A stretch of 64,000 nucleotides of DNA. It comes from Viridothelium virens (taxonomy: Eukaryota; Ascomycota; Dothideomycetes; Trypetheliales; Trypetheliaceae). The stretch covers positions 282,740-346,739 of the forward strand of contig ML991796.1 in the NCBI GenBank assembly GCA_010094025.1, in the 5' to 3' direction. The first letter of the stretch is position 1, and each line of letters opens with the position of its first letter. Positions 1-64,000 of this stretch are shown one piece after another. Both the position numbers and the translations under genes were made by a program. The notes under the pieces are model-generated. The model was not told the origin of the DNA and made no database searches. It worked only from the letters and a program-made list of their open reading frames with translations.

Positions 1-1454
1 GCATCAATACAATCAAAGAAATCCTAGCAGCTAGCAAAGGAAAGCGAGTGCCTGACCTCCTAGTCGACCGGGTCAAGCGTGTGAGCACTCGTGAGGGTCG
101 TCGAGTTGACACCTTTGTGCAACAGCAGTTGTTGAGACAAAATGTCTTCACCGTCGATCCGAAAAATGTACAGGCTATCCTTGCGACCCAATTTCAGGAC
201 TTTGGCCTCGGTTCCCTGCGACGTAACAACTTCCTTCCGCTACTTGGCAACGGCATTTTCACTGCGGATGGCGAAGGATGGGAGCATTCACGGGCAATGC
301 TACGACCCAACTTTGCGAGAGAGCAAGTTGCGGATCTCGATCTCGAGGAACGTCATGTTCAAAACTTGATGCTGGCTTTGCCCGTCGATTCGAAGTCTTG
401 GACGGAAGAGCTCGATATCCAGAAACTCTTTTTCCGAATTACAATCGATACGGCGACCGAGTTCCTCTTTGGCGAAAGCGTGGACAGCCAGCTAATCAAT
501 CTTCCAAGAAAAGCTTCTTCAACTAGCAAAAGTGCTCATCAAGAGGAGTCTGTCTTTGCAACGGCATTCGATAACAGCCAAAGCTGGCTAGCCTACCGAG
601 GCCAGCTTGGTGCGCTTTCTTGGCTCTTAAACCCCAAAGAGCTTCAGGAATCTAACAAGCAATGCCACGCCTTCATCGACCATTTCGTCGAGCTCGCGCT
701 CAAGAACACCTCATCCGACGGTGACAATCTCGAAAAAGGCGAGACCAAATCACGCTACGTCTTCCTCGAAAACCTTGCCCGACAAACCCGCGATCCCATC
801 GAAATCCGCTCCCAGCTCCTCAACATCCTCCTCGCCGGCCGCGACACCACTGCCTCCCTCCTTTCCTGGCTCTTCCACTTCCTCATCCGCCACCCCAACA
901 TCCAGCAAACGCTCCGCGCCGAAATCATCGCCTCCTTCGGCCCCTACTCCTCGCCCCGCAACCTCTCCTTCGCAGGCCTCAAGAACTGCACCTACCTGCA
1001 ATGGTGCCTCAACGAAACCCTCCGCCTCTACCCCGTCGTCCCCGTCAACTCCCGCATGGCCATGCGCGACACCTCCATCCCGCGTGGCGGCGGCCCAGAC
1101 GGGTCCGCCCCCGTCTACGTCCGGAAAGGCGACCTCGTCGTCTATAGCGTGCACGTGGTGCATCGGCGCCCCGACCTCTGGGGCCCGGATTTCAACGAAT
1201 TCAAGCCGGAGCGCTGGTCAGGCAAGCGGGCGGGCTGGGACTACCTTCCGTTCAATGGGGGCCCGAGGATTTGCTTGGGCCAGCAGTTGGCGTTGACCGA
1301 GGCGGGCTATGTCACAGTGAGGCTGCTGCAGAGGTTTGGGGAGGTGGGCATGGGGAGTCAGGAGGTGGTGGCGGAGAGTCCGAAGCAGAATCTGACGCTG
1401 ACGAGTTGTCCGAATGATGGGGTTTGGGTGCGGATGAAAGAGGCGAAGGAATAG
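1..1454 (+). CDS. Cytochrome P450, CYP52-like alkane/fatty-acid hydroxylase (5' partial)
   Basis: The frame is open to the left edge of the window, so the N-terminus and membrane anchor are missing; 483 residues are visible. The core resembles the CYP52 family, microsomal omega-hydroxylases of n-alkanes and fatty acids. Visible P450 signatures are the C-helix region (GEGWEHSRAMLRPNF), the I-helix oxygen-activation motif AGRDTTA, the ExxR motif in NETLRLYP, the PERW motif (FKPERWSG) and the haem loop FNGGPRICLG with its Cys ligand. No intron is needed in the visible part. From about 760 to 1200 codon third positions are mostly C; after about 1230 they are mostly G. Family assignment is by overall resemblance; CYP539 or another CYP52-clan family is possible. 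Confidence 0.9.
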   Translation, partial: INTIKEILAASKGKRVPDLLVDRVKRVSTREGRRVDTFVQQQLLRQNVFTVDPKNVQAILATQFQDFGLGSLRRNNFLPLLGNGIFTADGEGWEHSRAMLRPNFAREQVADLDLEERHVQNLMLALPVDSKSWTEELDIQKLFFRITIDTATEFLFGESVDSQLINLPRKASSTSKSAHQEESVFATAFDNSQSWLAYRGQLGALSWLLNPKELQESNKQCHAFIDHFVELALKNTSSDGDNLEKGETKSRYVFLENLARQTRDPIEIRSQLLNILLAGRDTTASLLSWLFHFLIRHPNIQQTLRAEIIASFGPYSSPRNLSFAGLKNCTYLQWCLNETLRLYPVVPVNSRMAMRDTSIPRGGGPDGSAPVYVRKGDLVVYSVHVVHRRPDLWGPDFNEFKPERWSGKRAGWDYLPFNGGPRICLGQQLALTEAGYVTVRLLQRFGEVGMGSQEVVAESPKQNLTLTSCPNDGVWVRMKEAKE

Positions 1455-2321
1455 AAAGAGAGGGTAATTAGAGGACTTGGCACCAGTGTGCTCATCTATC
1501 ACTTGGGTGGATATGGGATGAGAACGAATTTTCTATGCATCTTCATTGAAGGCATTCCAGCGTAATTCAGTAGTTTTTGAGGTTTGTCTCAATGAGTAGT
1601 CCTCGGTCAATCATATGGTGTAGATAGTTTTGAAACATGATATAACAATGGATTTCCTGTTTTCTGAAGTGCAGTCAGCTCACCATATGCAATACGCGAT
1701 GTGTTGGTCATGCATTCGATGGAGTCATGGGACGTTGAAGCGATGTGGCGATCTGGGTCTTCACCGGTTTCGTCTCAAAATTATTAGGGTCCACCAGGTA
1801 ATGGCGAGGGGGATCAGTGGACTGTCACGTGCTAGTGCGGTGACGAGGCAGGTTCTTTGTGAGCATACGAGAACCTATGACGTCGCGTGGCCTTCCAGGT
1901 AAAGGACACGCTCCGGGGTAGTTGTGGCCAATAGCGGGGCGGGGAGGAGGGGTGCAGGGTCGTAAGGAACGTGAAGGTCTGGCCGACTCACTTTCTTTTG
2001 TGTCTCTCCTTCCCTGAGCTCTCCAACGGCCCACCAGCTTCCACGCAATTGCTCTCTTGCCTGCTGATATCCTGCTATTCACCTGCCCAGACCTGACTCG
2101 ATTCATCTCCGACCTCTTTGACTCTTCATTCCTCCCCTCGAGCCATCCTTTGAAAAGAAACCCACTGTTTTGGCGTCGATCGGGCAGCTGGTGAACTGCG
2201 TCACCGCAAACAGCTAGCTGAGACAGCATTGCTACCAACATCACCACACAAATTTCCCTTTCGGTCTTTTACTTCGTCCAAACTTGTTTCGAACTCGAGC
2301 GAAGGGTACAGCATCTACAAC
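1455..2321. other. Intergenic; probable promoter/5' leader of the next gene
   Basis: No convincing coding sequence. The interval from about 1985 to 2160 is pyrimidine-rich on the plus strand, as is common in fungal core promoters and 5' leaders, and precedes the ATG at 2322. Confidence 0.5.
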
Positions 2322-3509
2322 ATGCCTGCAAATGCACCGACTCTGATCAATTTACCTCCTCCTCCCTCAGACCCTGTCACTCCCTCGGACATGGGACCGT
2401 AAGCGAGCTGCTCTCGAGACGAAAAATACACTTCTGGCTTACAATGATATAGTGGCACTCCTAATTCTACAACGACCTCCATGTCTGAGCTCTCTACCGT
2501 AGCCATTAAGGATGGTCATCGTGGTCACCTTCCGCACCATTCCTCCTCTCAAGCGCCGCCATTCACCTCGAGTACCTCGCACACCAGCACTCTCGATGCT
2601 GAGCGTGCAGACCGGATCTCCCGCCTCGCCGGCCTCGAGCGTGTCGCCGGCCCTCGCTCCTCCCCCTTCAACCCAAACCAACCCTCCGCCTCCTACGCCA
2701 GCGGAGCCAGCGCCTCCACAACCACGACGCCCACCGCCGCCGGCTACTTCGACCCCTCCAACCCCACCTTCAAAGAACGCAGCACCGTCGGCTCCGCCTC
2801 GGCCACCGGCAGCGTCGGCGGCCGCACCACCTGGGCCAGCGGCTCCGACTCCGGCCACGGCGCCCCCACCGACCCAGACAAGATGAGCGAGACGACGCAG
2901 GACCCGGACGAGCTGTCGTCGACCCGCATGGACGCCGCCTCGACGTCCAACCTCGACGACATGGAGACCTCGTCGACGGGTGGCTTCAGCGACGATGCTA
3001 ACGCCTCTCTTGTTGGCTTCGGCGAGGGCGCTCGCACGCCCGCGCGTCATTCGGGCATTGGTAGTCCTACGGGGCCGAGCCTCACTGCGCTGTCGAAGGC
3101 CGGGTCTGCGGTGCCCATGCATCTGTATCCTGCGGCGGGTGCGGCGGGTGCTGGTGCTGCTGCTGCGGCGGATGCGCGTGCGCCTGGCGTAGGAGCGGGA
3201 TTTGCGACGGCGCAGACGGTGTCCGGGACGGAGGCGGCGCAGGCGACGAGGGATGCGCGCATGATTGATGGCATGACGTATGATGATGGGAGTCCCTTTG
3301 TGGATACGACGACTGGGCGGACGCCGCCTCCGACGAGCGCGGCGGCGGCGGGGCTGGGTCAAAGGAGTCCGGAGCTGGTCAGGGGGGATGCGGAGAGGAT
3401 TGTGCGGGAGAATCTGGAGAGAGGAGAGGAGGCGGCGGAGAGGCCAATGGGGGAGGCGGGGAAAGCCGGGCTTGGGAGGTTTTACTTTGAGGGGAAAGGG
3501 GGTCAGTAG
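2322..3509 (+). CDS. Unknown Ser/Thr/Ala/Gly-rich protein
   Basis: Two exons, 2322-2398 and 2453-3509, joined across a 54-bp GTAAGC...TAG intron, give a 377-residue protein. The start at 2322 is chosen because its frame splices exactly into the long second exon and adds a Pro-rich N-terminus. The protein is mostly low complexity, with Ser/Thr stretches, acidic TQDPDELSSTRMD-like segments and Ala/Gly runs. The most structured part is the C-terminus, where an AERIVRENLERG helix-like stretch is followed by a Gly-rich end with FYFEGKG. I do not recognise a domain, and no signal peptide or membrane segment is visible; it is probably intracellular. The coding strand switches from C-rich to G-rich near 3100. 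A long minus-strand open frame over the same bases is a composition shadow. Confidence 0.7.
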
Positions 3510-4496
3510 AGAAGTGAGGAGAGGGTGAAGTTGTTTGCTGGCTGGAAGAGTGGATGAGATCACTTGACATCGGAATCGGCGTATGGCCATTGATTCAGAC
3601 TCGAAGGCTGGTGCTAGATCCTCGTTTTGGGCAGGTTTCCCTCAGGAATACCTTACGAGCATGGCTATGTGGGAGAGCGATTCCGAAGTTACGACCGAGA
3701 TTATGCACAATGTACTCTATTAGGATTTATGGCGAAATGATACCACTATAGGAAAATCTAAGCACCGGGGGTTTTCTACATGGCGCCGCTGATTATATGC
3801 AAGTGTGTACGCCGAGGAGCTAACCCAAATAGCCAGACATGAGAACACATCGAGTCAATTTCACTTCGAGGTCACCTCAACCATCTTAAGCTGCGGGTCG
3901 TCGCTGGCGTCGGCCGTCTGCCCGGCAGGCTGCGGAATGAGACCTTGCATTTTGGATCTTAGCTGAATGAGCTATATCGAAAGACTCTATCCTTGGGCTT
4001 AAGTCACGATGGTTGTGCTAATTAGCACCAGCCTCGCTTCAATAGTCCCAATGCATTAACCTGGGCGCCAGGCTGCTGTAAGGACACGGAGGGAACGACA
4101 GGCAAGGTTCACATGTATATGGCCAAAATCCGAAACATTAGGAAGGCCCGAATCAGTCGGGAGCTAGGCTTCGTAGACTGTGAGTCTGCCTTGGGAGGTG
4201 CAGGGCTGAGCCTGTGAAATTAGATAACTATTATGCTTATTGGCTAATCTAAGACGTTCTACGGAACCCTTGCAGATATCTGCTTGCGAAATACCGAGTA
4301 ATGGCTGACTCCTCGGTCACGCCGAAATCTACCAAAGACTCTCGAGTCATGCACGGATTGCACTTGTTCGGCAATACCAAATGATTGCAAATAGGGCATC
4401 CCTGGTTTTCAGTGTATCGTTTTGTTCTTTTCATCCCTCCAGACTAGGCTATCCGCTTCTAAGAATGATACCAGTCCTCATTGGCGCAGTTCAGTC
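3510..4496. other. Intergenic
   Basis: No supported gene. This is the 3' side of two convergent genes. A minus-strand open frame at 4249-4434 contains a KRYTENQ stretch resembling KRYSENQ in the neighbouring F-box-like gene. A roughly 24-bp similarity underlies it (near 4400-4426 and 4871-4895), perhaps a small duplicated scrap. Confidence 0.4.
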
Positions 4497-6059
4497 TCAG
4501 AATGCCGCCGCATAGGTCGATAGCTCCTCCATATTCAACTTGTACCCGTGGTCGATTCTAAAGTGATTCACAAGAGCCTCAAGACTTGGGAAGTGGTTCC
4601 TCAGGCAGTCTGGACAGGTGGCCACAGTACGCTTCCATATGCTTTGCAAGTTCCCGTACCACGCTGATGTTGCGACAGGCGATTTACCCTTTCTGATGGC
4701 GATTGGGAACCGTTGGACGTATTCATAACGCCTTCTCGCCCACTCCTGTCGAGGAGCGGAGGAGATCGTTTCCTTGATGAAATGTATAGCGTCAATAGAG
4801 AGTCGAGAAGGCGCCGCACGAAACCGTCCGTTGTGCATGCACGTGCTGACTTCGACTAGATTTATTGAGATATCCTGGTTTTCAGAGTACCGTTTGGCGA
4901 GACAGAGGGAATCCATAGCTGCAGACTCGGTCGCAGCGAAGAAGGTGACTCCCTCGAGCGAGAGTCTGCTTAAATGGCTGACGTCCACGATTGAACGTAG
5001 GGTAGACATGGTAAGATACCAACCCTGTAGCGCAAGCTCCTTTAGCAAATTGGGCTTGAAATCATCGAAAAGGTAGTCTAAAAGATATGGCCGACTATTC
5101 GGCGTCTCAGGACTATTCATCAGAGTAAGCTGAAGACATATCGGGTATGTGATTGCCAATAGGGCGGCCCGGCATTTCTTCATCGTTGCTCTGTAGACTC
5201 GCTTGCTCGCATCTCGATAATCCTGAAAGCAGAATTCTACGTGCAGCCGCTTGAGACCAGTCGGTGATTTGCTGAGGTATATTGGCATCAAGCCTTCAAA
5301 AGTTCTGCAACGGGCCCCCGTAACGGGGAACTGTGAGAACTTGATAGCTTCACAGTCGGGGCTCTCAGCGCTCAAGTACTTCCTCAGTACGTGATGCGCG
5401 ATTGCTTGGCTTAGCTCCCTCCCGATCTTAACAATATCATCTCGTTCGTCGTCTGCAACGAGAGCCAAGAGACTTGACTCTGCGCCATTAGTCCAGCACC
5501 CAATAGCATTCAAGGTTATGCTTTCAGGAAGAACCCTCGCACGGCGGCAGCACGATTCAATCGCCGTGTCCAAGAATGACTTAAGTGAATACCTCTGCAG
5601 GAACCTCTGGTACTCCGAGCTTGGTGATTCCATAACCGGCATGAAATAAGCAAGATCGATACCATCCCTTGTCATCCAGTCCACGTCTTTGTAAGAATCG
5701 GTCGTCGGCTGTTGGTGCTCACGAAACCATTGAAGTTCTTGGATGAATAGTGCTTCGAACGAACCAAGAAGGCCAAGGGAGGAGGCACCCCAAGTTGACC
5801 AGGGCTGGATCTCCAGCGTCCAGCTACGGACTCGGTCTGGAACCAATTCCTTGCCAAAGACAAAGGTTCCATTACGTAGAATGGTCACAACGACGTCTCG
5901 CCTTAGGATTCTCTCGGCTTCGCTGTACGATTCCTCCGAGATTGTGGCCGCATTTAAAATGCTTCTCCTTGAGCCACAAGGATCTCCATACAGCTGCTCT
6001 GGTGCAAGATAGAAGAGGATCTGGTCGATGATTTCTTGTGGAAGACGAGAGCGATTCAT
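4497..6059 (-). CDS. F-box-like protein with C-terminal C2H2-type finger
   Basis: Single exon, 520 residues from the ATG at 6059; an in-frame ATG at 6077 would add six residues. The frame stays open further upstream, but that stretch does not look like the family. The N-terminus (RLPQEIIDQILFYLAPEQL) is F-box-like, as in Skp1-binding adaptors of SCF ubiquitin ligases. The middle resembles the degenerate Leu-rich architecture of fungal F-box proteins (for example LKRLHVEFCF and LSRLSLEGVTFF). Near the end is a possible zinc site, C-x2-C-x13-H-x4-H, inside CPDCLRNHF...HFRIDH. Such families expand and turn over fast in Pezizomycotina. Substrate unknown. The F-box call rests on the N-terminal pattern only. 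Confidence 0.68.
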   Translation of the reverse strand: MNRSRLPQEIIDQILFYLAPEQLYGDPCGSRRSILNAATISEESYSEAERILRRDVVVTILRNGTFVFGKELVPDRVRSWTLEIQPWSTWGASSLGLLGSFEALFIQELQWFREHQQPTTDSYKDVDWMTRDGIDLAYFMPVMESPSSEYQRFLQRYSLKSFLDTAIESCCRRARVLPESITLNAIGCWTNGAESSLLALVADDERDDIVKIGRELSQAIAHHVLRKYLSAESPDCEAIKFSQFPVTGARCRTFEGLMPIYLSKSPTGLKRLHVEFCFQDYRDASKRVYRATMKKCRAALLAITYPICLQLTLMNSPETPNSRPYLLDYLFDDFKPNLLKELALQGWYLTMSTLRSIVDVSHLSRLSLEGVTFFAATESAAMDSLCLAKRYSENQDISINLVEVSTCMHNGRFRAAPSRLSIDAIHFIKETISSAPRQEWARRRYEYVQRFPIAIRKGKSPVATSAWYGNLQSIWKRTVATCPDCLRNHFPSLEALVNHFRIDHGYKLNMEELSTYAAAF

Positions 6060-7527
6060 AGCGCTGTTCGTTCGCATGAGTATCTGTAAATCTGTATGTT
6101 TGCAAGTTGAGGATGCAGTAAGAACTGGGGAAGTCCATAATCCATTAGAAGGATTCATTTGTAACCTTGACCGTGGTGTGAATAACGAGCTTACTGTGAT
6201 TTTGCAGTACAGGCTGGTTCTGATAGATTCACTGAAATTTTCCCGAAATTTCTGTGATCTCCAAGGCATGTCTTTGACACATCTTGAATCACAACCAGTA
6301 AACTCCACACGATTGCACTGAATTGCAGGGAAGTTAATGATGCAAACAGGAAATTAGCAATATAACGAATTTCTTCGGACTATTATCAAGGACAAAGCGA
6401 CAGTCGATCAAGGGCATTTGGACACTCTCGATATGCATGCTGAAGTCCTTCAAAGAGGGCTGAGAGGGACCGGCAGAGAGCTAAAGACATAATAAAGGCG
6501 ACTTGCAACCGACTCGGTCAAAACATCTCACTGCGGTAGGTTTTTGACATAATACTCCCTGTTGGTAAAAGCCATCTCAATGATTACAATACGTCGGATG
6601 ATAACCACCAGAAGGACGTTGAAGGAAGTTTGGTCACGTTACCTCCTTGTCTGAAAACAACTTACCTACCTAAAGGTCCTACTTCGCTTCGCCCTGGTGA
6701 GCTCATTAGTTGTGACGGTTACGACAGCGGATATCTAGCTTACTCTATGCAACGTGTGGGAGCGCAGTGGCACAGTTGAGCTCGAGGCTCGAGCGGCAAC
6801 TAGTCCTCTTCGAACTGCTGAAACAGGGGTGAGAAGGGATTTGACTGAGACCTTTGCCGCCTTCCACAAACCAAAGGTCGTCGAAAAGAAGTTATCTCGA
6901 GCATCATCTCGCCTCTAACTTTTCGATATTTGATTCGCATAGGGTCGATCTGAAAGATCCCTAGCTAAGAATTGGATAATGGAGGTATTCTATGTAGAGT
7001 ACACTACCGAGAAAAACATGACCTCAGTCGCTCCCCGTCCCATGATCAGGTCTACGAAATTGTACCTCACCGCCAAATGCTGCTGCCACGGGCGCGCGCA
7101 TGATCCCTCCAATCATTTCATTCTATCTTGCATAAAGCAGCGGGACGGGGACAGAGACTTGCATGTCGAAGGTCTGATTGCATTGGCTCATGGTAGCGCT
7201 GAGATCCTTGTGAGCCTATCATGTGCAACTCGCTTCCGGAGCAGTAAGTTTCATGACGCGCTTTGTGTTGCAACTCTACAAGGCTGGAGCTGATGTTGCC
7301 TACCTTTTCGACTTCGCCACCTTCAAGCTTTATGTTTCTAAAACGTCTCGTTATGTTTTTTCAAAGCCTTTTTGCCATCTTCCGACCTCATCAGCTCCGC
7401 ATATGACGCGGTAATCTATTGAAGCATTCTCAAAAGTCGTGTCAATGTGCATGTGAGCTCGCTTACCATCCAGTCTTTCCCAACCTTGTTTTGGCTACAT
7501 TTCTTCCAATTCTTCATTTTACGGCCT
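6060..7527. promoter_or_regulatory. Divergent intergenic region between F-box-like and NLR genes
   Basis: No coding sequence is supported; it must carry the 5' ends of both divergently transcribed neighbours. Short open frames within it (for example 6979-7293 and 7223-7414) lack family features. I could not pin a promoter element. Confidence 0.45.
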
Positions 7528-10500
7528 ATGGACCCTGGGACTGCCGTCGCCGTCGTTTCGTTGGGAATACAGTGTTGTCAGGGAATTGTTGGCTATTATC
7601 GGTCTTTCCGCGAGCAGGATAAGGTAGTATCTAGGACTACTGCCTGTGTCGATAACCTGCATGGAATCCTTGTGGCACTCCGTGGCATGATCAATCCGCC
7701 GGGACCACAACTCAACAACAACGTCCTAGCGCTCGTCATCAAAAGTATTGCTTCTTGCGAGGGACCTGTAAATGATCTTAAAGCGGAACTAGACAAATTC
7801 GGAACCAATACACCACAGGCGACACCGAAGAACAAGGCTCACGAGCTCGTCATGAAAGCACTATACCCCTTCAAAGAGAGCACATTGACAAAGTTAAGAG
7901 AGATTGTGCAAGACGTTCGAGGGAATCTCAGTTTGGCAATAGAAACAGTTGGATTAGATACTCAAAGCAGGGTTCTTGATAGTCTGGATGGTCTTACTCT
8001 CAACTTTGATGCGATGCGAACTGACCGTAATTCCCTTGCGGGAGACATCCAGAACATCTCAACTGCGATATCAGGAGTGGGAGATAACATATCGAATGTT
8101 TCCAGGACTGTAGACGATTCGAGAACGATTATTACGGGCCTTTCGACGAGTGCCCAGAATATTCAGCAGAGCATTAATACTGCAGAGCAGAGAAGAGAGG
8201 ATGCTCAGACAGATCAGATTTACTCATCTGTGGTGGATTGGCTTCGCCCAATTGACTTTATGCCCGATCATAGAGCGGCTAGAAAAAGACACGAACCAGA
8301 AACAGGAAATTGGTTCCTTGAAGGACGTCCATATGAGGCGTGGAAGACCATTCCAGGATCTTTTCTTTGGCTGAACGGCAATCGTGAGTAATTGAAAGAG
8401 GCTATAGAGCCCTAGCTATCTTGCTCTTCAGGTCGGTCTTGAGATAAGGAATAAAGGCTGACGATTTTCTAGCCGGATGTGGCAAGACGATCCTAGCGTA
8501 AGTGGAAAAGACTCAGAATGCCTAAGACTAGCTAGAATGCTTTTCCTCAATAGTTTCATGTCGGAAACCCCAAGCCCTATAATAACGTTTGACTTTAGGT
8601 CCGCGATCATCGAAGACTTAGCGCGATATGTCAAATCACAGCCGAACTCGACGGCGTTGTCCTTCTACTTTTCTTTCACCGATTCGCAGAAGCAGGAATA
8701 TGTAAGCTTTCTTAGGACACTACTCGCGCAGCTCTGTGTTAGTCGCCGACAGATTTTTCCATGCCTACGGGATCTATTCAAGGCATATGAACCTCTGGCA
8801 GCTCCAGTGGATGAACTCGATGAATGCCTCAAGCTTGTAATGAAGGATTTTGCCAACGTCTACTTGGTAATCGACGCTTTGGACGAATGCCGTAACGAGA
8901 CTGGTCGTGGAGATTGGGAAGATATGCTGCATTGGCTTGATAGTCTATCTTCCTTGAACATGGCCAATCTTCATACCCTGGTTACGAGTCGCAACGAACC
9001 CGAGCTTCAAAATCTTTTCCTTCCTCTCGAAGGGTCATCGGCACACTGGCCATCGCTGACCATCACGCAGCGGAGCAACTCCGGCGATGTACGGACTTAC
9101 GTCACGAATCAAATCGAAAAAGACTGGAGGCTTAAACGTCTGGATAGCACTACAAAGGAGGAAATCAGATGTACTCTGACAAATGGAGCAGAGGGAATGT
9201 GAGCACCTACAACTTGCCGCTCCCAGATTAATGAGGACTAATTCGTCGTGTGCGGGTTCCGGTGGGCGTTTTGCCAAATGGAGGCTATCAAGAGGCTGAG
9301 AGTTTTCAGTGCTGACAGGGTTCAAGATGCTCTCACTGCTTTGCCGGCAACACTCGACGAAACTTACAGCCGCATTCTGAGCGGACTCGAGAGTCAAAGA
9401 GAAGTTTTTACAGCTTTGCAGTGGTTGGCCTTCTCTGCTCGGCCAATTGAACCTATCGAACTTGCTGAAGCTTGTATTGTTGATCCAGGGGCCGAGAAGC
9501 AGGTGAATGAACGAAAAAGGTTCCATTGGGAGCAGCTATCCAACTTATTACCAAGTCTTGTAATAGTGACCAGCATGCGGAGAAGACCTGAGTCGAAATG
9601 GACGGCGGAGTGGGACTGGACTGAGCTGATCTCAAGCGATTACGGGAGGGGAAAGCGACACCCTGAGACTATACGACTTGCTCATTTTTCTGTGAGGGAG
9701 TTTCTGGTTTCAGAACGAATTACACACGGAAAGGCTGCCGCCTTTTCTATCCAAGCCGACCTTGCGAATTCCTTCATTGTCAAGAGTTGTGTTGTTTATA
9801 TTACTTACTACGCTAAGTCTAACCGCCGGCTTTCAAAAGAGGAAGATTTAGACTATTTTCCATTGCTGAAGTATTCTTGCGAGAACTGGCATCAGCACTA
9901 TCGTCAAATCATCGATAAGAATAGTCCTCATGTGGTCGACATGCTCGTTCAGCACCTGATTTCAGGCTCTTGGGTTGCCAGTGCGCACAATGTTAGCGTC
10001 CTGGACCAGCCTCTGGCTTGCCTTCCCTTCGAACAGACGGTAGGATTGAGAGAGGATCCTGCATCGATGCTATACTATGCTGCGTACTTTGGATTCGAGG
10101 CTCTTGTAGGAGGGCTTCTCAAACATGCCACAGTAGACACTGTGAATGCACGAGGTGGTCTATACGGCACCGCCCTACAAGCCGCTTCGCGCAGAGGGGA
10201 TGAGCGCATCGTCAGGATGCTCCTGCAATCCGGCGCGGACGCGAACATAACGACAGGCAAACACGGAACAGCCTTGCAAGCGGCCGCTAAGCATGGATTC
10301 GAAGATACAGTCCAGTTACTACTGAGCAACGGCGCGAACATAGATGCGAAAGGAGGTCGGTCCCACTGCTCACTTTGTGTGACAATATCCTTCAACCAGA
10401 AGAGGAGTTTCCGTTTACTACTAGATAAAGGCGCCGATTGTCGACCATCTTCGCATTTTGAAGATAGTAATGGAGGCTTTTGGGAATCGATGGTCATTGC

Positions 10501-11146
10501 TATTTACGATCTGGACAGTGGTAATTATTTCGTGGACCTGATTCTTAAAAAGACGGAAATCGTTGAGTCCGAAGCTGCTTGGTACAACGATCTTTTGTTT
10601 CATGCAATCAGAAGTGACCGCAAGGACTTGATCAAGCTAATGCTCGATGCTGGTATCGCAATTGATGGCTTGAACCAACATGGCCAGTCCGCGCTGTACA
10701 GAGCGGCCTGGCACGGAGAGGTATCCTTAGTCCAACGGATTCTTGAAAGTGGAGCCAATGTCAATGCAGTTGGTGGGCTACATGGAACGGCTTTGCAAGC
10801 CGCCTCAGTGACTTCCCGACTTAGCATCGTCAAAATGCTATTGGAAAATGAAGCAGACGTCAACATTGAGGGGGGATATTATGGGACAGCACTTCAAGCT
10901 GCTGTAGTCTTTTCGAAGCTAGACCTCGAGGACCCCGACGAGATAGATGTTGAAGACATTGTCGCACCAGGGACACGTTGGGAACTAGTAGAGTTATTAC
11001 TAGATCATGACGCGCATGTCAATGCAATAAGCGGTCGTCATGGCACGGCTTGTCAGGCTGCTCGTCACAGTGGGTATGAGGACTTGGTCAATCTCTTGGT
11101 GGCAAGAGGTGCTGATCCTGAGTTGGTGAATGTGGAACAGGTTTGA
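7528..11146 (+). CDS. NLR/STAND protein: HeLo-like N-terminus, NACHT NTPase, ankyrin repeats
   Basis: Exons 7528-8383, 8473-8497, 8599-9198 and an exon ending at 11146. If the last exon begins at 9256 the product is 1123 residues. Residues 1-120 match the fungal STAND N-terminal (HeLo-like) type, followed by a helical linker. The P-loop (GNPGCGKTIL, about residues 283-292) lies across the first junction and a 25-bp exon; Walker B is YLVIDALDEC near residue 382. The C-terminal third holds about ten ankyrin repeats, several with the GTALQAA pattern. In the family the repeats sense a ligand and the N-terminus triggers cell death or incompatibility. The last intron has donor GTGAGC at 9199, but the expected acceptor dinucleotide at 9254-9255 is GG. 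The next usable AG (9293-9294) stays in frame but removes 13 residues beginning with the family's FRWAF motif. The gene may be weakened or broken. Confidence 0.82.
8473..8497 (+). other. 25-bp micro-exon encoding most of the NACHT P-loop
   Basis: Intron 8384-8472 (GTGAGT...CTAG) and intron 8498-8598 (GTAAGT...TTTAG) isolate the bases for P-G-C-G-K-T-I-L plus part of the next codon. Reading frame and the NACHT consensus are restored only if this exon is included. Confidence 0.8.
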
Positions 11147-12565
11147 CTAGTAAGCTAAAAGAGGAGGTAGAGGCTGAACTGAAACTTTTACATACCTACT
11201 TATTCACATTTCGATCTTTGCGCACGTACAGTGGTCATTTTTGAAGTGAGGCAGCGCTAGACAAGGGTGATATGGTGCATTAATCAATTGGCTGTCAGTC
11301 ATGGATCTAGTCCTTTATTGGATAGCTGCCGCTGCTAATCAGTTTCATAATTGGTTGATTTACTAGTCACTAAGTCCATTCGAGGATCAGCAGTAGGGAC
11401 CAGACAGGGCTAGTACGGATACTGACTGGTAGTATCCAGCTCTTCCTGTCTAGCGCTGTCCCACTTCAAAAATGGCCACTGTACTGCAAGATAGTCTGAA
11501 GCAAATCTACCTCAAATTCTCACTCTGCAAGATGAAATCCCTGCTAGAGGCGAACAAGGAGAAAATAAATATATAATCTGGGTCTAAATGCCTCGACGAT
11601 TACGATCGGTTCTGGCGTGGTGGCAGTCTTCTCTGGCGAAAGCGCTCAAAGAGTGAGCCGTGCAATTAACGTCGACCCTTCGTCCAATCATTGTCGGAAA
11701 AGCTGTAGAGTATGAAGTGGAGCTGTCAAGACGGCCCAACAGTGCTAATAGCACTTCCCCAGGTTGCTAAGTGCGGTCAGTCCGATGATTTTGATTGCAC
11801 CCTCATAGAGTTACGTGAACTAGTACGGAGTACGATCTCCCGCATCTCCACAGGGAACGCCACCGGGCCGTACTTGTCAAGCACCCAAGGCTAGGAAAGC
11901 CATGTACAGTAGGCTGTTCGGGACGATGATGTGCCTGCTGCGGCGACGAAGATCCTGACCGACGCGCAAGCTGAGAGGACATGGCATCATTTCCATGGCG
12001 CCCAAGCATTACCATCCATAATCCCTGGCGTTTCTCGCGAGCGGTCAAATAGAAAGTTAGGAGTGTCATCAAACATCTGCACTGCCACACTTGAGCCTGA
12101 CATCATCCGAAGTTGACTTGAACTCCCAGCCCCTAACCCCTAACGGATAATCATCCCATCCCCCAACGGATATCATCCCATCCACGTTAGTCGCGATCGA
12201 TTCGGACACGCGCTTTCTGGCAGATACTGCTTCTTCGCGGTCCTATGGCAGAAGGTATGCTCGATTATCTCTGGAAAACATGAGACCATTCGACTACAGC
12301 GCTACGGCCACCAAGATTTGAAGTCTTCAGAACCGCGAAAACCTTTTCTTAACCAAGAGTTCCACGCATTCACGCGATCTTACAAGCGTCTTGGCTCTTG
12401 GCGGGTTCTTAGGCTTATACACGGCTTCACAGCGCTTCCCTCATACTGCCATTCACCACGTAGAACTGCATGGTAGGAAGCGCTCAATAGCCTCGCGTTG
12501 CGCACGTAACTAGGCGATCTTCTCTTACCCCCAGCGAGCCGCTCGAATCAAGAGATACAGCCATA
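11147..12565. other. Intergenic between NLR and patatin-like genes
   Basis: No supported gene. It holds a small two-copy repeat (12142-12183) next to a CCCCTAA-CCCCTAA stretch at 12130-12143, and the promoter of the patatin-like gene. Confidence 0.45.
12142..12183. repeat. Two-copy tandem repeat, about 20 bp
   Basis: AACGGATAATCATCCCATCC at 12142-12161 recurs at 12165-12183 with one A missing (period 23 bp). Too short to classify as a known satellite. Confidence 0.75.
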
Positions 12566-14591
12566 ATGGATTCCTCAGGCCTTAGGCGGAAAGACACGAT
12601 CAAGGGACCTCCTCTACGCATCCTTTCGCTGGATGGAGGTGGAGTTCGGGGCTATTCTATGCTCATTATTCTTCAGAGGCTCATGCACCTAACATTCGTC
12701 GCCATTAGAGGAAGAGCACCAGAAAGACACGAAATACCGAAACCATGCGACCACTTCGACCTCATTGTAGGAACCGGCACGGGGGGTCTCATAGCGATTA
12801 TGCTGGGGCGATTACGATTGGATATCGATACCTGCAAAGATGTTTATGTGAGAATGACCAGGGTGGTCTTTGAATCGGACAAGACTTTGGCGCTCGTCCT
12901 TGGATATAGCAAAAAGTCCATGTTCAAGGCGACCATGCTAGAACAAGCGATTCAGGACTGCGTACGGGAACATACGATATTCGAGGATGAAGGCAACGAC
13001 GCATTAGCCAACGCACAAGATATAAGATCGCCATCATCAACTACCGTTCCAGGCAGCCCGCTCAATGCGACGGGACGTGTTTCGAGGAGCGGTAGTAGCG
13101 CAAGTCGATATAGTCAGGTCGGCATGAATCCTATCAATATTCGCGCTCCGATGGGCGCAACGAGATGGGGCAACCCAAATGCACTTCTCTATGATACCAG
13201 AGAAAATCGCACCAAGACGTAAGCAGAATAATCCACGTTTAATCTAATTGACGACGGCTCACCACCAATTTAGAGCAGTAACCGCCGTTTACAAGAGCGA
13301 CGGCACTGATCAGAACGCCCCGGCGGCCCTGTTACGATCCTACGACTCTCGAAAAGAACCTGCTCCAGAAGTCCACTGTAAAATCTGGGAGGCAGGCCGC
13401 GCCACATCTGCGACTGGGCTTGCGTTCAAAGAGATCCAAATTGGCCAAAGCATCTTTAAAGACGAGGGCAATGGTAAATACAACCCGGCACCTCAAGTGT
13501 TAGATGAAGCGGTCTTGAACGAGTGGCCTGGCAGGGACGTTGGAGTCTTCATCAGTATAGGGACAGGAAAGAGGTCAGGAAACACGGACGACCATGAACG
13601 GTCCGGGTTGACACGACTTTTGGGCATGACGGAACTTGCAGATGCTCGACGAAAACTCCTCGCGAAAATCGAGGGCTGCGAGCAAACACACCGTTTCATG
13701 GTCCATGAACACCTCAAAGCGCGCAATACCAAAGTCGAGGACTACTATCGCTTTAATGTCGAAGTCGGCGTCGGCGATTTTGGCATGAACGAGTGGAATC
13801 GTCTGGCAGATATCAGCACTCGAACAAGCATATATCTCGACAAACACGACGTCGACGTGATGACCGAGGAAGCTGCCGTCAAGATGGGCCGCATATACCA
13901 GGCCAATATCCGCTGGGACAACGCCTTCAAACAAGGCCATGCCGACGACTGGGATCGCGACAGCTGGCGCTACTCCTGGGAAAGCGGGCACAACGTCAAG
14001 CCCGCCGCTCCCCAACAGAACAACTACGTTCCCCCGGCCGACCCCAACGCCGTCGAGCTCCCCGGCGACTTCGGCCCCGTGAGTTCAGACTGGCACCCGT
14101 CGGCGTACAAGCAGTACGAAAGCCTGCATCGCCCCTCCATCGCCGACCAAAAATTCAGCATCGTCCCGGACTCCGACCCCAACAATCCAGACTACTCCCT
14201 CCCCCAGCCCGTCGACCCAAACGACCCGGACACCCTCCCCGGCTCACAGAACCCAGATCGCCTGCCGCACTTTCCGCAGCCGTCGGATCCGCCACGGCCG
14301 CCGCCAAGACATCCCTCGCATCGATATAGTCGCAGCGATAATGCGCCGGTGTCGGCGCTGAGTCCGCGTGATCGCGATAGCATGGCGTTTCCTGGGGAGA
14401 GTCCTGTCAGTCTGAGACGGTCGACGGGTGAGAGGAAGAGTCCGCCGCCGTTGCCGCCGAAGACGCCGATTGATGAGGATGATAAGGCGGGGAGGAGGCG
14501 GCGGTATGAAGGGGGATTGCCGTATCCGCTGGAGGATGGACCGCCGCCTGTGGTGAATATGGCGAGGAAACCCGAGTTCGGGGTAAGGTAA
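12566..14591 (+). CDS. Patatin-like protein with substituted nucleophile
   Basis: Exons 12566-13218 and 13274-14591 (55-bp intron GTAAGC...TTAG), 656 residues. Patatins are acyl hydrolases with a Ser-Asp dyad. The oxyanion-hole motif is intact (LSLDGGGVRGYS, residues 21-32), but the nucleophile elbow reads GTGTGG, not GTSTGG, so the catalytic Ser is Gly. The acidic partner region (KDEGNGKYNPAPQVLDEA) and the SIGTGK strand are present. Residues about 150-200 form a Ser-rich insertion. The last 200 residues are Pro/Asp/Ser-rich and disordered, with PPLPPK-like stretches. I infer a non-hydrolytic patatin fold used for binding, or an enzyme with a shifted nucleophile. The adjacent NLR is notable because patatin domains occur as NLR effector domains in fungi. 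No signal peptide. A C-to-G composition switch occurs near 14320. Confidence 0.88.
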
Positions 14592-15290
14592 CGAGAGAGA
14601 CGGGGTTGGGTGTTGCTTTGATTTTCGTCATGCGCGCGCGTTATGAGCGCGGGCGTCGTCGCGCTATGAAAAGGGACTTAAGAGCTGGGGTTTTCTTGCC
14701 GTTGTTTTCATGCCTGGGTGGGCTTGAATCAAAGATATCCATGGGGATAGGGAAAAGGTTTTGACACGGCGCTCTTTGGCTGTCATGAGATATGAAACAT
14801 CTACTGTATATTTTCTATGAATAGAAGCATTTTGGAATTAAGATTGTGTTCTTTCATGCTGGCTGCTTGTCTGTGCCAATTTGCGTATCTAATCGCGTTA
14901 CGCCTACCTTGTGCTAGGAATTTGTGAATCTGAATTTCGTCCCCAGTTGAATGAGAGGCGATAAAGGTACGCGAGGTAAGAATGAGCAGGGTAGTTGTAA
15001 CATTAAGTAATGCAGCATTCCGATGAGAACAACTCCAGAAAGATACTTCAGAGAAGCATTCCTCGCACTACATGTCTATTTTTCCTCCCCTGAGTAAGTT
15101 TGTAGGGGGAATGAAGACTTTGAAAAATCTCTATTCATGACTAAACTTCTAACCTGAAGCAACAAGTATCAAAGTTAAAGAAATATACATACTACAAAAG
15201 GCGTGTCTCGTTGACCCTAAACTCCACGTGAGATGCGTACATAGTCCGCGCCATGCTTCCTAACTGAAGATAGTGCAGTTACCAGTCTTC
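14592..15290. other. Intergenic between convergent genes
   Basis: Contains the 3' ends of the patatin-like gene and of the small minus-strand gene. No coding or RNA gene recognised; the sequence is moderately AT-rich from about 14800 to 15200. Confidence 0.45.
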
Positions 15291-15811
15291 TCATTCCAGT
15301 GGTCTTGTATTCTCCCGGCTATTCTGCAGACTGCTCGCTTGGCTATTCGTCGGGCTTGACTCTGGGCTCACGATGTAAAGGTCTGAGAAATCGCCAAATA
15401 GCATCCGTCGCATTGAGACCCCCATTGGAAGTCCGACTGAGGCAAGAGAAGCCTTACAATTGGGATAGTGTTGATAGGCGGTTTTTTCAGGCTCGTTGTA
15501 AAGATCTTCGGTTCGGATGTCCACGCGCGAGCACATGCGCGGGAGAGGCTTGCGAGAACAGCGAAGATGGGGATCTGGTCGATGATGAACGTGTTAGTAG
15601 CGCAAAATAAAAGTGATCGCTGTAAAGAAGGGGGAGACATACCTTTATCAAGCGCCTGGCAGAGATCCTCTTGCGATTGAACAGTGATGCCTTTATGTCG
15701 TTTGTAGACGATGATGCGACGCCGGTCTTTTCGATCGAGAAAGTCAAAGCGTGAACTGTTGCTGCTTTGCGAAGAGGTAGTTGAGTCACTTTGCCAGGTG
15801 TCTGTCGCCAT
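15291..15811 (-). CDS. Small protein of unknown function
   Basis: Exons 15643-15811 and 15291-15574, joined across a 68-bp intron with donor GTATGT, a TACTAAC branch site and a CAG acceptor, give 150 residues. The start at 15811 is the first ATG in frame; the upstream extension has no ATG before a stop. The N-terminus is Ser/Thr-rich, followed by a basic segment (DRKDRRRIIVYKRHKG) and a segment with LYNEPEKTAYQHYP and MRRMLFGDFSDLYIV; the C-terminus is Ser/Asn-rich. No signal peptide, membrane segment or recognised domain. The excellent intron supports a real gene. It is divergent from LCP5 across a 0.5-kb shared promoter region. Confidence 0.7.
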
Positions 15812-16324
15812 GGCCGTGCGATGTGTGCCTAAGTTAGGCGTTGAGGATATCGATGAAGTGCCAATCGATCTGAGGTCTGCTGATTGGTACCGGCGTGGCT
15901 GGGATGCGCTACGCAAGACGATTTCCTGAGGCAGGCCTGACTGAGGAAGGTGCGCAGACTATGAGAATGACTTAAAAGGAGGGTCACAAGATGCAGGTCT
16001 CGTTGTGGTGGTGATTTGGCCTAGGAGTGAGAAACAAGGCTTAAAGATGAAAACCTTGGAAACGTGGGGAAACAAAGCGTGACGTTCAATTGTGGCTGTG
16101 GCTTATGCATGGCTCAGTCACGATGAACCGTCGCTTACCGAACAATCCCCGAGCATCACAGAAGATTCGATCAAAGCCGCAATCAAATCGCAAATCTCTG
16201 CTTATTGTGCATGGAACCAGAAAATGTCTTGAACTTGATTGGCTCCGAAAATTTGGTGAACTAAGTCCCTACGAGAAATTCATTTCGGACCACAGGCATT
16301 TTCGAGCAAGAAGAGCACTCTATA
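15812..16324. promoter_or_regulatory. Shared divergent promoter region (unknown gene / LCP5)
   Basis: 513 bp between two divergent start codons with no coding sequence of its own supported. No clear TATA element seen. Confidence 0.5.
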
Positions 16325-17560
16325 ATGGCCGCAATAGAGAATTCTCTTCCGGCTCTAATATCTCAGTTGACGAGCTCGCTCTCATCAGCTGCGGATATTC
16401 TGCCGGAGCAGACTCTTCCTCTTCATCACGGGATTTCATTACTTGATGTGAAAAATGAGCTCATGCTCGCCTACCTACAGAACATCGCGTTCCTCATTCT
16501 CTACAAGATCAGAAATACTGCGAAACCCCGGTTACGAAAGGCTAAAGCAGATAGAAATGATATTCAGACACAAGATCAAAGTCTAGAAGATGAGGCGGTC
16601 AAAAAATTGGTGGAGTTGCGAGTCTACCTTGAAAGAGGGGTTCGTCCATTGGAAGTGCGGCTGAAATACCAGGTCGACAAAGTACTACGTACAGCAGATG
16701 ATGCTGCTCGACAGGAGGCACAAAAAGCCAATGGCGCTTCTAAGCCAAAACCATCAGCAAACGGAACAGCACACGGTGACGAGGATCAATCCGACGAAGC
16801 AGACGAAAACTCCGAAGAAGAGGAAGACTCCGAGTCCGACTCTTCCTCCAGCGACGCAGACAACACCACCGGTGGCGCCCCTCTCGACGACCTCGCCTAC
16901 CGCCCCAACCCATCCTCCTTCCTCCAACCGCAGCAAGCTCCATCCCAACCACCCACCCTCCGCAAATCCAACAACTCCGACTCAACCTCCACCCGCTACA
17001 TCCCCCCCAAAATCACACCCACAACCCTCGACACCCGCTCACGCCCGACCTCGCGCCGCCCCCCCCGCTCCACCGCCATCGACACCTTCATCGCATCCGA
17101 CCTCTCCAGCGCGCCCCTCGCCGAGCCCTCGATCGGCGCCGACGCCGCGCAGACCAGCCGCGCGACGTCGCTAGGCCGACGGCAGGTGAGCGGGCGCGAG
17201 CGGGAGACGCTGGCGGAGCGGACGCGGTATGAGGAGGAGAACCTGGTGCGGTTGCCGAAGGAAGGGAAGAAAGAGCGGGCGAGGAGGATGAGGGGGGCAG
17301 AGGGCGGCGGGGAACGCGGGCGGCTGCAGTTTGGGGGGGAGGAGTTTCGGGAGTTGGGGGAGGGGGCGGGCAGGATTGAGAGGTTGGTGGGGAGGAGGAA
17401 GGAGAAGGAGAGGGATGGGTTGGGTGGGGCGTTGGGGAGGAGTAGGAAGAGGGAGAGGGAGAGAGAGAGGGAAGGGGGTGCAGAGGGGTGGGGGCAGGGT
17501 GGAAGGGGCGTGAGGCCTGGAGAGTTTTTTGAGAGGAAGATGAAGAAGAGGCGGAGATGA
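16325..17560 (+). CDS. LCP5: U3 snoRNP-associated protein Lcp5 / neuroguidin family
   Basis: Single exon, 411 residues. The N-terminal Sas10/Utp3/C1D-type domain contains GISLLDVKNELMLAYLQNI and VKKLVELRVYLERGVRPLE followed by RLKYQVDKV, the hallmark of Lcp5/neuroguidin proteins. These act in the nucleolus in U3-dependent processing of the 18S rRNA precursor in the small-subunit processome. An acidic Glu/Asp/Ser tract follows (about residues 155-180), then a basic C-terminus ending in KMKKRRR, which fits a nucleolar protein. The length is near normal for fungi. The last 380 bases are strongly purine-rich and biased to G, unlike the C-rich 16860-17140 segment. Confidence 0.9.
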   Translation: MAAIENSLPALISQLTSSLSSAADILPEQTLPLHHGISLLDVKNELMLAYLQNIAFLILYKIRNTAKPRLRKAKADRNDIQTQDQSLEDEAVKKLVELRVYLERGVRPLEVRLKYQVDKVLRTADDAARQEAQKANGASKPKPSANGTAHGDEDQSDEADENSEEEEDSESDSSSSDADNTTGGAPLDDLAYRPNPSSFLQPQQAPSQPPTLRKSNNSDSTSTRYIPPKITPTTLDTRSRPTSRRPPRSTAIDTFIASDLSSAPLAEPSIGADAAQTSRATSLGRRQVSGRERETLAERTRYEEENLVRLPKEGKKERARRMRGAEGGGERGRLQFGGEEFRELGEGAGRIERLVGRRKEKERDGLGGALGRSRKREREREREGGAEGWGQGGRGVRPGEFFERKMKKRRR

Positions 17561-17634
17561 AGGAGGTGCTGACGGATATTTGGATGGGGGTCTAAAGATG
17601 TCGCTGTTGAAATTATCTGGGGTTATGATACATA

Positions 17635-17654
17635 TCATTCGAAGTCATTCGAAG
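17635..17654. repeat. 10-bp tandem duplication
   Basis: TCATTCGAAG occurs twice in direct tandem between the convergent ends of LCP5 and RFA1. Confidence 0.7.
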
Positions 17655-17797
17655 TAGTTGCCTGATCTATCCAGCTACTCAAGCCAGATGAGCATATTAA
17701 GATCCTATTGCCCGATATTCAGTCGTATCCCTTTTCATTCCCCAACAAGAGCCGTAGCAATAATGAAAGCATACCGGAATGCATGCAAACTTGACAG

Positions 17798-19920
17798 CTA
17801 CTGAACAAAGAGACCGTCAGACCCAATGTTGTACGACTTGATAATATCCGCCAGCCTACTCGCTTCAGTGGTGAAATTCACGGGGTTGGCGTTGATGATC
17901 TGATATCGAACTCTAAATAAATAATCAGCACATCCAATCAAATCCGCTGGAGGTGGCGATTTCGGGTAACGAACCTTGTCTGATCCTGATAGTTGTCCAT
18001 CTTCGCACGACACCTAAACACAAATGTCTTCCAGCTGGCATCCTGGAATGCGTCACGTCTGCGTTGCTCATCACCATTATCTACAATCTCCTGCAATTCG
18101 TCGGCGCTCATGCCCATAATCAGTTTTCCTGTATCGTCGAAGCTGCTCAGCCAAAGCTGTCCGGTGTAGTCCCACGCGTTCAGCGTCATGATGTAGCGGT
18201 ATTGCGGCTTCGGATACGTCTTGTTGCACCTCTCGCAACGCCACTGGCCGGGATCCATCTCCACAACTTTCTTGTTGCAGCCATCGCTGGCACAGGCAGG
18301 GTAGAACGCGGATTCCTGGCGAATGTGGGCCACGGTGGCTTTCAGAGTGAAATAGTCTTGTTCTTCACTCATACCAAGATTTTCATCCTTGACTTGCTGA
18401 ATCGTCTTGAAATCCTGCTTGCGTCCACTTCCGGTGGTAGAAGATAGAGCGTTCTGGTGGGTGTTGAAGGTATCGTTCCGACCTGCTGCATCGTACCAGC
18501 CTTTGAGACGGTGTGCGTCATCGATGTCCGGATTGACGTTCATGGTGCCAGAGGAGAGAAGAGAAAGACTGCGACCACCAAAATCGGACACTTTCACGCC
18601 TTTGAAGGCGACGACGGACTCCTCAGGCACGTCGAAGGAAGTTGCACTATTTCCCCATACTGTAAGACGAACAGAATAGCCAGTATTGTCCACGAGGGTG
18701 AGTTCGCGTTTGTCGTACGGCTTTGACGTCGACTTGGAGGTAATTTGGGACACTTCGCCGACTTCTTTGAGTACACCAATAGTATCAATGGTAGTATCCT
18801 TTTCGACACTCTGGAGATCGCCAATGTTTGTGAAGTTGTATCGAACCTGTGGAACATCATCTTGGTCCTCAGCCTTCTCCACGATTGTGTCGCGTTCGAA
18901 AGTCATCTCATAATCGTTGTTGACGTTTGAGAATTGCTTCTTCGCCATCTGAACTCGGCAAGGCGTAGAAATATAATATATCTGGCCTTCTTGGAAGACA
19001 TCGTAAAGCTGATCGCATTGCTGATTGAAGCCTGTGCCCCGGATCTCTCCACTCTGGTCAAGGAAATTCACGCTGAAAAGCTTGCCTTCTCCATTTCTGT
19101 TGTGCCATTTCTTGATATCACTCTTGTGCGTGCATCGTACCTTGATTGTCCATTTATGTGCATAAGGTGAGAGTGCCTCGATAGGATAGAGGTTGGCGTG
19201 AGCAGCGGACATTGTGGTAGATCCATTGGTGCGTGTGGACGCGTTAGTGGTTGCTGGAGTTGGTTGTTGTTGGGGTTTGTTCCCGTAGAAGCCATTGCTA
19301 GAGATATTTCCAGGCTGCTGCTGAGGCTGCTGCTGTAGTTCATCCTCGGCTTTGACAGCTTCCAATTGTACAGGCTCGCCGATCTTGTCGTGTTCTCCAA
19401 ATTCTTCGAGGACATCAAAGTCGAGCACTATAAGAATTCTAAGTCAAAATTAGTCACTCTCCACTGATTCATTCTGTATGCGCAACGCTTGAGCCGGAAT
19501 TGCAACAGCTACTGTAGATGACATACCGCCTTCCTTTGACCGTGTTTGGAACAAAATTCTTGATTCTGACCAGAACACCCTTCCTGAGTTTTCCGTCGTG
19601 AACATGATGGTTCAAAGCTGCTCAGTGTGAATGACTGAATCTTGTGTTACTGGAGAGACGCGTACCTGTGCCAATCATGCTCTGGATAAAGTTGTTGATG
19701 TCACTGAAGACAACGCGGAAGCGTTCTGGCCCACCCTGAGGGTTAGGAGTGGGTTTGATCTGGAGGCATTGCATTATGGGATTGGGCACATTGGTCGCAG
19801 CAGCATCGCCAGACTCGACGATAGACCTGTGGGAAACGTCAGATTCCGTTTGGAACAAGCACCCACATTCACGTACTGCAAAGACCCACGAGAGATCACG
19901 GAAGAAGGATCACCTGCCAT
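17798..19920 (-). CDS. RFA1: Replication protein A large subunit (RPA70)
   Basis: Five exons: 19877-19920, 19666-19826, 19527-19620, 17975-19438 and 17798-17912, giving 625 residues in one frame. RPA70 is the main single-strand-DNA-binding subunit of the nuclear RPA heterotrimer in replication, repair and recombination. The N-terminal OB fold is recognisable (MQCLQIKP, FRVVFSDINNFIQSMIGT, LRKGVLVRIKNF), then a Gln/Pro/Thr-rich linker (about residues 120-170). DNA-binding OB folds A and B follow (YAHKWTIKVRCTHKSDIKKW, then FNFTNIGDL-type sequence). Domain C carries its zinc site: CASDGC with WRCERCNKTYPKP. The three small N-terminal exons and small last exon were located by matching the conserved protein and splice signals. 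Length is normal for the family. Convergent with LCP5. Confidence 0.95.
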
Positions 19921-21170
19921 GACGAATCCTTATAGCGATCTGACAGGGCGACGTATACTTCACTCAAACCGCACAGAAACAGCAGTTGAGTTGGGGTGGT
20001 GGGTTCTTATGATGGCAAAAGTGGGGTGATGTCGTTCCACAAGGTAGACGCGTCTCGCGTTAATGACAAACGCCCTCGCGTGTTGCACCGCCACCTCAGG
20101 CTTAGATACTCTGGTCATTAGCCACATTGACAACCACTCGTCCCACAATGGCCAAGCTACACAGAATTTAGAGCACGAGCGTAATCTACATGATCTATCT
20201 TGACAGCGTACATCTGCCCGAAGGGTTCTTCAGCTCATTCTCATCGTCAAAATGCTGCACCGACAACAATGGGCTTTGCAACAAGGGTGAGTAGTATATT
20301 TTGCAATATGCCTGTAGCTGGCTCTCCATATGCAACTTCATGAATATCTTGCCTATCATCCAGATGATGTCCCTTGTGATCTAGGCACCCCCCTCTCGCA
20401 AGACCAAGTTCGTGCTCAACTCGTCAAGTTCCAAGATATTCACCATGGCTTCCGTCAAATTTGAAGAGGTAAGGTTCCCGAAGGGACGGGACTCACGAAG
20501 CGCCTGAGAACCTATATATGCTCATTATTGCCTCTCGTACAGTATAAGGCCACAAGCTATTATCTTCGACTCAGGATGATGGACCTTTTGGTATTCTTTC
20601 TGTGGTCTTGCAGAAATTCAGCACCGGGAGTGGTATTCGCTTTCTGCACATCAGTTCAAGCCTGTCACTGTCGAATCACTAATTTTAGCCTGAAATGAGC
20701 TTGCTCATACAGAATTGTATTGCAGGAATACTTGTTTCGCTAAGATCAATATACTTACAGAAGGAATATGCAGCCTACTTGAGTACAATCATACAATCGA
20801 AAGATACTAACGCATGCTAAGATTTAGAAGTAACGAGGATCGCCTGCGAATCAAAGAAGTTCATTATCTCAAGCTCAACAGACCATCGTCAATCGATGGA
20901 GCCAGACAGTGTAAACAGGCCCCCTTGAGAAGACAGTCATGCGTCCACGTGGCGTTGGGCGGACATTGGTGAATGTGAGCAACTGAAGTAAACCAGTTTT
21001 TGGAAGGCTGAAGTCTTGCCTGGTAGTCATCGGACTGCTTCATGAGCCCCCAATCCTTCTTACACAACTCGTCGATCCTATTGCGTTATATCTTCTCTTG
21101 AATCTATCTATCCTTGAAGTTTCAAGGACATCATTATCGTGTTTACCAATAAATCTTTGCATACGATCGA
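19921..21170. other. Intergenic; 5' flanks of RFA1 and the two-module gene
   Basis: Divergent interval of 1250 bp without a supported gene. A short minus-strand open frame at 20864-21067 has no recognisable features. Confidence 0.45.
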
Positions 21171-22940
21171 ATGGATGCTTTCAGGCTGGCGGCGGCTCAG
21201 AGCGCGCTCCAAGCATTGGAAGCCAACCCCCAGCTTCTTGACCATGCGCAACGAAGCTTTGGCGCATCTCCGCCACCCTATAGGTCTAACCAATTTCACG
21301 ACTCAACTCTATCCGAGGAACCCGGCAGCGCTGGAGGAGAACAGCAGCTCACGGAAGATCAGCGAAGACAATTCTTGGTAGATCGTGAGGCCTCACGTCC
21401 TTATCAACAATTTGACGCTCAGACGATCGACGAAAAGTATCGCCTCTGGAGACAACATCCGGTTATGAAGTTTATGCCACACATGCCCATTGGAGTATTC
21501 GCACCGCCCGCTTATGAGTCCGTTAAAAACCGCTGGATAGAGCAAGGTATTTGGAAAGACAGCTGGACTGATGGACATCCTATGGGGGGTTGGAAACACG
21601 AATATCCTCCCAGAACCGGGCTCGACTCGGACAGTGATACTGAAGCAAAGCCATTGTTTGGAGTCTCACCTCGCCCCTCTCCCTTCCCGGAACGGCGGCG
21701 TCAGCAGAAGGCGAAGCAACCCGACCGACACGAGCAGGATGGTGAGGCTTTGGAACGTTATACTAAGGAGGAGCGTGAACGTAACGCCTCGCGCCCGTTC
21801 TATCAGTTTCTATACCAGATCTCGAAGGAGCGCGAGGGTATCGAAAACGAAGATGCTACCAGGGAAACTCCCACTCCGTTTGTCCATGACATCAATACTC
21901 AAGCCTACGAAAAGATCAAAGTCATCTGGACGGAACGGGGTATCTGGAATGATAAGTGGGGGGTGTTGCCCGGAATGTCTTGGAAACATGAAGAGCCATG
22001 TGATGAGTATAGGATGAATGATCGTTACGATGCCCTGTGTCGCTTAGCTGAACAAATTAACTACGAGGCTGGGGAAGGACCTTCAAGGCCTAACTTCGGA
22101 GCAACAACTATCACGCATGCCCAAGAAGACTGGCTTTCCAGCAATGATCGCGAAGCTCAAACACCGCCCAGATTTTATTTTGGAAATTCAGATCACGCTA
22201 CTGCTTGGACCAATCCACGAATCAATGATGGACGGAAAGCTCGTAGAGAGCCTCCCAGAGTGGCTTTCTTATCACCTATCCCAGATGAGTCAAACGATCA
22301 CGGAGCCAGTGAGATGATTAGTACATCTCAACAGGGCTGGCACGGGAGCACTGGTTCGACTGGAGTCAGTAGTGATGGCATGGAAGAAAGGCTCTTGGCT
22401 CAAAAGTCTGTTCAGAGCAGTGTGTCCGAACCTGACGCAATAGGGCAGGAATCGTGGCTCCATAGAACTCCAGTCCCAAATACGGAGGCATCGCATTCAG
22501 CAGCAAAAAGACCCGCCGTCGTTGCGCACGGATCTCGAGTATCAAAGTCTGATAGCAAGAAGAGAGGGGCATTTGGTCGACGGATCAATGGTCCTGGAAA
22601 AGTGCTCGCTGAATCATCGTGCTTGCCACTTGCGACTGGACCTGACGAGCCCGATTCGCAACATTCATACGCGTCCCAACAAGCAAGTCCTGAAGAACAG
22701 TTGTCGTCGCAAACCGTCAAGCCAGCTTCTCGCAGAAGCAAACGGATCCAGAAGCTGCAAGCTGATAAAGTCAACAGCGCAATAGGCCGCGGTGTTCCAG
22801 AGTCGAGCAAAAGGCCAGTCCAAGCAAGACCCAAACGGAATGCGAAAGCTAGCTCAAAAGTGGCAGAAGCTGCAAAGCCTCGAGGGATTTCAAAGCCAAA
22901 GGAACCAAAGCGATCTCGACAGCAGAAGAGAAGACGGTGA
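21171..22940 (+). CDS. Unknown basic protein with two related W-rich modules
   Basis: Single exon, 589 residues. Two related modules are visible. The first (about residues 70-145) has ASRPYQQF, then NRWIEQGIWKDSW, then MGGWKHEYPP. The second (about residues 200-285) has ASRPFYQF, IWTERGIWNDKW and MSWKHEEP. Both share the order ASRP-(Y/F)-QF, W-x-E-(Q/R)-GIW-(K/N)-D-(S/K)-W and WKHE. After about residue 300 the protein is disordered and Ser/Gln-rich. The C-terminus is very basic (SRRSKRIQKLQADK ... KRSRQQKRRR), suggesting nuclear or nucleic-acid binding. No named domain recognised. The start at 21171 gives an Ala/Gln-rich amphipathic N-terminus. Confidence 0.75.
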   Translation: MDAFRLAAAQSALQALEANPQLLDHAQRSFGASPPPYRSNQFHDSTLSEEPGSAGGEQQLTEDQRRQFLVDREASRPYQQFDAQTIDEKYRLWRQHPVMKFMPHMPIGVFAPPAYESVKNRWIEQGIWKDSWTDGHPMGGWKHEYPPRTGLDSDSDTEAKPLFGVSPRPSPFPERRRQQKAKQPDRHEQDGEALERYTKEERERNASRPFYQFLYQISKEREGIENEDATRETPTPFVHDINTQAYEKIKVIWTERGIWNDKWGVLPGMSWKHEEPCDEYRMNDRYDALCRLAEQINYEAGEGPSRPNFGATTITHAQEDWLSSNDREAQTPPRFYFGNSDHATAWTNPRINDGRKARREPPRVAFLSPIPDESNDHGASEMISTSQQGWHGSTGSTGVSSDGMEERLLAQKSVQSSVSEPDAIGQESWLHRTPVPNTEASHSAAKRPAVVAHGSRVSKSDSKKRGAFGRRINGPGKVLAESSCLPLATGPDEPDSQHSYASQQASPEEQLSSQTVKPASRRSKRIQKLQADKVNSAIGRGVPESSKRPVQARPKRNAKASSKVAEAAKPRGISKPKEPKRSRQQKRRR

Positions 22941-24693
22941 TGAAGGCTTGGTGAATAGCTCAGCCAGAGAGAAGCGGATTCTCTTCGAGAGGCTGGGTTC
23001 AGCGTTAGAGGTTTATATGACGAGGATGTGGGTGCTATGATTCTGTAATTGCTTAAGGTTGCTGCTATCGGTTGATGCCAAATCCCCCTTGTAAGGAATT
23101 TGATAGCTGTGTTTGTGGGCGAGACAAGGAGCGACCAAATCTTCAGCCGAAGTATTTCTTTTTGATAGAACCTTGGAATATACGATTCCTGTGTCATAGA
23201 TCTCGCGCAATACAAGTTCACTGACAGAGTATCTTAGCTCCAGCAGAGTGTTTACGCGACTGCCGGCTCAACTTCATCTTCCGTATCACGTCAATAGAAC
23301 CCGCTGTCGCCGTTTTCATTGGATTGAATAGGTCCCGGCAATGCAGATCAATGGCTCGGAGGTGGCGGCTTGGACACAAATCAATGTGCGAAGATAGAAT
23401 ACCGTAAGTTGTTGTAACTTAACGAGTATCAGACGGTAATTAGTCGCCCTTATTGTTGTGACGCGTCTTACGGATGCGAGCACGTGAGTACTAATCCCAA
23501 ATAGGTAGGTAGGAGAGGGGATATTACTGGAATGGAGGAGGGGTGGCTAAGACTGCCAGGCAGGACTCAACGCCAACGCATAAACGGCCGGAGTGAGCAC
23601 AGCTGAGGATAGTTCTTCTCTGCAAAAGCTCCAAAATACTTCCACTCTTAGGCAAATTCCAATCGAATTTACTCAGGCATCTCAAGGGCTACGATGTCTG
23701 GCACAACAACGCCACCATTGATACCAAACACGCGAAATTGGATGGTACTCTACGATGCTTCATCATGTGAGCTTTAAATATTCAAGACATGTGGATTAGG
23801 GTCCAGACCTCGTGATCTCATGCTGCCGGGAGATTATTCTAATGAGCACACTGCTCAATGTTATATGTCTACATTCCCTCACTGATGCCTGCAATCTTGC
23901 GCAGCTCAGAGAATAGACGATGATCTTCTACATACAGGTGCGTATCGTACTTGGTCTGCAATCCCCGCTGGTCCGACTATAAGGTTCTGAGAAACTCGTC
24001 AACTGTACAGCGAATTGGAGTAACCTGCACAGATTATTCGCATTAGCTTCAGCTACGAAGCAAAGCCTTGTCAGTGTCCATGGGATGCTTATACTTACAG
24101 TGAACAGTCAATATGCCGCAGCCACCGAAGTGCAGATTCGAGACTCAGCCTTGTCCCTAATCAATGCCAGGGGATGTTATATGACCTTTGCGAGCCAATC
24201 TGTCTGATTTCTAGGCAACTGCTTCATATATCCGATGGTTGTGGGAACACCGACGCTAAGCTCTGTACATGCTTCAGGTGTGAGATTTAGAGATCATCTC
24301 CACCCTTGGACTCCGCAATCACTACAGACACAGTAGACATGGACTCGTTCATGATCATCGAAGCTCAAATTTCCAGTAGGAAATTAGCGCAATATCTGCA
24401 TGGTAACATAAGGCATAATTTTCTAGGATCTTTGCTCGGGTCAAACGTTACTCAAGGGCCACTGCAGTCTATGTGGCTCTTGATAGATTCTCACGCGGCT
24501 GCCGACCAGTGGGCTTGTTTGTGTACTGAAGGGATAGCTCTGTATAAAAAGTACCTGAAATTCCTCACTTCGCTTCTCCGATACCTTTTTTCCTCAAAAC
24601 AACTCAGTTGTCCACTACACCTCAATAGTGCAAGGATCACTATCATTTACAACTCCAAATCTGACATTCAATCTTCAATTCTTTACCAGCAAC
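22941..24693. other. Intergenic; promoter of GPI-anchored protein at right end
   Basis: About 1.75 kb without a supported gene. The right end carries a TATA-like box at 24543-24550 and a CA-rich leader (24640-24690) typical of highly expressed fungal genes. Open frames here lack family features. Confidence 0.5.
24543..24550 (+). promoter_or_regulatory. TATA-like box
   Basis: TATAAAAA about 145 bp upstream of the ATG at 24694, a usual position for a TATA element in filamentous fungi. Confidence 0.5.
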
Positions 24694-25548
24694 ATGCATA
24701 CTGTACTAGCTCTTGCTGTCCTCCTCTGCGGTTCCGCTCTGGCCCAGATTCTCACCACGGACGTGTCTCTTACTACTTCTATCCTTCTGCTTCCCGACCA
24801 ATCTGGCACGATGGAAGCTTCTGTCATCAATGTCGTTGGCAACGGCACTATTCTAGGCCTTTCCTGCCCCGACGCGAGCCTCGTTCCCCGCCGAGTCAAA
24901 CGTGCAGCATCATCGCCCGATTCCTCCGATGCCATCGGTCAATGCGCCTATACCGAAATGGACGATCCTACCATGACCATCACCGAAGGCGTGTCCGGCA
25001 CTGCCACCACCCTCGACATCGCTACGGTCATCGTAGAGGACTCTATCAATGGTAACCCTTCTAGCCAGACCACCGTCGACGTTTCCAGTTCCGGCAGCCT
25101 GCACTGCCACTTCTTGGGCACCACCGCCGCGGCTTGTACCGAGTTTCAAAATGCAGCGTTGACCGTGGAGGCACCCGACGCCACCAGTAAGAGTAGCGCC
25201 GCCCGGAGCGAGACGGAACCATTCACAACGACCCTTGGTCCGGATGTTATTTCGTGGGTGCAAATTGTGATTACAGCAGGGCAGCAGAAGTTGTTGAGTG
25301 CATCGCCGACATTGGGTTCGACTTCGAATTCTACTACGAACGGTGCCTTCTCGACATCGGGTGGAGCTTCGAGTTCCTTGGGTAGCATGTCCTCGGGAGG
25401 CACGTCCTCGACGTCGAAAGGGGCACCGAGTTCTACGGAAAGTGCGCCTCCGAAGTCAACGAGCAATGTTGCTGGTGATAATGTAGCGGGCGTTGGGATA
25501 ACAGGTGCAATCTTGGCTGGGGTGATGGGCTTTTTTATGGCTATTTGA
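24694..25548 (+). CDS. Secreted GPI-anchored cell-surface protein, unknown function
   Basis: Single exon, 284 residues from the ATG at 24694. An upstream in-frame ATG at 24628 is disfavoured because the later start puts a classic signal peptide at the N-terminus (MHTVLALAVLLCGSALA, cleavage before Q). The mature part is Thr/Ser-rich with N-glycosylation sites, a possible Cys pair (SCPD, GQCAY) and a later pair (LHCHF, AACTEF). A dibasic RRVKR may be processed. The last 85 residues form a Ser/Thr/Gly stalk (O-glycosylation) followed by a small-residue omega region and a hydrophobic tail (GVGITGAILAGVMGFFMAI), a typical GPI signal. It probably sits in the wall or plasma membrane. Function not recognisable. 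Confidence 0.85.
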   Translation: MHTVLALAVLLCGSALAQILTTDVSLTTSILLLPDQSGTMEASVINVVGNGTILGLSCPDASLVPRRVKRAASSPDSSDAIGQCAYTEMDDPTMTITEGVSGTATTLDIATVIVEDSINGNPSSQTTVDVSSSGSLHCHFLGTTAAACTEFQNAALTVEAPDATSKSSAARSETEPFTTTLGPDVISWVQIVITAGQQKLLSASPTLGSTSNSTTNGAFSTSGGASSSLGSMSSGGTSSTSKGAPSSTESAPPKSTSNVAGDNVAGVGITGAILAGVMGFFMAI

Positions 25549-26700
25549 TCCGGCGCAATATGCTCGATGCCTATTCGATTTGGCTACGGCGATACAAATG
25601 GTGTTCGTATTCGAAGGGATGTCAAAATTCTACGGTGGTCTTAATTCTTCAATCGTGTCTTTCATAGAATATATTCAGAAATTCTTTTATAATTTCATGG
25701 AGGACTCTACTTGATCTTGTCTTCACCAACTTAATTTGTCGCCGATAGGCTATATCCGAAGGTGTTATTAAACGGCTGTGAGACTCGGAAATACTAGCAT
25801 AGATTGGATATCAGCGTTATGACTGGCTCTGGCACTCATTCTTGATACCATTATGGGGAGATGAAATCGAATTTATTTACGAGTAACCTTGGCAGTAATC
25901 CAGGGCTGGCAGCAGACATACCGAGAGTCGTCGACTCTCGATTTTGCTGTCAGTACAGATAGCGACGTCATCGGCAACTTAGTCGAGACGTCCTAGATGC
26001 GTGAACGGATGCCCCAATACACCAAGCGAACCTCTGTACAATCTTCCTTTCAAAAATTGAAAATCGCTTGACGTGAGAGACATGAGCCTTTTCAGTTTCC
26101 GGGCGATTCTACATCTTCAAGCTTTGACACGGCCCTGGATGACAAGGACAATGATGTTGATGATCGTTGAAACGCGTAGGAAGCTGTGTGATTGGGACTG
26201 TAAAGCATTGCCATGACCCGGAGATTGCTTCTTGATCCTTGGGCAGTCGGTCTGGGTGATAGCTGCTCAAGATTGGCGAGATGTTGTGGGCCATAAGGGC
26301 CCCAATAGCTTAGTCATCCGCGCAGTTATCTTGCCTCCAGCACCTTTGCCTTCGCCCTCCTGTCCTCACTGACCCGCAAAGCTCAATGAGACGATTACAG
26401 GGGTGTTCGTATCGCGCGGCTGCCTCACTCAAAGGTGGTGGGAACGGAATCTCGGGGCACCGGTGGCTCCGCCCTGACATGCCTGGCAGAATACTTAAGG
26501 TACCGATCATACAGCAAAAATCGATTAGTAAGAGACAGAAGAGAGATACAGCCTCGCAATGTTCTCCTAAACATACTAACTATCCTCACGAAAGCACGAA
26601 AAACTTCTTTCGACGACCTCAGCAAATTTGGCAAAATAGATTCCAAAGATCAAAATTCCCCTTTCAAAACCAAGCAGTCTTTTGTTTCAGTTCATTGAGC
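25549..26700. other. Intergenic; upstream of SDR gene
   Basis: No supported gene. The plus frame is open upstream of the SDR start from 26386, but that stretch has no SDR-like sequence and reads as an untranslated leader. Confidence 0.45.
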
Positions 26701-27615
26701 ATGTCAACCTCCAACCGTCCCATCGCAGCCGAAGGGTCCTTCAAAAATCGTACCGTTATCGTAAGCGGCGCCACAGGAAAGCTTGGCCGCCCTATTTGCG
26801 CGGCGCTCGCCGCTGCTGGCGCCAACGTTGTCATCAACGATGTCAAAGCGGACGCTGTGCAAGAACTTACTGACTCCCTCAAATCTGCCGGTCACACCGC
26901 TCTGCTGAGCATCACTCTCTCAGCGACATCTGGACCTGAAATCGTCGCAAAAGCATTGGAGCAATTTGGCCGCGTCGATGCAGTCATCAATCCCACACTA
27001 GGACCTATACCGTGGAAGCCGTTTGAGGACCTCACTGACGACGACTTCCGCGCGGCGTACGAGAACAATGTGCTGGGCCCCATCAGCGTCACGAAAGCAG
27101 CATGGCCACACTTCAAAAAGCAAGGGTACGGGCGAGTGGTGAACTTTACGTCAGACTCAATGCTTGGATTTCCAACTGCATCTGCATATACTAATACGAA
27201 AGGCGCGCTGTTCGGCATGAACAAGACGCTGGCGATGGAAGGCGCAGCGCACGGCATTAAAGTGAACTGCGTATCGCCAATCGCATATCATCCGAATATG
27301 GAACGGCATATTCTGCGTTTCTCCGATGACGTGCAACATGCATTCAAGACATTGTATCAGCCTGAAGCTAACGTCCCCATGATCTTAGCGCTGGTGAGTG
27401 AAGGATGCCAGGCGAGTGGTGAAGTATTCAATACAGCAGGCTGGGCAGCCGGCAGGAATGTTTGGGGGAATAAAAAAGGCGTCAATGGGTTGGAGACAGT
27501 GGATGCGTGTTTGAAGGCGCTGGGCCAGATTACGGAGAAGGGTGGAGACGTCTTTGAACCCCATACCATGGTTGATTTCACTGAGTGGCAGGGCAAATAT
27601 GTCCTGAACAAATGA
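26701..27615 (+). CDS. Short-chain dehydrogenase/reductase (hydroxyacyl-CoA-dehydrogenase-like)
   Basis: Single exon, 304 residues from the ATG at 26701, chosen because the Rossmann strand begins about 18 residues later. It has the cofactor motif VSGATGKLGRPI, the Asp-containing turn INDVKADA after the second strand (suggesting NAD preference), the N-helix region ENNVLGPI, catalytic Ser in NFTSDS, the Y-x3-K pair in YTNTK and KVNCVSPIA. This looks like the single-domain (3R)-hydroxyacyl-CoA dehydrogenase branch (MFE-2-like) of classical SDRs. The C-terminus (YVLNK) is not a peroxisomal PTS1. It is convergent with the MFS gene 219 bp away and may be the left edge of the P450-rich region. Substrate unknown. 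Confidence 0.9.
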   Translation: MSTSNRPIAAEGSFKNRTVIVSGATGKLGRPICAALAAAGANVVINDVKADAVQELTDSLKSAGHTALLSITLSATSGPEIVAKALEQFGRVDAVINPTLGPIPWKPFEDLTDDDFRAAYENNVLGPISVTKAAWPHFKKQGYGRVVNFTSDSMLGFPTASAYTNTKGALFGMNKTLAMEGAAHGIKVNCVSPIAYHPNMERHILRFSDDVQHAFKTLYQPEANVPMILALVSEGCQASGEVFNTAGWAAGRNVWGNKKGVNGLETVDACLKALGQITEKGGDVFEPHTMVDFTEWQGKYVLNK

Positions 27616-27834
27616 TCGCTCAAGGATGAGTGACGGGTTTACAAATTAAAAGACATGAATTGAACAATGAGAGTCTAGATTTAGAAGATGGTGTTATCTA
27701 GGACAAGACATTTAATGCATGAAGCGCTGTTTTCGACGACAAAAGTTTTGCCCATGATTCTATCATTATTCCACTTCGCGTACGTGATATCATGCAATTT
27801 CTTACGTTCTATCCAAAACTAAGACATCCGGTGG

Positions 27835-29594
27835 TTATGCAGCGTCCATATCTCGACTATTTTTCTCCTTCGGCTGAGACATACCGAATTCCGTCTCTAA
27901 CTCCGTGCGTAGAGTAACTTGTCTCTGCAAAAAGACTAATAGAAATGAAAATCCGGCAATGCCGATAGCGACCTGCCAGGTCAGTTTCAAGCTGTCCGTA
28001 TAGACGCTCACCACCTCTTCCCTGAGAGCAGATCCCTTTGCTAGATTTTTGATGAAGCTATTGGTACTTTGCTCGTAAGCTTGTCCACCGGAGAGCAGGT
28101 TTCTCGTTGCCGCGTCTGAAATTCTTCCAGACAGATGCGCGAATTGATTGTTGAATATCGCGGCGGATATAGTGATGCCCCAAATTGTTCCAAAACTACG
28201 CAGCACTGCCCAGGTTCCTGTCGCGGTTGCCGTGTCTTCTTCTGACAGTTCGGCCTGTGCAGCGGGTAGAAGAGTTCCAATTGCGAGTCCGGAGCCGGAG
28301 GCGAATATGATCTGGAAGATGACCCATTCTGCAGTAGATGATGTACTTGTCAACATGGTCATGAGACCAAAGCCCATGACCATGAGTGCAAAGCTGACTG
28401 CATGGATAGGAACGTACTTCCCCGTCTTCTCCATGGTGACACCACCCACAGCTGCGAAGGCCATAAGGCAGAGAACAGTAGGAAGAAGCTGAACACCTGA
28501 ACGAGTCGGAGAGGAACCGAGCACTGCTTGGAAGTACACCGGCATGAAGTAGATCTCCCAGTACAAAAACAAGGTGTGGAAAAAGGTCAATGCGAATGCT
28601 GCGGCAGATGTGCGATTTGCAAAGAGATGGGAGGGTAACGTCGGCTCTATGCAAAATCGAGACCGTTCAAAGAGCACAAAGAGCCCTATGCCCACGAACC
28701 CAAGTACCAATGGCACTATAATACGCCAAGAAGACCACGCGTATAGTGTTCCAGCATCGGTTAGGGCGATGAGCAGAGCAACCACAGCAGCAATAAAAAT
28801 CGCGTTCCCGAAGAAGTCTGTTCGCTTCAGCTTCTCCGCAAGAGTCAATTCTTTCTGCCACTGGACATGGAGGAAACCGATCAGCAGAATGAGTGCAACA
28901 AATCCCACTGGCAAGTTGATGTAGAAGACCCAGCGCCACGTTGTATTCGCAACTATAACACCACCAATGAATGGTCCAAGGGCCGTGCCGATGGTCGCCG
29001 CGCCGAAGATGTAGCTCATAACGCTCCCACGCTCCCGGAGGGGCACTAGGTCGCAGATGATGAGGTCGAGTAGCATTGCGCAGCCGCCTCCCCCTATGCC
29101 TTGAACAGTGCGGCCAGCAATGAGCATGGTCATGTCAGTGGCGCCTCCACTGATTCCGCTACCAAGAATGAACACTGCAACGGCGAAAATGACAAGCCAT
29201 CTACGACCAAATATGTTTGCTGTCTGTCCGTATAGAGGCTGAAATGCAGTACTGTATTTATCAGTAAACATTTGAAAGATTGGTGTGGAGGTGGTTTGCA
29301 TTGCACATACCTCGACAGAAAAAATGCATTGATGACCCACACGTATTCCCGTCCTCCACCAAGATCCCTAGTGATTGAGGGCAAAGCAGTTGAAATGACC
29401 GTCCCTTCAAGTGCCACAAGCGTGCTGGTTACACAAAGTGCTGTGATGATCAACGCATAACGCCATCCTCGAGTAGTTCTTTGTGGCTCTTTCTTTGGGC
29501 CTTCAACAGTAGCAACGAACCCGTTGTTACTGTCGACCGGAGAGTTCCAGCCTGCACCTTTTTGCTCTGAGCGTTGAGACCCCGATGCCGACAT
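27835..29594 (-). CDS. MFS transporter, DHA2 (14-TM) drug/metabolite exporter type
   Basis: Exons 29311-29594 and 27835-29251 (57-bp intron; the acceptor after AAATACAG is chosen because it restores AFQPLYGQ), 566 residues. After a roughly 45-residue polar N-terminus, TM1 (YALIITALCVTSTLVAL) leads into TVISTALPSI, the proton-antiporter pattern of DHA2 exporters. Motif A is FGRRW, with the DHA2 motif LGPFIGGVIV and then WRWVFYINLPVG. The C-terminal half holds further TM segments and ends in a basic/acidic tail. Such exporters commonly lie in fungal secondary-metabolite clusters and give efflux or self-protection; its position next to four P450s fits that, but the substrate cannot be read from sequence. 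Confidence 0.93.
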
Positions 29595-30574
29595 GTCAGT
29601 AATGAGACTTCAAGAATCCTCGCTTTCGAACGACGAATTCGTCGTTTTCTGCAGTGAGTTACGACATGAGAAACGAGACCATGAGAAAATAATTGAAATC
29701 ACAGACGCGTAGGCAGAACCGGGAAATCTCCAAAGTAAGCCAATAATAGCGCAGCATGATGCCCTTTGAACGGCAGACCTCCGCGATAGGTACGAACCCT
29801 TGCAGCGGCGGAGACATTTGCCAAAGACTGCATTTCAAGCGCGTGACAATCTGACCTGTTTCCAACTAAGGTTTGGAGCCTGCATTTGTTGTAATTCCCC
29901 ATGTCGGATATACAAGGTTCCTTGTCGACGCGGGAGGCAGTGTCGATTGAACATGGGTGGAGCATCGAGATGAATATAGCACCATAGCACGAAAATGATA
30001 TCAGAGCAGATGCCGGTTTTCACGCGGCCCCCAAGGCTACACAGGCTTAGGTAGGCAGAAGGGTGGCGTGGGTGGGAAGGCTGCACCGATGGTTGCCGTA
30101 GGGAGTTAGAAGGCCGCAGAGAGATGCCCATCCGGCGCGGGCCGTATAGGAAATCGCTGTACGCAGGTTCTGCTATAACAAGCTTTACACTATTTGAAAA
30201 CCATCGACCCGATGGCTTGTTGCATGACTCGCTTAGCGTAGCCACGTCCGCGAATCTAATGCAGGCGATGAGGATGCGGCTGAGATACGCCTGATGTCAC
30301 ACAAATCATCGATCCACTGAGCCTTTCCAATTTGGACCCTAGAACGGCTGTGGGTACAGCTTTGCTTGGAACGTGGCCATGCATGCTGGTACCTACTCAG
30401 CTAAGTCTCCGGATACCTTAGAGTCACTATCGTTGGGACGCAAACGCGAATCATCAACAGTGTAGAGGGGCACGAGAGCCTGTGCAGCGGACACGAGCGG
30501 GGATATTCTCTGCTAAGGTAAGAACGGATGCATAGACAATTACGGAATAGATGCTATGAACAAATTTGCTTTTT
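29595..30574. other. Intergenic; MFS promoter side
   Basis: No supported gene. It lies upstream of the MFS gene and downstream of P450-A. Minus-strand open frames at 29659-30245 show no family features. Confidence 0.45.
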
Positions 30575-32446
30575 TCAACCCCTCACACGCTTCTCCAACC
30601 GAACAAAGAAGTCCTGGTGGAAGGACACTCCGTTACATTGGTCAACCCAAGGCTTCATGGGATTGACCACCTCAATGTCAAAAGTTCGGAACAACTGCGC
30701 GAGTTAGTGAACTCTCCAAGGTCTCGTTCGCATGGACCAACTTACTTCAATCAATACCTTGTTGATGATCATCATTGCTTGCGTGACGCCCAAGCATTTC
30801 GTCCCTCCATAACCAAAGACTAATGCCTGCACCTTGTTCATCTCCATTAAACGCTTCTCATCGGCCTCGAGCCATCTCTCTGGTCGGTACACTTCTGGTT
30901 CATCACCAAAGCACGGGTGCCGCTGCAAACCCCACGCGTTTAGACCGATCTGCGTACCTGCAGGCACATAGCGTCCGTCCAGCGTATCGCCACCTGGCGG
31001 TGCAACACGTTCCCGCAATTGCGTAATGGGCGGGAAACGACGAAGAGCTTCCGACACACAGGCCTGGAAGTAGGGTAGCTTCATGGCCTGAGCGTTTGTG
31101 ATGGGGGTCGAAATCTCGCCTTTGGCGACCGCGGCGTCAAGTTCATTCCGAAGTCTCGAGAGGATAAGGGGGTTGGTGGCGACATGCAGAACGACGACGT
31201 TGATAGCTGCAGAGGAGGGAAATGCACCAGTGACACTGCATGTTCCGATTAGCACGATGTAACTGAGGCCGAACCCGAAAAAAAGAAAAGGCAGCTACTT
31301 ACAGTGCTATTGAAGTCTCGGTTTCTGCCTCATGCTGCGTGAGGCCACGCTTCATCCAGGAGCCTAGCATGTCGTTGACTGGCTTCGCATCTGGCGCGTA
31401 CCGCTTCTCAGTGACGATTCTTGAAACCTAGACAAAATTGTTTAGTTTAGATCACTCATAGCAATAGCACCGACGTACCTTCATGATCTTGCCGATTCCC
31501 GGATTGTTGTGCTCTGTTAGAACCATACGATTCTTCATTCCGGGGATCGAGCAGATTGTGTATATGAGAGAGAAAAGGCCATGTATCGTTGATAGATATT
31601 GGGCGTAAGGCGCATTCTCTTCAATACTCTTCTGGAATTCATCCCGCTCTTCTTCCTCGTAACCGAATCCCAGACCCTCGGAGAAGCAGACCCATGCTGC
31701 TATCTCGAGTGTCATCATTCGCACGTTTCTTGCGAGATCGTAACTTCTCGCAGAGGATGTTTTATCCACAGCCTTGAGCTGCATCTGTTCTATCCATTCC
31801 GATACTCGACTATCAACAACATTTTCTAGGTCTGGAAAATCCTTCGTAGCATACTAGAGGGGGTCGTATTAGTGACGACCAAATTCGTATCATTCGCAAT
31901 GTAATGGACTTGATCTTACTCCTTGAGTAACTTTCCACCTCAAGGCATCATGCTTTACTGGATCCGTTTCAGACGCGATACTGGTGTAATGCGGGTCAAA
32001 TCTTAACGAGTCGAACCATTTTCCGCGACGGTAATTAGAGTGAGGACCGAGCACACGCCAGTTGATCTCAGGATCATCCGTCAGAAGGGTATTGGGTCCG
32101 ATGCGCACAAGTTTACCTATTGAATATTGTAGTTAGAAACGGTCTGATACTTTGAACGAAGCCTTTGCAAAGGGTGATCTGAGATCCGAGAATCACTTTT
32201 TTTTTCCATTCAGGCTACATGCTTACCGAAATGTTTGTTCGCATCCAGAAATATATTGGCCGAGTCCTTGGAGGCGTAGGTCTTGATGAGCCAGTATCTT
32301 GTGTAGCCAGCGAGTTTGGGACCTGCAAAGTTCGACAGATGGAAGAAACGAATAAACACGCGACGAAAAATAGCATATACTAGCAATATGCCAAGGAATA
32401 ACCCAGCGTTGCGCAAAGTGATCAACTCTGTGCTGATGATAGCCAT
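30575..32446 (-). CDS. Cytochrome P450-A (pisatin-demethylase/CYP57-like group)
   Basis: Six exons: 32227-32446, 31920-32116, 31479-31853, 31303-31427, 30746-31235 and 30575-30694, giving 508 residues in one frame. All junctions have GT-AG and most have CTAAC-like branch sites. The N-terminal anchor is residues about 8-28. Substrate-recognition and core parts resemble the fungal pisatin demethylase/benzoate hydroxylase-like group (HFGKLVRIGPNTLL, FDSLRFDPHY). ExxR is in SEALRRFPP, PERW in YRPERWLE, and haem loop FGYGGTKCLG. The I-helix is unusual: TGAFPSSA where A-G-x-D/E-T-T is usual, so the acid-Thr pair for oxygen activation is missing, although a Ser could substitute. It shares a divergent 1-kb promoter region with P450-B. 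Substrate unknown. Confidence 0.9.
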
Positions 32447-33470
32447 GGCGATCCCCTTCTTTGCAGGACGTTTCACAAGAATAAAGCTCTGCTTCTGCTA
32501 TTGCTTGCCAAAGTTTTGATCCGAGAGGAAAACACCAAGACATCTGAATTTGCCGGGCAGTGCCTAGAGGGCGCAAAGCCACATCCACAGCAGCGACAGC
32601 AAAGGCCTGAGATCATTTCGCGCATGTGGTCCAATTCAGCCCTTGGCACCCACCAAATCAGAGATCCTCGTCGAATAGCATTCTTAGGGCTGCCAAAAGA
32701 GACAGACCCTGTCACGAACCAGCACCCAGCCTGCAAGGGGCTGGCTAAGTTGGATAACGAGTAGGCACCTATCATCATGGAAATCGAAGCTACTAGTCCC
32801 GAGTCCTGCAGCTCGGCGCCACTGACGGCGCGGAAGGATAAGGCTTGCAGCACCGTTAAGTCTGGAACAAAGATGGAAAACGTTATGGAACAGGGAAGGC
32901 ACCGGAACGCACAGCCCGTGTCTTAGGTCAGCGTTTTCATCTTCGACCCCGGTTTAATCACCAACAACTCTCAGCTCAGCTCTCCCCCACTAATGCCAAG
33001 ACTTCATTGTCCGGCACAGCATGGCGGCCCGTTGCAGCATCTAGAATGCTTGCCGCTGGGTGGCTGATTGCCCTCTCTGCACCGTCTGAACCGTATTGCG
33101 TATTGTTGGTGATACTTGTGCAGATTGCCGACGATCTCAGCCCGTCTCGGAGCTGACCTCTCGATTGGGAGCATGACTGCCATGCCTAAGATGCTCAGCA
33201 TTTTAGGCTCCTCAGAATGGCTTTTTTTGTACTTTGCGTGGGGCGGTGGAGCAGCGTTGAGATGAAGCGCCGTCTTTGTCGCAGTGTGACCGGGTAGAGA
33301 AAGCCGCTCAAATCGAAGAGTGCGACATCAATCTTGGACGCGCAAGCTTCTGCATTGCTTGAATCGGTAGGAAATCCTTTTCTGTAATCTTTGGACTGCG
33401 CGAAACGAGCACGGAATCTACATACCAGAGTCTACCCTGACAGTTTGCTCACGGCAGCTTAGCCGTCATC
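32447..33470. promoter_or_regulatory. Divergent promoter region of P450-A and P450-B
   Basis: About 1 kb between start codons at 32446 (minus) and 33471 (plus). No gene inside. Divergent P450 pairs in clusters are often co-regulated; I could not identify a specific Zn2Cys6 site by eye. Confidence 0.5.
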
Positions 33471-35067
33471 ATGATTGAGGATGTTTTACAAGTCGTCGAG
33501 CAATCGCCCAGAATCGTTTCATTGGGCGTGTTTCTCTCTCTAAGCGTGTTGTATTATTTTCTATTTGCTTCAAAGTCAAAACCTTTAGACGTCCCATCGT
33601 ACGATGGAAATGTGACACCGTATGGGGTTGAATTTCTTTCAACAATAGAGAAAGCTTCTGCAGAGGTAAGTGCGCACCATCTCAGATTTGATGTTTCTCA
33701 CAATAAGTCAGCATCCCGATAGCATCTTCAGGCTTAACACGGCGAATTACGATACCTTAGTGCTGCCTCCGAAATACATCGACGAGGTCAAAGCAGCACC
33801 CGAGGCGAAGTTCAGTATTGGTGCAGAATTGTATACTCGCAACCTCGGGAGGTATACTCTGATAGGGACGGTCGGTAGAGCTCATGGATTCGTCAATTCT
33901 ATCAGGCAGGATTTGAACCGAAACTTGGCGCTCACCTTTCCAACACTACAGGCGGAAACGGAGTATGCTACAGGTACAAGCATAGGGGACTGTCCGGAAT
34001 GGAAGCCTATTGCGGTGTACTCTGCAGCATTGCGCATGGTAGCTCTTCTCACAGGCAGGGTCTTTATCGGACCGCAGCTCAGTAGGAACGAAGAATGGAT
34101 CGGCGCATCCATCCAAACAACGGTCGACACCTTTTCCGGGTCTTTCAAGCTTTGGAATTATCACTGGTCTATCCGTCCAATCATGGCACGCTTGTTACCT
34201 GAGATTCAGAATATCCACAAGCAGAATAAACGGGTAGCTGAGCTTCTGGAGCCGGTGCTTGCAGAGCGTTTGAGACAAATGTCCCAGCCAGACTTCAAGC
34301 CCCCGGCTGACATGCTGCAATTTTTTCTTGACAATCTTGACGGCAAGGATGCTACATACCAAGCTGCTCTTCAGTCTGCCATAAATGTTGCCGCTATTCA
34401 CACGACCAGCATGAACATCACCCACGTCATATACGATCTCGCCGCAAATCCCGAGCACATCGAGCCTCTCCGCGCAGAATTAGAAGAAGTTATAAGCATG
34501 AACGGCGGCGTCTGGGACAAGAACAGCATTATCAAGCTCCGGAAGATGGATTCTTTCATTCGCGAATCACAGCGAATGAGCCCGCCTGGGATCGTCTCGA
34601 TGAGTCGAAGGGTACAGCAAGACGTAGTGCTTTCCGATGGCACAAAGCTACCAAAAGGAACATTAGTCGCTTGCGACTCGTGGTCTGCAACTCGCGACTC
34701 CAATCTATGGGAAAACCCGGAGGTTTTTGACGGGTTCCGGTTTGAGAAATTGCGCGCCATTCCAGGAAACGAGGCAAAATACCAATTTGTGACCAGCTCT
34801 CCAATCAATATGCGTAAGTAAACCCCATACATCAGCTTGCCTTGGTAAACTTTACTCACTCTTTTTGCTGAAGACTTCGGCCACGGTTCACACGCTTGTC
34901 CGGGACGATTTTTCGTCGCAAACGAGATCAAAATTCTGATGGCTCACCTCATCCAAAATTACGACATCGCGCTCAAGCCTGGATGTGAAAGACCGCAAAG
35001 TATGTACAATAACATCATGATCCTTCCGAATATGGAGGGAGAAGTTCTATTTCGCTCCAGAAGATAA
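33471..35067 (+). CDS. Cytochrome P450-B (ent-kaurene-oxidase-like clan)
   Basis: Exons 33471-33665, 33712-34813 and 34874-35067 (46-bp and 60-bp introns), 496 residues. The anchor is about residues 16-36. The body resembles fungal ent-kaurene oxidase-type P450s (CYP503/CYP68 neighbourhood): [17 protein letters not shown], the I-helix with [17 protein letters not shown], ExxR in RESQRMSPP, and the haem loop [15 protein letters not shown] restored across the last junction. In this group the HTT triad replaces the A-G-x-D-T-T form. Relatives hydroxylate terpenoids and indole-diterpenes, so a terpenoid substrate is plausible but unproven. It is convergent with P450-C, 297 bp away. Confidence 0.92.
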
Positions 35068-35364
35068 ATTGAAGAGACGTTTTGGTGGTTCAAGCGTTTA
35101 CTGGTTTCATCTGTGATCCTCCAAGTCTGGTTGTGAGGCGGAGTAAGGTGTTAATTGTGTGAGATTATGTAATGCATTTCATGTGCTTTTGGGCAACCGA
35201 GGCCGGGCTACATGCATCATCTGTATCTGTACTCCGTATACAAGCGAGATCGCGAGTTTTGTTCTTGATCGTAAAGAAACCAGCCAAATATATTACACGT
35301 TAATTGCTACCTCCTATCCTTACAAGATCAAGTTCAGCTGTCGTAGAAATCCATCATAGCATCC

Positions 35365-37237
35365 TTACGCCTTCGGGCGCAAAACCACATGCACATCCTC
35401 GCCTGGCTTTGGGTCCATTAGCCCCGTGGTAGGCTTCTCGTTGTTGAGTTCCGGAAATTTACGATTCCCTCCAAGCCCTACATCAAAGCGGTGCAACAAC
35501 AGCGTAATGAAAACGCCCACTTCTTGCCTTGCAATAAACCGCCCAGGGCAGTAGGAGATGCCGCCACCAAATGGTCGGTAACTTGGGCTGTGCGTAAGGT
35601 TCTTGTTCTTCACAAATCTCTCCGGATTGAAGGAATCGACATCCTGGCCAAAATACCTGCCATCGAAGTGCATTTGCCGGAAGGGAACGATTACTCTTGA
35701 GCCTTGCGGTAAAATCTTACCGCCGATTGTGATAGGTGAGGTAACAAGACGAATGGAAGAGGACGCACTACATAATCGTAGGGCCTCGTGGAAGACGCCA
35801 GCGAGATAGGGGCAGGAGTCCATTAAATAGGGTAGAGAGAGCGGAGCATCGGGATCTTCTGGCCGTAGTGCCGGCGCAGTCTCTTTACGGATGATGTCGA
35901 GGAGATCTGGGTTGTGGAGCATGTATGCCATCGTCCAAAAAAGAACTTTGTAGGTGTTTGTGTTGGTTCTGGAAAATGGAGAGTTAGTTCAGCCATAGAC
36001 ATGCAGTCGACCAGACGCATGACAAGTGCTTACACGAAGACTACCATGCAGAATATCTTTGCCAGATCTTCCTCGGATGTTCCAAGTGCGCGTTGCGTCT
36101 TCTCGAACGTCTCCACAATGAATGATGCACCTGGCCGTTCCGATTTGGGAAGAGCAAGATAGCGCTGAATGGTCTTTGACACACGATCTTTCGCGGCGTG
36201 CATATCGTCAGCCTTCGGCCATTTGTACCACAACTTCCAATTATCGTCGTCAAACTCGAGAAAGTACTTTGGAAGGTTAGGCTCGATCTCGAGAATCTTA
36301 TCCCCAAAGAAAGCACGTAGCGCAGCATCTAGGAGGACTTCCTGGACCCAGCCAAGAAGGGCAACAGTCTTTTCTCCTTTCTCGCCAGAGGACATCACAT
36401 AAGGGCCTTTGATATTGCCAGGTTGCAACCAGTCCGAGATATATTTAAGGAACTTCCCTTGAAGATTGTAGTACACCTCGCCTGGCACCAGCTGTTGCTT
36501 CCAAAAGTCGTTATTGAGCTGCGCTAAACTCTTCATACTGGGATTCTTGATATTCATCGTTCGACTTACGACATCGTCTGCTTCAGAAGTTGGACGACGG
36601 TAGACATTATCCATGGCTCCATGGGTAACGCCAAACATGATTGACAGTTCATAGACAATCTTGTCAAAGACAAGGGCCTGGGTACTCTTATAAAGCTCGG
36701 AGACATCTGGTGGAGAGGTCAAAAAGTACAACTTCTCTCCGCCAAGAGTCAAAGCAAATGGTTCACGAGTGTCCCCGAAATACTCCCTATGACAATTAGC
36801 GTCGGTGCCAGCCAAATGGTTCGGGAGGATCGCGGTAAATCCTACCGTCCTTTAGTGATGACTCCTTGTCCATTCTTCACATATTCAATTGCATGCCCTA
36901 GAAGCTTAATTAGTATAAGATCCACTATCCTACACCTTTCGTCTTTTCAAATGGTTGAAAAGCGAAAAGCCGCAACACATAATCGCACCTAGAACTGAAT
37001 AGGAATTAGTCATCATAAGTGAGCAGATGTCTCAATGACTCAAATCTTACCGGGTATCCAGTACGGTAATTCTTTTGGTTCATCAGGATGCAAAGCTGGC
37101 TTCACGGTAAACGCCCAGAGCCTCCAGACGCTGTACATAAAGCCAAAACCGGCAACAGTGAAGAGGAGGCCTTGAATTGCAGGATGGGCTCCGATGAGCG
37201 GATGGATAAAGGTACCATGAAGCCAATCGAACAGCAT
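35365..37237 (-). CDS. Cytochrome P450-C (CYP7/CYP8-like fungal group)
   Basis: Exons 37051-37237, 36846-36897 (52 bp), 36034-36786 and 35365-35968, giving 531 residues. The anchor is residues about 20-42. Core features are the I-helix VVFVTNTNTYKVLFW (N-T in place of acid-Thr, as in the CYP7/CYP8-like clan), ExxR in HEALRLCSA, PERF in FNPERFVK and the haem loop FGGGISYCPGRF. Similar P450s occur in fungal clusters making oxidised terpenoids or sterol-like compounds (inference). Intron 1 is unusually long (153 bp) and contains a second CTAG acceptor at 36989-36990; using it meets a stop within about 20 codons, so the longer intron is preferred. The small second exon restores GHAIEYVKNGQGV. Confidence 0.9.
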
Positions 37238-39264
37238 GATTGATTTGGAAATTTCTCAGTTCTTGTCTTGAGGGTGAAAGAATCTTTCGCGGTTGTGAAG
37301 AATGCGTCTGAATGATCAGGTAGACGCTCTACTGATAGTGAGCAGCCCCAATGCCGAAGGAGGCTTTGACAGTCGAACGTCTAGAATGACGTCCAATCGA
37401 ATAGAGTCTCAGCTTTCTTCAAACATGGTAGCTGATGGCAGCTGATAGTGGCTTGGGCCTTAGCTGGCCGGTATCCAAAATAGTGGTTATGACTCGTTAG
37501 CATAACATTACGCCCGTGCTAAGCATCCCTTCTCTGTACATCTTCCCGATCAGCCATGCCAACACAGCAACTTGAGGCCGGGAGCGGTACCCACGGTAGG
37601 TACCGTCCGGGTCCTGCCGGGGTAACCACAATGCCGGTGGCACATAATAAATCTGACAATACTAGGCAGACATGAAGCTCGGATGGGGTGCGGGAAGAAA
37701 GTGATGATGTGGATCCACCAACATCTGCAAACACTTTTTTGCGCAGGGCGCCACTGCAAGCGTGGAACTCACACTCCGCTAGAACAGTGATGCAGTAGTC
37801 GCCCGGTGTGGAAAGCTCGTTGATTCCAACGGAAATACACCGTGGCGATGCGGTGGCAGCGTCGAATATGCTGACACGGACGCTTATCCAGCAAAAGCAA
37901 CAATTCATCCGCGATAGCACCGTGAAGAGACTACTTTGGGTTGCGGTCCAGGCGTCTTAGTTCACACTAAGGACCGTCCAGGGTTCGCGTGAGGTTTTAG
38001 TCTTATTCGGCATAAAGAGGGACATTTCAGCGGTTAACCGCCATTGTAGATTGGAAAACCAGACCCACCGGGTATATTCTCGAAACACGCTATTTCGGCA
38101 CATGTGACGCCTCTGATCGTTTTCGTACTCGAGATCGAGGATTGGCAAGTCCAGTTACTCGATGAGATGCATCGCACGTTCTTCATGCCTCCTTACAAGG
38201 CAGGTAGATGCACTCACTCGCTTGGCAAGCCATGTGCAGTGCCTGCAATGATCTGCTATGCGTGAAAGCCTGTCTAATATCGCTTGCGAACGTTCACGAA
38301 AACAGTACCATTAGTGAGGAGTCGTTCGCCGCAAGTGTGTGCCTCTGCTCGCCCCGATGACCGTTTCGAGGCTTCCACAATTTCCCAGCACCGCCTTTTC
38401 CGTAATTGGTGCCTGAATGATGACGCAATTATTTAGTTGCTCCTAACCCTTCATGCCTCTGACCCAATCATGGAAGGTCGTTCAATCGAGACATACCAGG
38501 ATTCTGAGCCGTGGGTGCTTGAACAGCGAATGCTAAAATACCCACCTTGTGTCTCTCAGCCTCAGTCTAGTCTCACTGTATAATCCATGAAAGTATCCCT
38601 GCCATGCTGTGGTCCCTTGGCCATGTGGGCCCCCATTCTTGTATCACCTGGCCTTCTTCGGAGATGATACTCAATTCATCAATCGATTAATCAGCTATCG
38701 AGCAAGTTTGACCACGGTTTGCCCCAGCTGACTATGTTCCAACAATATCTCAGGCAGTTCCGAAGTTCGACGACGTCCTAACGTGCAGCAGTACGGCAGT
38801 CGAGAAAGGTTTCAGGTTTTGTGTGTAAAGTAGTCCCTTGCAGGATTGCCCTGAACCTCGGGATCGATGGCCCCCAATTGATAGCGTGCCCAGCGATGAC
38901 GCACTTGGCTTACGGGTCACGGACTTCGATTATGGTCACTCTCGAAATTGTGGTTCAGGAGAGCAAGCTTTTCGTGTCAATCTAGCCTATGTAATTCCAT
39001 CGTGAGAAGTGACGGTAGCGACAAGGAATCTCATCAGTCGTACAGCCATGAATATTTCAAAATAGAGGTTGGGGCCTCTTACTCCAAATACACCACCACA
39101 ATCAACGCTCCAGTCTATCTCTATGCTGCTGCGCGTAGGATTTACAGGTATAAGGCTAAAATCAAGGGAATCTCGTACAACTCTCCTGCCTGAACAGGTT
39201 TCATCCAGTCAAACTTCCAAGACTCCGTGACTCCATCAACAAGACTCTGAGACTCCGATCAATG
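37238..39264. other. Intergenic, 2 kb
   Basis: Upstream of P450-C and downstream of P450-D. I see no gene, RNA or clear mobile-element structure. Open frames such as 37519-37920 (minus) lack family features. Confidence 0.45.
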
Positions 39265-40932
39265 CTAAGCAGGCTCGGTATTGTGATCGCTGAAGCTTCT
39301 CCTTCGAATCATGAAGGTGGAACTCGGAATAGGTAGGACACTGGATCTCCATGTGAAACACCTCCTCGTCGGAGAAGCGTCGAGTTTGATATCATAGTTC
39401 TGAATAATCTCCACGAGAATGATTTTGATGATGTAGGCGGCGTAGAACCTCCCTGGGCAAGCTTGCTTCCCTAAGCCCCAAAGCGGGTAGAAGGGACTTG
39501 TGTCTGTGAATTTGGACTGCGCAACGCCATCAATCTTCGACAGTCGGGTCGCGTTTCTAATGAATCTTGTGCCATCAAAAACATGGGCGTTGGCGTAAAT
39601 GGAAGGGTCTCGCATAATGGCTCGTTGCGGGACGCACGCCCAGTCTCCAAGTGGAACGCTGGTACCATCTTTAAAATGATATGGTACCATAGCTTTCCTT
39701 CGAAGTGATACTATTGCTTCGTGAATAGGCTTTTCAAGAATAGATTAGGAGATTGGGCTGTAATAGAGAATGGGCTTACTGGACTCCGAAGCATTCATTC
39801 GAGCAGATTCTTTCAAGAAGCTGTCCAGGAGAAGCAAGCTGTTGATATCGATCGATCCAATTGAATTCACAGAATCATCAATTTCTTTTCTGAGCCTCTC
39901 GATGTATTCCGGGTATGTGCAAAGATCCACAAGAGCGTAAAAGATGGTCATAGCCGGTTGATGGACTCCTGCGAACCAAAGAGCCAGTGTCTGTTGGACC
40001 ATTCGCAGAGCTCTGTCTGGTGACTTATCCGGATAGAGCTTGACAATGTGCTGAATGTAGTCGCGTGGCGTTTCGCCTTTGGTGTTGCCATGCTCCTCGG
40101 CATCAAGTCTCTCCTTTATCACGGGTAAAAGTTTGGAGATCAAGTGTCTAGATGCTCTGTGATTCCTTGTAACAATGGATGACATGACTGGAGCAAAGAA
40201 CTTTGGCACGCAACGAAGCGCTTCTGCGGCAACAAAGACGTCCTGAGGATATTGCACAGCGGCATCAAGAAACGCAGCATCCCGTGTGAATTGCTCACCG
40301 TAGAACGTGTAAGTATTAGTCTTGGCAACTGCTTTCTGGGCGTAGCTGAATATGCTCAAAGTCACCCAGCCCTGATCAAGCTGTTTGCCCTTGAGCTCGT
40401 TCGTTAATGCCTGGCGTGCAAGAGCGGTAAGGGGATCTTGGTAAGAGGGTAGTCGTAGTGTCAATGATCGGAGGATTCGATGTTGTAGTCCAAGTCGATT
40501 CAACTCGATCCCGTTCATAGTATGAGCTGGCTGAAAGACCTGTCGATGTCAGTATGCCACCGCTGATCTGTGATGTATGAAACAAACTTCTTCTGCGGTC
40601 GCCACCAAGGACAGTTGATCTTCTTTAGCTTGGCTCAGCTCCAATATGGAGGCCTCTGAAGATACTAAAGTGTATTTCCTCTCCGGTGTCTGGATAGTAA
40701 AAGAAACTCCTGGGACCTGACGATCCGTTATTAGCTTGGCATGACATACGAAATGTGAACAAATCAAGCTTACATATTTTTCTGCCAAGAGTTTTGGTCC
40801 TGTGAAGAGCCATCTTGCACTTTCTTGCCATTGACTCAAGTGGCTAATGGAATAAAATAAAATGTATACGAGACAGACAGAGACAGCCAGAAAGATTCTT
40901 TCAGGGTTTAGCAAGAGAGCTAGAAGTGCCAT
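39265..40932 (-). CDS. Cytochrome P450-D (terpenoid-oxidase-like clan, HQP I-helix)
   Basis: Exons 40774-40932, 40588-40716, 39780-40539 and 39265-39710, giving 497 residues. The start at 40932 gives a hydrophobic anchor (residues about 10-30). Body features: I-helix LWFAGVHQPAMTIFYALVDLC, ExxR in KESARMNAS, and haem loop WGLGKQACPGRFYA (W replaces the usual F). The I-helix has His-Gln-Pro where the acid-Thr pair normally lies; this variant recurs in the same fungal clan as P450-B. For the last intron two in-frame acceptors two codons apart are possible; the distal one gives SESISLRRK, closest to relatives. Paralogous to P450-B in overall pattern. Divergent from the rhodopsin-type gene. Confidence 0.88.
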
Positions 40933-42192
40933 CTTACATAAAAAATATTGAGCATGGAGAATATCGGAAGACACGAATTTGCCTGTGGCAGTATTTATTC
41001 AGACAGCATTAGGCAGATAAGTTTATACTCACGTGTAAATTTAGAGATTCAGGGGTCTTGTAGGGCCAGGCTTGTCAACCAGTACCTGAGCGACTCCCTA
41101 GCCGGCCGTCGACTCACAGTCCAGATGCCCATGAGGCTGTGGGCCGTTGAACTCGTACTTACTCAGAGGCTTCAACCACGCGGGAAGGGCCATGATGGAG
41201 ATATTGCCCTGTTGGGCTGGAGTAGCATAGCCAGGACTCCGTAAGATCTACTTAGCATAGAAATGCGAGAGCACAAACCTGCCGTCAAAGGCACGAATCA
41301 ACGATAGTCAAGACTGTTTCGTTTCGTCCACTAATCGGCCCTGCGTTGTTGGTGGCTGAGGCGTATCTTGGTGAGCATGATGGAAATGGGATGCTGACCG
41401 GAAGGGTTGAGTTTGACATGCATCCATGCCATATCCCATGTCGCATATCCATGCTCGTAGATCTCTCGGGTAAAGCGGCGCCGAAAGTCGCAGATAGAGT
41501 AATCGTTATCACCATTTCCACCCACGCCACCCTAGCGCGCCGAATGGCTTCATCATGATACTCAAATTATTGATGTAGAGCACGTGGTTACTTAACCTCG
41601 AAATAGACACTGCAGCGAAAGTGCAGGTGTTGGTTGGGAGATGAACGCGAAACCTTCTTCTGGGGTCCGGCAAGGCAGATCCCATGCGCGAGCCGGCCGA
41701 TGATGTATGCGATTGAGGACTTCTGGCGCTCTACTCCAGTTTGGTGATAGTCGAATTGCGCAAGAAAATTCGTTAACCTCGATAGACCGGTAATGCGGCG
41801 TGAATCCTCCCACTGCACGACTTTCGTCCTTCTCTCCCACGACCCCTCCATCGCATACACGCACGGCTGAACGAGTACCCTGTACGTGCAGAAGCGTGTA
41901 CAGACTAGTTAAGGACGTCAGCATCTAGCCCAGATACGGATTGCGAACCATCAGCCTTATTCGGCTGGCATGCTCTCATTGGACAATTTTCTACAGCATT
42001 TGCATTGGATGGGCCGAGAGCTGATGCATTCTGTAAGGATTTTAGTCTTACATGCGGAGCTGGCAGGATATGTCTGGCTGGGGAAAGGCAACAACCTCCC
42101 ACTTTCTCACTTCTCCTTCAGGCGGCTACCAAACTCGTCGTTCTGAGACTGTTGTGTGACCTGAAATTCGTACGGTAACTGTTGTCAGCAAA
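40933..42192. promoter_or_regulatory. Divergent intergenic region, P450-D / rhodopsin-type gene
   Basis: About 1.26 kb with no supported gene; it must contain both promoters. Overlapping short open frames on both strands (41285-41924) have no recognisable family. Confidence 0.45.
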
Positions 42193-43598
42193 ATGGATCC
42201 TACGAAGCTGTCGCCGGAGATGCTGGAGAACTATCCAGCTATGAAGCCTCCACCAGGAAAGACAACAGACCTTCACAATCCTGGCAAAGATGGATCGAAT
42301 GCGACTCAAACGATCATCGTCACAGCGGTTCTTACAGGTGTTACCGTGTTCGTCCTCCTTTTACGTCTCTGGACAAAGCTATTGGTTGTACGTTCACCTG
42401 GATGGGACGATTGTAAGTTCTTTTCTCAATGTGGCTGTACGCTCTATTGCTGACCTGCTCTAGACACAAGCATTGGTGCTACGGTATTCCTGAAATTCCC
42501 TTTACACTTTAGGAGGGTTCTCATTTTCGATAGGTTGGCGCAGTCGCTTACGCCTCACTGATCATCTATGGTGTGTACATCGAGTTTCTTGCCTTTGGAA
42601 CTCTTGCTCCAGCACCTGGGAATTTACTGACAAGTCACAGTCTTCTCGCACGGTTTTGGATACCACGAGTGGAACGTTCCATTAGGGACGCTCGTTGACT
42701 TGACTGATGTAAGAGTCATTCTGACCTTTGCTCAGGCAATGTCTGCTAACCATGGCATAGTACTTGAATGCCATCACATACATTTACAAGCCGTTCATGC
42801 TGCTTGCAAAACTTTCTCTTTGCATATTCTTCCTCAATATCTTCGGCAGCAAGCGAGGGATGCGATGGGGAATCTACTTCGCCATCGCATACAATGTGAT
42901 CTTACAAGTCACGGCTTTCTTCTTGGCCATCTTTCTTTGCCTTCCTGGGCGACCATCATTTTGGACATGTTCTAACAAGATATCGGTCCTGAACGTCGTC
43001 ACAAGTGGATTCAATGCATTCATTGACGTCTACCTTTTGATCCTGCCCCTGATTGGTATTGCGCAGCTTCAATTGCATCAGAGGCGCAAAGTGATGCTGT
43101 GTCTAGTTTTCTTCACAGGACTTCTGTTAGTTACCATCATTTAATTTTGCCAACACTCTTCGTGGGTACTAACAAATTACAGTGCCGTCGTGTCGAGTAT
43201 CCTCGGAATTGCATACCGAGTGAAGCAGAACAGTACCAAAGACACCTCATGGGCCTTCGCACCGGAAATCATTCTAGTGTAAGTTTCCCAACCGCACGCC
43301 AAGTCACGCATTCTCTAATCGCTACAGAACGTTCGAGCTGGAAGCTACAATCATGGTTGGATGCTTCCCAACCCTACCCGCACTCTTCAAATCCAACCAT
43401 CCGCTCAGCTTAAGCTCTTTGTGGTCCCGGCTCGAGTCAAATAGTTCTCATCTTTTCAGATCAAGCATTCGGAAGTCATCGAACAGGTCCCAAGGCTCTA
43501 GCACGAAACCAACAATCCAAGAACACACGCATTGGGCCAAGCAATCTCTGGATTCTACAGAGGTTCAGCTGGTACCCGTCCATGGCTCGCAGGTCTGA
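42193..43598 (+). CDS. Seven-TM fungal rhodopsin-type (Pth11-like) membrane protein
   Basis: Seven exons: 42193-42412, 42464-42483 (20 bp), 42534-42570 (37 bp), 42641-42708, 42761-43125, 43183-43278 and 43328-43598, giving 358 residues. Each junction has GT-AG with a nearby CTAAC/CTGAC-like branch site. The topology is seven hydrophobic segments with an extracellular N-terminus and a polar, Ser-rich cytoplasmic tail. Family features are LLLRLWTKLLVVRSPGWDDYTSIGA after TM1, the GFGYHEW loop, and the Y-L-N/Y-K-P segment before TM3 with paired Cys (CLPG, FWTCS). This is the fungal rhodopsin-type integral membrane family that includes Pth11-like receptors. Ligand and role are unknown. No CFEM domain is present. 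Its place between P450-D and the regulator is unusual but such genes do occur in clusters. Confidence 0.85.
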
Positions 43599-46265
43599 GG
43601 CCTATCACCGCTTGTTGAAGCTTACGTTATAAGCCCTGCATGATCTCAACTTGATGAAATTGCTCCCAAGCTATAGGTGCTAGGAGAGCAAGCTGCTGCA
43701 GTTTCGATAAGCACTTAATTACCGAGCCAGAGTCTTAAAAGCTTTCAGGAATGGTCCGAATGCTATTAGCTTTCTTCCGGTATCTCACACAGGGCCGCTA
43801 ACATTGGTTAGGTTCACAGTTGAAAATGCTTTTGATGGCTGGTGAATCACGACTGGGCGAATTTTGGTAGCGTGGCATTCGTTTCCAGCCAGACATTGCT
43901 AGCTATGACTAATCTAAAATAATTTCACGAAGTATATACCGAGTCCTCAATTCTCACCTTTTCGTCAGTATATGGCCTACAAAGGAAACGCCAAAATATC
44001 TCACAGAGAGATCCAGAAGCCACAAAGGTCACCCAAACCTCAATCTGATACACTGAAAATGCTACTAGTCTCGACATTCTAGTCCAGACTCAAAGCCAAA
44101 CTCAACACAGCCCAAACAGCCGGAGAAGCTGCACCACTGACTTCAATTGGTACATTCTTGGCTTGGGCTCGCATTCTATATTTTGGTTCAGAAAGATTGC
44201 AACATCCGCGTGCGGTCCTCATCTGCTCAAGGACTAAGACTTTTCATTTGAAATTGGGGCCATATTGTGGACTTCGACATTGTCGCTCACTAGAAAACAG
44301 ATCGGCTCTTGACAACATTCGCAATGCGATCCTTACAGTTTTGATTAACAGGAAACAAGGCCCAGGTTGAGCGTAGGTTCTCTTGACTTCTGTCCTTTTG
44401 CCGACTTCTCAAGATCGTTCAAAAGAGCCTCAAACTGGAAAGAAGCTCAGGAAATCTATGCTCTTCAAATAGCTGGTAAGTAACTTCCTAAGTTGACTCA
44501 CCAATGTCTCGTGTCATCCAAGCAGCCGTTCAAGTAGAAATTGCGGACTGTAGATCCAGCTCTCAAGAGTCAGAGTTCTTACAATCAAAGACTAAATTAA
44601 GCACATCCGAGGTTTGAGAAGACGGTTCATTTGGATAGAGTATCAAGCAAGTCGATAAGTGACGCGAAGGAAGCCCCAGAGCTCATAAGGCGAGTCTCTG
44701 GACGTACTGCGAGGTCTTAAAGACGACTAGGACAACTGAACGGATCAGATTTTATGAGTGCCAGGCTGACCAGTAGTTGGAAGTTATATGAACAACTTGA
44801 GCTCCATTCTTCACACAAATGCGGACTTCATTTTAGATCGATTTAAGTATTCAAACGGGACATGGCGCTCTAAAGCTCGGCAGACAGGCAATGCAACCAC
44901 TGTGTGTACGACCGTCGCTCCAAGAGAACCGCTAGACAGATTTCCGAGTGCAAGAAGCCGAGCTTCAAAGTACTTAAGTTGGACAGGCTCTTGCAAGTCA
45001 TCAGATTCGCCCTTGTCATAGAAGATATTTCCCTTTACTGAAATTGAAAGATAGTCCAATAGTGAAGACGCGACCCTCCGTTACGGACAAGTTGCTTTGG
45101 GGGTATTGAGCGCCGATGGTAGCAAACAATGTTACTGAGTACAAGTGCGAGACTATCGAGCTCTGACACAAGTGATGCCAGAATGGTAGCATCCAGACGA
45201 GGATGAAATGACACACAAAGAACAAAGACGGGAAGCACACACACGAGAGAGAGGGCGGTCCGCAAAGATTTAGAGACAGTGATGGCAACAGGCCCAGCCC
45301 GACTGACCTGATGTACTACTGCATTTGCATACCCCGCTCCTTTCCATGCATTGTAGCATTGTTTTGCACTCTGCGGTGTGAAACTTCGCTTCCACTGCGA
45401 TCCATTCTACCCCTTGTTGATATTCATCACTTGTTTATGTAGCTACGAGGAGCTTCCTTGACCTATACTATTATAAATGCCAGGCGTTTATCTGTACGAC
45501 ACACCCACTCTTCTCTTTCATAGCTCCGTCGGCGAAGGATTGGAGAAATGTTCTCTATAAGTCTAATGAGGGTACATGAGAGGAGGACGACTGGCAGTGA
45601 GCCTTTGCGAAGATCCATTGCTTGTGGGTGACCCATTCGTTTGCAACGAGCACAGGTTTGGGAAGATTGTAGCTGGAAGAGAGCCGGCAACGCCTGTTCA
45701 GTACGTCAGTTTTCGTGGGAATTGGGAGGCATGAACTACGCCTCTGTCAATCGAGAGTCCATTGAAACAGCGAAAAGTTGATTAGCCAGACAAGAGCCAT
45801 TGGTAATGCGCAAAAGTCTTCAGAACACGTCAACCCCTAGCCAGCTAATATGCGCTGATTTCGAATTACGTAAAGGATATTTCGGGATGTCGCTCTTCTA
45901 ATCGTATGGTGATGGAGTACTCAGGCTTCTGATAGACTTCTTCATTGATCCCGTTTCTCACAGGTCGCTGCCAGATCTCAATAGATACCCTTTGAGAAAA
46001 TCTGAGGCTGCAATATTCGGTGAGCTTTGCTTACATAATCAATGACATGAAGACTCTCAGGGTCCAGCAGGGTTCATTTCTATTTGAGGAGCCCGAGCCA
46101 CTCGGCGACTAGGCAAGCCTCAGCCGCTCTTATGTAACCGGTTCACCGTCAGGCCAGATGCAAGATGGATTTCGTCTTTTGTGATTTCCGTTTGACCTTC
46201 GTTCCTTGCAACCTAATAGGAATGCCGCTTATTATCCAGAAGGGCCCTGCGTATGAGCAACCCAA
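43599..46265. other. Intergenic, 2.7 kb
   Basis: The longest empty interval of the cluster, upstream of the regulator gene. No coding region, RNA gene or element is recognisable. The open frame starting at 46165 that overlaps the TF start is a different frame. Confidence 0.45.
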
Positions 46266-47641
46266 ATGGTGGCGCAACAAGGGCGACGAAAGCGGCACTC
46301 GAACTCGCGGAAAGGCTGTGGCAACTGCAAGTTGCGACATGTCAAGGTATGCCTTGGATGATAGTTTCGATAGCTTTCAACAAGCATACTGAACGATCTC
46401 ATAGTGTGATGAGACAAGGCCAGGCTGCTTGAAATGCCGCAATAATGGACTGTTGTGTAGCTATGCAAGCAACGTGGCCGAGCTCTCGAGCTCACACGAA
46501 CAAGAAGTCCCACAAACCACTTCGATCTGCTCCACCAATCAAGTTATCATGGATCATTTGAACAACATTATCGCTTCGGCTTCGGATAAGGGAGCTTCTG
46601 TGGGCAAGATCTTCCAGTTGGACTTACCGGACCTGGAGCGCTTGTCGCGATTCCAAAATAGGACATTGACCTCATCGGGGCTGACAATAGCTGGTCGTGT
46701 TTTCCAAAAAGAAGCATTGAGATTAATGACCACCGTAAGTCCACTTTCTAGATCTGAGCTACGGTTTTAATGTTGCGGTCCAGAACCAACATCTCTTGCA
46801 CATTGCAATGACGGTAACCGCAATGCACGATCGCTATCTTGCGCACGAGGCTCATAGGGAACGTACACCACTAGAAAGTTACCATTGGAGTATGGCCTTG
46901 CAGTATCTAAATCAGGACCTCTCATTCAATATTCAGAGTTCCAACCTTGACGCGATCTGGATGACAGCCGCGTTCATATGCTGGGCCAGCTTGTTCGCCA
47001 TCGAAACGGACGATCCCGAGCAAGTGTGGCCTTTAAGGCCTGCCACACCTGCCGATCTTACCTGGCTTGAGATGCAAAAAGGCTTGCGAACTCTATGGCC
47101 GATGGTCGATTTCGAACGGTCCGGTAGTGTATTCCAAGGAGCGACAGAACCCTTCAGTGAGCGCTGTCTAGGCATACAATTACCCAGTGAGGGTATTGGC
47201 GGTGTTCTTCCACCTCTCGTTGCCTTATGTGCTCTCGAGCAGACCTCGAACGATAGCAATAATCCATATCACACCGCTGCACACATGCTATCTATACTCA
47301 TCCAAGACGATGTGAGCTGTACGAAAACCCTTCGTTTCTTGGCATTCCCAAATACGATGCAGTCTGCCTTCGAGGCGCTACTTCGGCTGAAAGATCCATG
47401 TGCTCTGGTGATGATGGCTCTATGGTATGAACTGATAGAACAGTCCACCTGGTGGATGTCTGGAAGGGCATCCTTAGAGCACAGAGCAATATGGATCTAC
47501 CTCAATCGATATCACGCAGATGATTCTCGAATAAAGGCTTTCATCGCGAGCTCGACTTCTACCTGGGGAGCTCCCACAGCTACCGACATAAAGCATCTGG
47601 GCAGCGATTATCGAGCACTCTGGTGGCGTTACCAAATTTAG
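46266..47641 (+). CDS. Zn2Cys6 transcription factor (Upc2-like architecture)
   Basis: Exons 46266-46346, 46405-46734 and 46784-47641, giving 422 residues. The start at 46266 opens a short basic arm (GRRKRHSNSRKG), then the binuclear cluster C18-x2-C21-x6-C28-x6-C35-x2-C38-x6-C45, split by the first intron after Lys27. A short linker and an all-helical regulatory domain follow (HIAMTVTAMHDRYLA, WMTAAFICWASLFAI), the layout of sterol-uptake-control/Upc2-like fungal regulators. It sits at the edge of the P450 region and is a natural candidate for its pathway-specific regulator (inference from position). Target sites are unknown. Confidence 0.92.
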
Positions 47642-48222
47642 CTGTCGCCATAAAGCTTCAGCACTACTCTGGGCACGCCTCACATTTCATTACCAATTGT
47701 ATTTTCCTCGGTTTCATTTTGTCACAGTCTACATATACCCCTAGACACATCAACCACCACTCGCTTAGCACAGGAGTACCCATGTGTCCTCACAGCCAAA
47801 TACCAATGAATTATTGAACACTAGCAGCCACAGACCAGCAAGGAGGCTGTGTGGTGGAATGAAAAAGGCTCCTAGGTGCGAAACTTAACGCTGTAAAACA
47901 TGTAGCGTATTTCCATGACAGCGATCTTTAAATAGCCTTAAATTGGTTTCTTATGAGCAATCAAATACACTGTACCTTGATCAGTAGTGTGGAATGCTGT
48001 CAATACTCCTCCAGAAACTGGTCAAATTTCGATGCATGATCTAGTACCTTTTGGCGTGAGGCAATGTTGCACGTTGAGTCAAGAATTAATCACATTATTG
48101 AGTGAAAGAGGTAACTTTAATCAGTCGGCGTTCTTCAATGATGTTGCCTGAAGATTATCTGCAGATAATGTTCTATCATCCAGCAACTTTTATCTAAACC
48201 AGTACGGCCTTAGACTCAACTT
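47642..48222. other. Intergenic between convergent TF and NmrA-like genes
   Basis: 581 bp, AT-rich; nothing coding recognised. Confidence 0.5.
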
Positions 48223-49248
48223 TTACCAAGCTGGCTTCTTGGACCTCTCAATCGCAATCGCCGTGTACTCATCCAAATCCTCCTTCGGTAAGCCAAGAAG
48301 ACCGTTCGAGAGGCCTTTAGTGTTCTCAATGTTGCCACTGCCATCGGGGAAGAAGACTCTGGAGTAGAGGATCTTGGCGAAGGCAGTCTGGTCTCCCGTC
48401 TGCAACGCCTGCATGCCGGCGGCATACCGCTGGTGGCTCGACTCCTTCTCAATCTTCCAGTCTGACTCCTTCGTCTTGGTGACCCGCAGAACGGAGTCCA
48501 GCATGTCCCTTTGGCTGATGGTGAATGAGTTGGTGTAGATGTACTTGTTCTTGTATTGCTCAAGGTTGGGGCTGTTGTCGCTCGCTCCATCAGGCGCGAC
48601 CTTGAGACTCAAGAGGCTGGCGACGGCGCGTCCGACCTGTGGCCATGTTGAGGTCTGGATCTTCGTGGTGCCTTCGTCGAACAGTGTCACGGTCTTGTCT
48701 TTGAAGTCGAAGCCGTAGGCAGCGGGGATGGCGAGACTGTACTCGTACCAGAAGCCTGTCGACACGGAAATGAAGTTGCTCTTTCCCACTTTGAGGATGT
48801 GTTGTTTGGTGGCTTGGATCTTGTCGCCAACGAGGGTTTCCTTGCTCAGGGACTCATTGTCCATGTCCGGAGACCAGACGTTAGGGAGGATCCAAGGAAC
48901 ACCTGCCGCTGCGGCGGCATCGACTAGCTTGGGCTCCGCATCCAATGCCATGACGCCCAAGGTAATGACTAAGGCGTCTTGTCCCTGAAGCGCCGAGACT
49001 AGCGAAGATTGATCATTGTAGTCCACCTTTTTTGACTCGACTCCTGCGGGAAGTTGACTGGAACTGTCGCCTCGGGTGATGGCAGTGACCTTATGCTTTC
49101 CGGATTTAAGGAGGGCTTCCGTAATGTATGTGCCGACGTTTCCACCAGCCTAAGTTTGATTGTCAGCGGTGGTCAATGACTGGGGGGTAAGGTTTCGTTC
49201 ACGTACTCCAACAACGGCAACTTTTTCGATTCGGTTGTTAGAAACCAT
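48223..49248 (-). CDS. NmrA-like / atypical SDR NAD(P)-binding protein
   Basis: Exons 49207-49248 and 48223-49149 (57-bp intron GTACGT...TTAG), 322 residues from the ATG at 49248. The Rossmann motif VAVVGAGGNVGTYI crosses the junction. The family's VDYNDQSSLVSALQGQDALVITLG region and LPNVWSPDMDN follow, as in NmrA/isoflavone-reductase-like proteins; some act as NADP-dependent oxidoreductases, others as redox sensors. No catalytic Tyr-Lys pair is evident. A second ATG at 49344 would add 32 residues rich in Arg, Ser and Thr and free of acids, like a mitochondrial presequence. The TATA box at 49383-49390 lies only about 40 bp before that ATG, so the internal start looks more likely. Possible cluster member. 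Confidence 0.87.
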
Positions 49249-49382
49249 CTTGGAAATCGTAGAAGAGAAGTTGTATTTCGGTACTAGAGGTTGGAAGTAT
49301 CTCGGACGAGTTGTTGTACGGAGAGGTCTGAGGAGAGAAAGCATGCAAGGAGAAGCTCGTCATCCGGTATATGGAGCTTGCT

Positions 49383-49390
49383 TTTATACA
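49383..49390 (-). promoter_or_regulatory. TATA-like box of NmrA-like gene
   Basis: TATAAAAG on the minus strand, about 135 bp before the ATG at 49248 and about 40 bp before the ATG at 49344. Confidence 0.5.
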
Positions 49391-49655
49391 TGCTCTTGAC
49401 CAGAGAGTCGGTGTCCGACGGTACCGGTCGATGGCGGCTTCTGGAGCTTGAATTGCTCCGCATGTTAGATGATCTCCCCAGTTTACGGTTGCAAACACTG
49501 CGGTATCCTTTGTGGATAGCTACTAAAGGGTCCAAGCACATGCTGGTATTACGACGTGGAGTTAGCCCGTTGCCTATATGGGAGTAGATTTCCAATTCAG
49601 CCAATCATCGAGCTCAACGGGGAATGTATTAGCTAAGCTCCGCCCTTTCCCACGA

Positions 49656-49677
49656 TGCCCCACTACTGCCCCACTAC
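49656..49677. repeat. 11-bp tandem duplication
   Basis: TGCCCCACTAC occurs twice in direct tandem. No coding context. Confidence 0.75.
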
Positions 49678-50398
49678 TGCTCCTCGCCAGCTCCAAGGCT
49701 CTTCGACAGAGTGGCTTTCGGAGTACTCCTCCAATTATCTGTTAAGCTTATACCCCACGGACAGATCGGTCAGATGCACCTGCAGAAGTGACGACTTGTC
49801 CCTGCAGAGCTGAGGTGCTAAGGCGCAGATGAAACGGGAAAGTGTTCCGTACGGCTTCTATCCCATCATCTGAATGGGTGGAACGCGAGAAGTCTAATGC
49901 GTTTCCGTCTTGATCAATGCCAGAACTAGGTTGACCGCTCGCATCCAGCTGCTTATTTGTGTACTTAATTGCTCTTGGAGTACGCGGAGCTCACACGTTC
50001 GAGAAACGGCCAGGTACCTGATTCAAAGGCCACAACAAACTGGCCAAGCTTAAGGCAGTAATGCCCGTCACTCTTCCTGCTCTATGGATGGTCATCGTTG
50101 CTTAGAACGAACGTCTCGTGTTTTGACATACAGGGCTCGAAACATGGCCCATGCGCCTACAATTTGACGCGATTTATCCACGTTCTCTTGCTAAAGAGCA
50201 AAGACGCAGCTATAACCTCGGAGCCGGCTCCAAGTCGCCACCCTGCAGAAACTCATTCCACTATGCAACCATACGCTCACCGTATGGTCTCTTCAAAAGT
50301 ACCAGGTGGTCCTGCATACCATGACGGGTTGCGGACCAGAGCCGTCCTCGTGCCAAAACCTCAATCCCCAACTCCATCCGCTATGCAGTTGACAAAAT

Positions 50399-52859
50399 TT
50401 ACGGCAGGCCCATGAATAAGTTCATCATTTTCGGAAAGTTTGGCGTTCCAAGGCCCGTCACCGGATCCCAACTGATCAGCGTTAGTACTGACATTCTTTA
50501 CGCACCATGGATATTAGCGGAAAGCGGGCAAACTCACCCTGTACTAGCAGTAAAGCCGACAGTGTTGTTTGCGCACCCAAGGTTGTTTCCGGTCGTCACA
50601 TCGTTGAGAACTCCAGGATTTGCGTACAACGCTGGATTGACGAATCCCACCGGGCTCTTCCCGGCCGCAATACGCTGGTCATTTATACGGTTGATCACGG
50701 AAGCGAAGATTGGAGTCGCTGCAAAGCCTCGTCAATGAGTTGCTCCGGAGCCACACGATGGGGGGTTTCCTTACCCGCACTAGTTCCATCAACAGTACCC
50801 GCGAACTGACCCTGTAGGAAAGTAGCAAAGTGCTTCCCTGCAGCGGAGACATCAGGGTAGCCCCGACCACTCGCATTGAAAACTCCTCCATTAGCACCAA
50901 GTGCTTGGTTGCCGCTGTATGACTTGAGTCCCTTTGCGCCATTGGCGATGAAACTGCGATGATCCCGACAGTCAGCAAATGGTGTTGTAGTAGCTCGAAT
51001 ATTGAAATCGGAGTTCAGGACGACCCTCGTGCTCAGGCACGTAGGAAAACAGGACTTACTTAGACACGGCCTTGGCCTGATACTGTGGAGTGGCGAAGAC
51101 ATTGCTGAACCCTCCTCCAGACGAAAATGCATTGATAGGATCAACCGCGGCACTTTCTGGGACGTTCACCGAGTTTCCTGAATTAACCTGAGTTGCTCCG
51201 ACGGTCGTAACGAAGGGGCAGGCGACAGGCGATCCAACGTTAAAGATATTACCACCTGGCCCAGGAACACCTTGAGGGGTTAAGCAACCTTCAGCCGGGC
51301 TTCGAGATGGAGTGCCCGTGCCAGTATCTCCAGACGCGAAAACGACCGTCTTTCCTGATAAGCCAAGCTTCATAAATCTGTTGGAACGACTAGTCAGAAA
51401 CAGTGGACTAGACGAAGAAGAGAATTTTCAGTAGGTATCGAGAAGGGAAAGTGCCTTACTCATTACACTGTCTTTGCTGGTAGGTCGATGGAAGCGAAAA
51501 TTCTTCGCTCGAAAAGGAGACGGAAAACACATTCGTTGGCTTCACATTTCCGCAGTTGGCTAATGGACCATCGATTTGGGGAGTGTTTCCTGTAATTCCA
51601 AAGGCAGTGGAATTGCAATATGACTGATGATATCGTTAGTGTCTCTCGATAGAGTCAACTGCCTTTTAAGGTATGAAGGGGTGCGTACGGCATCAATAGC
51701 ATCGAGAAATTGATTGAATGGTGAAAATTGACCAGGATTCACTTGGAAAACTTGTGTCGTCTGAGGGAAAACAATCGGATAAGCAACTTGGAAATCCAAA
51801 TCCGCTTCTAGGGAAGTCATATTCGGGGGACTCGGGGCGGTTCCACCGTTGATGGATTGGAGTGTCGGGGCTGTTCCCTGGGGAATATTTGGCATGAAAG
51901 TCTGAAAGAACTGATTGAGATCGTTCTGGTTGTAAGACCCCATGGGACCGATGTTTGATTCAAAGACGCCCAAAGCATTCCCAGGAGCCGCGCTAGTTCC
52001 GTTAGGAATCTGGTAAAGTGCTTTTACACATGCCGGAGTTGTAAGCCTATCACAAACGGAAAGATCGTTTACGACTGATGCAAGTGTACGGTTTCCGAGG
52101 CCCAAAAAGGCGAACTGATCCGCAAGGGACATCGAGCTGGTATCCGCTGCCACCTTAGCTTGGGCACGTGCAGGTGAAGCGAGAGCTACGCCGGGAGTCA
52201 CGTAGTCAACGTGGTTTTGAATGCTCCTTGGTACATGGTACCTAAGTAAGACAGACATCAGAGCAATATCCAGGTCAATCAGCAGAGAGAGATGGACTTA
52301 CTGCTCGCAGGCAGTGGTCTTCTGTCCAGTGGCCACATGCTCGTAGACGTGGTAGTTGGTATGGAAAAGGCGTTCTGCCTGTCCAGCCGTTATGTCCATA
52401 GATATCCATCCTTTGCTTCCCGAAAGAGAGAGTTTACTAGAAGAAATCCCCGACGATACCACCCAATCTTTGACAGCATTGATCGTCTCTTCGGAGGGAG
52501 CGAAAGCGTCGGTAATCTGTTGAGCCGTCCAGTGCTTTCCATAGTTGATCGATTCGGGATCCGAACTGTGATGTACAAGTAAGAATATATCTCAAGCCTT
52601 CAGAAGGTCCCTCTCAGGATTATGAGAGCAACGATCGAACATACACGTCCATCAGGTAGTCCTGTCCCTTGTCAAGATTACTCTGTGTCAATCCAATGGA
52701 AATGGGCATTGTCTTATGAGAAGGAACCCGGGAACGCTTGATCCAATGAGGATGTTCAAAGCCTCGCTTCTCGTGTAATACATGACTGTTTGGAATAGAA
52801 GCAGCGAAAGAACTAGTAGCAAAGAGCAAAAGAGCACAGAACTGAACGACAGAATGCAT
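50399..52859 (-). CDS. Secreted sedolisin-family protease (S53, tripeptidyl-peptidase-like)
   Basis: Eight exons: 52645-52859, 52302-52565, 51689-52241, 51460-51623, 51060-51377, 50775-50953, 50538-50718 and 50399-50471, giving 648 residues in one frame. Signal peptide MHSVVQFCALLLFATSSFA, then a pro-kumamolisin activation domain (to about residue 200, with SINYGKHWTAQQI). The catalytic domain shows the Glu/Asp pair in SLEADLDF, the oxyanion Asp in FASGDTGTG and the nucleophile Ser in DGTSAATP, restored only after splicing. The Ca site is near NDVTTGNN...WDPVTGLGTP. These are acid serine proteases of fungi, used extracellularly for protein degradation. All residues look intact. The exon structure is longer than for most genes here. 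Unrelated to the P450 cluster. Confidence 0.95.
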
Positions 52860-55341
52860 TATGAAAGAGGATTACTGAAAAATGAAAGAATTTTGGGTAT
52901 GAAAGATGATGTCTAGAACCTGAAAGATTGATCCGCCAAGGGACGCCATCTTATTTAACCAATGTGCTTCGGTTCTGGAAGATGGAACAAGGCGTGAAGG
53001 AAGGCCTCCACAGCATCCTACGTAATCCCCTCTTAGAGGTGGGTTGTTACTCTCCAGAGCAAGCAAAAAGGTTTCCAGATTAGAAGCCGGTGTGGGTCCA
53101 TTGTCCAGACCGAGGCGTCAGGATTGACTGTTGGCGTGTAATGTGGAGTTTCAAGACGAATTTGTAAGGATCTCGGGTAGGTTGCGGTACTGCAACGGTA
53201 AGAGTGCTAAGACTTTTGAGACGGCAAAACACAGCAAGACAGATCTGCATGAATTGTGCGCAAACCACGAAAGGATCACCAGGTGTTCGTCTCAGACATG
53301 TGACTTGACCTCCAAAGAGGTATTGGGGCCAATGTATGCGATGCAATTGTACTTGCTACTGCTTCAAGACTACTTGAGATCAATTCGTAACTCACCCAGT
53401 ACATTATGGAGTGATTTTGAACTTGGAGATAGCAGCAGCAGATAGCGGCGGAGTCCAATGCCTGCATAGGTAGAGTATTCAAGCTATTCTCTCCAAGCCC
53501 ACAGTACACGGAGTGCGAGTACATAGAAGAGGAAACCCTCTTGGTAGGGAATGGCGCTCGGGCCAAGGGCAAGGAGAGCGCTTGGTGACCCGGTCGGGCT
53601 CTGATGCTCCGATCGCCACTTCATGCCCAGCTGAAACCATCGTGAAGGAAGCTCTGCTCCAAGTCTCCAGGTCTTGGAAAGTGCAAGAAACCCCCGGCCG
53701 AGTTGGTGCACCCTTCGGAGTACATAGGGACACCACCTTTACTCTCGGCCGAGTTTCCGGTTGGCTCTGAAGAAGCCAACCTCTCGACATTCTAGAGTAC
53801 ACGTTCTCTGCCTGGATGATACAGTCAAGAGACGGCACAATCAACAGACGAGCAACTTGCAAGCTGCGCTTCGTCGAATCTCCTCTAATCAGACATATGT
53901 AGGGACCGGAAAGCAACCTCTCTTAGTCGTTGATCATACATTCACATGTTCGCCCTCCTTTTCCTTCGGATGCACATGAGGACTTCCATTTCCTCCGTCC
54001 TTATTATACGTTTCCCGTCGTGAAGTGCAGGCTACAAGTTGGCTCCATTCGCGACAGGAATACATCGTTCAAAAGCCTGTTACGCCTCCCGCAATCTCGC
54101 CTTTCACCTCAACTGTCATATCTGGCTGGCACATCAAGCTCTGGCGGAGAAGATCTAAGCAGTGACGCATATGGGTTGTTGAAGACATCATCGGAAGCTT
54201 CCCCTCGTCCAATTTTCGCTCAGCCATAGCGTCATCGTAGACCGCGCAATAAGATATTCGTAGACCATCCTGTCACTGGTCAGCGACAAGCCGACCTATG
54301 CAAGTATCACGTACGAGACAGTGCTGCTGATGGAAAACCGAGAGCGCCGATCGGGACGACGCAATGGAAGGGTGTTTGAAGAAGCTTCCTTGCCTTGGAA
54401 ATAGCGGTTTCCAAGCTCGGTCTGTTTCCTCCGAAGGTGGTTGTCCGAAGGTCCTATTGGGAGACGGGGTTTACTGGCTTAGGATAAAAATTTGTCTTGC
54501 TTGGCTTAGGCATTGGTTCTCACCTGGTGACCTTGACGCGTCCATTCAAGGAAACAGAGCACAATCTGGAAGCCTGCATCCTGCGCCTGCTCTTGGCATC
54601 GGGTCTATTCAGCGAATGGGAGTCGTTACCAGACCTACGGGAATGACGATCAGATGCTTGTATCGCAGAGCAAGCACGATGATTAGCTCAACATCTTGGG
54701 AGGCACCCTGAGTATATCAAGCCTAAATTATCTGAGTGGCATAAAGATGTGGTAATTGGACGAGAGCAGTCAGCAAAGGTGCCTAGACCTATGATTATTC
54801 GTGCCACTTGAACGCGCAGTCTGTACGAGGCTTTGCAAGTTGAGCAAATCGGAGCCTTGATCTAAAGCAACGCGTAGAGTACACCACAAGAATCAGCCGC
54901 AGTCGCATATAAGAAGACCCTGGGCCGACTCTATTTTTAGGTGTGTGGCTTTCCAGTAAACAGGACTTGCAAAAGGGTGATATTTTATATCGCGTGCTTG
55001 CGCGATATTGCTTAAAACCAGATCACTCGTTCGCCGAAAACTTCCTTACCTCAGCATACTGATTGTGATCAAGATCCATGCCGGATCTCATTGACTTTTT
55101 TCTTTACGGATCCTCTCGCAAGTTACTCTACAGTTGAAATTTTTCCCAACTTTCCACAGGCTACTGCCTCCTTTGCATAGATTCACCCTTGAGACTTTTA
55201 CACTATTCTTAACAACTAGGACGGCTGTCAATCGACTTTTTGAGCCTCATACCGGCGCCTCACCTCTATTAAGACTGTTACTATTAGATTGAACAGTCCC
55301 GTCTGCCCGTTACTGCCAGATTCTAGTAGCTAAAGTTGGCC
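52860..55341. other. Intergenic, 2.5 kb
   Basis: 5' flanks of the divergent sedolisin and membrane-protein genes. Open frames here (for example 53131-53445 and 54364-54711) have no family features and look random. A purine/pyrimidine-mixed leader precedes 55342. Confidence 0.45.
52951..52958 (-). promoter_or_regulatory. TATA-like box of sedolisin gene
   Basis: TTAAATAA on the minus strand about 95 bp upstream of the ATG at 52859. Confidence 0.35.
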
Positions 55342-57162
55342 ATGGCAACAGTGCCTGAGTCATACGAACTGCTTCCTACTGCCGAGCCTGCAGATTCGGT
55401 GTCTGAAGCTGGAGAGATTGCTGGACGCACATTCATGAATCCTTCAACACCCAAAAAAGATGCTAGTATGGTGAAGAGTGATGGAGTCCCTTCGAAAGTC
55501 ACAATAATTTCTGTATTGGATGCTTGCGCGGTCGTTGCAAGTCTTGTCTTGGCGGTAAGTATTATTAATGGACAACTCCTGCATGCATCCCATAGCCCTG
55601 TTGCTAACTCAGTGAAGGTCTTCGCTCTGGTGGTCATTTATAACACAGGTGTTGCCATTGCCCTAGGATTCAAGTATCAATTTGTTGTCTTTGGTCTCGT
55701 ACTATCAGCTCAAGGGTTCGCCACTTCTCGACAAGTCCTGCTTTGTGCCTTGAGAGTTTTGTTCGACCGCGGTAACGCATGCCTACAGGATGTGGAAGCG
55801 CTTTCACGCAATTCTATGTTTACCAAAAAAGCGAGTTGGACAGCAGTCACAATACTTGTTACCCTAGCCGCTCTTGGACCTTTGTTAAGCGCGCTTTATA
55901 AGCCCTTCTTTTTGACGTACTCTTCAGAAAGAATATCGAGTATCGAAGGTCACTTCGGCGTTAATCCTCCTCCGGAACTACTAAACCTCAATGGCAACGG
56001 TATTGCGCTTGCTGTCAATCGAATGACACCCTTCTGGCAAACGCGCTCTAACAGGTCGACGTCAACGCCCAAGACTTATGGGCAGAACACACTGGTGATA
56101 AACGAGAACATGACAGTCATGCTCGATACACCATCGTTAGACACATTTCAGGGATTGCGGGCAAAGTTGAGTCCGAATGAGGACAAGAATCAGTCCATAT
56201 CCCTGTCGGCCGATGTTAATGCTACTGTATCAAACAATGTGGAGATGACAGATACAGAAAGGAGCGACTTCGGCAAGATCTTTGACAACGTCGGAGTGGA
56301 CTGCGTAAGCTCAGCTTTCCACTGGTGTACCGGTCTAGGTAAAGGCTGGTATGCCGGAATGGTTCTCGGTGGCGTTAACCCTTCAAAATTTCCGCCTGCT
56401 AATCTATCTGTGAACTACATCGGGATCTGGAACCAACAGAAAAAAACTTTCTCCCAAGTTGCTCAGAAATTTTTAATCACCCGCCAATACGCCCGCGGCA
56501 CGTGGCATATTGATAACTCCACCTTTTCTCTCACCGACGCCACGCTTATAGATGCTGGGCCGCACCCTGCGAGCCAAGCTCCTCTTACAACGGGACCACT
56601 TGGCCTTGATCTATTCGGTCAGCTCCTAGAAGAATACAATTACAAATGGTACGACTTCGAACTCGAGAGATCGCCTACTACTTTTATGGCAAGCATCGTT
56701 TGGGCGCGACTGGCCACTCTTAGAATCGAGGACCGTTCAGAAAATTTGCCATACTTCAAGGATGTTCACTATGACAAGTTAGCAAACGAGGCATCCTATA
56801 CTCTCAACCTTCAAGGTCAAACTGTCTCTCGCTCTCCCTGGCTTGTCCTCATATTCCTCGTCCATCCTATTTTGACAGTCTCGGCAACCTTGCTTAAAGC
56901 CTGGCTACACAAGGTACCAGTATCTGATCAATTCGGTCTTGTCTCTCTACTCAGCAGCTTGCCTCACGAATCATCAACGATCCTCGATGGGGCGGGCTAC
57001 AGCGGCACGCTGGCCAGAAAGGTCCGAATTTGGCTTGGTGTTAAAAAGGGATTTGAGAGGAATCATGATAGAATAGTGGCTTATTTGGGGAGTGAGGATG
57101 ATTTGGAGAAGGCTGTGCCCAAGCTTTCTACTCAGGTAGAGTCGGGACAAACATATTGCTAG
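55342..57162 (+). CDS. Fungal integral membrane protein, unknown function
   Basis: Open through 606 residues from the ATG at 55342. A likely 63-bp intron (55555-55617; GTAAGT donor, GCTAAC branch, GAAG acceptor) has no stop and keeps frame; removing it gives 585 residues and joins the first hydrophobic segment cleanly (SLVLAVFALVVIYNTG). Features: an N-terminal cytoplasmic Glu/Ser-rich part; two or three TM segments (about residues 55-125) with the GFKYQFVVFGLVLSAQG pattern of an uncharacterised Pezizomycotina membrane family; another TM (WTAVTILVTLAALGPLL); a long extracellular loop with many N-x-S/T sites and paired Cys (DCVSS, WCTGLG); and a last TM near SPWLVLIFLVHPILTV before a charged cytoplasmic tail. 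No named domain recognised. Confidence 0.78.
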   Translation: MATVPESYELLPTAEPADSVSEAGEIAGRTFMNPSTPKKDASMVKSDGVPSKVTIISVLDACAVVASLVLAVSIINGQLLHASHSPVANSVKVFALVVIYNTGVAIALGFKYQFVVFGLVLSAQGFATSRQVLLCALRVLFDRGNACLQDVEALSRNSMFTKKASWTAVTILVTLAALGPLLSALYKPFFLTYSSERISSIEGHFGVNPPPELLNLNGNGIALAVNRMTPFWQTRSNRSTSTPKTYGQNTLVINENMTVMLDTPSLDTFQGLRAKLSPNEDKNQSISLSADVNATVSNNVEMTDTERSDFGKIFDNVGVDCVSSAFHWCTGLGKGWYAGMVLGGVNPSKFPPANLSVNYIGIWNQQKKTFSQVAQKFLITRQYARGTWHIDNSTFSLTDATLIDAGPHPASQAPLTTGPLGLDLFGQLLEEYNYKWYDFELERSPTTFMASIVWARLATLRIEDRSENLPYFKDVHYDKLANEASYTLNLQGQTVSRSPWLVLIFLVHPILTVSATLLKAWLHKVPVSDQFGLVSLLSSLPHESSTILDGAGYSGTLARKVRIWLGVKKGFERNHDRIVAYLGSEDDLEKAVPKLSTQVESGQTYC

Positions 57163-57551
57163 GCACTATTGAGGTTCACTTAGAGTACTGCAAACTCAAG
57201 GTAGATGAGTTGTGATTTGCTTGAAAGCGTCTAATAATTCCTCCCTAGAATTGGCCCGAGCTCATCCATGCTAAACCATATATAAAATTAATAGCAAATA
57301 GATGGAATTTTCTATATTACCTTTACTAAACTTAGACAACTTATCATTACTATAATTAAGAGTAGTTTTCACCTTAAAAAATCACCTAATTTAGCAGATT
57401 TAACTATTTGTCTTACTCGATCAAGGACTTTTATGTACATTAAATAACATCAGAAGGAAAGTTTTTTGACGTTCAAATTAAGCATTGCGTTAGCACTCTT
57501 CAATGGATTTTGGAAAATTCCAAAGTTTGCCTAACGAAAGTACACTTCACT
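57163..57551. other. Short AT-rich intergenic
   Basis: Between convergent genes. 57270-57480 is clearly AT-rich; nothing coding. Confidence 0.55.
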
Positions 57552-58607
57552 TCAAAGCCGTGGCAGCCAGCTCCTCTGGGAGGAGGCGGGTATGAGAACA
57601 CTACTAAGATTAGCATGCGAGACAATCCGAGAGGCCCTCAACCGAAGCTTACCTGTCGATGACATGGACAACGCCATTGGCAACAAGCACATCGGGGATG
57701 ACAACGTTTGCCTGATTGACTTTCACGGCGCCACTCCCTGGAAGCGTAATGGTGACATTGAGGCCATTATCCAGGGTGGAAATCGTTTCCCCGTTCGTAA
57801 GGAGGGTACTGTACCCAACCGTGCCATTAATCACATGATACTCAAGCACTCCAGCTAGCTGAGTGTTGGTCAAATTTCCGACGGTGCTATTGATAGCAGC
57901 AAACGCAGCGTTGGTGGGGGCAAATACGGTGAGATCTGGCAAGACATTGACGGTTTCTAAGAGGTTGGTTTGGATCAGGGCATTGGCGAGTGTAGTCAGG
58001 CCTGCGGCTTGAGCAGTTGCAGTAATATTCGCCGGGATTGTGAGCACGGAGTCAATTATATGGACGACACCTCCATCGAATGTAATATCCTATCCAACAG
58101 GTCAACGGCGAGATTGGTGGAATGGAGCCGAATTGAGAAAGCATCGAAGCAACATACCGCTTGACTAACGTCCGACTCAGCTTTTCCACCTGAGAAAAAC
58201 GTGACACTACCATCCGTGTTAATTCCTTCGACTCTTTGTCCTCCTGTGACGTTTGTGTATGATGCATTAGTGAGCAGTGTGGGCACAAAGGCTCCTGTAG
58301 CTGGGATGTCGCTAGCTAGGTAGGTTCCACTGATTACATGATACTCAAGGACTGCCTCTAACAGACTAGGGTCACTCGCCGCAGCCTGTCCTGCAGGTGT
58401 AGAAGCGAGTGCTGCGAAGGCTGCATTGTCGGGGGCCAGGACGGTGATGTTCTGAGCGCTGTTAAGCTCTTCCAGCAGATCCGGAAACTCTTCCAAGGCG
58501 TTGACCAGGCTGGTGAGTTGGGAATTGCTGGTGAGCACGTCCTCCAGGCTCTGCGCCCCAGCGCATGAAACACCCAGCGAGAGAATAAGTGGAAGTCTGA
58601 ACAACAT
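57552..58607 (-). CDS. Secreted fasciclin (FAS1) two-domain protein
   Basis: Exons 58158-58607, 57653-58089 and 57552-57600, giving 311 residues. Signal peptide MLFRLPLILSLGVSCAGA. Two FAS1 domains: the first (about residues 20-160) with ITVLAPDNAAFAAL and LEYHVISGTY, the second (about residues 165-300) with LTVFAPTNAAFAAINS and LEYHVINGTV and ending in VVHVIDSVLIP. The first intron falls between them after SDVSQA, and DITFDGGVVHIIDSVL then resumes. FAS1 proteins are extracellular adhesion or matrix proteins. The C-terminus is short (about 12 residues) with no GPI signal, so it is probably secreted. For the final acceptor, 57601-57602 is preferred over one three bases upstream in transcription order; both keep frame. 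Confidence 0.9.
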
Positions 58608-60725
58608 TTTGGGAGAGGGAAAAGATCTTTGCTATCAGGTGCGGAACGTGAACAAAGCAGGAAACGTAAATTCAGCAAGATCTGAAGACTCAGCGCAGAG
58701 ATGACATCGTCTTAAATATTTGATCTTACCTGGGATATTGAGCTGCTTGATTCAAGATGTTTGCGCTTTCAGGCAATGCGTCTTGACCGGAGAATTATGA
58801 TCCTTCGGTAAACGCATCTCAGCTGTTTGATGAGGTCGTTCATTAGAGTACTCCGAACTGTCGGCACTGAGGGGGGCGCATTTGGCCAAATACGAAGCCA
58901 TGATCTTGACCAGGTTGTTCATGCCTCAATACTCAACCCCCCCTTGTAAGACTTTGAGTATCTATCGGAAGTATGCAAATTTAGCTATATCAGTGTAGGG
59001 AAGTGTTGAAACAAAGCTGTCATAGGTCCGGCTGGTGTTGATTAAGGGGCAGAGCTGTAGGCCAAGCAAAAGTGACGTAGTGCGGGGAAATGCGGGAAAA
59101 TTACACGCATTATCCTTTTCGTCAGTATGCACCTTTTTCAGGAACGTGCAATAACCTGCCTTTACCCGTTAATGACTAGAAGTATCTAAAAAGACACTTG
59201 TATGTATGGAGAGGTGGCCGCTGAGGCTATTCCCTCGCGAGGATAGTCACCGAAACAGAGAGACCTTGGCTACATCGAATGAATGCAACTCATCAGACGA
59301 ACGCATGTCGGTATTCGCTGAAGATCATGAGTATAAGATCAATGTCGAACGAATCGTAGAGTTGAGGAAGCCCTGTTTGGTCATGTTGCCCGATCACCGC
59401 ATTTATGGAATTTTGATCCCCAAAGCAAGTGGAATACGCTACCTCTTATCCATGACCGAGCCCACAGTCGCTTACGGAAGGAAGTTGTTTTGGGCAGACA
59501 ACTAACCGCTGGGACACATGAACTGAAACTAGTCCAATGATTATGAAAAAGCGGTTTTCGGCTTGAAACGCTATAGCTTGGCGGCAAAGCCTAGTTCATG
59601 GCCTGAACAAAAATTCAGTCCAAGGCGCTGCTAGTGGATGAAGCAATGCACAAGCATCAGAGCCAAATGTAGCTGAGGATAGAATTAGACTCATACTTCA
59701 TATCGACAGTCTGACAGCTGTGCCTCGGGAAGGAGTAACTCGTACAGGATATTCACGCGGTTCGCATGATTTTTATCGAAGTTTCCTCAACGAATCGCTG
59801 GGAGATGTTGGGTACCTGAGGTATGCAGTGCTGATCATCAATTTGCACAGAAGATCACGGTAGTTGGGCAATTTCATGCATAAGTTGTAGGGGACTAGTC
59901 AAACAATTCCTGAAGGGCCCCAAACCAAGTCGCTGGTGCCTTTGTGCCGAGCTCTTGAATGCCCCACTCGAGTTCTCGGAGGGCGTCCAATATTTGTACG
60001 ATCTCGATCAAAATATATTGTCCCGACGGATGTTGAGGATTCCGTATTGCCTAAATGGTGGCTTGATTGTCGGTAAAGATGAGGCATTTCCCCGGGTCGG
60101 TGACCGTTGTGAAATAGCATGTGGGAGCATCGCACGCCCAGAAACCAGAAAGGCTTAGAGTAAAGGGTGGGTTAGAAAGCTCCCACAATGATTCATGGCT
60201 TCCACCAGTCCCGGGGGTCCAGTTTCGGGAATCCCTACGATGGTCGCGTAAACTTGACAATATCTCCCTGCACAACATTTGGGTACCGCGTGAGCAAGGC
60301 TAAGTACAACTGAGTGCGGCTAAGCAGAGCAACAGCCGTGGTGGTGCAAGCCTGACCGAAGTTGAGCCGAGGTTGAGCCGGTCGAGTCAGCGCGCTAATA
60401 CCACCGTGACCACTAACCCGGTTGGGTGTTTGGAGAGGTCACTTTCTATGTGAACATAGCTACAGTAGCTGCATACCTCTAGCCTTAGTATGATCAATGC
60501 AAGCTGGAGACTCTAACCTCCTACGGCTGACTTTCATACATTTTGGCACACGATACTAGCTTTATCACGGATGCTTGCGATCATGGGATGGGAGCCGTCG
60601 CTAATCACTAAGTTACCTTGAGGTAGCTGCGATCACTAGCGTCTGAGTCAAGTTTTGCTCGACCTGCGTCGTTGATATTAGCTTTACTACTTGTGAATTT
60701 CTGGACAGAAAGCCCCAATCTCGTC
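58608..60725. other. Intergenic, 2.1 kb
   Basis: Holds the FAS1 promoter on the left and the aminotransferase promoter on the right. Open frames at 59206-59505 and 59955-60303 lack family features. GGCTAAG recurs around 60297-60330, possibly chance. Confidence 0.45.
58711..58718 (-). promoter_or_regulatory. TATA-like box of FAS1 gene
   Basis: TATTTAAG on the minus strand about 105 bp before the ATG at 58607. Confidence 0.4.
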
Positions 60726-62427
60726 ATGCAAGCTCGAGAACGTGACCAGTTTCCTCCTGCTAGCCGGCTACCCAAAGATGCAGAGAATGTCTGGTATGTG
60801 CGGTGCGTTCTTTTACTTTAGATGCTAATATTTCATAGGGAATGGGTCGCCCTCGCGTGCCAACGATCTCCTATACAACCAATTGCAAATTTAGGACAAG
60901 GATCGATGTATGCTACGTGAGAGGGTTTTACCAGGAATCAATTCACATTGTCCTACAGAGACTTCAACCCACCGCAATTTCTCATCGATGCCCACACTGA
61001 AGCTATCAGCAAAATTGAAGTCAATGATTATGGTCCCACCCAGGTAGATCTCTAAGTGTTGTCGGGTAACCATCAGACTGAAACCTACGGATTCATCTTT
61101 CAGGGCCTACCAAGGCTTACACGAGCCTTATCGGCTACGTGTTCTAAAGTCCATGGGAGAACACTCGATCCTTGTCAAGAGATATCGATCCATTGCGGTG
61201 CAACAGAAGCCCTGTTATGCTCGGTGATGGCCTTCATTGAGCCTGGGGATGAAGTGATAGTTCCAGAACCAACTTTCAACCTGCACGTAGTCTGTCAGGT
61301 TCGGTAGACTGAAGGTTGACACGTTGATAGCTATGAAAACCAAATCCGTCTTTTCGGTGGCATCGTGAGATATGTCACCATGACTGCTCCTCCTGATACG
61401 AATTCCAGAACAGTACTTGCAAATGAATGGAAACTCGAGCCGGGCGAGCTACGGAAGGTCATTTCGCCAAATACGAAAATGTTGGTAAGTCGATTCGCAA
61501 TAATTCGGTAAATGAGTTTCTGAGATAACATAGATTCTGACTTCGCCGTACGCTAGTCAGAAAACCGCTTGCATATTAATTGACTAATCTCCTCAGGCAT
61601 AATCCGTTAGGTAAAGCATTTTCAGCTGAGGAGTTGCTCGAAATCGGCAAGATTTGTACTGCAAGCAATGCCCTTATCTTGTCGGATGAAGCATGGGAAC
61701 ATCTCGACTTTTCTTCAAACTTCTGCAGTATGGCTTCTCTAGGTGAACCCATTTCGAGCCAGACAATAGTCATTGGCTCTGCCGGTAAAGCGTTCAATGC
61801 TGCAGCTTGGAGAGTCGGCTGGGCCATTGGGCACAAAGAATTGATCAAACACATCCAGACCGCGCATATCCTACTGACCTTCAACGCTCCAGGACCAGCT
61901 CAGGAGGCATCTGCGATAGGACTCGAGCGAGGTGTATCTGAGGGCTTCTGGCAGGGTAATCGAAAGCGAGCCCAAGATTGCGTCTCGAGTCTATGTGGGA
62001 CAATCCAAGAGCTGAAATTGCCAGTGAGTTGCTGAGAGTAGTACTTAGGTGGCCTTTACTCAGACGTTCCAGTACACCGTCCCAGCTGGTGCTCCCTATA
62101 TCTTCCTCAACACAAGGAACATTCATATTCCTCCCGATTACAGCTTTCCACCCAATGTGACCCATAGGCCTCGAGATTGGAAGCTTGCTTGGTTCTTGAT
62201 CCAAGAGATTGGTCTTGCGACTATTCCTGGAAGTGGTGAGCATCGGATATGACTATGGATCTGCGTTCTCGTTCTAACGTGCCTGCTCATTGCAAACAGC
62301 CTTCTATAGCACGGCAAATGACCGTTCAGGGAGGGATTGTTTACGACTCTTTGCTTGCAAGAGCGACCAAGGTCTTCAAGATGCAAGATTGCGATTACGG
62401 AAGCTTGCAAAATGGATAAAGCCATGA
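60726..62427 (+). pseudogene. Class I/II aminotransferase (kynurenine-aminotransferase-like), interrupted
   Basis: Eight exons: 60726-60793, 60839-60907, 60959-61043, 61104-61484, 61534-61547 (14 bp), 61597-62023, 62064-62235 and 62300-62427. All junctions are canonical. The fold-type I PLP enzyme shows NDYGPTQGLP, HCGATEALL, SPHNPLGK, DEAWEHLDFS, the Schiff-base Lys in SAGKAFNAAAWR and an Arg in the C-terminal domain (DCLRLF). It is closest in style to fungal kynurenine/glutamine transaminases. The one lesion is a 36-bp insert at 61284-61319 bearing in-frame TAG and TGA, flanked by CACGT repeats. No GT-AG intron removes it and keeps frame, except an improbable 27-bp one (61304-61330). Without it the family-like LHVDSYENQIRLFGG is restored. 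Everything else is intact, so this is a young pseudogene, an odd intron or an assembly error. Confidence 0.7.
61284..61324. repeat. 36-bp insertion between CACGT direct repeats
   Basis: CACGT at 61284-61288 recurs at 61320-61324. The 36-bp unit between them is the only segment that breaks the aminotransferase frame, since it introduces two stops. Confidence 0.6.
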
Positions 62428-63168
62428 GGGCAGCCAATGCACCGGAATCTGATAGCTAACCCTCCGTCTCAAGTTCATCAGAACTGTCCCTAGGAAGCAT
62501 TAGTGAAACAACCTATCAGAACCAGTGGGGATGGCGTCAGTATGGTGCTGCATAAGGTCTAGACCGTCGAGTTTCTTCTGTCCACATCTGTAAGGCTGCA
62601 GGAAGACATTTCCGGGATGGGACCGCTCTAGCTACTTTACGGTTCACTGAGATGCAAGCAAGAGAAGCACTAAGCAAAGAGACTGAATCGTACGATTCAG
62701 GACTTTGGTCTTGGCACAACGTCTTCCCGCCTCGAATACCCACGGCATCCTTCGCGTTGCTACCTAACTTTGGACAGTCTAAAGATACGTGGTTTGCTGA
62801 AGGCCATCATCATCGCTAGAGCAATTACTTTGTCTTCCGTTGATCGATCAACGTGTGGCCTGTAAATTCTCAGCCATAAGCCTTCTCAAAAGTTCTAATG
62901 TGTGGCTGGAATTTATCCGCAAACGTTTAATGCAGTAAAATGTCGCACACTACGAGCTTTCTGTTCTGAGTTTACGCTAATTCCGTACCTTATGCGTCCT
63001 CCGACAAGGCTTATCGTACGTGACGAAGGTGGAATACCATGGCTGGAATTACTGGTCGTTGTTCTAGCTAATGCATAGCAGGTATTTATTACGTATCTAT
63101 GGCTTGGGCTCCCGACCCTAACTAGTCAAGACACTACTGCAAGTAAGGTGGGGCCTGATGAAGGCGGT
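62428..63168. other. Intergenic
   Basis: No supported gene; 3' sides of the aminotransferase and UstYa-like genes. Confidence 0.45.
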
Positions 63169-63694
63169 TTATGCCCCCTCACTACGCAGATCCGGATTCT
63201 TGAGCCGCGCAAGCTCCTGTTCATCTACAACCCGGTGTCGGAACGAGGCCTCGAACTGAGGCCAATTCACACAAGCATGGATCGGCCTGTATAGGTCGAG
63301 TACAGGCTCCGCGGCCGTTTCCCACTGGAAGGTCGTCAAGGATGTATCTGCGTGGCATAGCGCGGAGGATCTCAGGTATTCAATGCAATGGTCTCCAAGG
63401 ATCAGAATTAGCAGCTGAATTAACAATCTGATGGATGAGCGCCATACCAGCGTGGATTCGTAGATGCTCGTTCTTATGTTGAGTAAGGTTTGGGTGGTAA
63501 TAATCTCGGTACATCCATTGACGGAGCATGTTCTTATCCCATTCATCAGCATGGCTACTAAAACTGGCATAATCACTCACGATGCAGTGTATCTCATGAA
63601 AGACACCTAGCCAGGCCATATGCCCACCGTTGGGTAGCTTTATTGAGGACTGATTGCCACGATCCAGCTCATCTTTCGCAGAGATAAATAGCAT
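63169..63694 (-). pseudogene. UstYa-like (DUF3328) protein, 5'-truncated
   Basis: Exons 63581-63694, 63448-63532 and 63169-63392. Spliced, they give the two signature motifs of UstYa-family proteins: HEIHC in WLGVFHEIHCI, and H-x-DHC in IHADHCIEYLR, restored across the last intron, with RQWMYRDYYHPNLT between them. UstYa relatives are metal-dependent oxidases or cyclases in fungal RiPP and other clusters. The usual N-terminal TM segment and about 100 residues are missing; the first in-frame ATG (63694) lies directly next to AT-rich DNA and falls inside the family's conserved domain. Either an upstream exon lies beyond the window edge or the gene is a remnant. The first intron (48 bp) has no stop and keeps frame, so it could be missed by prediction. 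Confidence 0.62.
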
Positions 63695-64000
63695 AATTAA
63701 TTATGACATTTAATTATGCTATTCTATGATATTCAGGGTAAATTCATTATCATGAATAATTACATAATTATCCATAACTATGTCTCATCCCTACCTTGTA
63801 CTGAGACTAGCTTCCGCACTAAAAAACTCTTCCATCTAATTTCTGTATGAAACTGAAATAGAGACAAATTCTGAAGCTTTAATTGTTACACCTTTTTTTA
63901 AACAGTTTATCTTACAAAAAGATAAAAAGAAGACCTTAGATATTTATTAATATACACGCGAATTACTTTTAGATAAACCAACTACTAAAGACAGATAGCG
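63695..64000. other. AT-rich terminal segment
   Basis: Strongly AT-rich with repeated ATAATTA-type words (63690-63780), unlike the roughly half-GC rest of the window. It could be the start of a RIP-affected repeat or an AT-rich isochore. No coding sequence. Confidence 0.5.

What the first reader, a model, noticed from the sequence alone, without database searches (positions are those of the whole stretch)
26701..49248. P450-rich accessory cluster with no scaffold enzyme in view
Within about 22.5 kb lie an SDR, a 14-TM exporter, four P450s of three different kinds, a seven-TM receptor-like protein, a Zn2Cys6 regulator and an NmrA-like protein, and no polyketide, peptide or terpene scaffold gene. 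Two P450s (B, D) resemble the ent-kaurene-oxidase-type clan and one (C) the CYP7/CYP8-like group, which together suggest oxidation of a terpenoid or sterol-like substrate. This layout could be a tailoring cluster acting on a scaffold made elsewhere.
Basis: partly seen in the sequence, partly recalled or inferred. Interest (0 to 1): 0.75.

Follow-up and report, generated by a model that had tools for sequence, protein, structure and literature searches.

The report
Fungal P450-rich cluster lacking scaffold enzyme
This stretch of a fungal chromosome holds nine neighbouring genes, four of them oxidising P450 enzymes, that look like a small pathway for modifying a ready-made, sterol- or terpene-like molecule; such sets without their own scaffold-making gene are already known in fungi, so this is a plausible new example of a known kind.

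Summary
Spliced gene models place nine genes exactly across 26701-49248: SDR, MFS exporter, P450s A-D, a fungal-rhodopsin-domain protein, a Zn2Cys6 regulator and an NmrA-like protein. Pfam scans of the nine genes and their main gaps show no polyketide, peptide or terpene scaffold gene. All four P450s keep the haem cysteine and ExxR. C's best solved matches include CYP8B1, prostacyclin synthase and CYP7A1, but CYP17A2 ranks first. B and D are relatives. The SDR is closest to (3R)-hydroxyacyl-CoA / 17-beta-hydroxysteroid dehydrogenases.

'Tailoring cluster on a scaffold made elsewhere' is plausible, with a direct precedent: the scaffold-free demethoxyviridin cluster with six P450s (PMC5943271). 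It is not proven. Substrate, co-expression and synteny could not be tested; no shared promoter word beats chance, and one CGG-repeat spacing found in 5 of 7 promoters fails after correction for the patterns tried. A host-compound catabolic cluster is a live rival. One oddity: none of the four P450s has the I-helix acid, and A and D also lack the threonine.

The parts
26701..27615 (+). SDR, single exon, 304 aa; stand-alone relative of the dehydrogenase domain of multifunctional enzyme type 2 (Fox2 / 17-beta-HSD4); no hydratase domain, C-terminus YVLNK is not an SKL-like signal
   Evidence: best solved match 2et6 ((3R)-hydroxyacyl-CoA dehydrogenase, best domain i-E 9.5e-30), then 1gz6 (17-beta-HSD4) 9.5e-29; YxxxK present
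27835..29594 (-). MFS exporter, DHA2-like, 566 aa, one intron
   Evidence: MFS_1 1.5e-39; TIGR00711 2.2e-50 (below that model's cut-off)
30575..32446 (-). P450 A; haem FGYGGTKCLG, EALR; I-helix VTGAFPSS (acid and threonine both replaced)
   Evidence: end set by hand at the stop after LEKRVRG
33471..35067 (+). P450 B, 496 aa, two introns; haem [15 protein letters not shown]-helix VAAIHTTS
35365..37237 (-). P450 C, 533 aa, CYP7/CYP8-like by several of its best solved matches; haem FGGGISYCPG, EALR; I-helix FVTNTNTY
   Evidence: CYP17A2 1.7e-18, CYP8B1 1.5e-17, CYP2R1 2.4e-16, prostacyclin synthase 2.3e-15, CYP7A1 1.8e-14. The N-terminal splicing is model-based (a 6-base exon is doubtful)
39265..40932 (-). 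P450 D, 516 aa, relative of B; haem WGLGKQACPG, ESAR; I-helix FAGVHQPA (acid and threonine both replaced)
42193..43598 (+). Seven-TM-type protein with fungal rhodopsin domain (PF20684), 358 aa, seven exons in the model
46266..47641 (+). Zn2Cys6 regulator, 378 aa; cluster CGNCKLRHVKCDETRPGCLKCRNNGLLC, split by an intron
   Evidence: (Zn_clus 2.8e-8)
48223..49248 (-). NmrA-like NAD(P)-binding protein, 322 aa; membership of the cluster doubtful (GC3 0.69)

Best explanation
A regulated accessory oxidation cluster in a filamentous fungus. The Zn2Cys6 protein switches on the neighbouring genes. The P450s and the SDR hydroxylate, desaturate or otherwise oxidise, and then dehydrogenate, a hydrophobic polycyclic substrate that the cluster does not make. 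The MFS protein exports the product. The most likely substrate is a product of the fungus's own sterol pathway or a terpenoid cyclised at another locus, as in the furanosteroid pathway. Shown here: gene content, intact P450 core motifs, no recognisable scaffold gene in the scanned parts. Inferred: co-regulation, order of steps, substrate class, export.
For: Four P450s of three kinds within nine genes; several of P450 C's best solved matches work on sterols, bile acids or prostanoids; the SDR is nearest to (3R)-hydroxyacyl-CoA / 17-beta-hydroxysteroid dehydrogenases; exporter and Zn2Cys6 regulator within the set; no scaffold gene seen in the scanned parts. Precedent: the vid cluster, 19 genes, six P450s, one labelled by homology 25-hydroxycholesterol 7-alpha-hydroxylase, sterol-derived; its authors looked for P450 clusters because lanosterol-derived compounds do not follow the clustering rule (PMC5943271, abstract and passages). 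In a study of 101 Dothideomycete genomes, 53 cluster families had no signature gene (PMC7530617, passages).
Against: No shared promoter word above chance (7-, 8- and 9-letter words in at least 5, 4 and 3 of seven promoters numbered 3, 1 and 3 against Markov means of 4.6, 1.4 and 2.9), and the best CGG-repeat spacing fails after correction. Substrate cannot be read from distant matches; A, B and D match many families about equally, and C's top match is CYP17A2, not CYP7/8. The vid cluster also has a Baeyer-Villiger monooxygenase, an esterase and other enzymes absent here. No synteny, expression or whole-genome test was possible.
Confidence: 0.45

Rival explanations
1. Catabolic or detoxifying cluster: the same enzymes attack a plant-made terpenoid, sterol or phenolic, the MFS protein expels it, and the Zn2Cys6 protein responds to the compound.
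For: Such clusters need no scaffold gene. A 30-gene Grosmannia clavigera cluster responds to terpenes and may metabolise them (PMC3680317, passages). [quoted passage not shown] The SDR resembles beta-oxidation dehydrogenases. The C-terminus of P450 A recalls pisatin-demethylase-like P450s (recalled, no call).
Against: No hydrolase, ligase, ring-cleaving enzyme or flavin monooxygenase is among the nine genes, which a degradation route would usually need; the SDR lacks a hydratase domain and an SKL-like signal.
Confidence: 0.3
2. Not one unit: two or three independent accessory genes or small groups lying side by side (for example SDR-MFS, the P450s, Zn2Cys6/NmrA).
For: NmrA has a different third-position GC (0.69); gaps of 2.0 and 2.7 kb lie between C and D and between the 7TM gene and the regulator; no promoter motif survives correction.
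Against: Four P450s in nine genes is far from chance under an assumed 1% background; oxidases, an exporter and a regulator together are the usual make-up of metabolic clusters. CGGN6CGG lies in 5 of 7 cluster promoters against 1 of 9 flanking ones, a weak hint of shared control.
Confidence: 0.17
3. Remnant of a once complete biosynthetic cluster whose scaffold gene was lost or lies outside the window.
For: The right flank carries a UstYa-like sequence broken by stops and a second UstYa-like gene, signs of secondary-metabolism genes coming and going. Fusicoccane clusters have four P450s and an nmrA-like gene beside the synthase (PMC5006380, passages).
Against: All four P450s have their core motifs; no fragment of a scaffold gene was found in the scanned gaps; no dioxygenase or O-methyltransferase as in fusicoccane clusters.
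Confidence: 0.08

Closest known systems
Demethoxyviridin (vid) furanosteroid cluster of Nodulisporium (PMC5943271, passages and Table 1 as shown)
   Same: No scaffold gene; several P450s including one labelled 7-alpha-hydroxylase; SDR-type dehydrogenases; MFS transporter
   Different: 19 genes, six P450s, Baeyer-Villiger monooxygenase, esterase, Bet v1-like and other proteins; no Zn2Cys6 or rhodopsin-domain gene in its table. Its sequences could not be compared here
Fusicoccane / brassicicene-type clusters of Mycosphaerella fijiensis and Alternaria brassicicola (PMC5006380, passages)
   Same: Four shared P450s (a fifth in A. brassicicola) and an nmrA-like gene; a short-chain dehydrogenase in A. 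brassicicola
   Different: They contain the fusicoccadiene synthase, a dioxygenase and an O-methyltransferase, all absent here
Terpene-responsive cluster of Grosmannia clavigera (PMC3680317, passages)
   Same: Clustered genes acting on a ready-made terpenoid
   Different: 30 genes, induced by host terpenes; composition not compared here
Signature-gene-free cluster families of Dothideomycetes (PMC7530617, passages)
   Same: Co-occurring accessory genes without PKS, NRPS, terpene cyclase or DMAT
   Different: Defined by co-occurrence across genomes, which could not be tested here

Membership tests
Scaffold-free fungal accessory metabolic cluster | Adjacent tailoring enzymes, transporter and regulator | tested here: met
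Scaffold-free fungal accessory metabolic cluster | No PKS, NRPS, terpene cyclase, prenyltransferase or other scaffold gene within or beside it | tested here: met
   holds for the scanned parts only. Pfam would miss an undescribed scaffold enzyme, and the raw-frame scan missed one known intron-split domain
Scaffold-free fungal accessory metabolic cluster | Co-expression or conserved co-occurrence in relatives | not testable with these tools
   no genome held, no fungal collection
Furanosteroid (vid-type) cluster | Sterol 7-alpha-hydroxylase-like P450 | tested here: inconclusive
Furanosteroid (vid-type) cluster | Baeyer-Villiger monooxygenase plus esterase for side-chain cleavage | tested here: not met
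   none among the nine genes or scanned gaps
Fusicoccane cluster | Fusicoccadiene synthase, dioxygenase, O-methyltransferase | tested here: not met
Fungal RiPP (UstYa-type) cluster | UstYa oxidase within the cluster and a repeat-bearing precursor peptide | tested here: not met
   two UstYa-like sequences lie outside, near 54 and 63 kb; a screen for exact 5-residue repeats showed no precursor-like peptide; a precursor with a single core would escape it
CYP7/CYP8 clan (P450 C) | Closest to CYP7A1, CYP8A1, CYP8B1; Asn in place of the I-helix acid | tested here: inconclusive
   all three are among the best matches and align over longer stretches, and the Asn is present, but CYP17A2 scores highest; that Asn is a clan trait is recalled
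Ent-kaurene-oxidase-type / CYP68 clan (P450 B, D) | Sequence relation to fungal CYP68/CYP503 | not testable with these tools
   no such reference sequences at hand; B and D are related to each other

The most novel reading that the evidence does not exclude
An undescribed fungal pathway that remodels ergosterol or a precursor with an unusual set of P450s. None of the four has the usual I-helix acid, and two (A with Phe-Pro, D with His-Gln-Pro) also lack the oxygen-activating threonine. These may therefore do substrate-assisted or non-hydroxylating chemistry (rearrangement, C-C cleavage, ring closure) to give a new steroid class.
Probability: 0.12. Interest if true: 0.6.

Novelty: new member of a known kind. 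Interest (0 to 1): 0.33.

Why it matters
Genome-mining methods that start from a scaffold gene pass over clusters without one, so each well-described one adds a testable lead to hidden sterol, terpenoid or detoxification chemistry. Here nine genes and one regulator give a compact target. The P450s with altered I-helices are candidates for unusual reactions.

Tried and rejected
Hidden scaffold gene in the gaps: not found in raw-frame Pfam scans with stops written as X. Not scanned in raw frames: 1-19900, the gene bodies 26750-29590, 30400-32440 and 33480-37000, the minus strand of 46300-47600, 50500-52600, 55400-58600, the minus strand of 58600-61500, 61500-62300, and one of six frames of 62300-64000. 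Of the 13 models outside the cluster, 9 were given to Pfam as proteins; models 7 and 8 were covered only by raw frames, and models 1 and 2 not at all. RiPP precursor: the 5-residue repeat screen listed six open frames, five of them with a single word seen twice and the sixth an ankyrin protein; tandem-repeat search gave four short arrays. RIP damage: TA/AT 0.54-0.81 and (CA+TG)/(AC+GT) 1.15-1.34 across the window, without a peak in the cluster that stands out. Shared promoter motif: the one 8-letter word in 4 of 7 promoters is expected by chance; CGGN6CGG stands in 5 of 7 cluster promoters and 1 of 9 flanking ones, rare for that pattern alone (3 of 500 shuffles) but not after counting all 39 patterns (107 of 500): kept as a lead only. 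UPC2-type regulator: the solved-structure search gave matches mainly to Zn2Cys6 DNA-binding domains, GAL4 and HAP1 first, so this remembered resemblance stays untested. Viral and bacterial relatives: one 34-residue viral-contig match to C and 19 bacterial loci for B at 22-34% identity, uninformative for function. Structure prediction was not run: the P450s are spliced products and no fungal relatives were available for an alignment. Literature: 10 searches; two searches returned nothing, nothing specific to this gene set. Six papers were opened, by passages only. I make no claim that this cluster is unpublished, since the species is unknown.
Full report
Observation. The window is from a filamentous fungus: genes with short introns, a Zn2Cys6 gene, a fungal rhodopsin domain, RPA1 and Sas10/Utp3 genes. 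No whole genome is held for it. A gene finder trained on the window's own open frames gave 22 models. P450 A and D, the Zn2Cys6 gene and the 7TM gene were re-spliced by hand-guided modelling. The Zn2Cys6 motif is cut by an intron and appears only after re-splicing: one search gave no family, one search gave Zn_clus 2.8e-8.

Is a scaffold gene missing? Pfam on the proteins shows none among the nine cluster genes or among 9 of the 13 other models; models 7 and 8 were covered only by raw frames, and models 1 and 2 were not searched. Six-frame scans of 37000-46300, of 29590-30400 and 32440-33480 and of 47600-50500 found only P450 D, the 7TM and NmrA, with two sub-cut-off matches (Pro-rich_19, EGF_4). 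To the left, 19900-26750 is empty in all six frames. To the right, 52600-55400 and parts of 58600-64000 show two UstYa-like sequences, the sedolisin activation domain and an aminotransferase piece. Two limits: the raw-frame scan missed the known, intron-split Zn2Cys6 domain, so a small multi-exon gene could be missed, and an undescribed scaffold enzyme would escape Pfam. The longest unexplained stop-to-stop frames in the gaps of the cluster are about 150 codons, with no Pfam match above cut-off.

The P450s. B and D are relatives (30% over 401 aa, E 2.8e-38); the five other pairs among A-D are E 2e-9 or weaker, so three kinds is right. In an alignment of the four, a fifth window P450 and 17 bacterial relatives, the haem cysteine is present in 22 of 22. 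ExxR and the haem loop are intact in A-D. At the I-helix acid-threonine pair, 18 of 18 others (17 bacterial plus the window's own P450 at 297-1454) have Asp or Glu followed by Thr. The cluster enzymes have Phe-Pro (A), His-Thr (B), Asn-Thr (C) and His-Gln (D). Asn is typical of CYP7/CYP8 and His of a fungal clan (both recalled), so B and C may be normal for their kind; A and D, without the threonine, are unusual. The bacterial set was found with B as query, so it is not a sample of fungal P450s. C's best solved matches are CYP17A2, CYP8B1, CYP2R1, a CYP17A1, prostacyclin synthase and, a little lower, CYP7A1. B's are sugiol and ferruginol synthases, then CYP51 and others; A's are ferruginol and sugiol synthases and CYP3A4, nearly level; D's best is CYP51, then ferruginol synthase. 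None of this fixes a substrate.

The SDR. Its best solved match is 2et6, a (3R)-hydroxyacyl-CoA dehydrogenase (yeast Fox2 type; organism recalled): whole-chain E 6.3e-59 over two duplicated domains, best single-domain i-E 9.5e-30. Next come two 17-beta-HSD4 chains. It stands alone, with no hydratase part, and its C-terminus (YVLNK) is not an SKL-like signal. Such an enzyme could oxidise a hydroxyl on a steroid or on a shortened side chain (inference).

One unit? Four P450s in nine genes is improbable by chance under an assumed 1% background. A/B and D/7TM are divergent pairs sharing intergenic DNA. Promoter words are not enriched. A direct CGG repeat with 6-base spacing occurs in 5 of 7 cluster promoters (SDR, A/B, C, D/7TM, NmrA) and 1 of 9 flanking ones; 3 of 500 shuffles reach 5 for that pattern, but 107 of 500 reach 5 for some pattern among the 39 tried, so it is only a lead. 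NmrA differs in GC3 (0.69 against 0.49-0.57 for the other eight), although left-flank genes reach 0.67-0.73, and it does have the CGG repeat. The core is probably 26701-47641, with NmrA optional.

Function. Two readings fit. In the tailoring reading, the cluster modifies a scaffold made elsewhere, with vid as the direct precedent: its authors searched for P450 clusters because lanosterol-derived compounds do not follow the clustering rule (PMC5943271, abstract and passages). In the catabolic reading, it handles a host compound (PMC8120277 and PMC3680317, passages). I favour the first (0.45 to 0.30) because degradative enzymes other than P450s and the SDR are missing and because of the sterol-type relatives of C and the SDR, but the margin is small. 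Work on Aspergillus ustus reports that deleting any of five gene clusters changes ophiobolin yield (PMC4895135, passages), so one terpenoid can depend on several loci. A study of 101 Dothideomycete genomes reports 53 co-occurrence families without a signature gene (PMC7530617, passages), so the lack of a scaffold gene is not rare.

Verdict. It is a new member of a known kind, with substrate open. Overall interest is modest; the altered I-helices of A and D are the part most worth a bench test.

Noticed in passing
window about 54036-54467, minus strand: UstYa-like (PF11807, E 4e-14) sequence with stop codons in its reading frame; looks like a relic, though an intron cannot be excluded for one of the stops. 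Left as found.
   Followed up: partly
window about 63256-63643, minus strand: Second UstYa-like gene, matched in two frames (3.7e-7 and 4e-11), consistent with an intron; near the window edge.
   Followed up: partly
window 297-1454, plus strand: Fifth P450 with canonical I-helix AGRDTT; the N-terminal part is missing from the model, possibly in exons before 297 or beyond the window edge.
   Followed up: partly
window 7687-11146, plus strand: NACHT/NPHP3-N plus ankyrin-repeat protein (fungal NLR-like); next to it a patatin-like phospholipase gene at 12566-14591.
   Followed up: partly
window 50361-52709, minus strand: Protease-like gene with a pro-kumamolisin activation domain (sedolisin type) directly right of the cluster.
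   Followed up: no
window 61427-62419, plus strand: Class I/II aminotransferase (2.5e-18), with a weak further piece near 61098-61289 (0.0093, below cut-off), so the model probably lacks its first exons.
   Followed up: no
window 55342-57162, plus strand: 585-aa protein with hydrophobic stretches and no Pfam match at 0.01.
   Followed up: no
cluster promoters: about 26460, 33082, 37585, 41467, 49415, 49758: Direct CGG repeats with 6-base spacing in 5 of 7 cluster promoters; not significant after correction for the patterns tried.
   Followed up: partly
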